DNA from: Gemmatimonadaceae bacterium
GTDB taxonomy: Bacteria > Gemmatimonadota > Gemmatimonadetes > Gemmatimonadales > Gemmatimonadaceae
Assembly: GCA_036496605.1 (NCBI GenBank)
Contig: DASXKV010000040.1
Coordinates: forward strand, 1 to 60,743
Length of the DNA stretch: 60,743 nt
Direction: 5' to 3'
The notes below the pieces were generated by a model. That model worked only from the letters and a program-made list of their open reading frames with translations, searched no databases and was not told where the DNA came from. Both the position numbers and the translations under genes were made by a program. Positions 1-60,743 of this stretch are shown piece by piece. Positions within the stretch are counted from its first letter, which is position 1. Every line of letters starts with the position of its first letter.

Positions 1-588
1 CGCTGCCGGGCTCTTCTCTCGCCCGCCATCGTACGTGCCTAACGGCCCGTAGATGTTGTGGAAGCGCACCACCCGCGTCTCGAGCCCGTGGTCCTCGGTG
101 TAGTGCCGGCACTGGCGCTCGCTGAAGAGCTTCTCCCAGCCGTAGCCGTCCTCGGGATCGGCCGGATACGCGTCCGCTTCCTTGAGCGGCGTCACGTCCC
201 TGCTCGTCTGCTTGTAGCCGGGATAAATGCAGGCCGAGCTCGTGTAGAGATAGCGCTGAATCCCGTTCAGCCGCGCTGCCTCGAGCATGTGAATGTTGAT
301 CAGCACGTTGTCGTGCATGATCACGGCCTTGTTATGCTCGATGAACCCGATCCCGCCCATGTTGGCGGCGAGGTTGTAGACCTCGTCGATTCCGCGCGTC
401 GCTTGCAGGCAGTTACCCCAGCGCCGGAGATCCAGGAGCTCGAACTCGTCGGCCCGTGTCGGTTCGTACTCCGGCTCTTTGACGTCAACGCCGCGCACCC
501 AATAGCCCCGGTCTTTCAGGTAGCTCACCAAATGATGGCCGATGAAGCCGCCAGCTCCAGTCACCAATACACGGGTCTTCGCGCTCAT
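1..588 (-). CDS. GDP-mannose 3,5-epimerase homologue, C-terminus cut by window edge
   Basis: An extended short-chain dehydrogenase/epimerase that enters from the left edge, so only the first 196 residues are visible. The Rossmann glycine motif GAGGFIG is at residues 11-17. The stretch NLAANMGGIGFIEHN, the SSACIYP motif (Cys120) and the YGWEK motif (Tyr149, Lys153), followed by RFHNIYGPLGT, match plant GDP-mannose 3,5-epimerase closely. In that family the cysteine and the Tyr/Lys pair are catalytic. The family converts GDP-mannose to GDP-L-galactose and GDP-L-gulose; in bacteria this probably feeds surface polysaccharide. The ATG at 586-588 is the first in frame. A related NAD-dependent sugar epimerase could have a different substrate, but the motif set is specific. 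A CGTTAGGC octamer lies inside the gene (37-44). Confidence 0.85.
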   Translation of the reverse strand, partial: MSAKTRVLVTGAGGFIGHHLVSYLKDRGYWVRGVDVKEPEYEPTRADEFELLDLRRWGNCLQATRGIDEVYNLAANMGGIGFIEHNKAVIMHDNVLINIHMLEAARLNGIQRYLYTSSACIYPGYKQTSRDVTPLKEADAYPADPEDGYGWEKLFSERQCRHYTEDHGLETRVVRFHNIYGPLGTYDGGREKSPAA

Positions 589-823
589 GTGCTCAAAGAG
601 GAGAAGGGTTTCGAGTGTAAAGCAGCGCTCACGCGCGCTGTGCTGCACGCGGCATTCGTGATCACTAACTCATCTCGTGATCGGGCAAGGCGTGAGCTCT
701 TTTCGGGGTGCATTCCACCCCACCGTTGTGGCCCGGATGTGCAATCTCCGGGCCCGTCACCGGTTACGGTTCAGGGAAGCTCGACAGGTGCACGCTGTGA
801 TGCAGAGTGAACTGCACCACACG
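589..823. other. Intergenic region between hflX stop and the epimerase start
   Basis: I see no gene here. A short hairpin, GGGGTG-CATTC-CACCCC, lies at 705-721. On the minus strand it is followed by an A-rich rather than a T-rich tract, so it does not look like a standard intrinsic terminator. The region presumably holds the promoter of the epimerase gene, but I cannot pick out a convincing one. Confidence 0.4.
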
Positions 824-1978
824 TCAGATGGGCGTCGCGATGCCCCCGATGACCTCGGCGCCGGCGCGTCGAAGGCGGCCGGCGAGCGCGTCGTCGACGC
901 GCGCGCGAATGATGAGCTGATCGCCATCGGTACGCTGATCGACGACCTCACCACCACGATGAATCTCCGCGAGCAATTTCCCGTCACCAGCTGAGAATCT
1001 GATCTCGGTGAGCGGTCGACGCGCGCGAATGGCTGAGCCCAGCGCACGTCGCAATGGCTCGAGGCCGCCATCGTGAACAGCCGAGACGAATACGGCGCCC
1101 TTCACGAGCCGGCCGATGCGCTCCTGCAACGCGAGCAGTTCCTCCTCGCTCAGGAGGTCGGTCTTGTTGAACACGAGCAGCTGCGGCCGGTCTCCGACGC
1201 CCAGCTCCTCGAGGACCTGCTCGACGACGAGGCGCTGGTCTTCCCACAGCGGCTGACTCGCATCGATCACGTGGAGGAGCAGGTCGGCCTCGGCCGTCTC
1301 CTCGAGCGTCGCGCGGAACGATGCGACGAGATGGTGTGGGAGTTTTCGGATAAAACCGACGGTGTCGGTGACGAGCACCTTCGCCTCGCCGACGTCGACC
1401 TCGCGCGTGAGCGGATCGAGCGTCGCGAAGAGGCGGTCTTCGATGAAGATGTCTTGCCCGCCGCCCGTGAGGCCGGACAAGATCGACGATTTGCCCGCAT
1501 TCGTGTAGCCGACGAGCGAAGCCTTGAATGCGCGCTGTCGCGATTGCCGCTGGACGACGCGTCCTTTCTGTACGTCGCGGAGGCGCTCCCTGAGGAGCTT
1601 GATGCGATGGTTGATGAGCCGCCGGTCCGTCTCGAGCTGCGTCTCACCGGGGCCGCGCATGCCGATGCCGCCCCGGAATTTCTCGAGGTGGGTCCACATT
1701 CTCGTCAGGCGCGGCAGCATGTACTCGAGCTGCGCGAGCTCGACCTGCATTTTCGCTTCGGCCGTGCGCGCGCGCGTCGCGAAGATGTCGAGGATGAGTT
1801 CCGCGCGGTCGACGACGCGCTGGCCCACGGCGTCCTCGATGTTCTTCCCCTGCGACGGCGACAGCTCGTCGTCGAAGATCACGAGCGACGCATTCCGGTC
1901 CGCCACCATGTCGCGCAGCTCGTCGATCTTCCCGGAGCCGAGGTACGTGCCGGGGTGACGCTTGTCGAGCTGTTGCAT
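824..1978 (-). CDS. hflX: GTPase HflX (start codon problematic)
   Basis: HflX is a ribosome-associated GTPase that splits or rescues stalled 70S ribosomes. The family signature GMRGPGETQLETDRR is near residues 106-120. The G domain follows: P-loop GYTNAGKS at 157-164, DTVG and NKTD. The coordinates start at the only ATG/GTG/TTG in frame. However, 54 open codons upstream, back to the TGA of the preceding gene (2141-2143), encode the conserved HflX N-terminal strand and helix, including RAVLVGAPLKRAG. The real start is therefore probably near 2137, where the first plausible codon is ATC (reading M-AKEPIDIG). See findings. Its role and identity are secure; the 5' end is not. Confidence 0.9.
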   Translation of the reverse strand: MQQLDKRHPGTYLGSGKIDELRDMVADRNASLVIFDDELSPSQGKNIEDAVGQRVVDRAELILDIFATRARTAEAKMQVELAQLEYMLPRLTRMWTHLEKFRGGIGMRGPGETQLETDRRLINHRIKLLRERLRDVQKGRVVQRQSRQRAFKASLVGYTNAGKSSILSGLTGGGQDIFIEDRLFATLDPLTREVDVGEAKVLVTDTVGFIRKLPHHLVASFRATLEETAEADLLLHVIDASQPLWEDQRLVVEQVLEELGVGDRPQLLVFNKTDLLSEEELLALQERIGRLVKGAVFVSAVHDGGLEPLRRALGSAIRARRPLTEIRFSAGDGKLLAEIHRGGEVVDQRTDGDQLIIRARVDDALAGRLRRAGAEVIGGIATPI

Positions 1979-2140
1979 GATCTGCCCGACAACGACGGCG
2001 CCGGCGGTGTCGGCGAGCTCCTGCAGCTCGCGCAGATGGTCGTCGACGGCGCGACGGGCACCGGCGCGCTTGAGCGGCGCGCCGACGAGGACCGCGCGAT
2101 CGACTGCCGGACCGATGTCGATCGGTTCTTTAGCGATTGG

Positions 2141-2608
2141 TCAGTTTCCGCGGCTGTTGCCGCCGAGGGTGGAATAGCGGCCCGTCTGCGAGAAGGGCAC
2201 GGTGAGATTGCCGACCGGCGAACCGACGGTGACGTCGCCTTTCACCGTGTAGAGCACGCTCCCCGTGTTCATCAGCTGACGCCCAGCGGCACCGACACCC
2301 GAATACGTGAAACTGATCGGGATATGTACCTGTTGGGTCTTCTTCCCCTCGACGGTGAACCGCTGCATCGTCGTGCCGTTCGCGAAGGGCACGGTGTCGA
2401 CGAGCACGTTGTAGCGAAGCTGCGTCGCGTCGAGCCGGAAGTCGTTAGGGTTCTGAACATTCAAAACGACGTCGAGCGAGCCGCCGTTCAGGCCGACTCC
2501 GGTCACCTTCACGTCCGCGAGGGTGACGACGGGATCCCTGAGTGCCTGTTTGCCGAGTGCCGAGCAACCAACCACTGCCACTGCCGCCGCCAACAAAATT
2601 CGTCGCAT
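2141..2608 (-). CDS. LEA type 2 (WHy-domain-like) lipoprotein
   Basis: A 155-residue exported lipoprotein. The N-terminus MRRILLAAAVAVVGC has a basic start, a hydrophobic stretch and a lipobox ending at Cys15. The rest resembles the LEA14/water-stress domain, an immunoglobulin-like beta sandwich: alternating hydrophobic strands and the phrase VVLNVQNPNDFRLDATQLRYNV cut across residues of about 46-67, typical of the family (N-P-N followed by a Y-x-V strand). LEA14-like lipoproteins are common next to outer-membrane genes; their function is mostly unknown. The SD AGAGG is 6 nt before the ATG. The stop TGA is shared in frame with the open hflX extension, with no spacer, so the two are probably co-translated. 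Confidence 0.75.
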   Translation of the reverse strand: MRRILLAAAVAVVGCSALGKQALRDPVVTLADVKVTGVGLNGGSLDVVLNVQNPNDFRLDATQLRYNVLVDTVPFANGTTMQRFTVEGKKTQQVHIPISFTYSGVGAAGRQLMNTGSVLYTVKGDVTVGSPVGNLTVPFSQTGRYSTLGGNSRGN

Positions 2609-2620
2609 TGGAACCTCTGA

Positions 2621-2690
2621 TAGGTGATTGGTCGTTGGTGATTGGTTGCTGGTGGTTCATGACTACCGATCGCCAACCACCAATCACTGC
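2621..2690. repeat. Heptad array GGTnnTT with inverted complement
   Basis: Five consecutive 7-bp units run from 2623 to 2657: GGTGATT, GGTCGTT, GGTGATT, GGTTGCT, GGTGGTT. A complementary stretch AACCACCAATCAC follows at 2675-2687, after about 17 bp. The right arm overlaps the stop codon of rarA. It lies between rarA and the LEA lipoprotein, so it would be transcribed as a hairpin. The same design with different unit sequences recurs elsewhere in the window. Confidence 0.7.
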
Positions 2691-4030
2691 TCCGCCTTGC
2701 GCTTCAGCTCCTCCCACCAGGCCATGCGCTTCGCGATCTCGCGCTCGAATCCGAATTTCCCCGGTTCGTAGAACGTCGCGCCGCGCAACGACTCGGGCAG
2801 ATACTCCTGAGGAATGTACGCCTCCTCAGCATCGTGCGCATACTGGTACCCCTGGTGATAACCCAGTTCCTTCATCAGCGGCGTCGGAGCATTCCGGATG
2901 TGCAGGGGTACGGGTTCGGCTGGGTGTGATTGGGCCGCTTCCAGCGCCGCACCGAGCGCGCGCTTCGCGCTGTTCGACTTTGGTGCGGTCGCGAGATACA
3001 CGATCATCTCGGCCAGCGGTAAATATCCCTCTGGCGGCCCCAGATGGTGAAATGCATCGCGTGCGGCGACGGCAATCTTGAGCGCTTCCGGGTCAGCGAG
3101 TCCGATGTCCTCAGCCGCCATGGCGAGCGAGCGGCGAAACATGATCATGGGGTCCGCACCACCTTCGATCATACGCGCCATCCAATAGAGTGCGCCCTGT
3201 GGATCGCTACCGCGCAGGCTCTTGTGAAAGGCGCTGAGCATGTTGTACGTCTCTTCCCCGCCCTTGTCGTATCGCGCGAAGCGGAGCTGCAGCGCGTCGC
3301 GCGCGACGTCGACGGTGATGGTGCCACCGGCACCGACGTGCGTTGCCGCCGCCTCGAGCGCCGTCAACGCGCGCCGCGCATCGCCGTCAGCCTGCTCGGC
3401 GATCAGGCCTAACGAGTCCGGCTCGGCGTTCAGCTCCATCGCTCCGAGGCCGCGGTCGCGATCCTCGAGCGCACGCACGAGCAAGCCCTTGATGGCGTCG
3501 CGCGAGAGTGATTGCAGCACGAACACCCGCAGCCGGGAGAGCAGCGCACCGTTGATCTCGAACGATGGATTCTCGGTCGTGGCGCCGATGAGCGTGATCG
3601 TGCCCGCCTCGACGTGCGGGAGAAACGCGTCCTGCTGCGCCTTGTTGAATCGATGAATCTCGTCGGCAAAGAGAATCGTCCCTCGGCCGAGCCGGCGGCG
3701 CCCTTCCGCTTCGTGCACGATCTCGCGCACGCGCGGCACTCCTTCGGTGACGGCCGAGAATGAAACGAACTCGCGATCGGTGTAACGCGCGATCATGCGC
3801 GCGAGTGTCGTCTTGCCGGAGCCGGGCGGACCCCAGAAGACCATCGACATCACGTCGCCGCGCTCGATTGCCTCGCGCAATGGTTTCCCGGGGGCGAGTA
3901 GGTGCTCCTGCCCGACAAACTCGTCGAGCGAGCGCGGACGTATGCGCGCCGCGAGCGGCTCCGGCGTCCGCGCGGCAAAGAGCGACTCGTTCTGATCGTC
4001 GCCGCGACCTCTCGATCTGCGATCAGGCAC
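2684..4030 (-). CDS. rarA: Replication-associated recombination protein A (RarA/MgsA)
   Basis: A 448-residue AAA+ ATPase of the RarA/WRNIP1/clamp-loader family, which acts at stalled replication forks. Visible motifs are Walker A GPPGSGKT at 67-74, Walker B ILFADEIHRF at about 119-128, sensor 1 IGATTENPSF, and the C-terminal region with HHLGPPEGYLPLAE and a DAEEAY-IPQEYLP segment typical of RarA. The length is normal. The GTG start (4028-4030) is preceded by AGGATGACAGCTG. The 3' end abuts a heptad-repeat hairpin. A CGTTAGGC octamer in frame supplies a TTA codon (3407-3414). Confidence 0.93.
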   Translation of the reverse strand: MPDRRSRGRGDDQNESLFAARTPEPLAARIRPRSLDEFVGQEHLLAPGKPLREAIERGDVMSMVFWGPPGSGKTTLARMIARYTDREFVSFSAVTEGVPRVREIVHEAEGRRRLGRGTILFADEIHRFNKAQQDAFLPHVEAGTITLIGATTENPSFEINGALLSRLRVFVLQSLSRDAIKGLLVRALEDRDRGLGAMELNAEPDSLGLIAEQADGDARRALTALEAAATHVGAGGTITVDVARDALQLRFARYDKGGEETYNMLSAFHKSLRGSDPQGALYWMARMIEGGADPMIMFRRSLAMAAEDIGLADPEALKIAVAARDAFHHLGPPEGYLPLAEMIVYLATAPKSNSAKRALGAALEAAQSHPAEPVPLHIRNAPTPLMKELGYHQGYQYAHDAEEAYIPQEYLPESLRGATFYEPGKFGFEREIAKRMAWWEELKRKAEQ

Positions 4031-4047
4031 CAGCTGTCATCCTTGTA

Positions 4048-4213
4048 TCGTGAATTGAAACTGAAATCGCGTCGAGGGCGAGCTCGAGAAGCGAGACGTG
4101 AGTGATGAGCTCCGGCCCTTTCGATGTGGCACTCAGGCAACGCCTCACGGAGTAAGCCGGATCTCACCACTCAATTCTCGAGCCTCAAGCTCGCGCGCTT
4201 TCCCGGAATTCTG
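4048..4213 (+). repeat. Dispersed palindromic element, copy A
   Basis: This copy of a three-member family fills the gap between the ZIP transporter stop and the rarA start. The conserved 67-bp core is 4069-4135 and matches the cores at 14802-14868 (reverse strand) and 42100-42166, with about ten differences from the latter. The ends are imperfectly inverted: GAAATCGCG near 4063 against CGCGCTTTCCCGGAATT near 4194-4210. No open reading frame is evident. This copy is the most diverged of the three. Confidence 0.75.
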
Positions 4214-4244
4214 CGAAGGCAAGCGCTTCGCTCAAGATGACAGG

Positions 4245-4958
4245 TCAGCGAGCAAGCGAGCGCGCTGCCAAGTAGAGCCCACATCCGAAAAGAAAGCTCG
4301 TCGGAATTTGCCAGCCGCGCTTCGCCTGGAATTCCGGCACGAGGTTCGACGCGCCGACGTAGAGTGTCACGCCGGCGGCAATCGCGAGGCCGTTCGACTG
4401 AAGAAAAGTCAGCTGACCGGTGAGTAAGACGCCGAGAAATGTCGCGGCGCCAAGCGCGGCGGCGGCGAGAAGCGCTCGGCCGCGTCCGGCGCCCGCCGCG
4501 AGGAACAGGCTCGAGATCGCCAGACCTTCCGGAAATTTGTGCAGGAGCACCGCCACGAAAACGAGCGCGCCGAGGGAGGAGCTCACTCTCAGCGAGCTCG
4601 CGACGGCGACACCGTCGACGAACGTGTGCAGCAGGAGTCCGACGAGGGCGGAAATCGACACGATCTCCGAGACCTCGTGCGTCTCCTCGCCGAAATGAAA
4701 GTGCCGGCCGAGCGTGTGCTGGCTGAGATGCACGAGCACGTAAGCGACGAGCGCGACGATCGCGGCGCGACTGCCCGAACGCTCGATGGCCTCCGGAAAG
4801 AGATCCAGTACGGTAACCGAAATCAGAAATCCGGCGGCGAGCGAGAGGATCAGGTCGAGCGCGCGAAGGCTCCAGCGCGCGCGGCTGATCACCGCGAGCG
4901 CTCCGAGCATGTTTGCGCCTGCTGCCGCTATCGCGTACAGCAGCTCCGCGCGCGTCAC
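4245..4958 (-). CDS. ZIP family metal transporter
   Basis: A 237-residue polytopic inner-membrane protein with about seven to eight hydrophobic segments. The two diagnostic metal-binding helices of ZIP (ZRT/IRT-like) transporters are present: LLHTFVDGVAVA (about residues 109-120, the H-x-x-x-D-G motif) and LLHKFPEGLAIS (about 137-148, the H-x-x-P-E-G motif). A short His-rich loop, GRHFHFGEETHE, precedes them. Likely cargo is Zn2+ or Fe2+, moved into the cytoplasm. The GTG start overlaps the TGA of the upstream gene as GTGA, so translation is probably coupled. Metal specificity cannot be read from the sequence. Confidence 0.88.
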   Translation of the reverse strand: MTRAELLYAIAAAGANMLGALAVISRARWSLRALDLILSLAAGFLISVTVLDLFPEAIERSGSRAAIVALVAYVLVHLSQHTLGRHFHFGEETHEVSEIVSISALVGLLLHTFVDGVAVASSLRVSSSLGALVFVAVLLHKFPEGLAISSLFLAAGAGRGRALLAAAALGAATFLGVLLTGQLTFLQSNGLAIAAGVTLYVGASNLVPEFQAKRGWQIPTSFLFGCGLYLAARSLAR

Positions 4959-5482
4959 GCCGGCTTCAGTCCCAGCCGTTCGACCGCGGCCGCGAGAGCG
5001 GTGGCCAGCTCGGGCGCGGCGGGGAAATCCTCACGCTTCATCTTCCAGCTCTTCGTGCGCACGCGCTTCTGTTCCTCGAGCCCTTTGCCTTCGAGCAGGT
5101 ACAGCCAGCGATCGGTGCGCGCGTAGATGAAAAGCTCGAGATGCGGGTTTAGCGTTAACTGATCTTCCGACGTGAAGATGGAGAACTCGATCCCGCCGTA
5201 GCGCGCGAGAAGGATCTTGAGCTTCGCCACCTGCTCGCGCACGTCCGGCAGCGCCACACCCTCACCCTTCCACGTTTGCCCGCCGCGCAGATCCTCGATT
5301 ACCACGTCGGTGGCCGGCGAGAGCTGCTCGGATAGGGTGAAGAAAAGGTCGACGACGCGCTCGGCGTTGGCGACGACGTGCGCCGCATAGAAGTCGGATT
5401 CCTGCACGAACGTGAAGCCGTCGGCGCTGGCGCGAAATCGACGCCAGATGGAGGCTTCAGGGGTGCGGCCGCGAAAGAACAA
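4955..5482 (-). CDS. Conserved hypothetical protein, 175 aa
   Basis: I do not recognise this protein. It is soluble, with mixed alpha/beta composition, no signal peptide and no membrane segment. Notable stretches are ESDFYAAHVVANAERVVDLF near the N-terminus, a central region with VQDL-like amphipathic helices, and a C-terminal RTDRWLYLLEGKGLEEQ segment. The TTG start is placed where the frame opens; an internal start is possible because the TTG has no clear SD and sits against the GGGGCTA array. It ends in a GTGA overlap with the ZIP transporter and lies just downstream of cca, so the three probably form one transcription unit. Confidence 0.6.
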   Translation of the reverse strand: MFFRGRTPEASIWRRFRASADGFTFVQESDFYAAHVVANAERVVDLFFTLSEQLSPATDVVIEDLRGGQTWKGEGVALPDVREQVAKLKILLARYGGIEFSIFTSEDQLTLNPHLELFIYARTDRWLYLLEGKGLEEQKRVRTKSWKMKREDFPAAPELATALAAAVERLGLKPA

Positions 5483-5483
5483 G

Positions 5484-5511
5484 GGGGCTAGGGGCTAGGG
5501 GCTAGGGGCTA
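5484..5511 (+). repeat. GGGGCTA x4 heptad array (G-quadruplex capable)
   Basis: There are four perfect tandem copies of the 7-mer GGGGCTA. On the plus strand this gives four runs of four G separated by 3-nt loops, an ideal intramolecular G-quadruplex pattern. The third unit contains the TAG stop codon of cca on the minus strand. The same unit recurs at 22836-22890 and 22957-22990. Confidence 0.85.
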
Positions 5512-6803
5512 GTCTCCGTCGCGATGCGTTGGGCTTCTTGCAATAGCCAGTCCCTGCTGTTGCGACTCGGGTCCTCGAGCACGGCCTCGAGTAATGCGTT
5601 CAGTATCTTACCAACCAGAGGGCTTGGCGGTATCCCTGCAACGCGAAGGTCGTCGCCGTCGAAGGCGAGATCGGCGATCTCGATCGGATCGGTTTGCGCC
5701 GCGCGGAGCATGCGCCGATACAGCGAGCGCAATCGAGATTGCAATACTCGATCGTCGGGATGACGCGCCGCCATGGAGGCGGCGGCGATCCGCATGAAGG
5801 GAGCGAGATCCAGCCGTCCGATCGCAGCGACCCAGCGTCGCAGCTGCGAGTCGGACACCGGCAGACGCTCCACAAGCGCGTCCCCCAGTCTCGCACCGAT
5901 CTCGCTCCACGTCTCCGCAAGCTCGGCGACGCGACGGATCTCGGCGCGCGGGAATCGAAGCGCGGTCATTGCCTCACGTGCCCGCGATTCTCCGAGCTCG
6001 ACGAAGAGTGCGGCGACACGTGTGAACAATCTGAAGGCTTTTGGCGCGAGCGTCGGTAGCGGAAGGAGATCCAGCGCGGCGAGGATGTCGTCGCCGACGT
6101 TCGCGAGCAATGGGATCACCGTCGCCAACACGCCCGTGCTCTTCCACCGCGCGAGTGCGCGACCAGGCCGCGTGACCTGGTCCATCGTCTTCTCGAGCTC
6201 CTGCTTCACCCGCTCGGGCGACAGGCGGCCCATGTGCGGCGCGCTGCGCTCGATTGCCGCAAGGGTGTTACCCTCGATGTCGAACTCGAAGCGCGCGGCA
6301 AACCGAATTGCACGCAATGCGCGGAGCCGATCCTCGCGCATGCGCGCGTCCGGATCGCCGACTGCGCGCACGACACGTCGGCCGAGGTCCGCGCGACCAT
6401 CAAACGGATCGCGGAGCTCGTCGCGTGAGGGCGAATAGGCGATGGCGTTGATGGTGAAGTCGCGGCGCGCGAGATCCTCCTCCAGCGTCGCGCCGAATTC
6501 GACCTCGGCGTGCCGGCCGTCTGTTTTGATGTCTCGGCGGAACGTCGTCACCTCGTGCAGCGTGCCCTGGCCATCGAGGACGCCGACGGTTCCGAACTGA
6601 ATGCCGACGGGAATCGTACGTCGCTTGCCGAAGACTTCGCGCACCTGCTCGGGCGTTGCCGACGTCGCGAAATCCCAGTCCAGATGGGGATGACCGAGTA
6701 TCGCGTCGCGCACGGCACCGCCGACGCACCACGCCTCGTAGCCCGACTCCTCCAGGCGTCGGGCGATGCCGAGCACAGGCTCCGGTGGACGCAAAAGGGA
6801 CAT
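5502..6803 (-). CDS. cca: CCA tRNA nucleotidyltransferase / poly(A) polymerase family
   Basis: A 433-residue class II nucleotidyltransferase. The catalytic N-terminus has VGGAVRDAILGHPHLDWDF: the GG motif at 28-29 and the DxD carboxylates at Asp42 and Asp44. It also has EVTTFRRD, the RRDFTINAIAY motif, and the DPFDGRADL and REDRLRALRAIRFAARF motifs. These match bacterial CCA-adding enzymes or poly(A) polymerase I. The CCA-adding role (repair or completion of tRNA 3' ends) is most likely as no other copy is seen, but family members cannot be separated safely by eye. There is no HD domain signature, so it is the short form. The stop codon lies inside a GGGGCTA array. Confidence 0.88.
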   Translation of the reverse strand: MSLLRPPEPVLGIARRLEESGYEAWCVGGAVRDAILGHPHLDWDFATSATPEQVREVFGKRRTIPVGIQFGTVGVLDGQGTLHEVTTFRRDIKTDGRHAEVEFGATLEEDLARRDFTINAIAYSPSRDELRDPFDGRADLGRRVVRAVGDPDARMREDRLRALRAIRFAARFEFDIEGNTLAAIERSAPHMGRLSPERVKQELEKTMDQVTRPGRALARWKSTGVLATVIPLLANVGDDILAALDLLPLPTLAPKAFRLFTRVAALFVELGESRAREAMTALRFPRAEIRRVAELAETWSEIGARLGDALVERLPVSDSQLRRWVAAIGRLDLAPFMRIAAASMAARHPDDRVLQSRLRSLYRRMLRAAQTDPIEIADLAFDGDDLRVAGIPPSPLVGKILNALLEAVLEDPSRNSRDWLLQEAQRIATETSP

Positions 6804-6960
6804 GCTGGAAGGGAAACGGGCTGGTCTGGGACGGATTGGCCGGGCGTTGAGAATAATCGCGACTTCCCCGGTCGAGAAGCGCGTCAGGGGTGCAACGAGT
6901 GGCGCGTGAGTACCATATTTGGTTGCCCCCGTAACGATTTAGCGCCGAGTTCGGCCAAGG

Positions 6961-6968
6961 AAGGAGGT
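6961..6968 (+). promoter_or_regulatory. Strong Shine-Dalgarno AAGGAGGT
   Basis: A perfect anti-16S match lies 6 nt before the TTG at 6975-6977. It decides the start of the plus-strand gene: the frame is open far upstream, but that part is antisense to cca and has no comparable ribosome binding site. Confidence 0.8.
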
Positions 6969-6974
6969 AGGGTT

Positions 6975-7370
6975 TTGAAGGAGTTGGAGGCACTGCTGGC
7001 GCAGTCGCGCGCGTGCGAGAAGTTCAAGGCAGATGTGATCGCGTACTGCGCGCGCGGCGAGGCGGCACGAATTCGGGTCGATTCGTACGTCCCGCGAGTC
7101 AAGGTTCAGCGACTACTCAAGCACATCCTTGCGACCGAGCCCGATCTCCCGATCGACGGAGTTGCCGTATCGGGGTCGTCAGGGTGTTCGGACTTCGTGG
7201 GAACTGTCGAGGCTCGAGCGCAGAGCGCGACGCACGTGTTCGAGTTCGGATGGTGCTGTCGTTGGCGCGCCGAGCAAGAGGGGTGGACCGATTACTTCGG
7301 TTTTCCGGATCAGATTCGTGCCGCGCAGGAGTTCGATTGGCAGTGTTTCCATACCTGGCGGCGCCGGTAA
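6975..7370 (+). CDS. Hypothetical protein, 131 aa, TTG start
   Basis: I do not recognise this protein. It is one of only three plus-strand genes. The TTG start is chosen from the excellent SD AAGGAGGT at 6961-6968. The product is soluble, beginning KELEALLAQSRACEKF. The middle has an AVSGSSGCSDFVGTVE segment, and the end is rich in Trp and Cys (FGWCCRWRAEQEGW and FDWQCFHTW). Four Cys and five Trp in the last 65 residues suggest a compact, possibly metal-binding domain, but no known zinc-ribbon spacing is obvious. It is transcribed divergently from cca and converges on the asparaginase gene 48 bp downstream. Confidence 0.7.
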   Translation: MKELEALLAQSRACEKFKADVIAYCARGEAARIRVDSYVPRVKVQRLLKHILATEPDLPIDGVAVSGSSGCSDFVGTVEARAQSATHVFEFGWCCRWRAEQEGWTDYFGFPDQIRAAQEFDWQCFHTWRRR

Positions 7371-7418
7371 GGTATCGCACCAACAGCTTTTCAAGCCTGG
7401 GTCGCCTGTATTCCGCGC

Positions 7419-8387
7419 TCACTGCTCGAAAAGAGCACGGATCTCCACGTTGGTGAGCTGAGCCCCTAACGCCAACATCAGATCGATCCGGGCCTGCTGC
7501 GGTCTGCGGCTGCCGGCGAGGATGGCACCGCGTTCGTGCAGCCGGCGCGCGCCGCCTGGGTAGCCGTAGGTTCGGCCGACGCGGCCACGCTGGACTCGTG
7601 AGGCAATGATCACCGGCTTGCCCTCGTCGTGCCAGCGATCGATCCCTTCGATCATCGCCGGGGGAACGTTGCCTCGGCCCATGCCGGCGAGCACCACGCC
7701 GCGAGCGTCGCGTCGCGAGGCGTCGAGGAGCCGCGAATCGGATCCGGCCCAGGCGTAAACGATATCGACGGGACCGCCGAGCTCCCGCGGGCTGAGGGCC
7801 GGCTGCAACTCGGGCAGCGCGCGGCGGAATACGACCTGTCCGTCGTCCACGACGCCTAACGGTCCGAGGCCGGGACTCTCGAAGGCGTCGACGGCATGCG
7901 TGTGGGTCTTGGTCACGTCCAGAGCCGAGAATATTCGGTCGCACATAGCGACGAGGACTCCGAAGCCCGCGGTCGACTCACTTGCCGCCACGCGAACGGC
8001 GGCGCCGAGATTTGCCGGACCGTCCCAGCCAAGGTCGCTCGCCGTGCGCATTGCGCCGGTGAAGACGACGGGCTTCGACGCGTCCAGCGAGCGCGCCGCG
8101 AGATACGCCGATTCCTCGAGCGAGTCGGTCCCGTGCGTCACGACGATGCCCTGCACTTCGCTCCTGCCAAGTTGTTCGGCGATGGCATTGCGGAGCGCCC
8201 ACATGCGGTCGGTCGTCATGTGAGGCCCGGGGTACGCGCCGAAGTCGACGATCTCCACGTCCGCGATCTTCTCGATCGCCGGCGCAAGTGCAAGGATGTC
8301 GCGCCCCGACATCGACGGGACCGCGCCGCCACTCGCCGGATCGTGGCGCATCGAGATCGTTCCGCCAGTGAAGAGGAGAACGATCAT
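7419..8387 (-). CDS. Asparaginase family protein (L-asparaginase)
   Basis: A 322-residue asparaginase/glutaminase. It has both catalytic threonine motifs: TGGTIS with Thr10, and VVTHGTDSLEESA with Thr87-Asp88. It hydrolyses L-asparagine to aspartate and ammonia. No signal peptide is visible, so it acts in the cytoplasm like type I enzymes. The start ATG overlaps the stop of the upstream SDR gene (ATGA), placing it last in gmhA-SDR-asparaginase. Two octamer-like sites lie inside: 7854-7861 exact, and CCCTAACG near the 3' end. Confidence 0.87.
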   Translation of the reverse strand: MIVLLFTGGTISMRHDPASGGAVPSMSGRDILALAPAIEKIADVEIVDFGAYPGPHMTTDRMWALRNAIAEQLGRSEVQGIVVTHGTDSLEESAYLAARSLDASKPVVFTGAMRTASDLGWDGPANLGAAVRVAASESTAGFGVLVAMCDRIFSALDVTKTHTHAVDAFESPGLGPLGVVDDGQVVFRRALPELQPALSPRELGGPVDIVYAWAGSDSRLLDASRRDARGVVLAGMGRGNVPPAMIEGIDRWHDEGKPVIIASRVQRGRVGRTYGYPGGARRLHERGAILAGSRRPQQARIDLMLALGAQLTNVEIRALFEQ

Positions 8388-9139
8388 CCGACGAGCACAC
8401 TACCGCCGTTGACGTTGAGAATCTCGCCAGTGATGTGGCGGCCGAGGTCGGAGCAGAGAAAGACGATCGGACCGGCGATGTCGCGAGGATGAGCGACGCG
8501 TCCAAGTGGAATCGAAGCCGCGATACGATCGCGGCCGCCGGCGGCGAACGGCTCCTCGCACATCTCCGTGTCGACCCAGCCTGGCGCAACGCTGTTGACG
8601 GTGATGCCGCGCTTCGCGAGCTCGATGCACAACGATTTCACATACGAGATCATTGCGCCTTTCGAGGCGGCATAGTCGGCGTGATAGGCTTCGCCGCGCT
8701 GTCCGGCGGTGCTCGACACGAGCACGATGCGTCCGCCGTCGGACATCGAGCGCGCCGCGGCGCGCGTCGTGTAGAACATCGAGTCGACGTTCTCCATCAT
8801 CGTGCGCCGCCAGCGGCTGTCGTCCATGTCGGCGACCGGAACGTCGTCGGTGGGCCAGATGCCGGCGTTACCGACGAAGAAGTCCAGGCCGCCGAGGTCC
8901 TTGGCCGCGCTCCGAATCAGCAACTCCGATCCATCACGCGAGCCGATGTCTTGAGCATATGCGAATGCCCGCACGCCGGCGGCTTTCGCCTGCTCGACGA
9001 TGCGCACCGCGTCCTCCTTCCGCGATCGATACCCGATGGCCACATCGACGCCGTACTCGGCGAACAACAGCGCTGTCGCCGCGCCGATGCCGCGCGACCC
9101 GCCCGTCACCAACGCGCGCTTGCCGCGAAGAGCGTTCAC
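8384..9139 (-). CDS. SDR family oxidoreductase, FabG-like
   Basis: A 251-residue classical short-chain dehydrogenase. The cofactor motif TGGSRGIG is at 12-19, NAG is at 91-93, and the catalytic set is Ser142/143, Tyr156 and Lys160 (Y-A-A-S-K). The C-terminus, ITGEILNVNGGSVLVG, is the usual FabG ending. 3-Oxoacyl-ACP reductase is the default reading. Placement between a phosphosugar isomerase and an asparaginase, away from fab genes, leaves the substrate open; sugar or polyol oxidation is possible. It overlaps both neighbours by 4 nt (ATGA on the asparaginase side, GTGA-type on the gmhA side), so all three are probably made from one mRNA. Confidence 0.85.
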   Translation of the reverse strand: MNALRGKRALVTGGSRGIGAATALLFAEYGVDVAIGYRSRKEDAVRIVEQAKAAGVRAFAYAQDIGSRDGSELLIRSAAKDLGGLDFFVGNAGIWPTDDVPVADMDDSRWRRTMMENVDSMFYTTRAAARSMSDGGRIVLVSSTAGQRGEAYHADYAASKGAMISYVKSLCIELAKRGITVNSVAPGWVDTEMCEEPFAAGGRDRIAASIPLGRVAHPRDIAGPIVFLCSDLGRHITGEILNVNGGSVLVG

Positions 9140-9711
9140 AGCGTTCGCTCCACGAGGTCGCAGATGATGTGCTCGATGCAGAGATGCATCTCCTGCGCGC
9201 GATCCGTCCGGTCGGTCGGAATGATCACGGAGTGGTCGGCCAGCTCGAGCAGTGGACCGCCGTCGCGCGCGCTGAACGCAAGCACGGGAATGCCTCGATC
9301 ACGGGCCGCCTCGGCGGCACGGAGCACGTTAGGCGACGCGCCGCTCGTCGAGTGGATGATCAGGAGATCACCCTCCTTCGCCAGCGCCTGAATCTGTCGC
9401 GCGAACACGTGCTCGAAGCCGAAATCGTTGCTGGCGGCGGTGAGGAGCGAGCTATCGGTCGTCAGCGCAATGGCCGGATACGCTCGCCGGTTTCGCATGT
9501 AGCGGACGACGTATTCGGTGGCGAGGTGCTGGGCATCGGCGGCGCTGCCGCCATTGCCACAAAAGAACAACGTTCCGCCGGCGCGAACGGTGTCCTCGAC
9601 GAGTCCGAGCGCGACGTCTAGCTGGGCGCCGAGCTCGTCGGCGACACGGTTGGCGAGGGTCGCGAGATCGCGCAGCGCGTAGGTGAATTGCGCTCCGGGT
9701 GTCGACGTCAA
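9136..9711 (-). CDS. gmhA: Phosphoheptose isomerase (SIS domain)
   Basis: A 191-residue single-domain SIS isomerase. The signature CGNGGSAADAQHLATEYV starts near residue 51, followed by AIALTTDSS and STSGASPNVLRAA. These are the phosphate-binding and active-site loops of GmhA/DiaA proteins. GmhA turns sedoheptulose 7-phosphate into D-glycero-D-manno-heptose 7-phosphate for the LPS inner core or other heptose glycans. The TTG start at 9711 gives a normal length. DiaA (a DnaA-binding paralogue) is the alternative, but the full catalytic residues favour an enzyme. A CGTTAGGC octamer (9327-9334) encodes the SPNV tetrad within the SIS domain. Confidence 0.82.
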   Translation of the reverse strand: MTSTPGAQFTYALRDLATLANRVADELGAQLDVALGLVEDTVRAGGTLFFCGNGGSAADAQHLATEYVVRYMRNRRAYPAIALTTDSSLLTAASNDFGFEHVFARQIQALAKEGDLLIIHSTSGASPNVLRAAEAARDRGIPVLAFSARDGGPLLELADHSVIIPTDRTDRAQEMHLCIEHIICDLVERTL

Positions 9712-9777
9712 CGTTCGTATTGGACTGAGGTGGAAGCAGCAGGAGTTGTGAGCACGGGATACGTGTCGCTACGGTGC

Positions 9778-10533
9778 CTAACGGCTACCCAGCAGGAGCT
9801 CTTTGAGACGATCGAACACGCCGCGGCGACGGCCGATGGGCGGAACGGGTTCTATCGGCTCGTTCGCCAATAAGTGAGCCGCGTTTCGCCTCGTGAGCAA
9901 ATCCGCGGCGTCGTCCGCGCCGAGCTCGGTGAGCCAACGATGCGCGGGCAGCAGTGCGCGCGAGTCGCCGTGCGTGTCGCTCGCGAGGAGATCGACCAGG
10001 CCCTCCTCGAGGAGCGACGCGGCCACCGTCCCCTGCGGTCCGCTGGCGAAAACGCCGGCGACATCGGTCTGGATCACCGCCCCAACGCGCCGCCATTCCT
10101 CGACGCGCTCCACCGTGCATCCCCAGTAGCGTTCAGGGTGTGCGAGCACGGGGACGATGCCGCTCATCCTGAGCCGAAAGAGCTCTTCCGACGCGTTAGG
10201 CGGGATCATCATGCGCGGGAACTCGACGAGGACCGCACTCGAGCCGCCGAGCGACAGCCGCCGGTCGCGCAGGTCGGCACCGGGCTGATCGAGCATGATT
10301 TCCCAGCCGAGCTTGAGCTCCGGGCTCTCGACGGCGGCGGCTCGAAGTGAGGCGAGAATCTCGAGATGGCGCTCGTACGGCGCGGCCGCGGCGCGTGATG
10401 CGTCCAGATGCGGCGTGCAGACGACGATCTGTACGCCGTCGGCGGCGAAGCGCGCGAGGATCGGGATGGAGACATCGGCCGAGGGTGATCCGTCGTCGAC
10501 GCCGGGAAGCAAGTGCGTGTGTACGTCGATCAT
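9778..10533 (-). CDS. PHP-type tyrosine-protein phosphatase (CpsB/CapC/YwqE family)
   Basis: A 251-residue protein beginning MIDVHTHLLPGVDDG, the metal-binding HxH motif (His5, His7) of PHP-fold phosphatases of the CpsB/CapC/YwqE family. Further ligand regions are CTPHLD, VLAHPERY and SDTHGDSR. These Mn2+-dependent enzymes dephosphorylate tyrosine kinases that control capsule or exopolysaccharide export. No BY-kinase or export gene is in the window. The gene ends in an octamer: its last codon and stop read CGT TAG GC (9776-9783). It starts 3 bp after the stop of the upstream hypothetical gene. Confidence 0.88.
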   Translation of the reverse strand: MIDVHTHLLPGVDDGSPSADVSIPILARFAADGVQIVVCTPHLDASRAAAAPYERHLEILASLRAAAVESPELKLGWEIMLDQPGADLRDRRLSLGGSSAVLVEFPRMMIPPNASEELFRLRMSGIVPVLAHPERYWGCTVERVEEWRRVGAVIQTDVAGVFASGPQGTVAASLLEEGLVDLLASDTHGDSRALLPAHRWLTELGADDAADLLTRRNAAHLLANEPIEPVPPIGRRRGVFDRLKELLLGSR

Positions 10534-10536
10534 CGA

Positions 10537-10872
10537 TCAGGCGTCGGGCGAGGTCGGCTCTCCCGCCAGTGCTCCGAGCCGCGTCATCGCGGCCGTGGCG
10601 CGGTCATCGAGTTTCGCGATGTCAGCGGCCGCCGCTTCGAAGGCATAAGTGACGAGTGCGTCGGCCGCGAGGAGATCGATCGCCGAGTCCCGTCCGAGGG
10701 CATCAGGCTGCAAGAGTCGCTCGAGCAGCCCGGTCGCCGCATCGAGGCAGAGCGCGGCTGCGCGTGACGCGTCGTCCTCGGCGCGCCGGCCTAACGCCTC
10801 GACGATTCGCTCCATCAGCGCGGGCGGCGGGGCGGGCGTCCGCGATCGCAGCCAGTCGAGCAGCGTCATCAC
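10537..10872 (-). CDS. Hypothetical protein, 111 aa, alpha-helical
   Basis: I do not recognise this small protein. It is rich in Ala and Leu, with no signal peptide, and is predicted to be almost wholly helical: LMERIVEALGRRAEDDAS, AALCLDAATGLLERLL and AADALVTYAFEAAAADIAK look like amphipathic helices. It overlaps alaS by 4 nt (ATGA) and is followed after 3 bp by the cpsB-like gene, so it is translationally coupled to both. Its position in an alaS operon is its only functional clue. It carries a CGTTAGGC octamer at 10789-10796, which puts a TTA codon in frame. Confidence 0.65.
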   Translation of the reverse strand: MMTLLDWLRSRTPAPPPALMERIVEALGRRAEDDASRAAALCLDAATGLLERLLQPDALGRDSAIDLLAADALVTYAFEAAAADIAKLDDRATAAMTRLGALAGEPTSPDA

Positions 10873-13652
10873 GCCCCGCCGAGGGCGGCGCCCACGAGCT
10901 CCAATCCGCGCTGTGCTGCCTCGTCGAATCGATCGGCGTCGGGAAGACCGGCTTGCGCCATATGCGCCTTCCCGCCGCCGCGCCCGCCGGCGGCGGCCGC
11001 GATCTCCTTGATCAGCGTGTCGGCGCGAATGCCGCGCTCGCGCAGATCGTCGCTGACGATGACGATGACGCCTCCCTTCCCGTCCGAGAATTTGCTGCCG
11101 ACGACGCCGACGCCGCTGCCGATGCGCTCTCGTAAGGCGTCGCCGAACACCTGGAGCTCGCGCACGTCACCCGCGCGCACCGTCCCGGACACATAGCGCA
11201 CGCCGTTCGCGCCAACCGACACCGCTTTCTCGAGCAGCGTCTGCAGTTGATCGCCGCCGCCGCGCATCGCTTCCTCGAGCCGACGCTCGAGCGCTCGCCG
11301 CTCCTCGACCAGCTGATTGACCCGGCGCTCTACCTGATCCGCGGGAACGCGAAGCGAATCGGCCACACGATGCAGCGCGCGCTCTTCGCCGCGGACGAAC
11401 TCGTATGCGCCCGGACCGGTCACTCCTTCGATCCGGCGAACGCCAGCCGCGACTCCCGTCTCGCTCACGATCTTGAAGAATCCGATCTGCGCCGTGTTGC
11501 GCACGTGCGTGCCGCCGCAGAGCTCCATCGAGAAGCCAGGGATCTTCACGACGCGCACGACGTCGCCGTATTTCTCGCCGAACAGCGCCATCGCGCCAGC
11601 GTCGCGCGCTTCCTGATACGCCATCTCGTCCGTCGTGACCGGGATCGCCTGCCAGATCTCGCGGTTCACGAGTGCTTCGATCTCCTCGAGACGCTCTCGC
11701 TTCACCGGCCCGTGATGAGTAAAGTCGAATCGCAGTCGTTCCGGCGCCACGAGCGAGCCCGCCTGATGGACGGCTTCGCCGAGCACCTGCCGCAATGCCG
11801 CGTGCAACAGGTGCGTCGCCGTATGATTGCGTTCCGTCTCATGACGCCGCTCGCTCGGCACGCGCGCGGTGACGCGCCCGAAGCGAAAGGTGCCAACGAG
11901 CGGACCGACGGCGGCCGGACGCCCATCGATCTTGCGGACGTCGTCGACTTCGACGCGCCAACCGTCGCCGCTGATCTCACCGCGGTCGGAGATCTGTCCA
12001 CCCGACTCGGCGTAGAATGGCGACTCGCGGAGGAGAACCGCGACGCGGCCGTCCGGCAAATGGCGAACTGCCGTCGTCTGCGTCTCGATCTCGATCGCGT
12101 CGTAACCGACGAAGCTTCCCTCAGCGGATTTCTCACCCGGCGGAAGCTCCCATTGGTTCCAGTCGGCGAGGCTATCGGTACCGACCGTGATCTTCCTGGC
12201 CCTTCGCTCCGCCTGCGAGCGCTCTCGTTGTGCCTGCAGCGCCGCCTCGAAGCCCGCGATGTCGACGGTATAGCCGCGCTCGCGCGCCATGAGCTCCGTC
12301 AAATCGATCGGAAACCCGAAGGTGTCGTACAGGCGGAAGGCATCCTCTCCGCTGATCGTTCCTCGCAGATCGGCGCTGCCCTCGACAGTGAGCGTTGGCG
12401 CGAGCTGCTCGAAGCGAGAGAGACCACCCTCGATCGTGGCGAGGAATCCCTGCTCCTCCACGCGCGTCGTCTCGACAATGTGCTTCGCGCGCGCTTTGAG
12501 CTCGGGATAGACATCGTTCATCGTTTCGATTACGGTCTCGACGACGTCCACGAGCGTCGGCTCCTTGCGTCCGAGGAGCCATGCGTGCCGTACCGCCCGC
12601 CGAAGAATGCGACGGAGCACGTACCCCCGTCCCTCATTGGATGGAAATACGCCGTCGGCTAACAAAAAGGCGACCGCGCGCGCGTGGTCGGCAAGCACAC
12701 GAAAAGAGGCCGGCGACACCGCATTCGCGATCACATCAGATCCGCCGCGTCCGCCCCGCACCTTCAATCCCGACCGTGGCTCATCGTTCTCGCGTCCCCA
12801 GTACGGGATGCCGACGACTTTTTCGACTTTGCGAATCAGCGATGAGAAGACGTCGGTGTGAAAATTGTTCGTCACGCCCTGCAGCGCCGCCGCGATGCGC
12901 TCCAGGCCAGCACCCGTATCCACAGATGGCTTTGGCAGCGGCACGAGCGTCCCGTCGGACTGCCGATCGTACTGCATGAACACGAGGTTCCAGATCTCGA
13001 GAAACCGGCCCGCCTCGGCACCTTCGACGAAGCCCTCGAGCGAATAGTCGTCGTGGTCCTCGGTCCACTCGCCGTGCGCACCGGCCGGATAGCGCCAATC
13101 GTTCGCGAGATGCGCGAGGTCGACGTAGATCTCGGAGCACGGACCGCATGGGCCCGTGTCCGCCATCTGCCAGAAATTGTCCTTGTCGCTGAGACCGTAG
13201 ATGCGGCTGTCGGGGAGACCGGCGATCTCGCGCCAGAGCGCGCGCGCTTCGTCGTCGGCGTGGTGCACCGAGACGCGAATCTCCTTGGGGTCGAGCGACA
13301 GCTCATGCGTGACGAACTCCCAGGCAAACTCAATCGCGTTGCGTTTGAAGTAATCGCCGAAGGAGAAATTGCCGAGCATCTCGAAAAAGGTGTGGTGCCG
13401 CGCCGTGTGGCCCACCTGCTCGAGATCGTTATGCTTTCCGCCGGCACGCACGCATTTCTGCGATGTGGTCGCGCGACGCCCGAAGTCTGGCTCCTCGAGA
13501 CCGAGGAAGACTTTCTTGAACTGGACCATCCCGGCGTTGGTGAACAGCAGGGTGGGATCGTCGCCTGGAACGAGCGAGGAGCTCGGACGGATGGTGTGTC
13601 CGTTACGACGGAAATAGTCTAAAAATCGCAGTCTGATTTCAGCGGCCTTCAT
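10869..13652 (-). CDS. alaS: Alanyl-tRNA synthetase
   Basis: A full-length, 927-residue class II synthetase that charges tRNA-Ala. The N-terminus MKAAEIRLRFLDYFRRNGH is followed by PTLLFTNAGMVQFK (class II motif region). The editing domain carries HTATHLLHAAL and CGGTH zinc ligands, and the C-terminal DHHA1 domain ends with RGGGKAHMAQAG. The start is set at the ATG of 13650-13652, which matches the family; an in-frame ATG at 13682 would add ten residues encoded by the loop and arm of a palindrome. A TATATT box ends 7 nt before the chosen ATG, and no SD is visible, suggesting a leaderless mRNA. Confidence 0.96.
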   Translation of the reverse strand: MKAAEIRLRFLDYFRRNGHTIRPSSSLVPGDDPTLLFTNAGMVQFKKVFLGLEEPDFGRRATTSQKCVRAGGKHNDLEQVGHTARHHTFFEMLGNFSFGDYFKRNAIEFAWEFVTHELSLDPKEIRVSVHHADDEARALWREIAGLPDSRIYGLSDKDNFWQMADTGPCGPCSEIYVDLAHLANDWRYPAGAHGEWTEDHDDYSLEGFVEGAEAGRFLEIWNLVFMQYDRQSDGTLVPLPKPSVDTGAGLERIAAALQGVTNNFHTDVFSSLIRKVEKVVGIPYWGRENDEPRSGLKVRGGRGGSDVIANAVSPASFRVLADHARAVAFLLADGVFPSNEGRGYVLRRILRRAVRHAWLLGRKEPTLVDVVETVIETMNDVYPELKARAKHIVETTRVEEQGFLATIEGGLSRFEQLAPTLTVEGSADLRGTISGEDAFRLYDTFGFPIDLTELMARERGYTVDIAGFEAALQAQRERSQAERRARKITVGTDSLADWNQWELPPGEKSAEGSFVGYDAIEIETQTTAVRHLPDGRVAVLLRESPFYAESGGQISDRGEISGDGWRVEVDDVRKIDGRPAAVGPLVGTFRFGRVTARVPSERRHETERNHTATHLLHAALRQVLGEAVHQAGSLVAPERLRFDFTHHGPVKRERLEEIEALVNREIWQAIPVTTDEMAYQEARDAGAMALFGEKYGDVVRVVKIPGFSMELCGGTHVRNTAQIGFFKIVSETGVAAGVRRIEGVTGPGAYEFVRGEERALHRVADSLRVPADQVERRVNQLVEERRALERRLEEAMRGGGDQLQTLLEKAVSVGANGVRYVSGTVRAGDVRELQVFGDALRERIGSGVGVVGSKFSDGKGGVIVIVSDDLRERGIRADTLIKEIAAAAGGRGGGKAHMAQAGLPDADRFDEAAQRGLELVGAALGGA

Positions 13653-13654
13653 TC

Positions 13655-13710
13655 TGCGGAATATAGGACAGCTTGCGAGCATACGCTCGCAGGCTGTCCT
13701 ATATTCCGCA
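13655..13710. repeat. Near-perfect 56-bp palindrome upstream of alaS
   Basis: The arms are 13655-13680 and 13685-13710, with a 4-nt loop (ATAC) and only one mismatched position (13673/13692). Each arm contains TATATT-type sequence (AATATAGG on one side, CCTATATT on the other), so the element could present a -10 box in both directions. It lies just 2 bp from the alaS ATG. Its exact symmetry is striking compared with the other, more decayed inverted repeats. Confidence 0.9.
13660..13665 (-). promoter_or_regulatory. alaS: Putative -10 box TATATT of alaS
   Basis: The minus-strand TATATT ends 7 nt before the ATG at 13652. A transcript initiated at the usual distance would begin at or next to the A of the start codon, giving a leaderless mRNA. 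No consensus -35 is visible 17 bp upstream, where the palindrome arm lies. Confidence 0.45.
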
Positions 13711-14012
13711 TCAGAAGTCGCTCGCTGGCGCTCGCTCGAAGCCGATATGGAGTCGCTCGCGCTGTGCGCTCGCTCCCGCTCCTCTCGCCTTTATTGTGCT
13801 CAGATCTCGATGGCAGGAGCGGAGTCGAGTCTCGATAGCAGGAGCGGAGTCCGGAGGGGCAGCTATGGCGATACTGCCATCCTATCGACCATGCCTAACG
13901 GCGTAGGGGCGATGGCAGTATCGTCATAGTGCCCCGGAGCGGCTCCGCTCCCGCGATTGCACGCACGGACGCACGGACGCACGGAACACAACCGCCCTGA
14001 GCGACTCCGCAG
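13711..14012. repeat. Repeat-rich intergenic region, including a 44-bp inverted repeat
   Basis: No gene is visible. The region holds tandem CGCTCG-rich sequence (13717-13785), a direct repeat of GGCAGGAGCGGAGT / AGCAGGAGCGGAGT (13812 and 13837 onward), and a large imperfect inverted repeat with arms at 13838-13881 and 13911-13954. The 29-bp loop between the arms contains the octamer GCCTAACG (13893-13900), the only clearly intergenic copy. Three tandem 8-mers ACGCACGG follow at 13961-13984. Together with the alaS palindrome, it separates recX from alaS. Confidence 0.75.
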
Positions 14013-14666
14013 TCATTCTCTCGCGTGGGCTTCGTCGCGCGACAACACGGTGCGAAGGGTTCGCGCGATGTCGTCGCCGTCATAACCGCGCCGAGCGAGG
14101 AACGAGTAGAGTCGGCGTCGCTGGACGGTGGTGTCGAGGCGTTCGAGTGATTTCAACTTCTTGCGCGCGACGCGCTCGAGAGTGCCTTCCTCGTCGACGT
14201 GTTCATCCGCGAAGACTTCGGTGATGGCCGCATCGGCCACTTCGCGCGCGACGCCTCGACGAGCCAGCTCCAGCTGCACGCGGCGGCGCGAGAGTCCGGC
14301 GCCGACGGCTTTGCTGCGAGCGAACTGTCTCGCGAAGCTGGCGTCGTCGAGAAATCCGGCACGGAGTAGTCGATCGATGGCGACGTCGACGTACTCGGGC
14401 AACTCTCGTTTCCTCACGAGCAGCCGCCGCAGCTCGGCTGACGAGCGTGCGCGAAGGGCGATCATGTTCAGCGCTCGATCGTAGGTGGCGACGATGCTCG
14501 TCTCGCGCGCCAACGCAGCATCGAGGCGCTCATCGACGACAACGCCGACGGCGAGTCGCAATCGCTCGAGCGCCTCGAGCGAAAGCGTGGCGACGTGGCC
14601 ACCGTCGACAGCGACGTCGAATCGGCCATTGCGCCGTGGAGCTGCGGTGATCGAAGTAACTAGCAT
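14013..14666 (-). CDS. recX: Regulatory protein RecX
   Basis: A 217-residue RecX homologue. The family pattern of three-helix repeats is clear: RALNMIALRARSSAELRRLL, then VAIDRLLRAGFLDDASFARQF with the SKAVGAGLSRRRVQLELARRGV signature split after it, and a C-terminal LYSFLARRGYDGDDIARTL repeat. RecX binds inside the RecA filament groove and limits RecA activity. It follows recA in the direction of transcription, as is common, but a 358-bp repeat-filled gap separates them. A slightly long N-terminus (about 50 residues before the first repeat) is normal for non-proteobacterial RecX. The start ATG at 14666 has no strong SD. Confidence 0.85.
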   Translation of the reverse strand: MLVTSITAAPRRNGRFDVAVDGGHVATLSLEALERLRLAVGVVVDERLDAALARETSIVATYDRALNMIALRARSSAELRRLLVRKRELPEYVDVAIDRLLRAGFLDDASFARQFARSKAVGAGLSRRRVQLELARRGVAREVADAAITEVFADEHVDEEGTLERVARKKLKSLERLDTTVQRRRLYSFLARRGYDGDDIARTLRTVLSRDEAHARE

Positions 14667-14757
14667 AGATAGAGCGGTGTCGATGGTGGGCGAGATTGAG
14701 GCTCGAGCCGCGAGCCATCTCGCATCTGAAGCTCGATCTCGAGACTCGTTGCTGCCT
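14667..14757. other. Flank of dispersed element copy B
   Basis: No gene is visible. The segment holds CGAG/GCTCG-rich inverted motifs (GCTCGAGCCGCGAGCC at 14701-14716), resembling the outer part of the neighbouring dispersed element, perhaps a decayed half-copy. Confidence 0.4.
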
Positions 14758-14886
14758 TCTCGTGGCTCGCATCTGGGCTCGCTGATGGCGGGTGAGATGC
14801 GTGAGTGCGACTTCGAAAGGGCGGGATCTCATTACTCACGTCTCGCTTCTGGAGCTCGGCCTCGACGCGACTCGTCCCGGAATCTC
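14758..14886 (-). repeat. Dispersed palindromic element, copy B (reverse orientation)
   Basis: This is the reverse-strand copy of the family also found at 4048-4213 and 42081-42235. Its 67-bp core, 14802-14868, differs from the copy at 42100-42166 at only about four positions. Similarity extends outward on both sides: GGTGAGATGCGTGAG toward the left and ACTCGTCCCGGAATCTCCG toward the right. It has no coding potential and lies between recA and recX. Confidence 0.85.
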
Positions 14887-14887
14887 C

Positions 14888-14994
14888 GCCTTTTGCCGCG
14901 CGCAAAGCGCGCAGCAAAAAGGCCGGGGACCAACAGCCTGATCACGAGGGGAGTATCCGGGTCCCGACGATCCCAGGGCTGCGTGTCCCCGGCC
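14888..14994 (-). repeat. Two strong hairpins downstream of recA
   Basis: The first hairpin has arms 14888-14903 and 14907-14923 around an AAA loop, with GCGCGC at the apex and an A/T-rich base. The second has outer arms GGCCGGGGAC (14921-14930) and GTCCCCGGCC (14985-14994), plus inner CAGCC/GGCTG pairing, enclosing about 37 nt that can fold further. On the minus strand both follow the recA stop and may end or protect the recA transcript. Neither has the classic trailing T-run in the right direction. Confidence 0.65.
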
Positions 14995-15024
14995 CTGATG
15001 CAAAGGCCGGTGCGATGGTGGACG

Positions 15025-16068
15025 TCAGTCGTCCAGCACCTCTCCGTCTGCCAATCCAGCGCGCGGCGTCATGCCGAGCAGGTTCTTCACCTGCTCCTCG
15101 ACCTCGGTCATGAGCGCAGGATTGTCCTTGAGGAACATCTTCGAGTTTTCACGACCCTGGCCAATCTTCTGACCCTTATAGCTATACCATGCGCCGGACT
15201 TCTCGATGATCCCGGCTTCAGCCGCAATGTCGAGCACCAGGCTCGCGTGGCTGATGCCTTCGGCGTACATGATGTCGAATTCTGCCTGCTTGAACGGCGG
15301 CGCCACCTTGTTCTTCACGACTTTCACGCGCACGTGCGAACCGATGACGTCTTCCTTCTCCTTCACCGGACCGATGCGGCGAATGTCGAGGCGCACCGAC
15401 GCGTAGAACTTGAGCGCCTTACCTCCGGTCGTCGTTTCGGGATTCCCGAACATGACGCCGATCTTTTCACGCAATTGGTTGATGAAAATCACCGACGTCT
15501 TCGACCGGGCGATCGCACCCGTGAGCTTGCGGAGCGCCTGGCTCATGAGACGCGCTTGCAACCCGACGTGGGCGTCGCCCATGTCACCTTCAATCTCGGC
15601 TTTTGGCACCAGTGCCGCGACCGAGTCGATGACGACGACGTCGATCGCGCCCGAGCGAACGAGAATGTCGGCGATCTCGAGACCCTGCTCGCCGGTATCC
15701 GGCTGCGAGATGAGAAGATTCTCGACATCCACCCCGAGTTTCCGCGCGTATTCGGTGTCGAGCGCATGCTCGGCGTCGATATACGCGGCGACCCCGCCCG
15801 CGCGCTGTGCGTTCGCAACGACGTGAAGCGAAAGCGTCGTTTTGCCGCTCGACTCGGGACCGTAGATCTCGGTGACTCGGCCCCGCGGAATGCCGCCGAT
15901 GCCGATCGCCGCGTCCAGGTTGATAGCGCCGGTCGGGATCGCCTCGACTCGCACCTTAGTCTCGGTGCCGAGTCGCATGATCGACCCCTTCCCGCAGGTC
16001 TTTTCGATCTGCGTAATGGCCAGATTCAGCGCTTTTTTCTTGTCGTCCGTGATCGTAGAAACGGCCAT
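15025..16068 (-). CDS. recA: Recombinase RecA
   Basis: A 347-residue RecA, of standard length. Walker A is GPESSGKTT, the [10 protein letters not shown] strand is the Walker B region, [34 protein letters not shown] covers loop L2 (split into overlapping motifs), and the C-terminus ends with acidic residues. RecA forms filaments on single-stranded DNA, drives strand exchange and triggers LexA cleavage. The ATG at 16066-16068 fits the family N-terminus ([16 protein letters not shown]). Upstream, TTGATT-N17-TATTTT makes a good promoter overlapping the end of yraN. An AGAGGA lies about 10 nt before the ATG. Confidence 0.97.
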
Positions 16069-16135
16069 CGTGCACACATCCTCTCGTTGATCGTGGATAC
16101 TCTGGCCAAGCAGAATCGTACCGGAAACACCGTGG

Positions 16136-16150
16136 CTTCGATACCCGAAG
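16136..16150. promoter_or_regulatory. CTTCG-N5-CGAAG palindrome at the recA start point
   Basis: This perfect 5-bp inverted repeat with a 5-bp spacer sits immediately downstream of the putative recA -10 box, covering the expected transcription start. The location suits a LexA-type operator, but the sequence is not one of the well-known SOS boxes, so the assignment is a guess. Confidence 0.3.
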
Positions 16151-16179
16151 AAAATACGAAGACGACCCGAGCGAATCAA
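16151..16179 (-). promoter_or_regulatory. recA: Putative sigma-70-type promoter of recA
   Basis: On the minus strand, TTGATT (16174-16179) and TATTTT (16151-16156) are separated by 17 bp. Transcription would start near 16144, giving a leader of about 75 nt before the recA ATG. The -35 box overlaps the yraN stop codon. Confidence 0.6.
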
Positions 16180-16550
16180 CCCGATCGTGCGACTTTGAAC
16201 GCGTCTTCGACGTGACGGACGCGAACGCGCTCACCGCTCATGAGGACACCGATTACGTCGAAGCGGTATGACTCCTCCGCGCGACCATGGCGGTCGATCC
16301 AGACCTGGGCGGATTTCGCTAATTCCTTCTGCTTCCGCCAGTTGACCGCTTCTATGGGCTGTCCGAACCGATCGCCGCGCCGCGCTTTCACCTCGACGAA
16401 GGCGATGGTTCCTTCCCGTTCGACGACGAGATCGATGTCCCGGTGGCCGGAACGAAAACGCCGCTGAATGACCCGCCAGCCCGTACGCCGAAGCCACCGC
16501 TCCGCGATTCGCTCGCCCAGCTCTCCGAACGCCTGCTTGGTCGCTGACAT
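16176..16550 (-). CDS. yraN: YraN family (UPF0102) endonuclease-like protein
   Basis: A 124-residue protein of the YraN/UPF0102 family with a restriction-endonuclease fold. The order [19 protein letters not shown], then [29 protein letters not shown], gives the D...E-V-K nuclease-like core (Asp in GHRDIDLV, Glu and Lys in VEVKAR). The cellular role is not settled; it is linked to DNA processing. The ATG at 16550 is preferred because it leaves the typical few residues before GELGE; a TTG at 16592 overlapping the upstream stop is the alternative. It lies directly before recA. Confidence 0.85.
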
Positions 16551-16588
16551 GGCCGCCAACCTACGGCGGCCGCCGGTCGGCTCCGGTA

Positions 16589-17404
16589 TCAAACTCCCGC
16601 GCTTGGGTGCGAATCAGCGACGTCCGTCTGGAGCTCGTTCCGAGCCCGGAGCATCACTGCGGGATCATTCGTGACAATCCCTTGAATCCCCGCGCTCCAC
16701 AGGCGTTTGGCGACGCCTGGGTCATCGATGGTCCAGACGTGCGTAACCGCTCCGCCGCGCCGGGCGACTCGAGCGAGCCGTGTTACCGGAAGACGAATCC
16801 CGCGGTACCAGCGCGGAATGCATAACGCGTCGTACGGCAGTCGGTGCGAAGCCTCGGCCCACAGCGTCTCCCAGAGTAATCGCACCACGTCGGCGCCCGA
16901 CGCGCCGGTCGCAAGCGCGCGTCCGCGGAATGGCGCGACCGCGTCATGGGTCATCGAGGCGATGACCGACCGATGCATGGCGTCGCCACCGATCAGCGCT
17001 CGCTCGACTGCCTCGAGCGCGCCAGGCACCTTCACCTCGATGAGCAACGGAAGCTCTGGAAATCGCTTCAGTACGTCGTCCAGCCTCGCGATCGTTAGGC
17101 CGCGGCCGCGAAAGGGATACGTCGAGCCGCCGTCGCTGGTGAACGTTGCTCCCACGTCCACGCGTTCGAGCTCGGCAGTGGTCATCTCGGCGACAACTCC
17201 GGCGCGACCTGCGGTGCGCGCCAGGGTTGGATCGTGAATGACGACGGGAACGCCGTCGCGAGTGATCCGGACGTCGAACTCGAGCGCGTCGACGCCTAAC
17301 GCGGCTGCCTGGTCGAACGATTCGATCGTGTTCTCGGGTGCGTGAGCCGCGTTGCCGCGGTGCCCGATCACCAGCCGCGCGCCGAGATCAGTGAGCGGGT
17401 TCAC
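16589..17404 (-). CDS. Glycerophosphodiester phosphodiesterase
   Basis: A 271-residue GDPD-family TIM barrel. The signature IGHRGNAAHAPENTIESF gives His15, Arg16, Glu24 and Asn25. Then comes LEFDVRITRDGVPVVIHDPTL with the metal-binding Glu/Asp pair and the second catalytic His. The C-terminal VTHVWTIDDP and GIVTNDPAVM are also typical. It hydrolyses glycerophosphodiesters to glycerol 3-phosphate and an alcohol. There is no signal peptide, so it is cytoplasmic, UgpQ-like. It has a GTG start. Two octamers lie inside, one per strand (17093-17100 and 17294-17301). Confidence 0.9.
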   Translation of the reverse strand: MNPLTDLGARLVIGHRGNAAHAPENTIESFDQAAALGVDALEFDVRITRDGVPVVIHDPTLARTAGRAGVVAEMTTAELERVDVGATFTSDGGSTYPFRGRGLTIARLDDVLKRFPELPLLIEVKVPGALEAVERALIGGDAMHRSVIASMTHDAVAPFRGRALATGASGADVVRLLWETLWAEASHRLPYDALCIPRWYRGIRLPVTRLARVARRGGAVTHVWTIDDPGVAKRLWSAGIQGIVTNDPAVMLRARNELQTDVADSHPSAGV

Positions 17405-17426
17405 CCGGCTCCCGGCCCTTGGCGCG

Positions 17427-18239
17427 TCAGTGCGGGAGACGCGCGCTCGTCGGCACCAGCGCCGGGCTGTCGCTCTGCGCCAGGGTGCGCACGAGGGTTG
17501 CTCCGAGCTCCGGGAGCACCTGCTCGGCGCGAACGACGATCTGTCCCTGCTTCGTGACCCAGAGCCGCTCGGACGCGCGCTCCGCCTCGAGAGACACGAT
17601 CCAGCAGTCGAAGTCTCCTGCGGGAACCGTCACGTGCTCTTCGCCCTCGACGGAGAGCGTCGCGGGCGTCAGCGTCGACCCGCCGGCATCGATGACAATC
17701 AGCGACGCAGAGTCTCGCCACGTCGCCGACAGCGGGAGCGACGCGAGTACCACGTCGACCGCCATGGTGTTGACGAGCAGATCTCCGCGGTTCGCCAGCA
17801 CGACGTTGTGCCTGCCCAACGGCGACGTCATCGCCCCGAAAATGCTGTCTGGTGTGAACTCGGCCGCGACGCTAGCCAAGCCATGCACGGAAACCCAGTG
17901 CAGCGGCCTCAGATCGTCGAGCCGCACGACGAGTGTATCACTCGTGAGCGCGACACCTTCCATTCCGTTGCGCGTGAGCAGGAGCGTCGGCGTTCCAGCA
18001 TAGTCGAGCGTGGACACGACAAAGCGCTGATCTCCGATTGGAGAGCTTGCACTGTCGCGCATCAGGCTCAGCTGATACAGGAATTGAGCAGGCTGTATGC
18101 GGGTCGAATCGAAAACGAGTCGATGCGAAACGCTGTCTACGTGCGGCGGTGTGGCAACGGCAGCCGTTTGCGCAGTCGCCGTCTCGATCGCAAAACCGAG
18201 CGCGGAGAGTGCGAGCGCGCATAGGAGGGACCGTCGCAT
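17427..18239 (-). CDS. Secreted protein with DUF3108-like C-terminus
   Basis: A 270-residue exported protein. The N-terminus MRRSLLCALALSALGFAIETATAQ is a signal peptide with a probable cut after AQ near residue 24. The remainder is beta-rich. The C-terminal part has PAGDFDCWIVSLEAE followed by RLWVTKQGQIVVRAEQVLPELGATLVR, which resembles the DUF3108 pattern, in which a conversion-factor beta strand is followed by W-V-D/T-x-x-x-x-x-V. The function is unknown; such proteins are periplasmic. The ATG at 18239 is preferred over a GTG 36 nt upstream because it opens the signal peptide directly. It follows ftsK by about 50 bp. Confidence 0.65.
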   Translation of the reverse strand: MRRSLLCALALSALGFAIETATAQTAAVATPPHVDSVSHRLVFDSTRIQPAQFLYQLSLMRDSASSPIGDQRFVVSTLDYAGTPTLLLTRNGMEGVALTSDTLVVRLDDLRPLHWVSVHGLASVAAEFTPDSIFGAMTSPLGRHNVVLANRGDLLVNTMAVDVVLASLPLSATWRDSASLIVIDAGGSTLTPATLSVEGEEHVTVPAGDFDCWIVSLEAERASERLWVTKQGQIVVRAEQVLPELGATLVRTLAQSDSPALVPTSARLPH

Positions 18240-18290
18240 CAGAGTGATACGTCGGGCGACGAGGTCACGTTCCACACACGCGGCGGCGCA

Positions 18291-20645
18291 TTAGCCGCGC
18301 GGTCCGCAGATACGCTCGAGATCGTCCAGGCCGACGAGTACGTCGCGGGGCTTGGATCCATCCGGCGGACCGAGCACGCCCGCGTAATGAAGCTGATCGA
18401 TGATCCGCGCGGCGCGCCCATAGCCGACCTTGAGACGTCGCTGCAGCAACGACGTCGAGCCCTGCTGGTGCTGGATCACGACCTCTGCAGCCTCGCGGAA
18501 CAACTTGTCCCGATCGACGATCTCCGCTTCCTCATCGTCGCCCTTCCCAGACTCCTCTGCTTCGCGCTGCCGCACCGCCTCGAGAATGTCCGGCTCTTCG
18601 GCGGCCGTGTCGTCGACGAGCGCGCCCTGCGCGGCAAGCGCAGCGCGTTTTGCCTCACGGCGATCGTGATACCACTTCATGAGAAACTCGGTGTCGTCGC
18701 TCGACAGGAATGCGCCTTGTAGCCGTGCGGGCTCGGACTTGCCAGGCGGAATGAACAGCATGTCGCCGTTGCCAAGCAGCGCTTCTGCGCCTGCCCCGTC
18801 GATGATCGTGCGACTGTCGACTTGTGACGCGACTCGAAAGGCGATGCGACTCGGGAAATTCGCCTTGATGAGCCCCGTGATGACGTTCACGCTCGGCCGC
18901 TGCGTCGCGAGGATGAGATGGATGCCCGTCGCGCGCGCCTTCTGCGCCAGCATCGCGATCGGCGTCTCGACTTCACCCGGCACCGTCATCATCAGGTCCG
19001 CCATCTCGTCGATGACGACGACGATGTACGGCAGGACATCTCCACGATACGTGAGATCCTCGAACGCGACGTTCTCACGCTTAGGCAGCTTGAGCTGCGC
19101 GCCGTCCTGCACTCGCTTGTTGAAATCCTGAACGTTCCGGCAGCCGTTGGCGGCAAGGACCTCGTAGCGCTCGTTCATCTCCATCTTCGCCCAGTTCAAC
19201 ACCGCCGCCGCGTCATGGTTGTCGGTGATGACCTTGTGCCGCAGATGTGGCAGCGTGTTGTACACGGACAGCTCCACCATCTTCGGGTCGACCATGAGAA
19301 AGCGAAGAGTTCGAGGTGTGTGCCGATATATGAGGCTAGTGATAATTGTGTTCACACACACCGACTTTCCTGAACCAGTTGCACCAGCGATGAGCAAGTG
19401 CGGCATCTTCGCGAGATCGCTGATGACCGGCTTCCCTTCGAGATCCTTGCCTAACGCGATCGGGAGCGCCGCGCGTGCGTTCTGGTAGTCGCGCGTTTCG
19501 ATGAGCTCGCGGAAGGAAACGATTTCCGATGTCGGATTCGGAACCTCAACACCCACAGCGCCGCGTCCCGGAATCGGCGCGACGATACGGATGGACGCCG
19601 CCCGCATCGCGAGCGCGAGATCGTTGGACAGGTTCGCGATCTGCCGGACCTTCACGCCTGGCGCGGGCTCGACCTCGAATTGCGTGACGACGGGCCCCGT
19701 CGTGCGACCAACGAGCTCTCCTTCCACCCGGAATGTCCGCAGTGCGTCCATGAGCTTCGCGCCCATCGCGTCGAGCTCGCGACGGCCCACGTCCGCGTTA
19801 TGCGGCGGTGGCGGCGAAAGAATGTCGCTCGGCGGTAGTTCGTCGCCGAGCGTGGAGACGGGCCCCGTCGCTTCGATCGCGGCTGTGATCTCGATCTCAC
19901 GTTCGGCCGCCGCTTCCGCGCGGCTCTTCTTGCGGCGGCGTTTGCCATCCGCACCAGAATCGATGGTCCCGTTATCGAGATGGAGCGACGCGCCGCCACC
20001 AACGAGCCCGGGCAGCTCTTCCGGCGATGGCTCGAGCGGGACGCCCGCGGCCACCAGTGCTTCCTCCTCTTCTTTCTCTTTCTTCCGCCGGCGCTTGGAC
20101 GGCGCGAGCGGCTCGGCGAACGGCAACGGTTCAGGTGCGGGCGCTCGCCGCCCGATGAGCATACGGATCGGATTCCAGGCGAGCGTCGTCGCCGTCAGTG
20201 TGCTGAATGCGAGCACGATGACGACCCACGCCCCGATGTCGCCGAACCACGTTCGCAAATAGAACGCAAAGAACGCCCCCCACAGGCCCGCCATTCGGCT
20301 CTCTTCACCGAGCGGGAGATTCATCGCGAGGCCGACAGCGATCGGCAGAATCGCGACCAGTCCCGCGAAGAAGATCATCCACTTGCGATCCTGCTCCGAT
20401 TGCAAGCGACCGAACACCTTGAGTGAATGCACGGCCGGAACGAGCGGGGTGAGCGCCGCGGCGGGCCAGCCGAGCAGCTTCACGAGCGGGCGTGCAAGCC
20501 ACCAGCCCACCCAGCCGACGTTTCCTCGCACGTCGACGCCAAAGCGCATCTGCGCGAGCGCAAGAACGCCAAGCGCCGCCGCAAGGAAAAACGCGAACAG
20601 GAGAAAGGCGATGGCGGTGATCTCGCGTTTGACGCTACTACTCAC
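18291..20645 (-). CDS. ftsK: DNA translocase FtsK/SpoIIIE
   Basis: A 784-residue FtsK. About four N-terminal membrane segments lie within the first 185 residues. A charged linker follows (SKRRRKKEKEEEEALVA), then the alpha-beta motor with Walker A GATGSGKSVCVN, RFLMVDPKMVELSVY, and VVIDEMADLMMTVP as Walker B. The C-terminal gamma winged helix (QHQQGSTSLLQRRLKVGYGRAARIIDQL) reads KOPS-type sequences. It pumps chromosome ends through the division septum. The GTG at 20645 is preferred because AGGTGA lies 5 nt before it; a GTG at 20654 is possible. The linker is short, as in SpoIIIE-like proteins. Confidence 0.95.
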   Translation of the reverse strand: MSSSVKREITAIAFLLFAFFLAAALGVLALAQMRFGVDVRGNVGWVGWWLARPLVKLLGWPAAALTPLVPAVHSLKVFGRLQSEQDRKWMIFFAGLVAILPIAVGLAMNLPLGEESRMAGLWGAFFAFYLRTWFGDIGAWVVIVLAFSTLTATTLAWNPIRMLIGRRAPAPEPLPFAEPLAPSKRRRKKEKEEEEALVAAGVPLEPSPEELPGLVGGGASLHLDNGTIDSGADGKRRRKKSRAEAAAEREIEITAAIEATGPVSTLGDELPPSDILSPPPPHNADVGRRELDAMGAKLMDALRTFRVEGELVGRTTGPVVTQFEVEPAPGVKVRQIANLSNDLALAMRAASIRIVAPIPGRGAVGVEVPNPTSEIVSFRELIETRDYQNARAALPIALGKDLEGKPVISDLAKMPHLLIAGATGSGKSVCVNTIITSLIYRHTPRTLRFLMVDPKMVELSVYNTLPHLRHKVITDNHDAAAVLNWAKMEMNERYEVLAANGCRNVQDFNKRVQDGAQLKLPKRENVAFEDLTYRGDVLPYIVVVIDEMADLMMTVPGEVETPIAMLAQKARATGIHLILATQRPSVNVITGLIKANFPSRIAFRVASQVDSRTIIDGAGAEALLGNGDMLFIPPGKSEPARLQGAFLSSDDTEFLMKWYHDRREAKRAALAAQGALVDDTAAEEPDILEAVRQREAEESGKGDDEEAEIVDRDKLFREAAEVVIQHQQGSTSLLQRRLKVGYGRAARIIDQLHYAGVLGPPDGSKPRDVLVGLDDLERICGPRG

Positions 20646-20726
20646 TTCGATCACCTATGTTACCTGTTAGAAGCTGCTCATGACATTCGCGTGATTCGCG
20701 TCCCAGAACCCTTGACTCTCCAATGA

Positions 20727-21476
20727 CTAACGCGCCCGCTCGGGACCCAACTTTGTAATCTGGCGATCCTGGTAGATCGGGATCACCGGATAGGAGTCAA
20801 TCGCTGCACAATCGGCGAGATCTTCGCCGTAACCCGCCTCACTCAGCGCGCGGCCGTGGGCTGACGCCGAGAAGAGACGCATGAGGTTGTCACTGTACCG
20901 GCGATCGATGAGCATCGCGGCAAAGGCTGCGTCGTTGAGGGCGACTTCGGATCGACGACGTGTGGCATGATGAACGTAACGACCCGCGCAGGCCGCGTCC
21001 TCGAGCGAAAACTGCTTCTCGCGCCCGGCGCAGAGAATGGCGATGTCCGTCCCTCCGCGCTGTGCCGTGCGCAACATCGCCAGCACGGCCGAGAAATTGA
21101 CGTACGATCCGATCACGACGTCACGCGGTCCCTGTTGAACGACAGCAATTGCCGTCGTTCCGTTGGTCGTGCTCAGGAGGACCGTCTTTCCTTCGACCGC
21201 CTCGCGAGTGAATTCGCGCGGCGAATTTCCGAGATCGAAGCCGGGGATCGGACGCATCTGACGTTCACCCGCGAGCTTCACCTCGGATCGCTCGAACGCC
21301 TTGGCGCGCATCACGACTTCGTCGGTGTTCTCGAGCGGGATGATCGTGCGTGCGCCGTTGGCGAGCGCGGTCGCGATGCTCGTCGACGCGCGCAACACGT
21401 CGATGACGACGACGACGCGTCCCGAGGTGTCGCTCGCCGTTAGGCCCCCCGTGCCGAAGAAAACGTCGATCCGCAC
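20727..21476 (-). CDS. comB: 2-phosphosulfolactate phosphatase family (ComB)
   Basis: A 249-residue ComB-family protein. The N-terminus RIDVFFGTGGLTAS precedes VVVIDVLRASTSIATALANGA, the family signature, then LAGERQMRPIPGFDLGNSP and LLSTTNGTTAI. In methanogens ComB makes sulfolactate for coenzyme M. The family is widespread in bacteria that do not make CoM, where the substrate is unclear. The GTG start shares one base with the accC stop (TAGTG), so it is coupled to accC. The name has nothing to do with competence. Confidence 0.85.
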   Translation of the reverse strand: MRIDVFFGTGGLTASDTSGRVVVVIDVLRASTSIATALANGARTIIPLENTDEVVMRAKAFERSEVKLAGERQMRPIPGFDLGNSPREFTREAVEGKTVLLSTTNGTTAIAVVQQGPRDVVIGSYVNFSAVLAMLRTAQRGGTDIAILCAGREKQFSLEDAACAGRYVHHATRRRSEVALNDAAFAAMLIDRRYSDNLMRLFSASAHGRALSEAGYGEDLADCAAIDSYPVIPIYQDRQITKLGPERAR

Positions 21477-22831
21477 TACGCGGGCTCCCGAAGCAACTGG
21501 CTTTCGCGCTCCAGGAACTTGGTGTCGAAGTCGCCAGCCTTGAATTTCTCGTTCTGCATGACGCGAGCGAGGAACGGAATCGTCGTCGTCACGCCTTCGA
21601 TGATGAAGCTCTCGAGCGCAACCATCATCCGTGCGATGGCCTCGCTGCGATCGCGACCCTGGCAAATCAGCTTCGCGAGGAGCGAGTCATAGTAGGGCGG
21701 CACGGTATAGCCATCGTACACGTGGCTATCGAGGCGCACGCCAGGGCCACCGGGGGGATGATAGGTCGTGATGCGTCCCGGCGATGGCTGGAAATTCCTC
21801 GCCGGATCTTCCGCGTTGACACGTACTTCGATGACGTGTCCACGCCGCGTCGGCAGCTCCTTCTCAGTGAGCGGCTCGCCCGCCGCGACGCGGATCTGCT
21901 CTTTCACGAGATCGACGCCATAGAGCATCTCGGTCACCGGGTGCTCGACTTGAATTCGCGTGTTCATCTCCATGAAATAGTATGATCCGTCTTCATCGAG
22001 GAGCATCTCGATCGTACCCGCGCCGACATAATCGATCGCTTTGGCGCCGGCGACGGACGCGGCACCCATCGTCGCGCGGAGCGCGTCGTCGACAGCTGGG
22101 CTGGGCGACTCCTCGATGAGCTTCTGGTGGCGCCGCTGAACCGAGCAGTCGCGCTCACCGAGGTGCATCACGTTGCCATGGCGGTCCCCGAGGATCTGAA
22201 ACTCGATGTGCCGGGGACGCGCGAGATACTTCTCGACGTAAACCTCGCCGTTGCCAAACGCACTCAGCGCCTCGGAGCGCGCGAGCGAAAACGAACGCCC
22301 GAAGTCGTCTGCATCCTTGGCGACACGCATTCCCTTTCCGCCGCCTCCGGCCGCGGCCTTGATGATCACGGGAAAGCCGATCTCGGTCGCGAATTTGAGC
22401 GCCTCGTCGACATCGTCGACCGGTCCGGGCGTACCAGGAATAATTGGCACTCCGACGGCGCTCATCGCCTTCCTCGCCTGGGCTTTGTCGCCCATAGTGC
22501 GAATCTGGTCCGCCGTCGGGCCGATGAACGTGATCTTCGACGCCGCGCAGATCTCCGCGAACTCCGCGTTCTCGGCGAGAAAGCCGTACCCGGGGTGAAT
22601 CGCGTCCGCGCCGGTGATCTCCGCAGCCGCGATCAGCCGTGGGATGTTGAGATAGGAATCTTTTGCGGGCGGTGGCCCGATGCAGACGTCGTCGTCCGCA
22701 AAGCGGACGTGGAGCGACTCGCGGTCTGCATCCGAGTATACGGCGACGGTCTCGAGGCCAAGCTCGCGGCACGCACGAATCACGCGCAGCGCAATCTCAC
22801 CTCGATTGGCGATGAGGACTTTTGAAAACAT
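21476..22831 (-). CDS. accC: Acetyl-CoA carboxylase, biotin carboxylase subunit
   Basis: A 451-residue biotin carboxylase, of standard length. Visible are [15 protein letters not shown] at the N-terminus, the glycine-rich ATP loop [37 protein letters not shown], and the active-site stretch [15 protein letters not shown]. It carboxylates biotin on AccB using ATP and bicarbonate, the first half-reaction of malonyl-CoA synthesis. accB lies upstream in the same direction, but pilT is inserted between them, which is unusual. The GGGGCTA repeat region lies immediately upstream of its ATG. Confidence 0.96.
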
Positions 22832-22996
22832 CGAGAGGGGCTAGGGGCTAAGTGGGATGGGCTAGAGTCCAGGGGCTAGGGGCTAGGGAGTATCTCGAGA
22901 CGAAGCGTCTATGAGAGTTTCGCGCGATCATCCATCGACGCTTCTTCCGACCTTCCGCTAGCCCCTAGCCCCTAGCCCTCTAGCCCCTCGCCAAAT
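22832..22996. repeat. Inverted GGGGCTA / TAGCCCC heptad arrays
   Basis: The left arm (22836-22890) has interrupted GGGGCTA units. The right arm (22957-22990) has the complement TAGCCCC, four to five units with one variant. About 65 bp of ordinary sequence separates the arms. The element fills the whole accC-pilT spacer, so the accC leader could form a very stable hairpin or, on the G-rich strand, quadruplex structure. The unit is the same as in the cca stop-codon array at 5484-5511. Confidence 0.85.
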
Positions 22997-24187
22997 CTAC
23001 CCATTTCCTTCCCTTTCGAATCCCGCCCACGTGCTGTCGCTCGTTCCGGCGACGCCCTGGACACGGAGCGCAAACTCGGAGGGACTGCTCGCGAAGAACA
23101 CCGCGCTCTCGTATGAGATGATCCCCTTCGTGTACCAGCCCATCAGCGACTGGTCGAAGCTCTGCATCCCGTACTGAACGTTTCCCTCCTTGATCAGGTC
23201 GGGAATATTCAGGGTCGCATTCATGTCGCGGATGTTGTCGCGGACCGCGGCCGTGTTGATCAAGATCTCACAAGCGGGGATGCGCCCCGGCTTGTCCGCG
23301 CGCGGCACGAGGCGGAGAGAGACAACGGCCTGGAGAGCCGTCGCGAGGGAAAAGCGAACCTCCGCCTGCTGGTGCGGCGGATAGAACGACAGAACGCGGT
23401 TGATCGTCTGCGTCGCGTCGGTCGTGTGCAGCGTCGAGAACACGAGGTGACCGGTGTCGGCCGCCTTGAGCGCGGTATCGAGTGTTTCGATGTCTCGAAT
23501 TTCACCGATCAGCACGACGTCAGGATCTTGCCGAAGCACGCGACGGAGTGCCTGTCCGAAATTGGCGGTGTCGGTTCCGACTTCCCGCTGGTTGATGTGG
23601 CAGTTGATGTCGCGGTGCAGGAATTCGATCGGGTCCTCGATCGTGATGATGTTCGCGCGACGGTGCTCGTTGACGTGCTGGATCATCCCGGCGAGAGCGG
23701 TGGACTTTCCCGATCCCGTGATGCCGGTGACGAGTACGAGGCCGCGCGGCTTCATCGAGATCTCTTCCAGCACGGGCGGCAGATTGAGCTCGGCGATGGT
23801 CCGTGCCTGATACGGAATGGCGCGCATCGCATAGCACAACGAGCCGCGCTGCTGATACACGTTCACACGGAATCGCCCGATTCCGGGAACACCGATCGCG
23901 AAGTCGCACTCCTTTTCTTCGGCGAACTGCTTCACCTGGCGCGGCGTCATGAGCTGCTCGGCCAGCGCTTTCAGGTCCTCTGGGCGTAGCGGCGGGCGGC
24001 CGAGGGGCTCGAGCTCACCGTTGACGCGAAGAGTCGGCGGACGGCCGACTTTCAGGTGCAAGTCCGACGCGTTGCGCTGAATCAGCTCCTGCAGCACGGA
24101 CTTGAAGTTGAAGCCCGAGGTAGGAGCCGATTGACCAGCCGCTGGAGGAGCGGCGGTACCGGCAGCGGCGCGCATTGGACTAGCCAT
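22997..24187 (-). CDS. pilT: Type IV pilus twitching motility ATPase PilT
   Basis: A 396-residue secretion ATPase of the PilT/PilU type. An Ala/Pro/Gly-rich N-terminal extension of about 25 residues precedes LQELIQRNASDLHLKVGRPPTLRVNGEL. The Walker A GITGSGKST, Asp-box FLHRDINCHINQREVG, Walker B-type VVLIGEIRD and His-box HLVFSTLHTTDA are all intact. It powers pilus retraction at the inner membrane, needed for twitching and, in many species, for DNA uptake. No other pil genes are in this window. The start overlaps the accB stop by 8 nt. Confidence 0.93.
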   Translation of the reverse strand: MASPMRAAAGTAAPPAAGQSAPTSGFNFKSVLQELIQRNASDLHLKVGRPPTLRVNGELEPLGRPPLRPEDLKALAEQLMTPRQVKQFAEEKECDFAIGVPGIGRFRVNVYQQRGSLCYAMRAIPYQARTIAELNLPPVLEEISMKPRGLVLVTGITGSGKSTALAGMIQHVNEHRRANIITIEDPIEFLHRDINCHINQREVGTDTANFGQALRRVLRQDPDVVLIGEIRDIETLDTALKAADTGHLVFSTLHTTDATQTINRVLSFYPPHQQAEVRFSLATALQAVVSLRLVPRADKPGRIPACEILINTAAVRDNIRDMNATLNIPDLIKEGNVQYGMQSFDQSLMGWYTKGIISYESAVFFASSPSEFALRVQGVAGTSDSTWAGFEREGNG

Positions 24188-24731
24188 TAGGATCGATTCT
24201 GTAGAGCACCTGTCCGTATTCCACCGGCTGCGCGTCCTGCACAGCGATTTCGCGGAGCACTCCGGCGTACTCCGACTCGATTTCGTTCATGATCTTCATC
24301 GCCTCGATGATGCACAGGATCTGCCCCTTCGCCACCCGGTCCCCGACGGCCACATAGTTCTTGGCGCCCGGTTCCGGCGATTGGTAGAAAGTGCCCACCA
24401 TTGGCGACTTCACTTCGAGTAGCTGTGTCTTGGACGCTTCGGCCCTGCTCTGCGTTTCGGGCTCGCCGAGAGCCGGGAGTCCGTCGGCCGGAGTTAGCCG
24501 GGCGGCGGGCGGCGGAAGCATGGCGGCGGGCATGGGCATCTGGCTGGTCACCTGCACCGTTCCGCGCTGCTGTGGACTCTTGGAGATCCGGATCTTCATC
24601 CCTTTGTCGGATGAGATCTCGATAGAGTCCACCGTCGACTCATCGATCATCTCGATGAGCTTTTTCACATAGCGAAGGTCGATCAAGGATGGTTGGGAAG
24701 GATGTTGGTTACGAGTGCCGGTGAGCAGCAT
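24180..24731 (-). CDS. accB: Biotin carboxyl carrier protein of acetyl-CoA carboxylase
   Basis: A 183-residue BCCP. The N-terminal dimer-interface part, LRYVKKLIEMIDESTVDSIEI, is followed by a Pro/Ala linker and a C-terminal biotinyl domain with the thumb region and EAMKIMNE, whose Lys146 is the biotinylated residue. It carries carboxybiotin between AccC and the carboxyltransferase. The ATG at 24731 shares a base with the pepP stop (TGATG). A TTG further in (before ATCGACCTTCGC) would give a shorter, more typical N-terminus and cannot be excluded. Confidence 0.94.
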   Translation of the reverse strand: MLLTGTRNQHPSQPSLIDLRYVKKLIEMIDESTVDSIEISSDKGMKIRISKSPQQRGTVQVTSQMPMPAAMLPPPAARLTPADGLPALGEPETQSRAEASKTQLLEVKSPMVGTFYQSPEPGAKNYVAVGDRVAKGQILCIIEAMKIMNEIESEYAGVLREIAVQDAQPVEYGQVLYRIDPNG

Positions 24732-25822
24732 CAGCCCCTGATTTCGATCAGCTCGCGCGTGAATTCCGTCAGAATGCGTGGACCGGACGCGTCCAAAACG
24801 ACGTCGTCCTCGATGCGAACACCACCCCATCCAGGGCGGTAGACTCCTGGCTCGATCGTCACCACGGCTCCCTCCGCGAGCGCAGTGTCGGCGGTGCGGG
24901 CGAGCCGGGGCGCTTCATGGACCTCGAGACCGACGCCGTGCCCGAGGCCGTGCCCGAACAACTCGCCAAAACCACGCCGCTCGATGTAGCCGCGCGCGAT
25001 GGCGTCCGCGTCGCGGCCGGTCATACCGGGGCGAATATCGTGTGCCGCCTGCTCGTTGGCTTTGCGAACGACATCGTAGATCTCGCGCTGCTCGGCCGTC
25101 GCCCGGCCGACAACCACGGTTCGAGTGATGTCGGAGCAGTATCCCTCGACTTCGGCGCCAAAATCCAGCAGCAGAATGTCCCCGTCGCAAATCCTTGCCG
25201 ACGACGCGCGCGCGTGCGGAAGCGCGGATCGGGCACCGGTTGCCACGATCGATGGGAATGGAAAGCCCTCGCTTCCTTCGTCGCGCAGCGCGCGTTCGAG
25301 CACGCCCGCGACCTGAAGCTCGCTCATCCCGACGCGGACCTTGGCCAGGGTTCGTTCGAGGGCGCGGATCGCGACACCCGCCGCGCGCTCGATGCGCATC
25401 ACCTCGCCAGGGTCCTTCCGTTCGCGCAAGGTCTCGACGAGATCGAGCGTCGGCCGCCATTGCCAACGCGCTCCCGCCTCCATCAGACGCTGAAAGTCGC
25501 GATGCAGAACATGAGCAGACTCGAAACCAATGACCTGGACACTGGCGAGCTGTGCGAGCTGCTGCCACAGTCCCGTCCACAGGCTCTGCGGCTCGATCAG
25601 CACGCGCGCGGCATCGCCAACCTCGTCCGCCGCCTGGGTCTGATAGCGGAAGTCGGTGATCAGCACGGTGTCCCGCTGGCTCACGAGCAACAGCGCGCTC
25701 GAGCCGGAGAAGCCCGTCAGGTATCGCACGTTCGCGAGGCCGGTAACGAGCAGCGCGTCGACGTGCGCGGCCGTCAGGCTCTCGAGCAAAGCGGCGAGGC
25801 GCCGCGGGCGTTGATCAGACAC
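24731..25822 (-). CDS. Xaa-Pro aminopeptidase, M24 family
   Basis: A 363-residue metallopeptidase. The creatinase-like N-terminal domain includes DALLVTGLANVRYLTGFSGS. The C-terminal pita-bread domain has the five metal ligands in order: LLLDFGAEVEGYCSDITRT (two Asp), GHGLGHGVGLEVHE (His), then VVTIEPGVY (Glu) and GGVRIEDDV (Glu). It removes N-terminal residues preceding proline. The GTG start at 25822 overlaps the aroQ stop by 8 nt. The order aroQ-pepP-accB-accC is a familiar conserved string in many bacteria, here with pilT inserted. Confidence 0.9.
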   Translation of the reverse strand: MSDQRPRRLAALLESLTAAHVDALLVTGLANVRYLTGFSGSSALLLVSQRDTVLITDFRYQTQAADEVGDAARVLIEPQSLWTGLWQQLAQLASVQVIGFESAHVLHRDFQRLMEAGARWQWRPTLDLVETLRERKDPGEVMRIERAAGVAIRALERTLAKVRVGMSELQVAGVLERALRDEGSEGFPFPSIVATGARSALPHARASSARICDGDILLLDFGAEVEGYCSDITRTVVVGRATAEQREIYDVVRKANEQAAHDIRPGMTGRDADAIARGYIERRGFGELFGHGLGHGVGLEVHEAPRLARTADTALAEGAVVTIEPGVYRPGWGGVRIEDDVVLDASGPRILTEFTRELIEIRG

Positions 25823-26279
25823 GCGCGACGTTTCCCGTCGACGCGCGTGCCGACAATTTCGCGGCAAGGCCGCGGAGCGCGAGCTCGTAGCCGTAGGTGC
25901 CCAGGCCACACACGACGCCGATCGCCGCCGGCGCCAGCATCGAGTGACGGCGCTCGGGCTCGCGTCCATAGACGTTCGTTATGTGCACTTCGACAAATGG
26001 CATCGCGACGCCGGTCAATGCATCCCGAATAGCGAGACTGGAATGACTGTACGCTCCAGCATTCACGAGCGCGCCATCAACGCGACCACGGAGCCCATGA
26101 ATGTATTCAATGAGCTCCCCTTCCCCGTTCCGCTGCACGAACTCGAGCGTCGCGCCAAGCTCGCGCGCCACGGCTTGCAGTTGGCGCTCGACATCATCGA
26201 GCGTCTCGGTTCCGTACACCGACGGCTCTCGCACCCCGAGAAGATTGAGGTTCGGTCCGTTTATGACGGCGATCCTCAC
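25815..26279 (-). CDS. aroQ: 3-dehydroquinate dehydratase, type II
   Basis: A 154-residue type II dehydroquinase. It has INGPNLNLLGVREPSVYG with Arg17 and Tyr22 (catalytic), then NAGAYSHSSLAIRDAL and FVEVHITNVYGRE with the catalytic His. It dehydrates 3-dehydroquinate to 3-dehydroshikimate in aromatic amino-acid synthesis and works as a dodecamer in the cytoplasm. The GTG start at 26279 overlaps the stop of the TPR gene (GTGA) and leaves the family-typical N-terminus RIAVINGP. Confidence 0.94.
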   Translation of the reverse strand: MRIAVINGPNLNLLGVREPSVYGTETLDDVERQLQAVARELGATLEFVQRNGEGELIEYIHGLRGRVDGALVNAGAYSHSSLAIRDALTGVAMPFVEVHITNVYGREPERRHSMLAPAAIGVVCGLGTYGYELALRGLAAKLSARASTGNVARV

Positions 26280-27895
26280 GTCTTCTTCAACCCCTCGAGC
26301 CATGCGTTGAATTGCTGGATGTCGTCCGGCTGCCCAGCGCCCGCCTCAGACGACGGCTCCGCGTCGCTGGCCGTGACGTCCTGCTGCGCCTGCTGCGAAA
26401 AGAACTGGTCAAAAGAGAAGCCCGCCTGGGCGCCGCTTCCCGTTGCCGGCGTCGCATGACGAAAGACGTGATCGAGGGAGAGCTCCGTTGCGGCAGGCGT
26501 CGCTGGTCTCCCGCCCAACGAGGGCTCTGCTGCCGCGCGATCATGCGAGGCAGACGCAGCGGTTGCATCGTGGTTGGTTTGACCGACCTGATCGGCCCGC
26601 GGCCGCTGTTCGGCGTCGGTGAACAAGTTATGAATCGATCCTCCCACGGTCGCGGCGGGCGCAGCCGAACGCGCTTCCGGCACGCTGTTGGGGATGGCCG
26701 GCGCGAAATCGTCCGGCGAACGACTGCCTCGCGGCCTGGACTCGGCGATCTGGCCGAGAAACTCGCGAATCGTCGGTCCTGCGTCCGCGACGACCTCGGG
26801 TGCGGGCGACGGAACCGCTGGCACCCCACGGAGGCGTCCGTCGCGGTCTTGCTCGAGCGCGCTGGCTCGAGCGGCGAGATTGGCGTCGTCAGGGTGCAGC
26901 TTCAGCAGCCTGCGATAGACCTCGAGCGCCTCGTCGAGATGCCCTTGCTTGACGTACAGCTCTGCCATCGTCTCAGTGACGAAGGCGCTGCTCGCATCGC
27001 TCGGCGGCGCAGCGGGCGCTGAAGCTGGCTGTTGCTGTGGTGGAGGGGGCGCTTGCGGCGCCGCTTGCTTCGGCGCAGGTGCTGGCTCGGCGGGCGGCGC
27101 TTCGTTCGTTAGGCCGTCCAGGAACGAAGCATGGAATCCCGATGGCGCATTCTCCTCATCCCTGGCGAACGGCGGAGCGCCTGACGAGGAAGCCGCACCG
27201 CGAATCGGCTGCGCATCCGCGCTGGTGTGCTCGTCCGGGTGACCAAGGAGATCCTCGCCCTCATGGATGAGCTGCAATGGCCCACTCGCCAACCCCGACG
27301 GGGATGAGGCCGTGAACAGCTTGGCCAAGTCGTCGAAGTTGCTTTCCGAGGGTCCTGCGGGCGCCGCAGATGGTGACGGAGCTGCAGTCCCGGGCGACGC
27401 AGAACTAATCGCAGACTCGACTTGGAGCGAACCACCCTCCGACTCGCCTGCTGCATTTTCCTGCTGTGGGGCTGCGGCGGGCGGCGCGGTGCCGCCGTCG
27501 GTGTCGAGCGACGTAAGGATTCCTACGATTTCCTCATTGCGTGGATCAGATTCGAGGACGCGGCGGTACCAATCACGGGCAGTCTCGTTGTCCCCGCGCG
27601 CCCGCGCGATGTCGCCAAGGTGGCGGAGGGCAATGAGATTTTCGGGATCGAGCGCGAGCGCGGTCTCGAATACGCTGCGAGCTTCGTCGTGCCGGCCAGT
27701 TTCGAACAGGGCTTGGCCGTACACGATGTGGCCGCTCATGTGGCCCGGCTGCTGCGGCAGGAACTCCTGACAGATGAAGATGGCCTGCTCGAAGTCGCCG
27801 CTCTTGCGGTACTCGTTGGCGAGTGGCGCGAAATAGCGACGAGGATTCTCGTCGAATTTTTTGCGGAGCTCGTCGATACGCGAAGGGCCGGCCAT
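26276..27895 (-). CDS. TPR protein with long low-complexity linker, 539 aa
   Basis: No enzyme motif is visible. Residues 1-135 hold about four tetratricopeptide repeats: FAPLANEYRKSGDFEQAIFICQEFL, YGQALFETGRHDEARSVFETAL, LRHLGDIARARGDNETARDWYRRVL and so on. A Pro/Ala/Ser/Gln-rich disordered middle follows (about 135-305), then another TPR (AELYVKQGHLDEALEVYRRLL, about 312-332) and a further disordered tail. There is no signal peptide. It is first in the aroQ-pepP-accB-pilT-accC-comB run and reads from its own promoter. A paralogue-like protein of similar layout is encoded at 31779-34409. It is likely a scaffold or adaptor; TPR plus adjacency to pilT hints at pilus or gliding functions, but this is weak. 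Confidence 0.7.
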   Translation of the reverse strand: MAGPSRIDELRKKFDENPRRYFAPLANEYRKSGDFEQAIFICQEFLPQQPGHMSGHIVYGQALFETGRHDEARSVFETALALDPENLIALRHLGDIARARGDNETARDWYRRVLESDPRNEEIVGILTSLDTDGGTAPPAAAPQQENAAGESEGGSLQVESAISSASPGTAAPSPSAAPAGPSESNFDDLAKLFTASSPSGLASGPLQLIHEGEDLLGHPDEHTSADAQPIRGAASSSGAPPFARDEENAPSGFHASFLDGLTNEAPPAEPAPAPKQAAPQAPPPPQQQPASAPAAPPSDASSAFVTETMAELYVKQGHLDEALEVYRRLLKLHPDDANLAARASALEQDRDGRLRGVPAVPSPAPEVVADAGPTIREFLGQIAESRPRGSRSPDDFAPAIPNSVPEARSAAPAATVGGSIHNLFTDAEQRPRADQVGQTNHDATAASASHDRAAAEPSLGGRPATPAATELSLDHVFRHATPATGSGAQAGFSFDQFFSQQAQQDVTASDAEPSSEAGAGQPDDIQQFNAWLEGLKKT

Positions 27896-27941
27896 TGAGC
27901 GTGAGCCAGATGTGTCTACAGGAGGGGCTGGCGGGAACGTG

Positions 27942-27971
27942 AAAATACATTCCGCCGAGTGAACAAGTCAA
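27942..27971 (-). promoter_or_regulatory. Putative promoter of the TPR-aroQ-pepP-accB operon
   Basis: On the minus strand, TTGACT (27966-27971) and TATTTT (27942-27947) are 18 bp apart. It lies about 45 bp upstream of the TPR gene ATG and is divergent from the ppiD promoter. Confidence 0.6.
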
Positions 27972-27991
27972 TCAGGAAGTGCCGCGCTCAC

Positions 27992-28021
27992 TTGATTTTA
28001 CCTCATTGCCGCTCGTACTTT
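27992..28021 (+). promoter_or_regulatory. Putative promoter of ppiD
   Basis: On the plus strand, TTGATT (27992-27997) and TACTTT (28016-28021) are 18 bp apart, about 50 bp before the ppiD GTG. The -35 boxes of this and the divergent promoter are only 20 bp apart. Confidence 0.5.
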
Positions 28022-28071
28022 TCACAGCTTCGACCCGCCTTTTTTCTCGCCTTTTTTAGGAGTATCGCCGC

Positions 28072-29907
28072 GTGCTGCGACAAATGCGGAGCGCGAGTTT
28101 TGTCATCGTGGTGTGGGGCATCATCGCCTTCGCATTTATCGGTGGCTTCCTTTTCGCCCAGACATCCGGACTGCTCGGTCGTACGAGCGTCAATTCCACG
28201 ACCGCCGTTGCCGTCGTGAACCACCACGACATCCTGTGGAGCGACTACGTCAAGGCGTATCAGGACGAAGTGCAACAGGAGCAACAGCGCTCCGGACGCA
28301 CTCTCACCGAGGATGAAACTCGCCGCGTTCAGAACGCAACCTTCGACCGCATGGTCATGGACGTTCTGCTACAACAGGAGTACGAACGCCGCGGCATCGT
28401 GGTCACGGATGATGAGATAAAAGAGTACGCCAAGTTCGCACCGCCACCGTGGGTGACTTCCGCACCCGAGCTGCAGACTGATGGGCAGTTCGACATGCAG
28501 AAGTACCAGCGGTTGCTCGCGAGCTCATACGCGAAGCAGACAGGACTCCTCGCGGGACTCGAGCAGTATTATCGAGGCGAGGTCCCTCGACGCAAACTGT
28601 TCGATCAGATCTCGAGTGGGCTTTACGTGACGGACGCGGAGCTCTGGCGCATCTGGCGCGATCAGCACGACAGCGCCTCGGTGAGCTTCGTGGCGTTCCG
28701 GCCGCAGCCGGACAGCGCGCTCGCAAAGTCGATCTCGGATGCCGACCTGCACGCGTACTTCGACAAGCACACGGACGAATTCAAGCGCCCTGGGCGAGCG
28801 GTACTGTCGGTCGTCGAGATTCCGCGCGTCGTCACTGCCGCCGATAGCGCCGCGGTTCGCAATCACGCAATCGCGCTCCGCAACGAAATCCTCGGCGGTG
28901 CCAAGTTCGAAGATGTTGCCAAACGAGAGTCCGCCGATTCAGTCTCTGGCGCAAAAGGCGGCGATCTCGGTAAGGGTGGAAAGGGCCGCTTCGTCGCTCC
29001 CTTCGAGCAGGCTGCGTATGCGCTCAAGCCCGGCGAGATCTCGCAGCCGGTGCTGACGCAGTTCGGCTATCACCTCATTCGCCTGGACGAGCGGAAGGGC
29101 GACACGCTCTCGCTCCATCATATTCTGCTCCGTATTCAGCCAAGCGATTCGAACGAGGCACTGATCGATCGTAAGGCAGACGAGCTCACCAAGGACGCGG
29201 CATCGACGGAACAAGGCGCAAAGCTGGACAGTGCCGCGAAGAAGCTTGGGCTGCCCGTGTTCAAGGTCGTCGCGACGGAAGACGAGCCGGCGACGTACGA
29301 GGGTCGTCCGATTCCCAGCGTGAGCGCATGGGCGTTCGGTGGACCGCACGCCGGCGAAACGAGTGAGATGTTCGACGACGAAAGCGGCTACTACCTCGCG
29401 CGCCTGGACTCGATCACCGATAGTGGCGAGCCAAAGTTCGAGAATGTGAAAGAACTAGTTAGGCAGCAGGTCGCGCGTGAGCGAGAGATCGACCGGCTGA
29501 TGCCGGCGGCCCAGAAGCTGGCCGACGCGGCGGCGACCGCGGGCCTGGATGCGGCGGCAGCTCAGCAGAAGCTGCAGGTGCAGCAATCGCCGATGTTCAC
29601 GCGCGGCACGTTCGTGCCGGGAATCGGCCAATTCAACGAAGCGATCGGCACGGCGTTTGGTCTGCCCGTCCAGGCCGTGGGCGCGCCGGTGAAGACTTCC
29701 GATGGGGTCTTCGTGCTCCGCGTCGACAAGCGCGTGCAGGCCGACAGCGCGGCGTGGGTGAAGCAGGTAGCGCAGCAGCGGCAGGCTCGAATGCAGCAGC
29801 TCCAGCAGCAGCGCGTGCAGATGTTCTTGCAGGACGTCCGCCAGTCGGCAAAGGTGGACGACCGGCGCAAGCTGATCCTGGCAGCGACGAGGCGAGGAGA
29901 GAGTTGA
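28072..29907 (+). CDS. ppiD: SurA/PpiD-type peptidylprolyl isomerase, membrane anchored
   Basis: A 611-residue periplasmic folding chaperone with a PpiD layout. A single N-terminal membrane anchor (SFVIVVWGIIAFAFIGGFLFA, residues about 9-29) is followed by a SurA-like N domain (about 45-235), then a parvulin rotamase segment (ADSVSGAKGGDLGKGGKGRF ... ALKPGEISQPVLTQFGYHLIRLDER), and a long C-terminal helical region ending in a Gln-rich coiled coil. It helps outer-membrane proteins fold near the Sec translocon. The GTG start has AGGAG 9 nt upstream. It is one of the three plus-strand genes and is followed by a large palindrome facing tatA. E. coli PpiD is 623 residues, so the length matches. 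Confidence 0.87.
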   Translation: MLRQMRSASFVIVVWGIIAFAFIGGFLFAQTSGLLGRTSVNSTTAVAVVNHHDILWSDYVKAYQDEVQQEQQRSGRTLTEDETRRVQNATFDRMVMDVLLQQEYERRGIVVTDDEIKEYAKFAPPPWVTSAPELQTDGQFDMQKYQRLLASSYAKQTGLLAGLEQYYRGEVPRRKLFDQISSGLYVTDAELWRIWRDQHDSASVSFVAFRPQPDSALAKSISDADLHAYFDKHTDEFKRPGRAVLSVVEIPRVVTAADSAAVRNHAIALRNEILGGAKFEDVAKRESADSVSGAKGGDLGKGGKGRFVAPFEQAAYALKPGEISQPVLTQFGYHLIRLDERKGDTLSLHHILLRIQPSDSNEALIDRKADELTKDAASTEQGAKLDSAAKKLGLPVFKVVATEDEPATYEGRPIPSVSAWAFGGPHAGETSEMFDDESGYYLARLDSITDSGEPKFENVKELVRQQVAREREIDRLMPAAQKLADAAATAGLDAAAAQQKLQVQQSPMFTRGTFVPGIGQFNEAIGTAFGLPVQAVGAPVKTSDGVFVLRVDKRVQADSAAWVKQVAQQRQARMQQLQQQRVQMFLQDVRQSAKVDDRRKLILAATRRGES

Positions 29908-30214
29908 GTAACTTGAGCGTCGCCGAATTCCGAGCCGTGGGTGGTCGCTGAGACCGCTGACAAGGCGCTGAGACCGCTGACTCGCGCCTCATCAACGACA
30001 GCTCCACGCAGCGAGTAGCAGCTGGTTTCTTGTTCAAATGCCTCGGGAAGCTTCCAACGATACTGGAAACCTCCCGAGGCATTCACAAATTCAAAACATC
30101 ATCGGGCGCGGAGCTGCCTTTGCACGCGGAGCCCGTCAGTGGTCTCAGCGCCGTGTCAGTGGTTTCAGCGGCCCTGCTGACCTCAACCCTCCCGGAATTC
30201 GGCGACGCCGAACG
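29908..30214. repeat. Three-layer nested palindrome between ppiD and tatA
   Basis: There is no gene. The outer arms are a perfect 16-bp pair (29917-29932 and 30193-30208). The middle layer is two direct copies of GCTGAGACCGCTGAC with a 20-bp period (29947, 29967), matched on the far side by two complementary copies with the same 20-bp period (30135, 30155). The inner hairpin has AATGCCTCGGGA (30037-30048) and TTCCA pairing with TGGAA and TCCCGAGGCATT (30072-30083) around a 7-nt loop. It separates convergent genes, so it may stop transcription from both sides. Confidence 0.85.
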
Positions 30215-30481
30215 CTAGCTCAACAATCTCTTCGGCTCGGGCCGGGCTTCCTCGTCGCGGCGCGTCGCGGCTTGAGGATCGGCGGCGGTGAGGCGCTCCG
30301 ACCGCACCTCGGGCTCCGGCTCGCGGATCTGACGATCCACATCGCTGATGTTCCGCTTGAACTCGCGAATGCCCTTCCCGATCGATGCACCGATCTCCGG
30401 CACGCGCCGCGCGCCGAAGAGCACGAGCACGATCACGAGAAGCATCAGCATCTCGGTGAAGCCAAAGTTTCCGAAATTCAT
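30215..30481 (-). CDS. tatA: Twin-arginine translocase TatA/TatE family subunit
   Basis: An 88-residue TatA-type protein: a short N-terminal membrane helix (EMLMLLVIVLVLFG, residues about 10-23), the hinge ARRVPEIGASIGKGIREF, an amphipathic helix and a charged tail. TatA oligomers form the pore for folded Tat substrates with TatC, encoded at 45206-45997. With only one TatA-like gene seen here, it may serve as TatA and TatB alike. It is the last gene of a string starting at the TPR gene 34409 and ends against the nested palindrome. Confidence 0.92.
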   Translation of the reverse strand: MNFGNFGFTEMLMLLVIVLVLFGARRVPEIGASIGKGIREFKRNISDVDRQIREPEPEVRSERLTAADPQAATRRDEEARPEPKRLLS

Positions 30482-30490
30482 AACAATCTC

Positions 30491-30778
30491 CTAGAAGAGC
30501 GATCGCGCGATCAGATAGGCGATCAAAACGCCGACGAGACTCAGCAGTGAAACATCGAAGGCCACGGGCCCTATCGCGAACTTGAGGACCACAAGGTCGA
30601 TATGCAATGGCCCCAGCTCGGGGGTCACGCCCGTCGTCAGGAACTCCTTTACCGGGCCCGCGGGCAGAAAGCGCCGCGCGACCTGTGTGAAAGTACCACC
30701 GACGACGAATCCAATGCAGAGTACCAGGGCATGAAACCCCGGACGATGCTTCGAGGATCCACGAGAAGGACCAATCAT
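30491..30778 (-). CDS. DUF4321 family membrane protein
   Basis: A 95-residue small membrane protein with two hydrophobic segments: FHALVLCIGFVVGGTFTQVA (about 15-34) and FDVSLLSLVGVLIAYLIAR (about 74-92). Between them lies the loop PVKEFLTTGVTPELGPLHIDLVVLKFAIG, cut into the family-like pieces VKEFLTTG and LGPLHIDL. This matches DUF4321, whose function is unknown. Its ATG shares one base with the polyprenyl synthase stop (TAATG), and tatA follows 9 bp later, so all three are probably translated from one message. Confidence 0.78.
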   Translation of the reverse strand: MIGPSRGSSKHRPGFHALVLCIGFVVGGTFTQVARRFLPAGPVKEFLTTGVTPELGPLHIDLVVLKFAIGPVAFDVSLLSLVGVLIAYLIARSLF

Positions 30779-31782
30779 TAGGACCGCCGATCCATGACGT
30801 AAGAGATGGCATCCGTCAGTGCCGACCGGACTGGGCTATCAGGAAGGGGAGCCAACGACTCCTCGGCCTCCTGCGCGAAGCGTTCACCCCGCTGGTGAGC
30901 GCCTTCGATCCCGCCGGCGTCGGCGATAATTGCCACGACGTCGCTGATCAGCTGATCGTCGGGGTCTTCCGTTGCAAACAGCTCCTCCACTCGCGCCTTG
31001 CTCGCGCCAGACAGCCGGGGACGAGCAAGAATCAGCGGTAACGTCACCTTGTGCTCCCGAAGATCGAGGCCCGAGGGCTTCCCCGTCACCGCAGAGTCCG
31101 AGGTATAGTCGAGGATATCGTCGGCGATCTGGAAAGCCATTCCCAGCAGCTCGCCATAGCGTGACAACACGGAGCGATAACGCACCGCACCGCACAGAGC
31201 GCCAGTCTCGCACGCCGCCGAAATCAGCACCGCGGTCTTCGAGCGAATGAGCGCGAAGTAATCATCCTCGGAGAACTCGAGGCCCTCGATCGCAGCGAGC
31301 TGACGCATCTCGCCGATGGTCAGCTCGTTCGCGACGGTCGTGAGGATTCGCAAAAATTCGAGGTCGCCCACGTCGACGAGCGCCGCATGGGCGCGCGTGT
31401 AGAGAAAGTCTCCCATGATCACGGAGACTTGATGGCTGAACAGCGAGTTCACCGTCGGCAGGCCCCGCCGCAGCACCGAATGATCGACCGAGTCGTCGTG
31501 CACGAGCGTTGCGAGGTGCATGAGCTCGACGACCGCGGCGAGACGAAGCGCACGCGCATCGGATTCGCCGGTCACGGCGCTCGACAAGAGCGTGAGCGTG
31601 GGACGAAACATCTTCCCGCGCATCCGCAGGAGATGCGCGCTCACCTGCTCGATCATCGGAAGCTCCGAGCTCACGATCGCGTGCATCTCGTCCACGACCC
31701 GATCGAGCCGCTCGCGTACGGGCGCTTGAATCGCGCGCAGTGCGTCCGTTGCAGGCCTTCTTTCCCGTGCGACGGTGCTCAT
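30778..31782 (-). CDS. Polyprenyl diphosphate synthase
   Basis: A 334-residue trans-prenyltransferase. The first aspartate-rich motif is LVHDDSVDHS (DDxxD) with the following RRGLPTVN. The second is FQIADDILDYTSD (DDxxD). The chain-start motif region GKMFRPTLTLL is also present. It joins isopentenyl diphosphate units for quinone side chains or cell-wall carriers; octaprenyl or heptaprenyl products are most likely (IspB/HepT class). Its ATG overlaps the stop of the large TPR gene by 4 nt. No quinone-synthesis neighbours are present to fix chain length. Confidence 0.9.
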   Translation of the reverse strand: MSTVARERRPATDALRAIQAPVRERLDRVVDEMHAIVSSELPMIEQVSAHLLRMRGKMFRPTLTLLSSAVTGESDARALRLAAVVELMHLATLVHDDSVDHSVLRRGLPTVNSLFSHQVSVIMGDFLYTRAHAALVDVGDLEFLRILTTVANELTIGEMRQLAAIEGLEFSEDDYFALIRSKTAVLISAACETGALCGAVRYRSVLSRYGELLGMAFQIADDILDYTSDSAVTGKPSGLDLREHKVTLPLILARPRLSGASKARVEELFATEDPDDQLISDVVAIIADAGGIEGAHQRGERFAQEAEESLAPLPDSPVRSALTDAISYVMDRRS

Positions 31783-34409
31783 CGAGCGACACGCTCCACT
31801 TCGTTGATTCGTTTCACCACGTCTCGGAATTCGATGTCGACCACGAATACTCGCTGATAATAACCCAACGCCTCGTCGAAGCGGTTCAGCGCCTGCGCCG
31901 CGCGACCAAGAAGATAGAGTAGCCCGATCAATTCTTCGTCGCTGTAACCGCCCTCACCCAGCGCGCGAGCGAGAACCGTCGCCGCGATGCCGTACTGCTG
32001 CTTCTCGATGAAGCACTGGCCGATCGCCTCGTACGTCGGCAGACGACCCGCCGGGGCTTTGAGTGCCTTCTGAAATTCCGCAATCGCTTCGTCGACGAGA
32101 CCCATCTCCTTGAAGGCGACACCCAAATCGTAATGACTCTGGTAATCCTCCTGCGCGACGTTCTCGGCAATCCCCTGCTTGAATTTCTTGAGCATATCGG
32201 CGAAGTCGGCTTCTTCGTCGCCGGTTGGCTCCTCCTCGTTCACGATCATGCGCGTGCTCTTCGGCGCGTCTGCGGAACGCAGCAGCTCACCGAGGTTGAC
32301 GAAGCCCGCCTCGCCCGGCGTCGGCTCCGGATCGGCGTTCCGGGTGCGCACGGGCGACGACGCGGGCGCGCGAGACGCTTTGCGCGCGGGAGCCGGCGCT
32401 TCGACCGGCGGCGGCTCGGGCTCGACCTTGATCGACTCGAGCGCCGCCTGCGCGCGAATGTCGTCCGGGGCGAGATCGAGCACGCGCTGGTAGACCGCCC
32501 GCGCTTTCTCCGCTTGCTTCGCATTCAATAACGCGCCAGCGAGGGCCAAATAGGCCTCGATGAGGCGAAGCTTGTCGTTCGTTCGAAATGCGTACTCGAC
32601 GCGCTTCTGGTGGAAGCGGACCGTCTCCGGCGCCATGCGCGCGATCTCTTCCGCGAGCGACGAGGCGAGATCCAGCTCGTTCGCACGCTCGGCGCCCATC
32701 ATCGCGGCTTCCAGCTCATGCACTCCACCGTCGCGATCGCCCGACTCGAGCATCGCTTCGGCGAGCTCGCGGCGCAGCGTCCAGTTTTCCGGGTCCGCTT
32801 CGACGATCGCGTGCAGCGCTTCCACCGATCGCTCGGCCGAAATGGTACTCTGGCGCAGCGAGGCGGGACCCTGTGGAATTGGCGGCAAGCTCTCGATGCC
32901 GAGCGATGGATCGAGCTCGATGAGCGGAGTGGCGTTGTCGAAATCGCCGCCACCGTTTGCCGTTGTGAGCGAATCGTCGAAACCGATAGCGTCGGATCGG
33001 AGAAGCGTCGGATCCTGCTCCACGGTTCCGAAGTCGCTTCCGAAATCGTTCGTCGGCGATTGCTGCTGCCAGAGCCCTGCGCCGGAGCCAAGCTCTTCGG
33101 CAGGTGGAACGTCGACGTCGAGGCTCGACGAATCGTGAGAGATCGTGAAGCCTGACGAGTCGTCCGTCCTCGCATCGAACGACGGTGCATCGAACGACGG
33201 CGTGTTGTTGTTAGGCGCGATCTGCTCGAACTGATGCTCCGTCGGTTCGGCTGTCTGGCCCTGGTCCTCGAGCAATTCCTCCTCGGGCAACAGGGAGGCA
33301 CTGGCCTCCTGCTCGATGATCGAAGGCTGCTTCGGTCGCGGAGGCGGCGGCGGCGGAGCAGCCGGCGTCTCCTCGAACGCTGTCGGCTCGATATCCAGCA
33401 TTTCCGCCGATTCCGTCGTGGCCGAGCTGTCGTCGAGACTCGTGCGCTCGAGGCCAAGGACCGACTCGTCAGCCACCGGCGGAATCGATGGCGCCGGGGC
33501 TGGTCGTTGCGGTTGCCCCGGTCGCGGACCGGGGCCAGGCTTTGCCGTTGGGTGCGCCGGGCGCGGCGGCGCATGACCTCTACCGGGCGGCGGCGACGGT
33601 GGTGCCTCGGACTCCTCATCGCCACTGTCGAGGAGCGGAAGGTCCGCGACCGCGGCAGGCGGCGGAGGCTTCGGCTGACGGCGCGGTGGCACGTTGGATG
33701 GTGCCTGCCGTGCGGGACGGTTGGCTGGCTCGCCGAGATCGAGAAAGACGAGGTCGGCCCCGCGTTGCGAGCGCGAGTCGCTCTTGGCCTGCGGTTCCAC
33801 GGACGGATCGATCGCCTTGATCCGGCTCAGTATGGCCTGCGCCTCGGAGTCCTTTCCTTCGGCGTGAAATCGCGTCCACAACGTTTGCAACTGCTCAATT
33901 GCTTCTTCTTTGCGTTCGAGCTTGGAGAGCTGGTCCGCAAGCATCAGGCGGATGTCATCCTGCCCCGGACAGAGATCCGCGAACTCCTTGAGCGATCGAA
34001 AGGCCTCGTCGAGGTTGCCGGCCTTCTGCATTCGGTCTGCGTACTCGAGGAAGTTCTGCTTCGCATCGGTGGTGAAGCCCTTGTGGGCGCTGATTTTCCC
34101 GAGCGTGTAATAGACCGAGGCGCGCCCTGGCGAATGGCGAAGGATCTTGTTGCAGAGCGCGATCGCGTTGTTGTAAAACCCGCCGTCGACATAGCGGACG
34201 ACAGCGCGCTCGTAATAATCGACGGCGTCCGCCACGTTCCCCTGGCGGAGCATGAGATCGCCGACGCGATTGAAGAGCGAAACGTCGAGCTCCGCCGCGT
34301 ATTCGTCGAAGCTATCCAGAATTTCGACGTAAACGGCGAGCGCTTTCGCGAAGTCCTTCTTGAGCTCAAAATCTGCCGCCTTTTTCTTCAGCTTAGCGAC
34401 GTTGGACAT
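31779..34409 (-). CDS. Large TPR protein, 876 aa
   Basis: It has TPR units at both ends and a disordered middle. The N-terminal block (about 1-200) has FELKKDFAKALAVYVEIL, GDLMLRQGNVADAVDYYERAV and YYTLGKISAHKGFTTDAKQNF. The middle (about 210-500) is rich in Pro, Glu, Ser and Gln, with little structure. The C-terminal half has further TPRs (AMLESGDRDGGVHELEAAMM, LAGALLNAKQAEKARAVYQRVL, LGVAFKEMGLVDEAIAEFQKAL, LGRAAQALNRFDEALGYYQRV). There is no signal peptide. The architecture mirrors the 539-residue TPR protein at 26276. It heads the string TPR-ispB-DUF4321-tatA. No specific function can be given. Confidence 0.7.
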   Translation of the reverse strand: MSNVAKLKKKAADFELKKDFAKALAVYVEILDSFDEYAAELDVSLFNRVGDLMLRQGNVADAVDYYERAVVRYVDGGFYNNAIALCNKILRHSPGRASVYYTLGKISAHKGFTTDAKQNFLEYADRMQKAGNLDEAFRSLKEFADLCPGQDDIRLMLADQLSKLERKEEAIEQLQTLWTRFHAEGKDSEAQAILSRIKAIDPSVEPQAKSDSRSQRGADLVFLDLGEPANRPARQAPSNVPPRRQPKPPPPAAVADLPLLDSGDEESEAPPSPPPGRGHAPPRPAHPTAKPGPGPRPGQPQRPAPAPSIPPVADESVLGLERTSLDDSSATTESAEMLDIEPTAFEETPAAPPPPPPRPKQPSIIEQEASASLLPEEELLEDQGQTAEPTEHQFEQIAPNNNTPSFDAPSFDARTDDSSGFTISHDSSSLDVDVPPAEELGSGAGLWQQQSPTNDFGSDFGTVEQDPTLLRSDAIGFDDSLTTANGGGDFDNATPLIELDPSLGIESLPPIPQGPASLRQSTISAERSVEALHAIVEADPENWTLRRELAEAMLESGDRDGGVHELEAAMMGAERANELDLASSLAEEIARMAPETVRFHQKRVEYAFRTNDKLRLIEAYLALAGALLNAKQAEKARAVYQRVLDLAPDDIRAQAALESIKVEPEPPPVEAPAPARKASRAPASSPVRTRNADPEPTPGEAGFVNLGELLRSADAPKSTRMIVNEEEPTGDEEADFADMLKKFKQGIAENVAQEDYQSHYDLGVAFKEMGLVDEAIAEFQKALKAPAGRLPTYEAIGQCFIEKQQYGIAATVLARALGEGGYSDEELIGLLYLLGRAAQALNRFDEALGYYQRVFVVDIEFRDVVKRINEVERVAR

Positions 34410-34470
34410 CAGCGTCCTGGCGGGCTCCGCGACGGAACGTGGTTCCGCGACGAGGTAGGATTTGGGGCGG

Positions 34471-35763
34471 TTAAGTTAGTCGTAAGTGACTTGGGTGACA
34501 AGTTTTGCCTCGCACCCACGTCCCCAGGCAGCGACGATCGCCGTACCAGTATGGCAACTCCCGAACGTCGCCGATCTCGAACAGCGCCAGGTCCGCGGAG
34601 AAGCCAGGCGCCAACTGCCCGACCGAGTCGGACAAACCGAGAGCAGCCGCGCCGTTGACCGTGGCGGCGATCAGCGCTTCGGAGGCCGACAGGTGAAGCT
34701 GGCTCACGCCCAGCGTCAGTATGAGCGGCAGATTCGGCGTCGGTGACGTGCCGGGATTGAAGTCGGTCGCGAGGGCAACCGCAACGCCCGCGTCGATGAG
34801 CTGTCTGGCAGGTGCCCGGGTCGATTTGCCGAGGAAAAGCATCGTTCCCGGTAGAAGTGTGGCGACGGTGCGAGAGCTGGCGAGTGCGCGTATCCCAGCC
34901 TCTGAAACGGCACCGAGGTGATCGGCCGACGTCGCATCCAACTCGGCGGCGAGCTCCGCTCCGCCGCAGGAGGTCAATTCGTCCGCGTGGAGCTTCAGGA
35001 GCAACCCGTTACTGCGCGCGGCTTCCAGAATGCGCCGAGACTCCGGAACCGTGTACACGCCCGTCTCGCAGAAGACGTCGGCGAAGCGCGCCAGACCCTC
35101 CTCGGCCACTCGCGGAATCATCTCGTTCACGAGGAGACTCACATACTCCTCGCGACTCGCGGCCGAACCGCGATGCTCGAGCGGGATCTCGTGCGCGCCG
35201 AGGAACGTCGGCACGATTCGCAGCGGGAGCTCGCGCGATAGCCGCGCGATGACGCGCAACGTCTTGAGCTCGTCGTCCAGCGTCAGGCCGTAGCCCGACT
35301 TCACCTCGACCGTCGTTATGCCGTACGAGGCGAGACGCATGAGACGCGCGCGCGTCAACGCCACGAGATCGTTCTCGTCGCGCGTGCGAAGGTCGCGGAC
35401 CGATGAGTGGATGCCACCGCCGCGCGCGGCGATTGCCATGTAGTCCATGCCCGCCGCGCGCATTTCCTGCTCGTCGTAGCGTGCGCGTCCGAAGACGGCG
35501 TGCGTATGCGAATCGACCAGGCCCGGCGTGAGCACGCCGCCAGCGCAATCGATCTCCGTCGCACCTGCGAACCGACGGCGGAGCTCGGCCTCTGCGCCCA
35601 CCGCCTCGACTCGCTCCCCAACGACGACGACCGCGCCGCGGGGAATTGTTTCGAGCTTGCTCATCTCGCCGCCGCGGCGCGCGCGCGCCGGACCGGCGGA
35701 CGTTACGACCTGTGCGGTGTTGACGAAGATGAGGTTGGGCACCGGGCTATGCACGCAGCCCAC
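34471..35763 (-). CDS. hutI: Imidazolonepropionase
   Basis: A 430-residue amidohydrolase of histidine breakdown, opening the imidazolone ring to N-formimino-L-glutamate. Motifs are LVDSHTHAVFGRARYDE (metal HxH), KSGYGLTLDDELK, PTFLGAHEIP, LKLHADELTSCGGA and ATDFNPGTSPT (metal Asp). The GTG start at 35763 overlaps the radical SAM stop by 17 nt; a second GTG at 35754 (overlap 8 nt) is equally possible. It is the third enzyme of the hut operon in this window; the next step (hutF/hutG) is absent here. Confidence 0.94.
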   Translation of the reverse strand: MGCVHSPVPNLIFVNTAQVVTSAGPARARRGGEMSKLETIPRGAVVVVGERVEAVGAEAELRRRFAGATEIDCAGGVLTPGLVDSHTHAVFGRARYDEQEMRAAGMDYMAIAARGGGIHSSVRDLRTRDENDLVALTRARLMRLASYGITTVEVKSGYGLTLDDELKTLRVIARLSRELPLRIVPTFLGAHEIPLEHRGSAASREEYVSLLVNEMIPRVAEEGLARFADVFCETGVYTVPESRRILEAARSNGLLLKLHADELTSCGGAELAAELDATSADHLGAVSEAGIRALASSRTVATLLPGTMLFLGKSTRAPARQLIDAGVAVALATDFNPGTSPTPNLPLILTLGVSQLHLSASEALIAATVNGAAALGLSDSVGQLAPGFSADLALFEIGDVRELPYWYGDRRCLGTWVRGKTCHPSHLRLT

Positions 35764-36733
35764 GCCCCATGACGTCGCGAACGCGCGACAGACGCAGGGG
35801 CGCCTGGGCTTCGCCGCGACAGGCGTAGTAGCACGCGTTGCAGTCGATGGGCTGATACCGTTTGAAGTCGGTCCAGTGGAAGTCCGTCGGAAAATCGGGA
35901 CAGCGCTTCACGTGACCCGTGGGATCGACGTGAATCGTGCGGATCCCCGACCGACATGGCTCGTGCATCTCGCCGCGTGCATAACGAGGGATCTGCTCGA
36001 GGTAGTAATCGGAGTTGGTGATCACGCCGCGTGCCCGCCGCTTGAACGCGAGCAGTTCGGCGACGAGCGCGTCGAGCTCGGCGTACTCGCCAGCGCCGAT
36101 GAGAAACTCGCCGTTGCCGTTCTTGGCGTCGGTGTACACGCTCAGGTTCACGCCATAGCCGAGTTGCGCCGCGCGATCGACGATCGGCTTGATCTGGTCG
36201 AGATTGTCGTTCCGGATGACCGTATTGAAGCGCACGTTGTCGATCCCAACGTCGCGCAGCCGCGGCAGCGTATCGAACAGCTTCGCCGTCAGGCCCGGAA
36301 TGCCGCGCGCGAGATCGTGGCGCCCGTCGATGTAGTCGAGCGAGATGTTGAATTGATTGACACCGGCGCGCCACAGCGAGAGGGCACGCTCCGGAGTGAG
36401 CATCGCTCCGTGTGTGATCAGCATGACGTACTTGAGGCGAATCGCCCGTGACACGGCAGCGACGAGATCCTCGAGGTCCGACCGCAGGAGTGGCTCACCA
36501 CCGGTGAAGGTGACCAGCATCGGGTTGAAGAATCGGGCGGCCTCGGCGAAGCTCTTCGCTTCCGACGCGCGCGTCTTCGGGTCCGTGCGCCAGTAATCGC
36601 AGAACGAGCAGTGCGCGTTGCAGCGAAGCGTGACCTCGAAATGAACGAGCACCGGCCGGCGTCGCAGCGTGAGCCAGCCGTACTTCGCGAGAAAGAGCGC
36701 AACGTGGTACGGTTTGAAGCGCGCTGAGAGCAC
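35747..36733 (-). CDS. Radical SAM protein with C-terminal cysteine cluster, in hut operon
   Basis: A 328-residue radical SAM enzyme. The cluster motif CNAHCSFC gives Cys38, Cys42 and Cys45 (CxxxCxxC). It is followed by TFTGGEPLL (the GGE SAM-binding motif). The C-terminal part has five more cysteines at 260, 278, 298, 301 and 305 (MHEPCRSG, RCPDFP, DCNACYYAC), a SPASM/Twitch-like site for an auxiliary Fe-S cluster. Such enzymes often modify peptides or carry out dehydrogenations. It lies between hutU and hutI with 6 nt and 17 nt junctions, so it is co-expressed with histidine degradation. The substrate is unknown. GTG start. Confidence 0.85.
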   Translation of the reverse strand: MLSARFKPYHVALFLAKYGWLTLRRRPVLVHFEVTLRCNAHCSFCDYWRTDPKTRASEAKSFAEAARFFNPMLVTFTGGEPLLRSDLEDLVAAVSRAIRLKYVMLITHGAMLTPERALSLWRAGVNQFNISLDYIDGRHDLARGIPGLTAKLFDTLPRLRDVGIDNVRFNTVIRNDNLDQIKPIVDRAAQLGYGVNLSVYTDAKNGNGEFLIGAGEYAELDALVAELLAFKRRARGVITNSDYYLEQIPRYARGEMHEPCRSGIRTIHVDPTGHVKRCPDFPTDFHWTDFKRYQPIDCNACYYACRGEAQAPLRLSRVRDVMGRGLRA

Positions 36734-36739
36734 GACTGG

Positions 36740-38428
36740 CTACTCGTCCATCGGCAGTCGAATGCCCTGGTTCTCGGCGGTCTGGCGCGCCAAGTCGTAT
36801 CCGGCATCGGCGTGGCGTGCGACGCCGATGCCCGGGTCGTTCGTGAGCACGCGCTCGAGCCGCAATCGCATCTCCGGCGTGCCGTCGGCGACGATCACCT
36901 GGCCCGCGTGCAGCGAGTTGCCGATGCCGACTCCGCCGCCATGATGGAACGAGACCCACGACGCACCGCTTGCCGTGTTGAGCAACGCATTGAGAATCGG
37001 CCAATCGGCAATCGCGTCGCTGCCGTCTTTCATCGCTTCGGTCTCTCGGAATGGCGAGGCCACGCTCCCGGTATCGAGATGATCGCGCCCGATGACGATG
37101 GGCGCGGACAACTCGCCCCGCGCCACGAGATCGTTGAGCGCGACGCCGAAGCGCGCGCGATCGCCCTGGCCTAACCAGCAGATGCGCGCCGGCAATCCCT
37201 GGAAGTGAACCTTCGCGCGCGCGAGGTCGATCCAGCGACGGAGATGCGCGTCGTCAGGGAAGAGCTCGAGCACCAGCTCGTCGGTCCGGGCGATGTCACG
37301 CTCGTCGCCGGAGAGCGCCACCCAACGGAACGGTCCCTTTCCCTGGCAGAACAACGGTCGAATGTACTCGGGCACGAAGCCGGGAATCGCGAAGGCTTCT
37401 TTGACGCCGTTGTCGTGCGCGACCGTGCGGATGTTGTTCCCGTAGTCGAAGGCGATCGCGCCGCGGCGCTGCATCTCGAGCATCGCGCGAACGTGCTCGC
37501 TGATCGACGCCGTGGAACGCACGACGTATCCCGCCGGATCGCGCCGGCGCAGCTCGGCCGCGGCCGCGAGCGTAAGCCCCGCAGGTACGTACCCATTGAG
37601 CGTGTCGTGCGCGCTCGTCTGATCGGTGAGGACGTCGGGCGTCACGCCGCGCCTAACGAGCTCGGGAAGGAGCTCCGCGGCGTTGCCGACGATTCCCACC
37701 GAGAGCGCGCGTCGCGCCGCCGTCGCTTCACGGATCCACTCGAGTGCTTCATCGAGCCGATGCGTCTTGCGATCGCAGTAGCCGGTCGCGAGCCGCTTGT
37801 CGATGCGTGCCTCGTCGACCTCGACGCCGAGGAGGGCCGCACCATTCATCGTCGCGGCCAGGGGCTGCGCTCCGCCCATCCCGCCAAGGCCCGCCGTGAG
37901 CACGAAGCGTCCAGCGAGATTTCCATCGAAGTGCTCACGTGCCACGGCGCCGAACGTCTCGAATGTGCCCTGGAGTATTCCCTGCGATCCGATGTAGATC
38001 CACGAGCCGGCGGTCATTTGACCGTACATGATCAGGCCGGCCCGCTCGAGCCCACGGAAGTAATCCCAGTTCGCCCAGCGCCCGACGAGATTGCTGTTCG
38101 CGATGAGGACGCGTGGCGCCCACGTGTGCGTGCGAAAGACGCCGACCGGCTTGCCGCTCTGCACGAGCAGCGTCTCGTCGTTGGCGAGCGTACGCAGCGT
38201 GCGGACGATCGCGTCGAACGCTTCCCAGCTTCGCGCCGCGCGGCCGGTGCCCCCATACACGACGAGGTCCTGCGGCCGTTCCGCGACCTCGGGATCGAGA
38301 TTGTTCATCAACATTCGGAGCGCCGCTTCCTGCTGCCAGCTCTTGCAGCTGAGCGTCGTACCACGCGGCGCACGGACGACGCGCGCGCCCGTCGCCGAGC
38401 GCTCCGTCGCGATGGTGCTCGAGGTCAT
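36740..38428 (-). CDS. hutU: Urocanate hydratase
   Basis: A 562-residue urocanase, of normal length, converting urocanate to imidazolonepropionate with a tightly bound NAD+. Diagnostic stretches are [38 protein letters not shown] (both recognised in pieces), [46 protein letters not shown], and [19 protein letters not shown] near the C-terminus. It lies 10 bp after hutH in the direction of transcription. An octamer (37651-37658) and a near match (GCCTAACC at about 37169) are inside. Confidence 0.96.
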
Positions 38429-38438
38429 GATAATTCTC

Positions 38439-39944
38439 TCAATTCGGAATGCTGTCGCCGCGCTCGATCGCCGCGGCGATCAACTCGATGTCGGGTCCAA
38501 GCACGCGATCGCGAGCCAGTGGCGGAACGAGGCGCCGCACTGCCGCGTGCCCGCGAGCGACGCCGCGTCCCGGCTTGAGCGGAGACCGATAGTCGATGCC
38601 CTGTGCCGCGCACAGTAGCTCGATCGCAAGCACGTAGCGGACGTTTCGCACGATGCGTCGGAGCTTCCAGGCGGCGCCCATCGCCATCGGCACCACATCC
38701 TCCTTGTTGCCGTCCGTGGGAATCGTGTCGACGCTCGCGGGATGCGACAGCACCTTGCACTCGCTCGCCAGGGCGGCCGCCGTCACCTGCGCCATCATGA
38801 AGCCGGAGTTGACGCCGGCGTCGGCGGTGAGAAACGGGGGCAATCCCTGATTCAGATCCGGATGCACCAGGCGATCGATGCGACGCTCGGCGATCGTCGC
38901 GAGATTGGTGAGCGCGATCGCCAGAAAGTCCAGCACCATCGCCACCGACTGGCCGTGAAAGTTGCCGCCGCTCAGCAGCTCGCCCGACTCGAAGACGAGT
39001 GGGTTGTCCGTCGCGGCGTTCAGCTCGCGTCCAACGACCGACGACGCAAAGTCGAGCGCGTCGAGCACCGGACCATGCACCTGCGGCATGCAACGGAGAC
39101 AATACGCATCCTGTACGCGCGGATCCCCATGACGATGGGACTCGCGAATCTCGCTGTCGGCGAGGAGCTCCCTCAAGAGCGCAGCGGATGCGGCCTGGCC
39201 CAGCTGGCCGCGGACTTCCTGAATGCGCTCGTCGAACGCCACCGGCGTACCAAGCAATGCCTCGAGTGACATCGCACCAGACAAATGCGACACACGCCAC
39301 AGGCGATGACACTCGACGATTGCCAGGGCCGCGATTGCCGTGTGCGACTGCGTGCCGTTGATCAGCGTGAGCCCTTCCTTCGGACCTAACGTCACCGGCT
39401 CGAGTCCGCATGCCCTGAGCATCTCGCGAGCGGGGCCGACGCGACCGTTATGCGCGAGCGTGCCTTCGCCGATCAGCGAGAGCGCGAGGTGCGCGAGCGG
39501 GGCGAGGTCGCCGCTCGCGCCGACACTTCCCTGCTCCGGGATCGGCGGGTGCAGTCGCGCGTTCAGCATTGCGAGGAGGAGCTCCGCGAGATCAGGGCGG
39601 GCGCCCGAGTAGCCTTTCGCGATGACGTTCGCGCGGAGCAGCATCATCGCGCGCACTTCGCGCTCGGCGAGTAGCTCCCCGACGCCGGCGGCGTGACTAC
39701 GCACGAGATTGATCTGGAGCTCGGCGAGGCGGTCGGAAGGAATCGCGATCTCGGAGAGCTTGCCGAAACCGGTGGTGACGCCGTACGCGACGGTATTACG
39801 CGCGACCAGATCTTCCACGATGCGACGAGAAGCGCGTGCGCGTTCGCGTGCTACCGGAGCCAGCTTGACGGTGGCGTCACCCGCGGCAACGGCGAAGACG
39901 TCCTCGATTCGTAGCGATGCTCCGTCGATGACCACTGACGACAT
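38439..39944 (-). CDS. hutH: Histidine ammonia-lyase
   Basis: A 501-residue lyase that removes ammonia from L-histidine to give urocanate. The MIO-forming triad Ala143-Ser144-Gly145 lies in [33 protein letters not shown] and the NFHGQSVAM stretch are also characteristic. It is the first gene of hutH-hutU-rSAM-hutI. Upstream lies the long heptad-repeat region, so its promoter is either within repeats or very close to the ATG; I could not find a convincing one. Phenylalanine or tyrosine ammonia-lyase is ruled out by the operon context. Confidence 0.96.
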
Positions 39945-40250
39945 GGCGGAAAGCTCGTCTGAAGGGATCGAGGGCGCAACAGAGGGCAGAGAGTAGAGGG
40001 TAGTGGCTAGAGGGTAGCGGCTAGCGGGTAGCGGGTAGTGGGTAGAGGGTAGTGGGTAGAGGGTAGAGGATAGAGAGTGGAGAGTGGAGAGTGGAGAGTG
40101 GACAGTGGAGAGTGGAGAGCTGTGCGTTCTCCAAATTTTGACACTCTGTTTCTGTCTACTCTCTACTCTCCCTACTCTCTACTCTCCACCCTCATGACGG
40201 TGCGGTGACGCTCTCTCATATGCTCCGGGCACCTTCGCCCACGGTGCCTA
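39945..40250. repeat. Heptad arrays (GTAGAGG/AGAGTGG) with partial inverted complement, upstream of IVP gene
   Basis: The left block, about 39978-40120, is made of tandem 7-mers such as GTAGTGG, GTAGAGG and, from 40074, AGAGTGG repeated about six times. After an AT-richer gap (CCAAATTTTGACAC near 40131) comes the complementary block 40153-40193 (CTACTCT / ACTCTCC units). It separates the divergent hutH and IVP genes. The plus-strand IVP gene starts 57 bp after the right block. Confidence 0.85.
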
Positions 40251-40685
40251 ATGCGGATGCGACGATATCAGGATCTCGAAGTCTGGCAGCGCTCGATGGA
40301 GCTGGCACTCACGGCATATCAGTTCACCACCTCGTACCCCGATGCTGAACGGTACGGACTCGTCTCGCAGACCAGACGGGCTGCTATCTCGATTCCATGC
40401 AATATTGCCGAAGGACAGGGACGGTCTACGGCCGGTGAATTCCTTAACCATCTCTCGGTGGCACGCGGTTCACTTCAGGAATTCGAAACGCTCGCGATCC
40501 TGGCTCACCGGCTCACATATACAAACCAGAAGCAACTCGACTTATTGCTCGAGGGTTCCGAGAGCATTAGCCGCATGTTGACGGGACTGCGAAAGTCAGT
40601 CGAACGCGCTCAAGGCGCGCCGGCCGGCAGAGCCGTGGAACCGCGGGGAAGATCGAAGGCCAAGAGTAAACGCTATACGCTATAG
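40251..40685 (+). CDS. Four-helix-bundle protein, S23 ribosomal / 23S rRNA intervening-sequence (IVP) family
   Basis: A 144-residue member of the four-helix bundle S23/IVP family. Typical stretches are RYQDLEVWQRSMELA at 5-19, QTRRAAISIPCNIAEGQGR at 40-58 and SVARGSLQEFETLAILAHR at 69-87. Classic members are encoded within intervening sequences of 23S rRNA; many are free-standing and of unknown function, probably RNA- or DNA-binding pentamers. The C-terminus adds a basic tail (RGRSKAKSKRY). The gene lies alone between opposed neighbours and is bracketed by heptad arrays on both sides, suggesting a mobile or RNA-structured cassette. See findings. Confidence 0.88.
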   Translation: MRMRRYQDLEVWQRSMELALTAYQFTTSYPDAERYGLVSQTRRAAISIPCNIAEGQGRSTAGEFLNHLSVARGSLQEFETLAILAHRLTYTNQKQLDLLLEGSESISRMLTGLRKSVERAQGAPAGRAVEPRGRSKAKSKRYTL

Positions 40686-40690
40686 GCTGC

Positions 40691-40829
40691 GCTCTACCAT
40701 CTGCTCTCTGCCCTCTGCTCACGGCCTCTACTCTCTGCCCTCTACTCTCTGCCCACTGCTCTCCGCCCTCTACTCTCTGCCCTCTGCCCTCTGCCCTCTA
40801 CCCACTGCCCTCTACTCTCTGCCCACTAC
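40691..40829 (+). repeat. CTCTGCC/CTCTACT heptad array downstream of the IVP gene
   Basis: About twenty pyrimidine-rich units run on the plus strand: CTCTGCC, CTCTACT, CCACTGC and similar, in 7- and 14-bp periods. They are the complement of the GTAGAGG/GGCAGAG-type units upstream of the IVP gene, so the whole gene sits between inverted arrays. The last unit overlaps the C-terminal codons of the lipoprotein gene on the minus strand. Confidence 0.85.
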
Positions 40830-41926
40830 GGCACTCTCATGAGCTCCGGGTTGCCGACGGCGCTCTGATACGACCAGTCGAACACCACGTAATCCGTCGC
40901 GACGTATGCAACTCGCACGGCGCCGTAGTGCGCGCCGTCGCTCTTTCGCGTGCTGAAAACATACCCATAGCCCGGCACGGCCTCGATCGTAACGTTCGCG
41001 AGCGCAGTCACTGGCGCCTGATCGATCGATGTCAGATCGGGAACCGCGGCGTTCCCATAGGTGGCCATCATCACGTCGGTGCGCGCCGGCTTGAACCAGA
41101 GCGAGCCGTCGGCGTGCCGCTCGATCGTGAAATCGATACCCGCCTGCGTAGCCGCAGTCACGTTGCCATAGGCGCGCGCGGTCTCGTCGTAGAACAGGAA
41201 GCCACTGCTATCCGCCCTGATGTCGTGCGAGTACACGAGCACATTGCGCGCGTCATAACGAGGCGTGTCGTGCGTCGCGCTGCTCCAGCTGCTTTCGTGC
41301 CCGTCGCGGCTCACTGCACTCACGGCGTAGCAACGCGTCACGCCATTCGCGAGGTTCGCGACGAGAAACGCGTCGGAGACGGTCGAGCCCTCGAGATTCC
41401 ACGAGCTGCAGACGCTGTGCGCGGCGTCGAAGGCGGACGAGTACACGCGGTAGTAGTCGAACGCGCCGCGATTGGCGTCGAGGGCATTACTCGACCAGGC
41501 CAGTTGGATGGCGCCATTGAGTGAAATGGAATGCAGGCCCAGCGGCGCCGGCAGCTCGCTCTGCAGGTCGACGGTGATCGTCTGTGTCTGGCCGAGGAAG
41601 TTGCCCTGATCGTCGTTGGCGACGACGTAGTACTGCAGCTCCGGCACAACGTCGTGAAAGGATGGCGAGGTCGTCGTCGCCCGAAGGGACCAGCCGTCGC
41701 CCGTCGAGGCTCGGCCATAGACGTCGAATGCGGTGGCTTGTCCACTCGACGGAATATCCCAGCTCAGGATGACTCCGAGTGGCGCGTTCGGATTGCCGCT
41801 CGGGATCAGCTGATAGGTGAGGTTCGATGGCGCGTTGGGATCGATGCCGGTGACGTCGGCGAGGTCACAGCCGGCGAGAGGACCGACGAGCGCGACGACG
41901 GCGAGGAAGGTTCGAGCGAAGCGCAT
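40826..41926 (-). CDS. Lipoprotein with fibronectin type III-like repeats
   Basis: A 366-residue exported lipoprotein. MRFARTFLAVVALVGPLAGC ends in a lipobox with Cys20. The body shows two fibronectin type III-like domains: PSNLTYQLIPSG...VILSWDIPSSGQATAFDVYGR (about 33-75) and LPAPLGLHSISLN...IQLAWSSN...YYRVYSS (about 126-170). A third beta-rich domain follows at about 235-366. It is likely anchored at the outer membrane or surface; there are no enzyme motifs. The ATG at 41926 has GGAG 7 nt upstream. Its stop codon region abuts the heptad array. Confidence 0.72.
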   Translation of the reverse strand: MRFARTFLAVVALVGPLAGCDLADVTGIDPNAPSNLTYQLIPSGNPNAPLGVILSWDIPSSGQATAFDVYGRASTGDGWSLRATTTSPSFHDVVPELQYYVVANDDQGNFLGQTQTITVDLQSELPAPLGLHSISLNGAIQLAWSSNALDANRGAFDYYRVYSSAFDAAHSVCSSWNLEGSTVSDAFLVANLANGVTRCYAVSAVSRDGHESSWSSATHDTPRYDARNVLVYSHDIRADSSGFLFYDETARAYGNVTAATQAGIDFTIERHADGSLWFKPARTDVMMATYGNAAVPDLTSIDQAPVTALANVTIEAVPGYGYVFSTRKSDGAHYGAVRVAYVATDYVVFDWSYQSAVGNPELMRVP

Positions 41927-42080
41927 GCGGAGCTCCAGTGATTTCCGGAACACCACGATTGCATCGGACACGCCCGTCGACGCATCGACGAAAGTTCAAG
42001 TTACTACTTCACTTAACATTCGGGGCGCGGAGTACCCGTCCAAACGCGAGGACAGCGCGGTGGGTCCCAGAGGGAACGCG
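41927..42080. other. Leader and upstream region of the lipoprotein gene
   Basis: No gene is visible. It contains AT-richer sequence (ACTACTTCACTTAAC near 42004), which probably holds the promoter of the lipoprotein gene, but I cannot assign -35/-10 boxes safely. Confidence 0.35.
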
Positions 42081-42235
42081 CGGAATCTCGGGACGAGTCG
42101 CGTCGAGGGCGAGCTCCAGACGCGAGACGTGAGTAATGAGATCCCGCCTTTTCGAAGTCGCACTCACGCATCTCACCCGCCATCAACGAGCCCAGCTCCG
42201 AGCCGCGAGCTCGCGCGATTTCCCGAAATTCCGGG
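42081..42235 (+). repeat. Dispersed palindromic element, copy C (best preserved)
   Basis: About 155 bp with imperfect terminal inverted repeats: CGGAATCTCGGGACGAGTCG at 42081-42100 against GCGCGATTTCCCGAAATTCC at 42213-42232. The 67-bp core, 42100-42166, is shared with copies at 4069-4135 and 14802-14868. The right end lies just before the lptD stop codon. The size, terminal symmetry and lack of coding suggest a MITE- or REP-like non-autonomous element. Confidence 0.85.
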
Positions 42236-42236
42236 C

Positions 42237-45209
42237 CTAGAAGCCGCCCGATCGAACCGTCGCCTTGTTGTAGTCAAACTTGAGGTCGGGCTCCGCCTTC
42301 AGCGCGATGAAGAAGTTGAAAGCGAAGTTGCCGTTCGTGGATTGCGTGAAGGCGAACACGGCGCGCCAATCGTGCAAGTCGCGCTGTAGGGTCACGATGT
42401 GCTGGGCGAACTGATGCTTTACGAAATCGTACTGCGTATTCCAGCTGACCGCCCATTTCTCCGTGAGCCCGAACCGGAAGTCGCCGCCCATATTGGTGAC
42501 CGGCGGATTTCGGTAAACCGTGGCGCCAGGGACTCCCGCCTCGAACGGTGATTGTGCCGTGCTCGTCGTTTGGGCTTGCAACTGAGCGAGACACGTGCTG
42601 AAGACGAAGGGATCCTGCGCCGCCTCGGCCAGCTGTCTACACCGCGCCTGCGGATCGATCTGGACGACGTTGCCCGAGACAGGCCGACTGTGCTGTGATG
42701 AGAAGGTCAGGTTTGCGCTCCACCCCTGGGCCGGCGGCAGGACGTACGCGCTGCCGCGAGCACCACTGCCCGCGACTGGCTGATTCGCGAGCTGCTGCAT
42801 GTACTGTTGGTTCGTCGACACCTGGTCCGGCGTCGGGGCCGACGACGGCCGCTGATCGTTGGAAACGGCGCGGCCGAACAGCTTCGTCAGCACCGTGAAC
42901 GGGTTATTCCCCTGCGCGAGATTGATCGTCGCCGAGACCGACTCGAGATACGGCGAGAAGACGGCCGTATCACTGACCGGATCGCCGGCGAACAACGAAT
43001 AGCCAGAGGAAAACTGGAATCCCGGTAACAGATCCGACGACAGGCTGTACGTGAAGTTGGATGTCGTTAGGCCGCGGATTGCTTTGTGCGCAGCGTGTGC
43101 ACGGTCGATGTCGTACGTGAACGACGACATGTTCAGGGAGAGCAGCTTGATCTTCTCGCCCGCTTCGGGATTCGTGTCGCTCCGCGATCGAACCTTGGCC
43201 TCGACGCTCTGATTCAAGCCGAAGCTGAGCGCATTCTGCTGCAGCCCGCTGAACTCGTGCGCCTGGGAGCGGCTGAGGGCCGCGAGGTAGTCCGCGCCGA
43301 CGCTCGACGCCGGCGCATAGCCGTAGCTGATCGAAGGCTGAAGCGTGTGCCGGAGCCGCAAGAACGGACCGAAGCCCGGCCACAGCCCGTACATCATGGG
43401 CGACGCGCTGAGGGAGAAGGATGGTCGCTTCGCCTGATGGACGAACTGGCCATCGCTCAGATTCGTGCGAACCCAGAATGGACCGGACGTCACGTTCGCC
43501 AGGCTCACGCCCGGCGTAACGTTGAACAGGCTCCGAAAGAGCGGCGGCAGCGTGAAGCTCGGCGTCCAGTCGACGTCCGTCTCGTACCAGTTCGGGAAGA
43601 CCTGACTGCCCGCCGGGCTGCCGCTTACCGGATTCGTGAGCACGATCAATTGTGGGTAGTCGAGCACCCTTTCGTTCACGCGGAAGCTGTTCCCGAGATC
43701 ATAGCCGAAGATGCGTATCGGCGTGTCGAAGCTCGTTGCGGCTGTGTACTGATCGCGCTTCGCGAGCGAGCTGTCGATCAGGCCATTCGCGCCCGTGTGG
43801 TACTGATACTGGTATGGGCCAATCTGATCGATGTGGAGCGACTGTGAGGCCGTGTAGCTGAAGTTCGGCGTCCACTGGAGCCACGACGCGACGTTGAGTG
43901 TTCCCGTACTGAGCGAGACCGTCGGTAGTGTTTGATCGACCTGGGTGCGACCTGGATACTGCGATCGCGTACCGCCGATTTGCAGCGTTGCCGGACCGAT
44001 CTTGTCCGCGTAATTGAGCGCCGAACGAATCGTCGCGAGCGCCTGGTACGGATTGAAGGTGTTCTGCCGTTGCAGCTGCGTGCTGGTGACGTAGTTGACG
44101 TCGGCAGAAATCTGGCGGTCTTTCGTGAACCTCTGCCGATGGCCCCACGTGAGCGCGAGGTTCGTCTGTCCGTTGCGCTGCGTCGTGTACGACGATGCGA
44201 GACTGCCGCTGATCCAGCGGTCGAGCCAGTTGTAGCGCCATTCGCCATTGAACTTCGTCCAGCCTGGATCGCCCTGGGTCATGCCCGCGCTACTGCGCCA
44301 GTCGAGCCAGGCCGACGCGTCCATGTAGTCGTTGATCGACCAGAAGTAGCCGATGTTCTCGACGTTGCGCCGGTACGATGGATTGGTACGAATGATGTCC
44401 GACACGCCGAAGCGCGGCGTGAGAATGCCGCTGTGACGGCCCGGCCGCATATCCGAGAACAGGAACGGCAGCCACATCACGGGAATGTCCCGGATGTACA
44501 GCACCGCGGGACGCGCGACGAGCGTGTTCGCTCCCGAGCGCTTCACTTCATTGAACTTGAAGTGGTAATCCGGAATCGAGTCGGTGCAGCTCGTGAGCTC
44601 TCCGCCGAGCCCGTAGAACGCCGACGTCTTACCAGCGGCCGAATCGCCGAGGATCGCCTTGCCCTTCAGCGCACGAATTTCCCAGCTCTCGCCGTAGTTG
44701 GCCTGAAACGACGGATTGGTAATCGTAGCGGAACGTTCGTTCAGACTATACTCGAGTCGCCCGCGGCCGAAGACGTCGGCCTGACCGCTATTGGGATCGT
44801 GCATGATGAAGTTCCCAACCGCGGTCGCGACCTTCGTGCGCTGATTGTAGTAGATGCCGGTGTCGGCGAACACGGTCTGCGAATCCCCGCGCTGAACGAG
44901 CGCCCGTTTGCTCTCGGGGGACAGGATCTGGAGCCGGTCATTGGCCGCATCGAAGATGACGCGGTCGCCCTCGTAGCGCGTCGTCGTGTATCCGCTTCGC
45001 CTGAGCAACGCCTGCGTGATGGAATCGGCTGGCGTGAGGCGCAGCTTGGCGGTGATTGCGCTGTCGGCGGCGGTCGTGTCCTTCCGCGTGGTATCGCGCC
45101 GCTGGGGCTGGATGGTGGGCCGCGGCAGTCTCGGGATCTGGGCACGCGCGGCGAGCGCGGGCGCGAGCCCCATCAGGAGCGCGAGACCCGCGACGCGCCA
45201 GCGCTTCAC
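42237..45209 (-). CDS. lptD: LPS-assembly protein LptD-like outer-membrane protein
   Basis: A 990-residue outer-membrane protein. The signal peptide MKRWRVAGLALLMGLAPALAARAQ is followed by an OstA/LptA-like beta-jellyroll (about 75-215, with GDRVIFDAANDRLQI and ADVFGRGRLEYSL). A long beta-barrel domain follows, including LYIRDIPVMWLPFLFSDMRPGRHSGILTP (a well-conserved LptD region, seen in parts) and ending in Phe (RSGGF). It inserts LPS into the outer leaflet. The barrel has inserts of low conservation around residues 800-900. It overlaps the tatC stop by 4 nt. The designation as LptD in this lineage is by fold and motif. Confidence 0.83.
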   Translation of the reverse strand: MKRWRVAGLALLMGLAPALAARAQIPRLPRPTIQPQRRDTTRKDTTAADSAITAKLRLTPADSITQALLRRSGYTTTRYEGDRVIFDAANDRLQILSPESKRALVQRGDSQTVFADTGIYYNQRTKVATAVGNFIMHDPNSGQADVFGRGRLEYSLNERSATITNPSFQANYGESWEIRALKGKAILGDSAAGKTSAFYGLGGELTSCTDSIPDYHFKFNEVKRSGANTLVARPAVLYIRDIPVMWLPFLFSDMRPGRHSGILTPRFGVSDIIRTNPSYRRNVENIGYFWSINDYMDASAWLDWRSSAGMTQGDPGWTKFNGEWRYNWLDRWISGSLASSYTTQRNGQTNLALTWGHRQRFTKDRQISADVNYVTSTQLQRQNTFNPYQALATIRSALNYADKIGPATLQIGGTRSQYPGRTQVDQTLPTVSLSTGTLNVASWLQWTPNFSYTASQSLHIDQIGPYQYQYHTGANGLIDSSLAKRDQYTAATSFDTPIRIFGYDLGNSFRVNERVLDYPQLIVLTNPVSGSPAGSQVFPNWYETDVDWTPSFTLPPLFRSLFNVTPGVSLANVTSGPFWVRTNLSDGQFVHQAKRPSFSLSASPMMYGLWPGFGPFLRLRHTLQPSISYGYAPASSVGADYLAALSRSQAHEFSGLQQNALSFGLNQSVEAKVRSRSDTNPEAGEKIKLLSLNMSSFTYDIDRAHAAHKAIRGLTTSNFTYSLSSDLLPGFQFSSGYSLFAGDPVSDTAVFSPYLESVSATINLAQGNNPFTVLTKLFGRAVSNDQRPSSAPTPDQVSTNQQYMQQLANQPVAGSGARGSAYVLPPAQGWSANLTFSSQHSRPVSGNVVQIDPQARCRQLAEAAQDPFVFSTCLAQLQAQTTSTAQSPFEAGVPGATVYRNPPVTNMGGDFRFGLTEKWAVSWNTQYDFVKHQFAQHIVTLQRDLHDWRAVFAFTQSTNGNFAFNFFIALKAEPDLKFDYNKATVRSGGF

Positions 45210-45997
45210 GCCGGTACGCCCTGCTCCGCGGCCAGCTCAGCGTCGCGACGCTGCTTCTTCTTCCGGTAAATCAGGTACGAGACGGCGACGCTCACCTCGT
45301 ACAGCAGGTACAACGGAATCGCGAGCGCGATCGTCGTCGTCAACAAGTCGCCCGGTGTGATGATCGCGGCCGCACCGTACGCGATTATGACTGCATAACG
45401 ACGGAACTTCGCCAGCGTCTGCGGTGAGACGATGCCGAGCGCCGACAGGCCGACGATCACGATCGGCACCTCGAATACTCCACCGAAGGCGAGACACATG
45501 CTCGTCACGAATCCGAAGTACTCGGATACCGTGATCATCGGCGTGAGCGACTGCGCCTCGAGGCCGAACAAGAACTTGAGCGTGAGCGGCAGAACGAGGA
45601 AATACGCGAGCGCCACGCCGAGGACGAACAGCAGCGTCGCCGCGAAAAGCACAGGAATGACGACCTTTCGCTCATGTCGATGCAACGCCGGCGAGAGAAA
45701 CGCCCACACGTTGTAGACGATCACCGGCAGCGCGACCGCGATTCCCACGACGATCGACATCTGCAGAATCGTCGAAAAGGTGTCGCCGGGGTGGGTGTAG
45801 ACGAGGTGTTGGCCGCGTAGATACGGCAGCACCGGCACCTGCATCCAGAGGATGAGGTCGAACTTGAACGTGAGAAAGAAGCCGATCCCGACGCCCACGA
45901 CGAGCGCACCAAGACAATAGATGATGCGCCAGCGAAGCTCCTCGAGGTGGTCGAGGAACGGCATTTCACCCGACGGCGACGACTTGGGGATTCGCAT
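45206..45997 (-). CDS. tatC: Twin-arginine translocase subunit TatC
   Basis: A 263-residue TatC with six membrane segments. The N-terminal MPFLDHLEELRWRI is the family signature (the conserved F-x-x-H-L-x-E-L-R-x-R), then come the periplasmic loop with the TFSTILQMSIVVGI helix and FGGVFEVPIVIVGLSALGIVSPQTLAKFRRYAVI. It binds the twin-arginine signal. TatA is encoded far away at 30215. The C-terminal tail is basic. The start ATG is preceded by two serines and a glycine-rich stretch, and the gene overlaps lptD by 4 nt. MRIPKSSPSGE is slightly longer than usual. Confidence 0.95.
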   Translation of the reverse strand: MRIPKSSPSGEMPFLDHLEELRWRIIYCLGALVVGVGIGFFLTFKFDLILWMQVPVLPYLRGQHLVYTHPGDTFSTILQMSIVVGIAVALPVIVYNVWAFLSPALHRHERKVVIPVLFAATLLFVLGVALAYFLVLPLTLKFLFGLEAQSLTPMITVSEYFGFVTSMCLAFGGVFEVPIVIVGLSALGIVSPQTLAKFRRYAVIIAYGAAAIITPGDLLTTTIALAIPLYLLYEVSVAVSYLIYRKKKQRRDAELAAEQGVPA

Positions 45998-46050
45998 GGA
46001 GTCCAGCCTACTACACGACTGAGGCTCGAAAGAGCCGTGGCATCCGAAGC

Positions 46051-46866
46051 CTACTTCGTGGTTCGAAGCAGGTCACGCGCCAAGCTCGCTTCGTCGCTGT
46101 TCGGATAGTCCTTGACGATCCGATTGAGCGCGGCCTTCGCTGGCGTCGTGTTCTTCTGCGCGATGAGCGATAGCGCGTACTTATAGAGCGCGGTCGGCGC
46201 CGCCTTCGACTTCGGATATTTCGCGACGACGAGCTGGTACACGGAATCCGCTGCGGACATGTTCTTTTCCTCGGCGAACGACTGACCGATGTACAACTGC
46301 GCAGACGGTGCCTCTTCGAACGTCGGGTACTTGTCGACCAGTTCCTGGAATCCCGAGCGAGCGACGCCGAAGCTGCCGCGCTGCATTTGCTCGAAAGCGA
46401 TCTGGAAGAGCTGGGCGGGACCCGGACCGCCGGCCGCAGCAGCCTTCGAGGTATCGGGCGTCGCTGGTGTCGGCGCGGTGGTCATCGCGTCGTTCCGCGA
46501 CTCCATCGATGCACGCAGCTCCTGGAGACGGCGCTGGCTCTGTCCGCTCAACTCCTGAATCTGCAGAAGCTGGCGATTCATGTCGTACATGCCACCGCTC
46601 ACGTTCGCCTGGAACGCGGAGAACCGCGTGCTGAGGAGACGGAGCGAATCGTTGGTTCGGACAACCAGGGCAAGGGCAGTATCGGCCTGTGCGCGTCGCG
46701 CCGTGTCCGTCTGCGCAATGGAGCTTCGCAACGCGCGCAGCTCGTCCTGCAGCACGCGGATGTCTCCCTGGCTCGCGAGGCACGCCGTCGTGCTCGAGAC
46801 GAGCACGACGGATGCGGACGCGAGCACGATCGCTCGCGCCCTTTTACCCGCGGGGTACGACAACAT
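46051..46866 (-). CDS. cpoB: Cell division coordinator CpoB/YbgF-like TPR protein
   Basis: A 271-residue periplasmic protein, last of the Tol-Pal operon. An N-terminal signal (AIVLASASVVLVSSTTACLAS, with a possible lipobox at Cys29) is followed by a coiled coil of about 80 residues (DELRALRSSIAQ... QIQELSGQSQRRLQELR) and C-terminal TPRs: LFQIAFEQMQRGSFGVARSGF, AQLYIGQSFAEEKNMSAADSVYQLV and LYKYALSLIAQKNTTPAKAAL. CpoB links the Tol system to peptidoglycan synthesis at the septum. Its ATG shares a base with the pal stop (TGATG). Confidence 0.88.
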   Translation of the reverse strand: MLSYPAGKRARAIVLASASVVLVSSTTACLASQGDIRVLQDELRALRSSIAQTDTARRAQADTALALVVRTNDSLRLLSTRFSAFQANVSGGMYDMNRQLLQIQELSGQSQRRLQELRASMESRNDAMTTAPTPATPDTSKAAAAGGPGPAQLFQIAFEQMQRGSFGVARSGFQELVDKYPTFEEAPSAQLYIGQSFAEEKNMSAADSVYQLVVAKYPKSKAAPTALYKYALSLIAQKNTTPAKAALNRIVKDYPNSDEASLARDLLRTTK

Positions 46867-47507
46867 CACGAGCCCGGCTTGTTGAGATGCGTGCCGCCAG
46901 CCGTGATCTCGAATTCGTCGCGGCGATTCTGCGCCCACGCACTCTCGTCATGTCCGTCGGAGACTGGACGACCTTCGCCGTAGCTGATCGTCTCGATCCG
47001 CGTTGCCGCAACCCCGCGCTCCGTGAGATAGCGCTTGGCAGCCGCCGCACGACGCTGACCGAGTGCGATGTTGTACTCGACCGAGCCGCGCTCGTCGGTG
47101 TGTCCAGCGATACGAATCGTGACATCCGGATTCGCCGCGAGCACCGGCACCTTGGCGTCGAGCGTCGCGCGCGAGTCGTCTCGGAGGTCCGACTTGTCGA
47201 AGTCGAAGTGAATGACGGCGGTGACCGTATTGCGGAGACCGGTCTGCGCGCCGGCTGCCGCGGCCTCCTCGTTGGCACGGCGAACGCTATCGTCGTACGC
47301 GCGCTGACGAGCGAGCGCCGCGTCACGCGCCGCTTGGGCGCGCGCGATCGAGTCTCTGATCGCCGTACTGTCGACGGCCGTTGCCTGCGGCACGGGCGCT
47401 GGCGCCGGAGCTACTTCCGGCTTCTTGTGACACGCGCCAACCAGCATGGCCGACGCAAGTAGTACGACGGATACCGAACGACCCGCGGCACGAGGTTGTG
47501 CTGTCAT
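46866..47507 (-). CDS. pal: Peptidoglycan-associated lipoprotein Pal
   Basis: A 213-residue lipoprotein. The lipobox LVGAC has Cys26. A Pro/Ala-rich spacer and a short charged helix follow, then the OmpA-like C-terminal domain: VIHFDFDKSDLRDDSRATL, IRIAGHTDERGSVEYNIALG and QRRAAAAKRYLTERGV. The Asp and Arg that grip meso-diaminopimelate in OmpA domains are in HTDERGS and GQRR. It anchors the outer membrane to peptidoglycan and interacts with TolB. The ATG at 47507 has GGAGAG 8 nt upstream. Confidence 0.95.
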   Translation of the reverse strand: MTAQPRAAGRSVSVVLLASAMLVGACHKKPEVAPAPAPVPQATAVDSTAIRDSIARAQAARDAALARQRAYDDSVRRANEEAAAAGAQTGLRNTVTAVIHFDFDKSDLRDDSRATLDAKVPVLAANPDVTIRIAGHTDERGSVEYNIALGQRRAAAAKRYLTERGVAATRIETISYGEGRPVSDGHDESAWAQNRRDEFEITAGGTHLNKPGS

Positions 47508-47593
47508 CGAAGATTCTCTCCTGAGAGATGAGGTGGGGAAGGACATGTCGGGACTGCAGGAGGGACTTCCGGTGCCGAATGAACGGCGCCGTC

Positions 47594-48928
47594 TTACTGA
47601 CGACTGGCGGCGCTTGTGGATGCACTCGACCCGAGTCGCGGCGACCACGCAGGCAACTGGGCGCCGGCCACGCGGGTGAGTTGGCGCAACCGTCCAGATT
47701 CCGTGTCGAGCACCCAGAGTTCCCTCCCCCCGCCGCGGGTCGAGGCGAACACGAGATGTCTGCCGTCCGGCGCCCAGGACGGCTGTTCATTCGAGCCTTC
47801 GCTTGTGAGCAACTTCGTACTTCGGTCACGCAAGCTGATGGTCATGATCTGAAAACGACCGTCTGCAAACTGGGACTGAAATGCGACCAGCCGCCCGTCG
47901 GGCGACCAATCGGGATCGGAGCGATAATTCTTGTCGCCAAAATCGAACGAGGTGAGAAGCTCGGCGTTCGTTCCATCCGCGTCCATAATATATATCTCCG
48001 GATGGCCAACACGACCCGAGGTGAACGCGAGCCGTCGCCCGTCGGGGCTGAAGGACGGCTGCACGTTATCCGTACCGCGTCCCACGGAGATGCGCCTCGG
48101 CGCCCCATCGTCCGCCGCGACCAGATAAAGATCGGATCCCTCGTCGTCCGCATGCGCGTAGACAATGGAGGCACCGTCAGGTGCAAAGACCGGCGTCAGG
48201 TTCGCGTGCGTCGGCGTCGCGTTATGCAGGATGCGTGACTTGCCCGTGCGCAGATCGAGGACATTGATGCGCGACGCCGTTCCGAACGTCGAGTACACGA
48301 TCTGATTGCCGGCGAAATTCCACGCCGGCGACATCGCGTTGCCGGTGACCGGAGTCACCTCGTCGTCGGCTCCGTCGCTGTCGGCGATGTGAATGTGCTG
48401 ACCCGCGATGTACGTGATGCGAGTCTGCGCGATCCCTTTGAGGCCGGTGATCCAGCGCTCGATCTCGTCGGACACGCCATGCACGGACAACCGCCATTCC
48501 TTCGAATTCGCGCGGCCGGTGAGCGGAAAATCCTGCACGTTCATGACGCTGCCCTTCGCGACATCGTGCAGGGCGACGTGGAGCGAGCCGTCACCGACGG
48601 TCGCCTGAATCACCGCTGCCGCGCCAAGCCGCGAAAACAGCGGATAATTCAGTTCGGCACCCGGCGTCTTGCCACGAAAGGTCGACGGATCGGACGCATC
48701 CAAAGGGACGATGGTAAAGCGGTCACTGTAATCGAAGTCACGCTGCACGATCATGCGGACCGAATCACCCGACGACCCCGTCACCGGCAGCACCGCCAAG
48801 CCGGGACGCGACGTTGGATCGTACGTGAGACCGATCGTGACGCCGCGCTTTGTCGTATCCTGGGCGTGCGCACGCTGCGCGGGCAGCACGAGAACAACGG
48901 CTAAGCAGAAGCAGAGAGAAGAACGCAT
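47594..48928 (-). CDS. tolB: Tol-Pal system protein TolB
   Basis: A 444-residue periplasmic protein. A signal peptide ending in AHAQ (about residue 23) is followed by the N-terminal alpha/beta domain (LAVLPVTGSSGDSVRM... DRFTIVPL) and a C-terminal beta-propeller of WD40-like/PD40 repeats such as NVQPSFSPDGRRLAFTS, SDPDWSPDGRLVAFQS and QPSWAPDGRHLVFAS. It shuttles between TolA and Pal during outer-membrane constriction. It lies between tolA and pal in the standard order, with a 24-bp spacer after tolA and an 86-bp spacer before pal. Confidence 0.94.
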   Translation of the reverse strand: MRSSLCFCLAVVLVLPAQRAHAQDTTKRGVTIGLTYDPTSRPGLAVLPVTGSSGDSVRMIVQRDFDYSDRFTIVPLDASDPSTFRGKTPGAELNYPLFSRLGAAAVIQATVGDGSLHVALHDVAKGSVMNVQDFPLTGRANSKEWRLSVHGVSDEIERWITGLKGIAQTRITYIAGQHIHIADSDGADDEVTPVTGNAMSPAWNFAGNQIVYSTFGTASRINVLDLRTGKSRILHNATPTHANLTPVFAPDGASIVYAHADDEGSDLYLVAADDGAPRRISVGRGTDNVQPSFSPDGRRLAFTSGRVGHPEIYIMDADGTNAELLTSFDFGDKNYRSDPDWSPDGRLVAFQSQFADGRFQIMTISLRDRSTKLLTSEGSNEQPSWAPDGRHLVFASTRGGGRELWVLDTESGRLRQLTRVAGAQLPAWSPRLGSSASTSAASRQ

Positions 48929-48952
48929 CTCGAATGGGAACCGGGATCTGAG

Positions 48953-49684
48953 TTAACGCAGCCGAGGATCGAATTTGAACGTGACCGGCAGCGATTCATC
49001 AGTATAGCCACTCGGAAGCGGCCCGAAGGCTTTCGCATTCGCCGCGGCCTCGACGGCGCCCTGGGCGTCCGCGTCGAAGGAATAGGCACCGGATCGTGTC
49101 ACGATCTGGATGCCCTTCACCGATCCATCGCGGTTGATGATGAAGAAGACCTCCGCATGGAGCGCGCCCCGTGAGGAAGTTTTAAACCGAAGGGCGATCT
49201 GCCGGACGATGTTCTCGAGGTACCCGGGGTATGGGAAATCGATCCCGCCTGTGCTCACCGTCACAACGTCAGTGCCGCGGCCGCCTTCCTCACCGCCAGC
49301 GGCGGTGGTTGGCGTTTTCGTCGCGGGCTTTGTTTCGGTCGGCAAGGTTGGGGTTGCCTCGGTGGCCGCCGCTTTTTTTGACGGTTTTGCCGTGGGGACC
49401 GGCATTTCGTGAGGCGCGATCTTTGGCCGCACGGGCGGAGTAGGCGGTGTCGACGTCGGCGCCACAGGCTGCACGACACCGACGTTGCGCGGCCCGGGCG
49501 GCGCGGCGAGGAGATCGACGCGGTACACGGGCGGCGAGGGCGGCGGCGCGGTTGGGCGAAGAAGAAAGAACAAACCGATCAGCAATCCATGAAGAAGGAG
49601 CGAGCCGGTGAACGGACCCGCGAGCATCGGTCTCGCGTTAGGCAAGAGCGACTCTTGTTGACGCGCGCCACTCGGCGACGTCAC
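48953..49684 (-). CDS. TolA/TonB-like energy transducer, short form
   Basis: A 243-residue protein with one N-terminal membrane helix (GSLLLHGLLIGLFFLL, about 27-42), a Pro/Thr/Lys-rich spacer (about 45-130), and a C-terminal TonB/TolA-like domain containing FPYPGYLENIVRQIALRF, AEVFFIINRDGSVKGIQIV and a closing LPVTFKFDPR. Position between tolR and tolB makes it TolA in function. It lacks the long Ala/Lys coiled coil of E. coli TolA, and its C-terminal domain is of the TonB subtype. It has a GTG start overlapping the tolR stop (GTGA). Confidence 0.85.
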   Translation of the reverse strand: MTSPSGARQQESLLPNARPMLAGPFTGSLLLHGLLIGLFFLLRPTAPPPSPPVYRVDLLAAPPGPRNVGVVQPVAPTSTPPTPPVRPKIAPHEMPVPTAKPSKKAAATEATPTLPTETKPATKTPTTAAGGEEGGRGTDVVTVSTGGIDFPYPGYLENIVRQIALRFKTSSRGALHAEVFFIINRDGSVKGIQIVTRSGAYSFDADAQGAVEAAANAKAFGPLPSGYTDESLPVTFKFDPRLR

Positions 49685-50091
49685 CGGATGTCCTCCGGCT
49701 CCGTCACGAGGCCAACGTCGCCCACGCCGGCCGCGCGCATCACCGCCAGAACCTGCACGACCAGCCCATAGCCGACATTGCTGTCGGCGCGCAGATACAC
49801 GCCCTGTTTCGACTGCTGCGCCGCGAGCGCGCGGAATGCCGCGCGAAATTCGGGAAAGGACATCTTCGTGTCGCCGACGTGGATCTCGCCCGTGCGCGTC
49901 ACTTCCACCACCAATCCGCCCTTCGACTCGAGCGGCCGAGACTCGGCCCGAGGCAGGGCGATGTCGACGCCCCCCTGCATCATCGGCGCCGTGATCATGA
50001 AGATCACGAGCAGTAGCAACATCACGTCGATGAGGTTGACGACGTTGATGTCGGCGTTGAGGGCGATGCGATCCCGTCGGCGGCGGGCCAC
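49681..50091 (-). CDS. tolR: ExbD/TolR family biopolymer transporter
   Basis: A 136-residue inner-membrane protein: one N-terminal helix (VVNLIDVMLLLLVIFMITAPM, about 17-37) with the proton-carrying Asp22, then a periplasmic domain (MQGGVDIALPRAESRPLE and QSKQGVYLRADSNVGYGLVVQVLAVMRAAGV). It works with TolQ to harvest the proton gradient. It lies 24 bp downstream of tolQ and overlaps tolA. Confidence 0.93.
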   Translation of the reverse strand: MARRRRDRIALNADINVVNLIDVMLLLLVIFMITAPMMQGGVDIALPRAESRPLESKGGLVVEVTRTGEIHVGDTKMSFPEFRAAFRALAAQQSKQGVYLRADSNVGYGLVVQVLAVMRAAGVGDVGLVTEPEDIR

Positions 50092-50115
50092 GTCAGGCGT
50101 CTCCGCGTGCGATCA

Positions 50116-50865
50116 TCAGATCTGTCCCTCGCGCACGAGCAACGCAATCGTCGCGGTGCCGAAGCTCTCCATCATGCCGTCGAAGCGATTCAGACGGCCC
50201 GCGAAGATGTTGTAGCCGAACGTCGCGGGAATGGCGACGACGAGCGCCGCTGCCGTCGCGATGAGCGCTTCGGCAACGCCCGGGGCCACCGCCGACAGAT
50301 TGCCGGAGCCTTTCGTCGCGATGCCGATGAACGCGTCGATGACGCCGAGGACGGTACCGAGAAGTCCGATGAGTGGGCTCACCGAGGCGATCGTCGCCAG
50401 CCACGGAAGAAATCGTCCGAGCCGGTCACGCTCGGTCGAAGCGTCGGTCTCGAGGAGCAGGTGCAGCGTCTCGATCTGCGATCCGCTCAGCGTCGCCATC
50501 GCCGGCGCGCGAACGGCGACGTCGCCCGAGTCACGCTCGCGCGTCTGCTGATTGCGAACGCGCGTATCGGAAACGAAGTGCGCCGCGCGCATGAAGAGCC
50601 GTGTGAGCGCGTTAGGCGCCGTGACTTTGGCGAGCGCACCGGCCTCTTCGAGGCGCGTCGCGCGCTCGAAGTCGCGGAAGAAACGCAGCGACGTCCGTTG
50701 CGCGCGCGCCAGCTCGCGCCAGAGCGCGAACATCATTGCCCAGCTCAGGAGCGAAAGCAACGCGAGGATGACGAGAACCACCTTCGTCAACATCGTCGCG
50801 CCAGTGATCAACTCGATCGGCGTCGCCGGCACTGCGCCACGAATCTGCAGTATCGCAGCGATCAT
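50116..50865 (-). CDS. tolQ: MotA/TolQ/ExbB proton channel family protein
   Basis: A 249-residue inner-membrane protein with three main hydrophobic segments: TKVVLVILALLSLLSWAMMFAL (about 27-48), WLATIASVSPLIGLLGTVLGVIDAF (about 150-174) and AEALIATAAALVVAIPATFGYN (about 196-217). The central GLLGTVLGVIDAF and AEALIATAAAL motifs are typical of TolQ/ExbB. The ATG at 50865 overlaps the epimerase stop (ATGA). An octamer (50610-50617) encodes APNA in the cytoplasmic loop. It opens the Tol-Pal gene set. Confidence 0.93.
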   Translation of the reverse strand: MIAAILQIRGAVPATPIELITGATMLTKVVLVILALLSLLSWAMMFALWRELARAQRTSLRFFRDFERATRLEEAGALAKVTAPNALTRLFMRAAHFVSDTRVRNQQTRERDSGDVAVRAPAMATLSGSQIETLHLLLETDASTERDRLGRFLPWLATIASVSPLIGLLGTVLGVIDAFIGIATKGSGNLSAVAPGVAEALIATAAALVVAIPATFGYNIFAGRLNRFDGMMESFGTATIALLVREGQI

Positions 50866-51872
50866 CGCCGCGCTCCCGTTCCTTTCGCCGCGGACGGCGC
50901 TGCTTCCCGCGTCGTTTTTCCGTGCCGTTCGGCGAACCATGCCAACGTGCGCGAGAGCCCTTCCTCGAGCGACGCTTTCGGCCGCCAACCGAGGAGCGAC
51001 CCAGCCTTCGAGATGCTGACCACGGATCGCTGCTGCTCGCCGGGTCGTTTGGGCAATGGTTCGACCAGCACGTCGGAGCGCGCCACTCGCTTGAGCACGC
51101 GCGCCAGCTCGGTGACGCTCGTCTCGACGCCTGTGCCGACGTTGAAGGCGCGCGCATCGAGACGTTCCGGCCTCGGGAGCGAATGCGTACCGGCCAGCGC
51201 CGTGGCCTCGGCGACGTCGCCGACGAAGACGTAGTCGCGCGTTTGAGAGCCGTCGCCGAACACGGATAGTGGACGGCCATCCAGGATGCGACCGCAGAAG
51301 ATTGCGACGACGCCCGCCTCGCCATGCGGATCCTGACGCGGGCCGTACACATTCGCGAACCGGACGCACACCGTGTCCATGCCGTGCACGCGCGCGTAAT
51401 ACGCCAGGTAATACTCGGCGCTGAGCTTCGCGATGCCGTACGGCGACTCGGGGTCCTTCGCGTAGTTCTCGACGTTAGGCGGGTCGACGAAGTCACCGTA
51501 CAACGCGCCCCCCGTCGACGAGAAGACGAATCGCGTCCGCCCGCCACGACCGCTCTGCCGCAGCGCCTCCACGAGGTTCAGCGTGCCGCCGATGTTGATG
51601 CTCGCATCCATTGCCGGGTCGGCGACGCTCTTGCGGACGTCGATCTGCGCCGCGAGATGAACGATCACGTCGTACGGCGTCTGCTTGACCAGCTGCGCCG
51701 CCTCGGGCGAGCGAATGTCGAGCTCGTGCAGGCGCACGCGTGGGTCGACGTTCTCGCGGCGCCCGGTCGAGAAGTTATCGAGGACGTCCACCGCATAGTC
51801 GCGAGCGAGGAAGACGTCCGCGACGTGCGAGCCAATGAACCCGGCGCCCCCGGTGACTAGTACACTCGGCAC
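50862..51872 (-). CDS. NAD-dependent epimerase/dehydratase, UDP-glucose 4-epimerase-like
   Basis: A 336-residue extended SDR. TGGAGFIGSH is at 7-16, VIHLAAQIDVRKS follows, SSTGGALYG supplies the catalytic Ser/Thr and YGIAK the Tyr-Lys pair, then VCVRFANVYGPRQDPHG and SQTRDYVFVGDVAEA. GalE-type activity on UDP-sugars is most likely; the closest pattern is UDP-glucose/UDP-N-acetylglucosamine 4-epimerases. The GTG start has AAAGGAG 9 nt upstream, set in the 13-bp spacer after hemA. Its place between hemA and tolQ is not an obvious functional link, though both it and Tol-Pal serve the envelope. Confidence 0.85.
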   Translation of the reverse strand: MPSVLVTGGAGFIGSHVADVFLARDYAVDVLDNFSTGRRENVDPRVRLHELDIRSPEAAQLVKQTPYDVIVHLAAQIDVRKSVADPAMDASINIGGTLNLVEALRQSGRGGRTRFVFSSTGGALYGDFVDPPNVENYAKDPESPYGIAKLSAEYYLAYYARVHGMDTVCVRFANVYGPRQDPHGEAGVVAIFCGRILDGRPLSVFGDGSQTRDYVFVGDVAEATALAGTHSLPRPERLDARAFNVGTGVETSVTELARVLKRVARSDVLVEPLPKRPGEQQRSVVSISKAGSLLGWRPKASLEEGLSRTLAWFAERHGKTTREAAPSAAKGTGARR

Positions 51873-51885
51873 TCGTGCTCTCCTT

Positions 51886-53184
51886 TCAGGTCAGGTCGTG
51901 ATGGTGATCTCGATCACTCGAGGATTCGGCCGGCGAGCTGTCGTCGAGACCAAAGAGATAGCGGACAGCGTCGACAATGCCCAGCCCCCGCCCATTCGCG
52001 GCGGCGGCACGCAAGCGCACCGTCGGGCCATGTAAGAACTTGTTCATCAATGAGTGCGACAGCTGCTCGACGACCGCCCGATCGGCGGGCGTGAGATGAT
52101 CGAGGTGCCGCAGTGCGGTTGCGACTTCACGCTCGCGTAGATGCTCCATCTCACCGCGGAAATGGGTGAGTACGGGAACGGCCGACAATCCGGTGAACCA
52201 CTCCCAGTACCGCTCGACTTCCCTCGCGATGAGGTCCTCGGCGGTCGGCAGCTCGGAGCGGCGACGCTCGACGTTCGTCGTCACCACCGCGCGCAGGTCG
52301 TCGAGATCGTAGAGGAAGACATTGTCGAGCGCCCCGACGGCCGGATCGACGTCGCGCGGCATCGCGATGTCGAGGATGCATAACGGGCGATCGCGTCGTC
52401 CGCTGACCGCGGTTTGCAGGCGTTCGAGCGTTACCACGGGTCGCGGTGCCGAGGTCGAACAGAGTAACACGTCGACCTCGTGAAGCGATGCCCAGCATTC
52501 GTCGTAATGCATCGCCAACGCACCGTGACGCGCGGCCAGTGCTTGCGCGCGCTCGTAGGTGCGATTCGCGACGATCGCGGCGCGCACGCCCTCGTTGACG
52601 AGGCACTCGAGCGCGAGCTCTGCCATCTCCCCCGCCCCGAGGACCATCGCGCGACGTCCCGCGAGGGATCCAAAGATTTGTCGGGCCAATTGGAGGGCCG
52701 CCGAGCTCACCGAGGCCGCGCCGCGTCCGATCGCCGTCTCGCTACGCACGCGTCCCGCGACGAGCAGCGACGTCTGAAAAAGTCGGTTGAGCACTGCACC
52801 GCTCTCGCTGCGGCACGCAGCCCACGCGTCGCGCACCTGGCCGTGAATCTGCGCTTCGCCGAGCACCATGGAGTCGAGGCCGGACGCAACATGAAAAAGA
52901 TGCGAGATCGCATCGCGGTCGCGACGAACGTAGCCGTACGCCGATGCCTCCTCGCCGAGTCGGGACGAGAGCGTCTGCCAGATGCCTGGTGCCACGTCGG
53001 TGTCACCCTCGACCGCGTAGAGCTCCGTGCGATTGCACGTCGACAACAAAACGCCTTCACGCAATCCAGACTCGGTGCGCAGCGCCGACAGCGTCGGCAC
53101 GAGCTCCGCCGGCCGATAAGCGACCTTCTCGCGCACGGCGAGCGCGGCGCCCTGATGGCTGATGCCGGCGACGACTATTGCCAT
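51886..53184 (-). CDS. hemA: Glutamyl-tRNA reductase
   Basis: A 432-residue enzyme of the C5 haem pathway that reduces glutamyl-tRNA to glutamate 1-semialdehyde. The catalytic Cys50 is in LLSTCNRTELYAVEG. LFHVASGLDSMVLGEAQIHGQV and MVLGAGEMAELALECL (NADPH domain) follow, with DIAMPRDVDPAVG and the C-terminal dimerisation helices. The C-terminus ends in an odd Asp/His-rich tail (SSSDRDHHHDLT), perhaps for metal or haem sensing. The ATG at 53184 overlaps the met8-like stop by 10 nt. It is part of hemX-met8-hemA. Confidence 0.94.
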   Translation of the reverse strand: MAIVVAGISHQGAALAVREKVAYRPAELVPTLSALRTESGLREGVLLSTCNRTELYAVEGDTDVAPGIWQTLSSRLGEEASAYGYVRRDRDAISHLFHVASGLDSMVLGEAQIHGQVRDAWAACRSESGAVLNRLFQTSLLVAGRVRSETAIGRGAASVSSAALQLARQIFGSLAGRRAMVLGAGEMAELALECLVNEGVRAAIVANRTYERAQALAARHGALAMHYDECWASLHEVDVLLCSTSAPRPVVTLERLQTAVSGRRDRPLCILDIAMPRDVDPAVGALDNVFLYDLDDLRAVVTTNVERRRSELPTAEDLIAREVERYWEWFTGLSAVPVLTHFRGEMEHLREREVATALRHLDHLTPADRAVVEQLSHSLMNKFLHGPTVRLRAAAANGRGLGIVDAVRYLFGLDDSSPAESSSDRDHHHDLT

Positions 53185-53795
53185 TCCGCGAGCCGCTCCG
53201 AGAATTCGCCGCTCTCCACCGACTCGCAGAAGTCGTCGGCGAGTAATGCGCTTGCTGCCGATCGCCATGCCGATCGGTCGTCGTCCTCGAGAAGACGTTG
53301 ACGCAGCCGTGCGAGGTCGCGAATCGCTGCCGCGTACCGATCGTCGAGGCGGCGCGCGAGATCGTCACGCACGCGCGCCGAGGCGCGCGGAACGCCCCCC
53401 GACGTCACCGCCACGAGCAGATCACCCGAGCGATGGACGGCCGGCATGACGCAGGTGCCGGCGGCGGGGTCGCCCGCGACGAGCACGAGGCGATGCGCTC
53501 GGCGGGCGTCGGCCGCGATACGCAAGTTGAGCGCGTGGTCGTCCGTTGCGGCGAGGACGAGCGTCGCGTCGCCGATGGCCGCCTCGTCGTAGAAATCGTG
53601 CTCGATGAGTAGATGCTCATCGGCCGCCTCGCGCTCCTGCAAGGCATCCGCGACGCGCGGCGCGCGTACCCGAACCAGCGCACCGCTGTCGAGCAGCGAG
53701 AATATCTTGCGAGTCGCCACCGCGCCCCCGCCAACGACGAGCACGATCATCTTGCTCGCGTCGAGCACCAGCGGCAGTCCGAACGAGGCGCTCAT
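53175..53795 (-). CDS. Precorrin-2 dehydrogenase / sirohydrochlorin ferrochelatase (Met8/CysG N-terminal type)
   Basis: A 206-residue protein. The start FGLPLVLDASKMIVLVVGGGAVATRKI contains the GGGxVA NAD-binding loop (VVGGGAVATRK, residues 20-30). TLVLAATDDHALNLRIAADARR and SGGVPRASARVRDDL follow. It turns precorrin-2 into sirohydrochlorin and may insert iron, for sirohaem. It lacks the methyltransferase half of CysG, so it is the free-standing form. Its ATG overlaps the upstream stop by 4 nt (ATGA). The arrangement hemX-met8-hemA recurs in Firmicutes and others. Confidence 0.87.
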   Translation of the reverse strand: MSASFGLPLVLDASKMIVLVVGGGAVATRKIFSLLDSGALVRVRAPRVADALQEREAADEHLLIEHDFYDEAAIGDATLVLAATDDHALNLRIAADARRAHRLVLVAGDPAAGTCVMPAVHRSGDLLVAVTSGGVPRASARVRDDLARRLDDRYAAAIRDLARLRQRLLEDDDRSAWRSAASALLADDFCESVESGEFSERLAEWQ

Positions 53796-54598
53796 AGGAA
53801 CTTCCCCGCTGCCGGACCCGCGACCCGGATCGCAACATACAACAAGAGGACCGCGGCGAAGGTGATGCTCGAGTACACCGCGGCCCGCCGCGCCTGCCAG
53901 CCGCCGAGCACGCGCCCAACCGCGATTCCACTCACGGCAACCCATGCCCCGGTGCCCCACATGAGCTGTGGGAGGTTCATCTCGCGATAAGCAATGGAGT
54001 ACGCGCCAGCCAGCACGACGCCAAGCGTCAATCCCAGCCAGCCTGCGATGGCCGCGACATGGTTCACTCGATCGAGTGTGGCCAGTGGCGGGAAAAATCG
54101 GAAAATCGCGCCGAACCGACGGGATTTGAGCTCACGGCGTTCGATGAGATACATCGTTCCCGCCGCCGCCGCCGTCGCGAAGGCGGCAATACCGACAAAG
54201 CTCAGCGCGATATGTGCGAACAGCCACGCGCCTCTCACGCCCGGCGGCTCTCGTCCCGGAATGAGACCGATGATGTTCGCGAACGTCGTTGGAAGTGCCG
54301 CGAGCGGCGCGGCAACGAGCGTGAGGGACACCTCCTGCGCGAGCAATTCCACCAGAAGCAGCGTCGCGGCGAGGACGAAGCCGGCAAACGACAGTGCCGG
54401 CCCGAGCCCCGTCATCGGAACCGCGCTGATGCTGCGCGCAAAGAGGACGAGTGCGATTGCGTGCGTCACGACGCCAGCTGCGAGCAGCGTGATGACGCCG
54501 CGAACTGGCGCACCCACCGGGCGAGCAAATGGCGTCGCGGCCACAGCGGCCGCGCCGATGTAAAATGAAATGGCGACGAAGTGGGCGATCGCGATCAT
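53792..54598 (-). CDS. HemX/CcsA-like cytochrome c assembly membrane protein
   Basis: A 268-residue polytopic membrane protein with about eight hydrophobic segments. The segment GAWLFAHIALSFVGIAAFATAAAAGTMYLIE, read in pieces, matches the conserved histidine helix of the CcsA/HemX family (H-x-x-x-x-x-x-G-x-A), followed by RRELKSRRFG and a late NLPQLMWGTGAW segment with Trp. HemX is thought to control the level of HemA protein; CcsA handles haem in cytochrome c maturation. Position before met8 and hemA favours HemX. The ATG at 54598 is preferred over a GTG-type start 12 nt earlier. Confidence 0.83.
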   Translation of the reverse strand: MIAIAHFVAISFYIGAAAVAATPFARPVGAPVRGVITLLAAGVVTHAIALVLFARSISAVPMTGLGPALSFAGFVLAATLLLVELLAQEVSLTLVAAPLAALPTTFANIIGLIPGREPPGVRGAWLFAHIALSFVGIAAFATAAAAGTMYLIERRELKSRRFGAIFRFFPPLATLDRVNHVAAIAGWLGLTLGVVLAGAYSIAYREMNLPQLMWGTGAWVAVSGIAVGRVLGGWQARRAAVYSSITFAAVLLLYVAIRVAGPAAGKFL

Positions 54599-54629
54599 GC
54601 GTCGCCCCAATCTATAGTCTGGACGAGCC

Positions 54630-55877
54630 TTACGGCATCGTCGCGACGCGTCGCACCAGCGTTCCGGCCTCGATTTTCGGGTGTTTCTCGCCCGTGATCA
54701 TCAGCGTCGTCGCGTACGACGTGACTCGCACCGCCTGTGCACGCGCGATCGGAATCTCGGGATCGGCGAAATCGGAGCCCTCGGTCTTGTGATGCGGCTC
54801 GAACAGCATGAATTCGTCCCCGAGCTTTATACCGTCGCGCGTCGTTGCATCGATGAGAAGGTAGTCCTGAACGCCCGGCAAGATCGGCATTCCGCTCACC
54901 AGCTTCACGGTGCTCACAACCGAATCCGCGACCGGCTCCGGATGCCCAAAAATGTGTAGCGACGCGCTGTCATAGGGCATGAGGTGCTGATCGGCCATGA
55001 TCTCACCATACATGCGTATCACTTGCGCAATCGCGGCTTCACGATCTCGCGGAGCCCTCGTGACTTCGATCACGCCCGTGGGAACGATGACCTGGCCCAA
55101 GTCCTCGACGTACGGGCCGAGGGTATAGGTGACGTAGCGATCTCCCTCGGAAGCCGCGGAACCGACGGGCGGCGCGATGAGCAAATCATCATGCAGCTGC
55201 GCCCGATCTTTGAGGTCTTGGCCAGCAAGCGTAACGGAAAGGTTGACGATCTTCTGGATGCGTCCAGAGCCGCGCGGCCCGCCCGAGCGATCCACGAATG
55301 GCGCCGAGACGTACGTGCCGAGTGTAACCGCTGGCGTGGGCGCTTTCTCGCGCGGACGACGCTGCACGATCGGCGCGGCGACGCGCTGGCGCGGAAAGAT
55401 TGTGGGGCCATCCAGCACGCCGATCGGTGGCTCGTACACGGGCACCGGAGCTCCCGTCGCCGATGGCGACACGGGCGCTGCCGATGGCTGAGCTACGGGT
55501 GCTGCTGTCGGCACGGGCGCTGTCGGTACGGGCTCACCCGCTTGCTTCACCGGCGGCGGCGCCTCGGCCACGATCGGAGGCGTCGTGCCTGGTGTCGGGA
55601 GCTTCAATAGCTCGCCCGGATAGATCCAGTGCGGATCGTCGATCACATCGGTGTTCAGCCGATAGATCTCCGGCCACAGGAATGAATCCCCGAGGTAGAA
55701 CTTCGCGAGATCCCACAGCGTGTCGCCTCGCTTGACCGTGTGGGAAACGCTCGTCGTGTCCTGTGCACCGAGCTTCGACGTACCGAGCAACGCAAGGACG
55801 AGCGTCGCGATCACCGCCGCGCTCGACGTGCGGAACCTGAATTGAGCATGCCCCCTGCGAACTGCTCGGCGGACCAT
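54630..55877 (-). CDS. Secreted LysM-domain protein, 415 aa
   Basis: An exported protein: a basic N-terminus, a hydrophobic core (AVIATLVLALLGTSKLGAQ, about 21-39) and a probable cleavage after GAQ. A LysM domain (HTVKRGDTLWDLAKFYLGD...WPEIYRLN...PHWIYPGELLKLP) spans about 45-94 and binds peptidoglycan. A Pro/Ala-rich linker (about 95-175) follows, then a C-terminal domain resembling the soluble region of SLBB/uncharacterised Gemmatimonadota proteins, rich in beta strands. No catalytic motif is visible. The ATG at 55877 has GGAG 7 nt upstream. The 275-bp region before it is filled with heptad repeats. Confidence 0.75.
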   Translation of the reverse strand: MVRRAVRRGHAQFRFRTSSAAVIATLVLALLGTSKLGAQDTTSVSHTVKRGDTLWDLAKFYLGDSFLWPEIYRLNTDVIDDPHWIYPGELLKLPTPGTTPPIVAEAPPPVKQAGEPVPTAPVPTAAPVAQPSAAPVSPSATGAPVPVYEPPIGVLDGPTIFPRQRVAAPIVQRRPREKAPTPAVTLGTYVSAPFVDRSGGPRGSGRIQKIVNLSVTLAGQDLKDRAQLHDDLLIAPPVGSAASEGDRYVTYTLGPYVEDLGQVIVPTGVIEVTRAPRDREAAIAQVIRMYGEIMADQHLMPYDSASLHIFGHPEPVADSVVSTVKLVSGMPILPGVQDYLLIDATTRDGIKLGDEFMLFEPHHKTEGSDFADPEIPIARAQAVRVTSYATTLMITGEKHPKIEAGTLVRRVATMP

Positions 55878-56152
55878 AAAGCACTCCGGTTCGGTCGTGA
55901 TGTCCGAGATAAGCCGCACACAGAAGACGAATTGCCAGCGCGGAAGAAACGGGGTTGGCAGAGGGTTGAGGGTGGCGGGTGGTTCGTGCTTGGTGGTTGG
56001 TGGTTGGTGGTTGGTGGTTGGTGAAAAGGAATGGCCGGCGCAAAGCGCCGGCCTTCCGCACCACCAGTTACCAACGACCAATGACTCACCACCAGCCAAC
56101 AACCAATGACTCACCACCAGCCAACCACCGCCCACGAACGACCCGCCACCAA
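55878..56152. repeat. TTGGTGG heptad array, GC-rich hairpin and complementary CCACCAG array
   Basis: Four perfect TTGGTGG units and one variant run from 55990 to 56024. A perfect 9-bp hairpin GGCCGGCGC-AAA-GCGCCGGCC follows at 56033-56053. Then comes a complementary region of CCACCAG/CCAACC-type units (about 56059-56129), including two copies of CAATGACTCACCACCAGCC spaced 25 bp apart. It sits between ssb and the LysM gene. The unit is close to that of the smaller array near 2623. Confidence 0.85.
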
Positions 56153-56650
56153 CTAGAACGGCAGGTCGTCGTCTTCGTCTTCCAGCGCGCCCGGGAAGTC
56201 CTCGAAGTCATCGCCACCAGCTGCTGCCTTGGCCTTCTGAGTGGCAGCCGCGCGGCTCGGACGCTGGCTTGCGCCCTCGCCGTCAGTATCAGCGCTACCA
56301 CCGCGTGGAGCGCCGAGCATGATGAGCTCCCGAACGTTGATCTCCGTGCTGTACCGAGTCTGGCCCTCTTTGTCCTGCCACTGACGGTACTCGATTCGGC
56401 CCTCGACGTAGATCTTGTCGCCCTTCTTGACGTACTTCTCGACGATGTCGGCGAGCTGTGACGCCTTCGAATTCCACACCACGCACCTGTGCCACTCCGT
56501 TTTCTCCTGCTTCGATCCGCCGGCGTCGTTCCACGTCCGGCTTGTCGCAAGGGAGAAGGTTGCAACGCGATTTCCACCCGCGGTGGACCTGACCTCGGGA
56601 TCGTTCCCGAGATTTCCCATCAGCATGACCTTGTTCAGGCTACGGCTCAC
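56153..56650 (-). CDS. ssb: Single-stranded DNA-binding protein
   Basis: A 165-residue SSB. The OB fold covers residues 1-110 (NKVMLMGNLGNDPEVRST, WHRCVVWNSKASQLADIVEKYVKKGDKIYVEGRIEYRQW, read in parts). A Gly/Ala/Lys linker and the acidic tip DDDLPF, which docks partner proteins, follow. It coats single-stranded DNA in replication, repair and recombination. The GTG start has an excellent AGGAGG 7 nt upstream. The 3' end lies against the heptad-repeat region. It is single-copy here. Confidence 0.96.
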   Translation of the reverse strand: MSRSLNKVMLMGNLGNDPEVRSTAGGNRVATFSLATSRTWNDAGGSKQEKTEWHRCVVWNSKASQLADIVEKYVKKGDKIYVEGRIEYRQWQDKEGQTRYSTEINVRELIMLGAPRGGSADTDGEGASQRPSRAAATQKAKAAAGGDDFEDFPGALEDEDDDLPF

Positions 56651-56790
56651 GTAATCCTCCTGGCGAGAGGGGCCTCAGTCTCGCCGCGTACAGTGTCATC
56701 CAACCCATTGGAACGCCCAACCGAATTCACGCACCTCGAACAGTTTCTTGGCGAGACTGCTCAAGCTCCTCTACCACAACTACTTCCGCT
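56651..56790. other. Spacer between rimI and ssb
   Basis: It holds the ssb ribosome binding site. A perfect 10-bp inverted repeat, CAGTCTCGCC (56676-56685) and GGCGAGACTG (56750-56759), encloses 64 bp. No gene is visible. The inverted repeat could terminate rimI transcription or regulate ssb. Confidence 0.45.
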
Positions 56791-57282
56791 TTACAGCTGA
56801 GAATGTGGATTAACAGCGGCCGGCTCCGTTCTGCGCAGGATCACGGCGTCTTCCACCGGCTGACGATAGTAGCGACGGCGACGTCCGACCTCGGCGAATC
56901 CACGTGACTCATACAATTGCCTCGCCCTCAGATTGGAGCTTCGAACCTCGAGAAACACCTCGTCGGTCCTCTGGCGTCTGGCTTCCTCGAGCGCGGCATC
57001 GAGCAGCGCCGACCCGACGCCATGTCCACGGGCTTCAGGATCGACCGCGAGGTTCGCGATCTCACCCTCGCCGCCAGCGAACCACGCGACAACATAACCG
57101 AGCACTCGTGTTGCGGCAGCGCTGTCCGACACATCACGCCGCGCGCACGCGAAGTACATCCGCGAGTGACTCAGAACGTCGTAGAAAGCCCGCTCCGACC
57201 AAGGATCGGAAAATGACCGGCGTTCGATATCCGCAATTGTCGCGATATCGTCATCGTGGACCAGACCCACGCGCGCCATCAT
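56791..57282 (-). CDS. rimI: Ribosomal-protein-alanine N-acetyltransferase RimI
   Basis: A 163-residue GNAT acetyltransferase. The acetyl-CoA loop RGHGVGSALLDAALEEARR (about residues 86-104) follows LAVDPEA, and VFLEVRSSNLRARQLYESRGF is the usual RimI ending. It acetylates the N-terminal alanine of ribosomal protein S18. It sits in tsaE-tsaB-rimI, a conserved string in bacteria. The ATG at 57282 overlaps the tsaB stop (ATGA), which fixes the start. Confidence 0.88.
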   Translation of the reverse strand: MMARVGLVHDDDIATIADIERRSFSDPWSERAFYDVLSHSRMYFACARRDVSDSAAATRVLGYVVAWFAGGEGEIANLAVDPEARGHGVGSALLDAALEEARRQRTDEVFLEVRSSNLRARQLYESRGFAEVGRRRRYYRQPVEDAVILRRTEPAAVNPHSQL

Positions 57283-57950
57283 GAGGGTGTCCCGTCCACT
57301 GGCAGCGGTTGGCCATGGGCCGCCTCCCATCGCATTTGCGCTTCCGCCTTACGCCCGTAGCCAGGCTCCCAATTGGCCAGGTCGATGGGCCCGCTTGCAG
57401 CGATAATCGATTCGAGAGCCATCGCGCCGCGAGCGTGAGGCGCGCGCTCGATCTTCTGCCCGCGTCCCATCGTTGTGGCGCCAAGGTTTCTCGCCACGTT
57501 CACGACATCCTGCTGGCTTATTAGACGCTCCGACATGAGGACTCCAATCGCTCCGCTCGCCTCGACCGAGTAGCCGGCAACGTACGCTTCACCTCGCAGC
57601 GCGTCGAGGACAGCGAGATATCGCCCCGGTCGCGGCTCGCCGTCACCGGCGGCAAGAAGTGCCAGCGAAGAGACCGCGTAGAGCGGACAACCGATGCCCA
57701 TCGCGATTCCCTTGGCGATGGACGCGGCGATCCGAAGGCTCGTGAAGCTTCCTGGACCAGCGCCGCACAGGACTCGAGACAGATCGCGCGCCATGACGCC
57801 CGCGCGCGAAATGGTCGCCGCGACCGCGGGCATCAGCGCCTCCGATTCGCGTCCTCGCATCGCCGCCTCGGCCTCGGCGAGGACGTGTCCGTCGCGCAAG
57901 ACAGCCGTGGTTCCGACGTACGTCGAGGCGTCGACGACGAGCGTGATCAC
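57279..57950 (-). CDS. tsaB: tRNA threonylcarbamoyladenosine biosynthesis protein TsaB
   Basis: A 223-residue TsaB (YeaZ family, ASKHA fold). VDASTYVGTTAVLRDG is the first strand pair; LCGAGPGSFTSLRIAASIAKGIAMG is the best-conserved stretch. It is an inactive paralogue of TsaD and forms TsaD-TsaB-TsaE, which makes t6A at position 37 of ANN-reading tRNAs. It has a GTG start overlapping tsaE (GTGA). TsaD is not in the window. Confidence 0.92.
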   Translation of the reverse strand: MITLVVDASTYVGTTAVLRDGHVLAEAEAAMRGRESEALMPAVAATISRAGVMARDLSRVLCGAGPGSFTSLRIAASIAKGIAMGIGCPLYAVSSLALLAAGDGEPRPGRYLAVLDALRGEAYVAGYSVEASGAIGVLMSERLISQQDVVNVARNLGATTMGRGQKIERAPHARGAMALESIIAASGPIDLANWEPGYGRKAEAQMRWEAAHGQPLPVDGTPS

Positions 57951-58438
57951 CCGTGATCTCCGAACTTTTGCTCGCCGACATGACCACCGGCATACAGAAG
58001 ACGCCGCGTCGGGTCCTCGGGAAGGTGCTGCAGGTGGATCGGCACGTGGTCGCTCGGAAGCAGATCACCCGCGCGCTCCGCCCACTCGATGAGGATCAGC
58101 GCATCCGACGCGAGAATCTCGTCCCAGCCGAGGTTCGGAAGCTCGTCCGGTCCGCGCAACCGATACAGGTCGAGATGAAACACGGGTGAGCGCGAACCCG
58201 AGAACTCGTGAACGAGTGTGAACGTCGGGCTGGTTATTTCGTTAGGCACGCCGTATCCGCGACAGATGGCGCGCGCGAGGGTTGTCTTTCCCGAACCGAG
58301 ATCGCCGCTGAGCGCGACCACCAGCGGAGGGCGCACGGCGCGCCCAAAGCGCTCTCCCCATTCGACGAGCTCGGACTCGGTGAGGGCGAGGTGTCCTCGC
58401 GCCGCGAGCGGCGGCACCGGCTGCCGATGGCCGTCCAT
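57947..58438 (-). CDS. tsaE: tRNA threonylcarbamoyladenosine biosynthesis ATPase TsaE
   Basis: A 163-residue P-loop ATPase. Walker A GDLGSGKT is at 45-52, then PTFTLVHEFSG (the family-typical switch), VFHLDLYRL and LILIEWAERAGDLLP with the conserved W-E/A pair. It hydrolyses ATP to reset the TsaBD complex. It follows uvrB by 15 bp. The stretch VPNEITSPTF contains an octamer (58240-58247) that encodes PNE. Confidence 0.93.
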   Translation of the reverse strand: MDGHRQPVPPLAARGHLALTESELVEWGERFGRAVRPPLVVALSGDLGSGKTTLARAICRGYGVPNEITSPTFTLVHEFSGSRSPVFHLDLYRLRGPDELPNLGWDEILASDALILIEWAERAGDLLPSDHVPIHLQHLPEDPTRRLLYAGGHVGEQKFGDHG

Positions 58439-58453
58439 GTGAGCGACGCGACG

Positions 58454-60502
58454 TCAGCGGCCGGCGCGGGAGCCGCCACCCGCGGTTTGCGCGGTCTTCT
58501 CCGACGATGCCCCCCGGGCACGCACCTCGAAAAGCTGGTCACGCAACTGCGCGGCGAGCTCGAAATCCATGGCCGCCGCCGCTTCGCGCATCTGCTGCTC
58601 GAGCATCTTCTCGAGCGACTCGGTATCCATCACCGGATAGCCGCGTGCCGGTTCGGCGACGCGTCGATCCTGGCGCTCCGTCATTCGCGCATCGGCAACA
58701 CGTGTACTGAAGCGAACCTGATCGACGCTCTTCGTGACCGTAGTGGGGGTGATGCCATGCTCTCGGTTGTGCTCGACCTGCAGCTCGCGACGGCGACCGG
58801 TCTCCTCGATGCAACGCTGCATCGAGCCCGTCATACGATCCGCGTAGAAGATCGCGCGACCATGGACGTTTCGAGCCGCCCGGCCGACGGTCTGGATCAA
58901 CGACCGGTCGCTCCGGAGAAATCCTTCCTGGTCGGCGTCGAGAATCGCGACCAGCGAGACCTCGGGCAGGTCGAGTCCTTCGCGGAGGAGATTGATCCCG
59001 ACCAGCACATCGAACTCGCCGAGTCGCAGACCACGCACGATCTCCATCCGCTCTATCGCGTCGATGTCGGAGTGCATGTAGCGCACTCTCACGCCGACCT
59101 GCTGGAGATAGTCGGAGAGGTCTTCCGACATCCGCTTCGTCAGCGTCGTGACGAGCACGCGCTCGCCCCGGCGCTCGCGGATACGAATCTCGTTGAGCAA
59201 ATCATCAACCTGTCCGCGGACAGGTCTGATCTCGATCTCCGGATCGACGAGTCCGGTGGGCCGAATGATCTGCTCGACGACCACGCCCTCGGATAATTGG
59301 AGCTCCAGCTCCGCCGGCGTGGCCGACACAAAAACGGCGCGCGGCGTGAGCGAGAGGAATTCGTCGAACATCAGCGGCCGGTTGTCGAGCGCACTCGGCA
59401 AACGGAAGCCGTACTCGACGAGTGTAAGCTTTCGGGCGCGATCGCCGTTGAACATCCCGGCAATCTGCGGCAGCGTGACGTGCGACTCGTCGACGACAAC
59501 GAAAAAGTCCTCGGGGAAGTAGTCGAAGAGACATGCGGGCCGCTCACCTGCGGCTCGTCCCGAGAGATGCCGTGAGTAGTTCTCGATGCCCGCGCACGTG
59601 CCGATCTCGAGCATCATCTCGACGTCGAAGTTCGTGCGCGACTCGAGTCGCTGGGCCTCGAGCAATTTCCCCTGCTCGCGCAGCAATGTCAGGCGCTCCT
59701 GAAGTTCGTCACGAATGAGCTTGACTGCTCGCTCGAGCGTAGGCCGCTGCGTGACGAAATGCTTCGCCGGATAGATCGCCGCGCGGTCGAGCGTGGCAAT
59801 CGTCTCGCCGGTGAGGACGTTGATCTTGGAAATGCGTTCGACTTCGTCGCCCCACATCTCGACGCGAACGCCCTGCTCTTCGTACGCCGGAAAGATCTCC
59901 ACGGTGTCGCCGCGAACGCGGAACGTGCCGCGCTCGAACGCCACGTCGTTACGACTGTACTGAATCTTTACGAGTGACCGAAGAATCTGATCGCGCGCGA
60001 TTTTCTCACCCTTCGTCAGGGTGACCATCTGCTCCTTGTACTGCACCGGATCGCCGAGTCCGTAGATGGCCGAGACCGTGGCGACGATGACGACGTCGTC
60101 ACGCTCCATGAGACTCGACGTCGCGCGCAGACGCAGCCGATCGATGTCCTCGTTGATCGACGCGTCCTTCTCGATATAGGTGTCGGTCGACGGGACGTAC
60201 GCTTCGGGCTGATAGTAGTCGTAGTACGAGATGAAGTACTCGACCGCGTTATGTGGGAGAAAGCTCTTGAGCTCTCCGTAGAGTTGCGCCGCGAGCGTCT
60301 TGTTGTGGGAGAGCACGAGGGTGGGCTTGCCGTGCTCCTTGATGACGTTCGCCATGGTCATCGTCTTGCCAGATCCGGTGACCCCGAGGAGCGTCTGGAA
60401 GCGATCGCCGCGCTCGAGTCCCCGTGAAAGCTCGGCGATGGCTCTTGGCTGGTCGCCGGCGGGTTTGAATGGCGCTTGGAGATCGAAGGCGGCGCGGGGC
60501 AT
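58454..60502 (-). CDS. uvrB: Excinuclease ABC subunit UvrB
   Basis: A 682-residue UvrB, of standard length. Walker A GVTGSGKT is at 40-47, the beta-hairpin [19 protein letters not shown] inserts between DNA strands, [12 protein letters not shown] is motif II, and the helicase motifs V and VI ([17 protein letters not shown] and [10 protein letters not shown]) are intact. The C-terminal UVR domain ([32 protein letters not shown], about 635-666) contacts UvrC. It verifies damage in nucleotide-excision repair. The ATG at 60502 has a TATATT ending 6 nt before it and no SD, suggesting a leaderless message. Confidence 0.97.
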
Positions 60503-60508
60503 GAGCGC

Positions 60509-60514
60509 AATATA
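60509..60514 (-). promoter_or_regulatory. uvrB: Putative -10 box TATATT of uvrB
   Basis: The minus-strand TATATT ends 6 nt before the uvrB ATG, so the transcript would start at about the A of the start codon. The same spacing pattern occurs at alaS. No consensus -35 is seen 17 bp upstream (the hexamer is GAACAA). Confidence 0.45.
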
Positions 60515-60589
60515 GCATGGGGGCCGGGATTTGTTCGGGAAGCCAGGCACTCGGAATGGGCGAACGAACGCCGGATGTCGCGGAAGAAA

Positions 60590-60743
60590 GGCGCGTCGAA
60601 AGGAGCGCGTCGAAGACGGCGCGTCGAGAACGGCGCGTCGAGAACGGCGCGTCGAAAACGGCGCGTCGAAAACGGCGCGTGGAGAACGGCGCGTCGAGAA
60701 CGGCGCGTCGAGAACGGCGCGTCGAGAACGGCGCGTCGAGAAC
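60590..60743 (+). repeat. 14-bp tandem array, at least 11 copies, reaching the window edge
   Basis: The unit is GGCGCGTCGAGAAC with small changes (GAGAAC/GAAAAC, one GTGG for GTCG; the first two units are more diverged). Eleven units fit exactly from 60590 to the last base, and the array may continue. Fourteen is twice seven, linking it to the heptad arrays in the window. It lies upstream of uvrB on the minus strand. The frame is not kept (14 is not a multiple of 3), so it is not coding. Confidence 0.92.

Follow-up and report, generated by a model that had tools for sequence, protein, structure and literature searches.

The window, the whole 60,743-nucleotide stretch of contig DASXKV010000040.1 from a Gemmatimonadaceae bacterium, carries multiple dispersed copies of the octamer GCCTAACG. 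An earlier note had claimed 19 exact copies, and each of these was found at its position and on its strand. Six plus-orientation copies (37..44, 3407..3414, 7854..7861, 10789..10796, 17294..17301, and 19449..19456) lie inside minus-strand genes (1-648, 2684-4030, 7419-8387, 10537-10872, 16589-17404, and 18291-20654, respectively, the last encoding an FtsK family protein) and specify Leu-Gly through a TTA codon, which agrees with the number given in the earlier note. A further plus copy (37651..37658) specifies Val-Arg inside the minus-strand gene 36740-38428 (urocanase), and the plus copy at 9776..9783 provides the TAG stop codon of the minus-strand gene 9778-10533, as had been noticed. Minus-orientation copies specify Leu-Thr in four places, again as claimed (17093..17100 in gene 16589-17404, 21438..21445 in gene 20727-21476, 27107..27114 in gene 26276-27895, and 43065..43072 in gene 42237-45209 of the LptD family), and Pro-Asn in five (9327..9334 in gene 9136-9711, 10194..10201 in gene 9778-10533, 50610..50617 in gene 50116-50865, 51473..51480 in gene 50862-51872, and 58240..58247 in gene 57947-58438). 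A sixth Pro-Asn copy, which had also been counted, is recovered when the minus copy at 49636..49643, located outside the called gene 48953-49627, is read in the longer ORF 48953-49684. The remaining plus copy (13893..13900) is intergenic and is flanked by inverted-repeat arms seen by eye. Thus, the statement that all but one copy touch a gene holds with the longer ORF, whereas a simple gene caller places 17 of the 19 in genes (13893 and 49636 fall outside). Near matches of the octamer are also present at 29458, 33210, and 37169. The window additionally contains a gene for a PilT/PilU family pilus ATPase (22997..24187, minus strand; NCBIfam TIGR01420, 443 bits against a cut-off of 319). A search of the window against Rfam gave no match.

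Dinucleotide shuffles of the window contained 0.88 copies on average, and none of 100 reached 19. In the window alone, GCCTAACG ranks third among 8-mers by order-3 z score, below two words of 7-base tandem arrays. The density in the window (0.31 per kb) is lower than the mean of the whole genome (G000; 5.97 Mb in 70 contigs), in which 3,411 copies were counted, 1,750 forward and 1,661 reverse, compared with 408 (197 and 211) for the reversed word used as a control. In 832 kb of this genome, 446 copies were found against 20.7 expected (order 3), an enrichment of about 20-fold that makes GCCTAACG the top 8-mer by z score. At orders 5 and 6 (436 kb), the orders proposed in the earlier note for a Markov check, the octamer leaves the top 12, because its own 6- and 7-mers (CCTAAC and GCCTAAC) already hold the excess. 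When synonymous codons were permuted 200 times within each of 671 called genes, 17.1 copies were obtained (sd 4.2, maximum 31), whereas 385 are present. These results confirm that the over-representation is real and larger than the window alone could show. No flanking pattern was detected in the 20 bases examined around the 8-9-base word.

The balance of orientations reported for the window extends to the genome, as the forward and reverse counts indicate, and there is no preference for the gene strand (181 versus 203). Because both gene strands carry the word equally, a signal at the RNA level is unlikely. The earlier argument from this balance against Chi- or KOPS-type polarity was also upheld, with 32/26 copies in the two orientations to one side of a dnaA-like gene and 65/62 to the other; this gene was named by eye, and the origin side was inferred from it. 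No clustering of copies was seen there. Copies are mostly located within genes; an enrichment between genes was looked for, and the intergenic density was lower instead. The idea that TTA codons lie mostly within the word was not borne out, with 133 of the 439 TTA codons in called genes (30%) doing so. Short gaps between copies are avoided (25 under 200 bp versus 46.8 expected), and the overall spacing is no more even than random. Terminator pairs were not found: of the 25 pairs spaced by no more than 200 bp, none was inverted with a separation of less than 60 bp. The longest word-free stretches in the 832 kb appeared by eye to consist of ordinary chromosomal genes and not of foreign DNA.

In a comparison with a relative of 75% identity, the word was kept at 32 of 54 places, whereas 13.7% of 8-mers in general were kept. 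In matched peptide contexts, it was kept in 29 of 48 cases, compared with 4 of 116 for synonymous alternatives, and something therefore reads the word as DNA. Together with the synonymous shuffles, this conservation rules out chance or codon usage as the source of the excess. Some soil bacteria of the Gemmatimonadaceae, along with plasmids and temperate viruses, preserve the octamer as DNA. The one-mismatch variants that are tolerated are specific (ACCTAACG, 81; GCATAACG, 81; GTCTAACG, 2; and GCTTAACG, 4) and vary from genus to genus in a dialect-like manner. A bias toward the core genome was not found in two regions compared with one relative (shared DNA, 0.43 versus 0.50 and 0.51 versus 0.51 per kb).

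Motif-rich genomes are patchily distributed, numbering 24 among the 395 genomes sampled from the phylum, and the richest contain about one copy per 1-2 kb. On a tree of 51 rows, this patchiness involves at least 8 changes; the word has been gained or lost repeatedly among Gemmatimonadota. No substitute word of comparable strength was detected in samples of 40-100 kb from each of four motif-poor genomes (G019, G021, G144, and G159). Among the matches listed in searches for the word and for Gemmatimonadetes literature on uptake, competence, and integrons, no published report of GCCTAACG in these bacteria was found.

The word is also dense on the megaplasmids of Gemmatirosa and in six phage records, where its density equals or exceeds that of the host. 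An integrase gene is present in at least one of the dense phage records and a repressor-like gene in one, and in four dense phages that were compared GCATAACG is absent and GCCTAACA is present, as in genomes G244 and G080. The phage scan yielded at least 222 loci with a pattern that required two copies within 30 bp, so that word-free phages of the same hosts were invisible to it. Whole-record counts were made for 29 records (14 + 15) chosen by density or GC; beyond the six, G412 and G413 are dense but under 8 kb, the remainder have lower counts, and G411, a tandem array, was left out of the count. When the proteins of five dense phages were compared with the available host DNA, one match was obtained, on a Gemmatirosa megaplasmid. 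Temperate phages carry the word of their putative hosts, as seen through a biased scan.

Genes for uptake do not distinguish the genomes that carry the word. In sets hand-chosen from the 395 genomes (60 for IntI, 60 for ComEC, 43 for GspH, 44 for DprA, and 44 for PilT), none of the five profiles separated motif-rich from motif-poor genomes: ComEC matched in 53/60, DprA in 42/44, PilT in all 44 searched, and GspH-type pilins in 36/43, with motif-poor genomes included in each case. ComEC went unmatched in four motif-rich drafts (G257, G354, G357, and G168), and DprA in one (G360). As the competence genes also occur in motif-poor genomes, their presence is uninformative. The PilT gene that the earlier note had pointed out at 22997..24187 is present but gives no special support to an uptake reading, because the occurrence of ComEC, DprA, and PilT does not follow that of the word; we regard it as part of the general uptake machinery, with a putative link to the word.

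Several other readers of the word have to be considered. A helicase-nuclease of the RecBCD/AddAB type might use it, as Chi is used, to switch from DNA degradation to repair, and chromosome, plasmids, and phages would then all gain by carrying it. The presence of the octamer on every replicon type examined, with phages at or above host density, is in line with this idea; Chi (GCTGGTGG) of Escherichia coli and its relatives is likewise an over-represented octamer that occurs on phages; it matches host density in those E. coli phages that lack recombinases and is strong in T5 and P1 types (PMC3784561). However, Chi is described as polar along the chromosome (PMC8022716), whereas our word is balanced across the dnaA-like gene, and the over-representation of Chi in E. 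coli is about 2.3-fold (PMC3784561) compared with about 20-fold here. The lack of a comparable substitute in the four motif-poor genomes and of an excess in shared DNA (two regions, one relative) also speaks against a Chi-like word, as does the failure of a crude Walker-motif pattern hunt to find AddA or RecB in the available sequence, and we consider this reading unlikely. A process like that of HIP1 (GCGATCGC), the highly iterated octamer of cyanobacteria, in which a methyltransferase and a linked mismatch-repair bias create and keep the word on all DNA replicating in the cell, would account for copies that lie mainly in genes and on all replicons, and HIP1 has been lost in some relatives in the same way (PMC4390886). 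Nevertheless, HIP words are described there as palindromes, and HIP1 as tied to methyltransferases, whereas the Gemmatimonadaceae word is non-palindromic and has dialects; its enriched one-mismatch forms are specific and genus-variable, include the transversion GCATAACG, and are unlike forms produced by simple decay, which renders such an origin improbable.

The word may instead be bound by some abundant protein of the chromosome, acting in the nucleoid, in replication, or in segregation, or by a defence system that leaves DNA with the word intact. Its density, its conservation as DNA, and its occurrence on every replicon type examined would suit such a protein, but it lacks polarity and clustering at the dnaA-like gene, and its near-complete absence from sister genera would be odd for a structural function; we judge this explanation to be improbable as well. 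The 7-mer GCCTAAC/GTTAGGC also matches the consensus of the attC core box, and the word might be this box in the sites at which integrons recombine gene cassettes. Integron integrases exceeded the cut-off in 34 of 60 genomes, the copies in the motif-poor genomes G002, G255, G138, and G114 form mostly one-strand runs, and those at locus L183 of G027 adjoin an integrase gene; these may represent attC sites. However, attC requires a pair of core boxes with a stem, set in a cassette, whereas copies in motif-rich genomes are single, lie on both strands, and reside in conserved genes; a crude attC finder returned two overlapping candidates at a single site across the 40 kb surrounding two integrases of G000, and integrases are equally common in motif-poor genomes. 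Integron attC is thereby refuted as a general cause, and the probability that we leave to it is very small.

Among the readings considered, the uptake type fits best, although we would place its chances at only about even. The earlier note had compared the word with uptake signatures, and its density, orientation, tolerance in coding sequence, conservation as DNA, dialects, patchiness, and occurrence on phages agree with that comparison, whereas the lack of inverted pairs, of intergenic enrichment, and of core bias does not; phages and plasmids bearing the word are also compatible with the other readings. From sequence patterns, YGCCTAACG may serve certain genera of the Gemmatimonadaceae as a signal that marks self-DNA, and most likely as an uptake sequence that evolved independently of those of Neisseriaceae and Pasteurellaceae, a proposal that we hold to be evenly balanced between right and wrong. 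We infer the uptake step, the existence of a reader, and the reason why the word was lost. At the cell surface, the reader, probably a minor type IV pilin, would bind free DNA at the word; retraction driven by PilT, together with ComEC, would import the word-bearing DNA, and DprA and RecA would recombine it. Word-bearing alleles would be taken up preferentially, and the word would therefore accumulate where coding permits and be restored when lost. It would shift into dialects together with its reader and decay upon loss of the reader; plasmids resident in the cell and temperate phages would acquire it as well. The fuller statement, somewhat less probable than this and offered tentatively, is that an uptake- or recombination-type self-DNA language arose independently in Gemmatimonadota, with dialects, repeated losses, and a putative protein reader, that it is present on chromosomes, megaplasmids, and temperate phages, and that its 7-base core is the attC core box. 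Because of this attC-like core and because integron integrases are common in the family, we conjecture that gene cassettes might come with the tag at no cost.

If the uptake reading is true, the word would be the third case of its kind, unrelated to the earlier ones and from a distant phylum. With genera of one family that have variously retained, altered, or dropped it, the origin and turnover of such words and the identity of the reading protein would become testable; the cultured Gemmatirosa kalamazoonensis makes an experiment feasible. If the word is Chi- or HIP1-like instead, it would be an unusually strong, lineage-specific signal. In metagenomes, the word may also help to recognize DNA from the plasmids and phages of these soil bacteria.

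To our knowledge, dispersed self-DNA words tied to uptake are known only from two families of Pseudomonadota. The DUS of Neisseriaceae, which is read by the pilin ComP, is an unrelated word in another phylum, and the inverted terminator pairs, intergenic enrichment, and core bias of the Neisseria system are not found here. According to PMC3630211, DUS is nevertheless, like our word, short and asymmetric, present about once per 1-2 kb on both strands, tolerated in genes, and divided into genus-level dialects; about 1,900 copies are given there for genomes of 2.2-2.3 Mb, and the density of GCCTAACG falls within the range reported. The USS of Pasteurellaceae is denser in core genes (PMC6776037), an excess not seen for the Gemmatimonadaceae word, which differs also in its length of 8-9 bases and in showing no flanking pattern over the 20 bases examined. 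The two are alike in density, in dialects, and in their build-up in temperate phages of the host, and PMC6776037 describes the host dialect of Haemophilus USS as being carried by phages with integration or repressor genes.

An earlier note had counted 19 copies of the octamer GCCTAACG (opposite-strand form CGTTAGGC; hereafter the word) in the window. Every one was recovered at its position, and this number was matched by none of 100 dinucleotide shuffles. The source genome (G000; 5.97 Mb, 70 contigs) contains 1,750 and 1,661 copies on the two strands, compared with 197 and 211 for the reversed word used as a control. Among 80 named relatives of the alanyl-tRNA synthetase encoded in the window, the nearest bear the labels Gemmatimonadaceae or Gemmatimonadetes, which places the organism in Gemmatimonadota and very probably in Gemmatimonadaceae. 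In 832 kb of G000, 446 copies were found vs 20.7 expected under an order-3 Markov model, the highest z-score of any 8-mer. The proposed over-representation held at order 3 and not at orders 5 and 6, where the word fell outside the top-12 list (436 kb) because its own 6- and 7-mers, the same signal, hold the excess. That the excess goes beyond composition is settled by a coding null: in 671 genes, called with a simple codon-usage caller of our own, 385 copies were observed vs 17.1 (sd 4.2, maximum 31) in 200 synonymous-codon permutations within genes. TTA codons do not lie mostly within the word, as the note had asked; 133 of 439 in the called genes do so (30%), as do 84 of 680 CTA codons.

The word is preserved as DNA. 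Across 135 kb aligned with a genome of the same genus (G360; 75% identical), it was unchanged in 32 of 54 places, compared with 13.7% for all 8-mers, 1,472 of 9,912 for permuted words, and 21 of 131 for one-mismatch words. In a comparison with another genome, G390 (46 kb), 10 of 18 places were unchanged. With equal peptide context, the word was kept in 29 of 48 cases vs 4 of 116 for synonymous alternatives (p = 1.9e-15). One-mismatch forms are uneven, with 81 copies each of ACCTAACG and GCATAACG, 2 of GTCTAACG, and 4 of GCTTAACG, as would be given by a reader with a defined tolerance. GCATAACG is typical of the G000 genus (81 and 31 copies there), and is found 1, 1, and 0 times in genomes G200, G244, and G080 (with its plasmids), respectively. 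GCCTAACA is infrequent in G000 (18 in 832 kb) and occurs 26 times in G244 (200 kb), 22 times in G080 (250 kb), and 12 times in G200 (82 kb). These genus-level differences are dialects in the sense used for the DNA uptake sequences (DUS) of Neisseriaceae.

A pyrimidine precedes the word, and a weak A follows it in the G000 genus. Genes are touched by 405 of the 446 copies (0.56 per kb in genes vs 0.39 between genes); coding copies occupy stop-avoiding frames, show no gene-strand preference (181 vs 203), and in 24 cases supply or overlap a stop codon. Gaps of <200 bp are scarcer than expected (25 vs 46.8, sd 6.5), copies per 10 kb are slightly over-dispersed, and spacing in G000 is no more even than random (CV 1.07 vs 1.03). 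The intergenic copy at 13893 sits, by eye, between inverted-repeat arms of 13 bases each (window positions ~13865–13925), a structure that may serve as a terminator or represent a small mobile palindrome. Another copy (L152, contig C2 of G200, 218–225) lies within an apparent 16S rRNA gene, judged by eye, in which the word and its flanks would form a UAAC tetraloop. The window also contains tandem arrays of 7- or 14-base units (GGGGCTA, AGAGGGT, CTGCCCT, GGTGGTT, and AGAACGGCGCGTCG) at 5484–5512, 22836–22992, 39981–40119, 40687–40829, 55971–56023, and 60585–60743; the GGGGCTA type recurs in other G000 stretches and heads the 8- to 12-mer lists.

Among 395 genomes sampled from the phylum, 24 contain at least 150 copies and exceed their reversed-word controls: 17 from nine genera of Gemmatimonadaceae, six from a second family of the same order (two genera), and one from a third family. 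Two genomes (G037 and G121) have >150 copies yet fall below their controls, and the remainder have <100 each. On an alanyl-tRNA synthetase tree of 51 rows of our choosing (G000, 29 genomes, and 21 named loci that were scored on 9–23 kb only and include near-copies of each other), the trait changes at least eight times, five of them forced by well-supported branches. The word is either old and often lost or has arisen several times. G229, a draft of 750 contigs, has 3 copies despite its placement in an otherwise motif-rich genus.

On two Gemmatirosa kalamazoonensis KBS708 megaplasmids, three stretches of 50 kb hold 30, 29, and 20 copies; in the G080 chromosome sample the count is 61 over 100 kb, and in one small contig of that genome 17 over 20 kb. 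Locus L150 (contig C1 of G080, 20,952 bp) repeats its opening 60 bases 14,997 bases on and may therefore be a circle of ~15 kb whose ends are repeated; one portion shares 80% identity with a megaplasmid of Gemmatirosa. Six IMG/VR phage records are dense in the word: G395 (35 copies in 45.6 kb; terminase, portal, head protease, and tyrosine integrase), G396 (43 in 41.1 kb; head protease, replication initiator, a repressor-like gene, and a weak integrase match), G409 (21 in 31.6 kb; tail sheath), G410 (26 in 28.6 kb; head and tape-measure proteins), G415 (15 in 29.5 kb; terminase), and G414 (10 in 20 kb; tail sheath). Of their 150 copies, 76 are in forward orientation, and in one G396 stretch 8 of 19 supply stop codons. 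The records were found through close copy pairs, a route that would have missed any same-host phage devoid of the word. A relative of one gene from G396 occurs in 79 further loci, none of which contained >2 copies. Like G244 and G080, the four dense phages included in the comparison have GCCTAACA and lack GCATAACG. A lower-GC viral contig (L562, GC 0.54) has copies clustered at spacings of 7–20 bases (12141–12490), an array apparently unrelated to the dispersed signal.

A Chi-like signal would account for the copies in phages and plasmids (PMC3784561), but Chi is expected to be polar (PMC8022716) and is just mildly enriched in Escherichia coli, which fits neither the strong excess nor the balanced orientation of the word. 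The balance noted earlier was confirmed on either side of a dnaA-like gene of G000 (contig C4; 32/26 and 65/62), a good but not perfect test of polarity, as the gene was identified by eye in the translated sequence and GC skew has no sharp switch there. The word could instead be of the HIP1 type, but such words are palindromes tied to methyltransferases (PMC4390886), and this one is not palindromic. It is also possible that a structural, replication, or defence protein reads the word.

Integron attC sites, which have the same 7-base core, were rejected as the source of the thousands of copies in motif-rich genomes. They may account for part of the small number found in motif-poor ones. Mostly one-strand runs, spaced some 300–2,000 bp apart, occur in motif-poor contigs (G002:C43, G255:C14, G138:C5, and G114:C2), and copies lie near integron integrase genes in loci L183 and L218 (16426–19010); these may be attC arrays whose core box is identical to the word.

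Among the matches listed from openly licensed full texts, no description of the word in these bacteria was found, and as a word, in this phylum and on this range of replicons, it appears to be new; signals of its kind are already known. By analogy, the odds are about even that it acts in the manner of an uptake sequence, and we do not claim membership of that class, because ComEC, DprA, and PilT are also present in motif-poor relatives and therefore do not discriminate, and because inverted terminator pairs and intergenic enrichment (in G000) and an excess in DNA shared with a relative were looked for and not found. The word-dense phages at first seem contrary to uptake; they fit it, because nearly all Pasteurellaceae prophages accumulate the host dialect of the uptake signal sequence (USS), large and probably lytic phages being USS-poor (PMC6776037). 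In Neisseriaceae, by contrast, low DUS content serves to find mobile islands, although about 34 DUS in 32 kb are known from one element (PMC7371117). The earlier uptake-signature reading agrees with the overall pattern, which is that of the Neisseriaceae and Pasteurellaceae uptake sequences: the word is short and asymmetric, is present on both strands once per 1–2 kb, is tolerated within genes, is preserved as DNA, and shows losses as well as dialects.

Follow-up and report, generated by a model that had tools for sequence, protein, structure and literature searches.

Introduction

The closest described systems to the locus analyzed here are the intervening sequences (IVSs) of 23S rRNA genes that carry an S23p open reading frame (ORF), as found in Leptospira and Coxiella. 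The Coxiella IVS holds an S23 ORF, has complementary ends and contains tandem GACAGAT heptamers in its 5' stem, the copy number of which varies between strains (PMC4990558). A role of the ORF in mobility was proposed by Ralph and McClelland (1993), as cited in PMC4990558. Proteins of the S23/IVP family are common, and their function is so far unassigned.

Heptad arrays are also known from intergenic DNA. The heptameric STRRs or G4 repeats of Nostoc and Xanthomonas and the TAACTGA repeats of Beggiatoaceae are intergenic heptad arrays with no known function (PMC4692102, PMC4679880), and xanthomonads have 70-75 convergent inverted pairs of them (PMC4692102). They resemble the arms described below in being intergenic, of heptad period and arranged in inverted pairs, but their authors found no association with mobile elements and made no link to S23/IVP or to mobility (PMC4692102, PMC4679880).

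Concerning mobile elements of comparable architecture, MITEs and REPINs are likewise short gene-less hairpins derived from a coding element, although for the IVP element we identified no DDE or Y1 transposase partner. Eukaryotic foldback (FB/TU) elements have long inverted termini of short direct repeats, variable in length, with an optional gene in the loop. The IVP element shares this anatomy and differs in being bacterial, in its heptad period, in having no transposase gene and in its target duplication of 5 bp, as compared to 9 bp in FB/TU. Our search covered open-access papers, and we found none in which IVP elements are described as free-standing, in which their target duplications are reported or in which heptad arms are recognised as typical of IVP genes in general. 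As a general class of mobile element, the IVP foldback appears to be undescribed outside ribosomal genes.

Here we describe a locus from a Gemmatimonadaceae bacterium that is likely to be a copy of a widespread mobile "IVP foldback element", whose IVP protein would recognise and deliver its own heptad hairpin. The element has one gene, S23/IVP, which occupies a hairpin loop; the arms of the hairpin are inverted tandem arrays, usually of heptads.

Organization of the element

The window, i.e. the whole stretch of 60,743 nucleotides that was analyzed, contains the inserted unit at 39950-40829 (no strand assigned), with a left edge that is approximate only. Its 5' arm (39977-40126, plus strand) is a G-rich tandem heptad array of TAGAGGG, TAGTGGG and TAGCGGG units followed by GAGAGTG, as determined from the sequence, TRF and a period-7 scan. 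An inner complementary, C-rich block of CTACTCTC units (40148-40195, minus strand; sequence, period-7 scan and RNA fold) could form a nested hairpin with the 3' part of this arm. It is followed by the gene for the IVP/S23 four-helix bundle of 144 residues (40251-40685, plus strand) and by the 3' arm (40687-40829, minus strand), a C-rich tandem heptad array of CTCTGCC and CTCTACT units that is the complement of the 5' arm. When the whole stretch is folded as RNA, the outer arrays are predicted to pair across the IVP gene with -423 kcal/mol, compared to a mean of -328 for 20 shuffles (z = -12.3), so that the ORF is enclosed in a stem of terminal complementary sequences, as in rRNA IVSs. An earlier note on this DNA, made from the letters alone, had proposed the same layout of array, complementary block, gene and complementary array, with coordinates that agree with TRF and the period-7 scan within a few bases. 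Its supposition that the arms pair across the gene as a large stem-loop RNA is borne out by the predicted fold, and its view of the locus as a free-standing relative of the rRNA IVS architecture fits an IVP gene that lies between complementary arms outside rRNA, as well as the heptamers of the Coxiella IVS (PMC4990558).

No rRNA family match (Rfam) was obtained in the window or at the other IVP loci of its genome, and an rRNA IVS by location inside a 16S or 23S gene was rejected on this ground for the window and all tested loci. The IVSs of Leptospira and Coxiella are alike in having the ORF between stem-forming inverted repeats, in their size of about 430 nt and in their sporadic distribution. 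They differ in that the window element and nearly all others studied here lie between protein genes (no Rfam rRNA match at the tested loci), that the arms are here much longer arrays, and that a target duplication and filled and empty sites are documented here. Since the anatomy of the Coxiella IVS is the same, rRNA IVSs would, by analogy, best be seen as members of the IVP foldback class. IVP is the only ORF of note in the window element, in which no known transposase or recombinase was detected, and no phage relatives were found.

The IVP protein and its relation to Avd

In profile searches the product of the ORF belongs to the S23/IVP family, with 118.5 bits to PF05635 (cut-off 33.8) and a match to TIGR02436. 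Its AlphaFold model, based on an alignment from which plasmid-derived proteins were left out, is a four-helix bundle (pLDDT 96) that superimposes on the pentameric Xanthomonas S23 protein 2gsc with a TM of 0.93. The match to the Avd protein of diversity-generating retroelements (DGRs) is weaker (TM 0.79 for 4dwl, and about 0.8 for 4dwl and 8ub7). Residues Q40, N51, E54 and E77 are invariant in IVP, and the phylum tree of IVP is poorly resolved. We know of no catalytic motif for DNA cleavage in IVP.

The likeness to Avd raises a retro-mobility explanation, in which a resident reverse transcriptase (RT) would use the IVP-bound hairpin RNA, comparable to the DGR template RNA bound by Avd, to make copies at new sites. 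The fold match (TM 0.79), the large predicted RNA hairpin and the fact that rRNA IVSs are transcribed speak for it. However, RVT_1 is found in only 40 of the 249 genomes of the phylum, namely in 17 of the 131 with IVP and 23 of the 118 without it, which argues that no RT is needed and by which an RT as obligatory partner was rejected; furthermore, no RVT_1 is present in G021 and G008, genomes with 10-11 IVP copies. We consider this explanation improbable. Avd and IVP share the four-helix fold, but their identity is about 10%, and neither an RT nor a template or variable repeat lies near the IVP element, so that the hallmarks of a DGR are absent: no RT gene is located beside the window element, and the only RVT_1 matches of its genome are on another contig (C38).

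A separate observation concerns the gammaproteobacterial genome G578 (1.5 Mb), in which there are about ten Avd-like matches (L338, G578:C1:3000-9500). The ten-copy IVP-like cluster was considered as a set of rRNA IVS copies and rejected, as these are DGR Avd-type genes. The one that was read in this DGR-rich genome has no heptad arms and is located between the end of a variable-repeat-like gene and an RT-like reading frame, which suggests many DGRs in one small genome.

Inverted arms around IVP genes

Inverted flanks were scored at IVP loci and at three controls, i.e. cross-pairs (the upstream flank of one locus with the downstream flank of another), PIN genes of the same family and random windows of 435 bp from the genome of the window (n = 400). 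Within the Gemmatimonadota a score of at least 15 is reached by 42 of 64 IVP loci, as compared to 1.25% of the cross-pairs, 0/29 PIN genes and 0/400 random windows, and 43/65 loci lie above the 99th percentile of the cross-pairs. With inverted flanks of this strength at none of the PIN genes or random windows, coincidence is excluded. Plasmid-borne IVP loci of cyanobacteria and Azospirillum reach this score in 12 of 16 cases, the others scoring 13-14.5 with heptads visible, and a multi-phylum scan of 80 loci in more than a dozen phyla (Acidobacteriota, Planctomycetota, Chloroflexota, Cyanobacteriota, Nitrospirota, Proteobacteria, Armatimonadota, Hydrogenedentota and others) gave inverted arms at 50/78. 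Pooling these three sets, arms are present at 109 of 158 IVP loci and in 1.5% of cross-paired flanks; Gammaproteobacteria, counted outside this pool, have them at 15 of 28 loci.

The best period is 7, 14 or 21 in 82 of the 104 arms long enough to be evaluated (control about 18%), and the G-rich arm lies 5' of the IVP gene in 99 of the 109 armed loci. The repeated unit, mostly a 7-mer, is specific to each locus and matched on both arms. A common register, G-G-N-R-N-Y-A, scores 3.04 on average against a letter-shuffled null with mean 2.43 and maximum 2.56, a modest agreement obtained by fitting that we regard as a lead only. In the loops examined, from more than a dozen phyla, IVP is the only gene found.

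The earlier note had expected that arrays would flank IVP genes more often than other genes, and had named IVP genes of relatives lacking such flanks as evidence against a cassette. The counts above strongly support the expectation, and most IVP genes of relatives do carry arms, with the qualification that arms were undetectable at about a third of the IVP loci. Arm-less IVP genes occur at conserved loci (L042/L047/L051 and L247/L254/L271) and, in several gammaproteobacteria, next to a tRNA gene (L315, L325, L326, L334 and L335), the latter apparently one conserved, immobile lineage. Such positions suggest that these copies are immobile and possibly domesticated.

Copies and arrays in the genome of the window

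The genome of the window contains 11 IVP genes, and strongly inverted flanks are present at 8 of the 10 testable loci. Heptad arms were found at four of them, each with a different heptad (GGGCGAC, TAGAGGG, GGTGGTT and TTAGGGG), whereas a second IVP subfamily has arms of 14- to 17-mers (L008, L049 and L050). IVP copies within one genome are divergent, with no sign of a very recent burst of transposition.

Background scans covered 461-512 kb of this genome. They yielded 50 period-7 arrays in 461 kb, as compared to 0-5 for periods 5-6 and 8-13, and 36 arrays of period 14, a multiple of 7, in the same 461 kb. All 18 inverted array pairs have the G-rich arm first, none the C-rich one, and the loops of most pairs have 0-125 nt and no gene; hence, the hairpin population seems to extend beyond the IVP-bearing pairs, which look like its coding members. 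In being scattered over intergenic DNA the hairpin pairs are similar to REPINs, and one family of the phylum has Y1 together with IVP; both observations would suit hairpins mobilised by a Y1 (HUH) transposase in the manner of REPIN/RAYT systems. Nevertheless, the window genome with its 11 IVP genes has no Y1 match (PF01797), for which reason a Y1/RAYT partner was rejected there, and the IVP-rich G021, G008 and G040 are not among the Y1-matching genomes, making this explanation hardly credible.

Within the window, heptad arrays without an IVP gene lie at 22836-22992, an inverted pair of the GGGGCTA type, and at 55954-56129, where a GGTGGTT array is followed by a C-rich 25-mer array. At 60585-60743 there are 11 copies of a 14-mer, AGAACGGCGCGTCG, which run past the end of the contig. 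Contig C10 of the same genome starts a short distance before a 14-mer-class IVP gene, behind which lies the reverse-complement 14-mer array. The array at 60585-60743 is thus probably the 5' arm belonging to a second IVP element, which the assembly divided between the two contigs. On contig C4 of this genome (L019-L033) heptad hairpins are dense between about 20 and 84 kb, and hardly any lie at 100-260 kb.

Filled and empty sites

In a genome of the same genus (G002), the gap between hutH and the lipoprotein gene measures 107 bp and contains neither IVP nor heptads, and G043 and G011, too, have an empty gap at this place. In G002 the minus-strand gene next to the gap ends in ...RVPVMP*, and it ends in ...RVP* in the window, where its TAG stop (reverse complement of CTA, 40826-40828) is supplied by the outermost unit of the 3' arm. 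As the stop comes from the heptad and the gene is shortened relative to G002, the gene was there first and the array entered at its 3' end, where it marks the right edge of the element. The window locus thus has an empty site in relatives, which are too diverged for the left edge and the duplication to be read. In G016 the gap downstream of hutH (L189) contains another repeat, GTCATCCCGAGCGAGCGAAGCGA, in tandem with an inverted copy, i.e. another hairpin repeat family at the orthologous place.

Filled and empty pairs for the whole arm-IVP-arm unit come from conjugative plasmids of cyanobacteria. Site A is filled in Trichormus and Scytonema, with flanks 97.6% identical to the empty relative over the aligned part: the empty sequence is AAAAAGTAATTAACAAAT, and the filled one reads left flank AAAAAGTAAT, element AAATCAGAATTCAG...IVP...GAGTTCTTCTTT and right flank GTAATTAACAAAT, with a 5-bp target duplication, GTAAT. 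At site E the empty sequence is AGGTTCTAGGTTATGC and the filled one has left flank AGGTTCTA, element AATCAGGAG...IVP...TTCTGGA and right flank TTCTAGTTATGC, the 5-bp duplication being TTCTA. The features of an insertion element, a precise filled and empty site together with a target duplication, are hence present in these cyanobacterial relatives. Clean duplications were obtained at these two sites only: sites B, C and D have both filled and empty relatives and duplications that are not clear-cut, site D being ambiguous, and at sites D and F they are unreadable because the empty relatives are too diverged. Site A also hosts a hairpin without a gene (L184, Brasilonema plasmid) and a 3'-truncated copy that still retains the start of the IVP reading frame (L178, Nostoc plasmid), and L180 is a further gene-less hairpin at a site also found filled. 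The IVP gene with both arms is, therefore, gained or lost at a site as a single unit. This is what the earlier note had in mind with a cassette that should be absent as a whole from orthologous loci, and gene and both arrays are indeed missing together in G002, G043 and G011.

These comparisons also bear on the idea that the arrays are ordinary slippage-born microsatellites (STRRs), in or beside which IVP genes land or survive. Some of these genomes are rich in heptad arrays, such arrays are known as STRRs in Nostoc and Xanthomonas (PMC4692102), and most of those in the window genome are gene-less, all of which speaks for this idea. It is contradicted by empty sites that lack the arrays as well as the gene, and the two complementary and polar arms of an IVP locus share a heptad that is particular to that locus; we therefore take it to be very improbable.

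IVP elements further occupy tight gaps inside operons, e.g. nrdB/nrdA, cas6/cas4, cas10/cmr3 and tra genes, those within cas operons being L162, L163 and L174. A "23S rRNA IVP" domain has been listed as CRISPR-linked (PMC10910872), and may correspond to such cas-operon passengers.

Proposed mechanism

One element family with 78-82% DNA identity, which ends at the arm ends, is present at three unrelated sites (L164, L169 and L172), and its IVP genes show a dN/dS of 0.10-0.14, suggesting that the protein is important for the element or for something that its copies have in common. This bears on a passive foldback or MITE-like unit moved in trans by an ordinary resident transposase, with IVP as passenger or helper. 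Target duplications of 5 bp are typical of DDE transposases, gene-less hairpins exist, and IVP has no known catalytic motif, all in line with such a unit. Against it stand IVP as the sole gene in the examined loops of more than a dozen phyla, the purifying selection on it at scattered sites and termini that vary in sequence between elements, unlike the common end expected of a transposase. On balance we regard movement in trans as unlikely.

For the IVP foldback element delivered by its own protein, which we prefer, the following mechanism can be envisaged. The pentameric IVP, a structural relative of DGR Avd, would recognise the heptad hairpin of its own element, folded as single-stranded DNA or as RNA, and would bring it to new positions at gene boundaries, probably assisted by a nuclease or polymerase of the host; a 5-bp staggered break at the target would then be filled in. 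As IVP has no known catalytic motif, another enzyme may do the chemistry, which may come from the host or from IVP itself through the invariant residues. Afterwards, the arms would grow longer and more uniform by slippage and hairpin-templated copying. Those 23S rRNA IVSs that carry S23 ORFs would be members of the class whose position within rRNA is tolerated, as RNase III would cut the hairpin out of the transcript.

With respect to the arms, the heptad is unchanged between close relatives and differs between the orthologous filled loci L066/L068, L228/L252 and L083/L090 of related species, where the arms still match within each locus (scores of 21-33 for own arms and 8.5-11 for swapped ones). 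Either the arms were homogenised, by hairpin-templated copying and slippage, or the site was re-invaded; in both cases the complementarity of the arms is kept.

Implications

A bolder reading, possible and held here only tentatively, is that IVP founds a new class of mobile element, a transposase-less, one-gene foldback in which a pentameric, Avd-like ring copies its own heptad hairpin into gene boundaries, and from which rRNA IVSs, many bacterial heptamer arrays and perhaps DGR Avd derive. By analogy, the heptad arrays of Xanthomonas and Nostoc may be gene-less relatives of the IVP element.

Where rRNA IVSs come from and what bacterial heptamer arrays do are questions that are decades old, and IVP genes and heptad arrays are here joined in one mobile element found in many phyla. 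The role in mobility that Ralph and McClelland proposed for the S23 ORF becomes directly testable. Finally, an IVP gene that is found in a cas, nrd or tra operon may have been inserted there and may not belong to the system in question, which should be kept in mind when such operons are interpreted.
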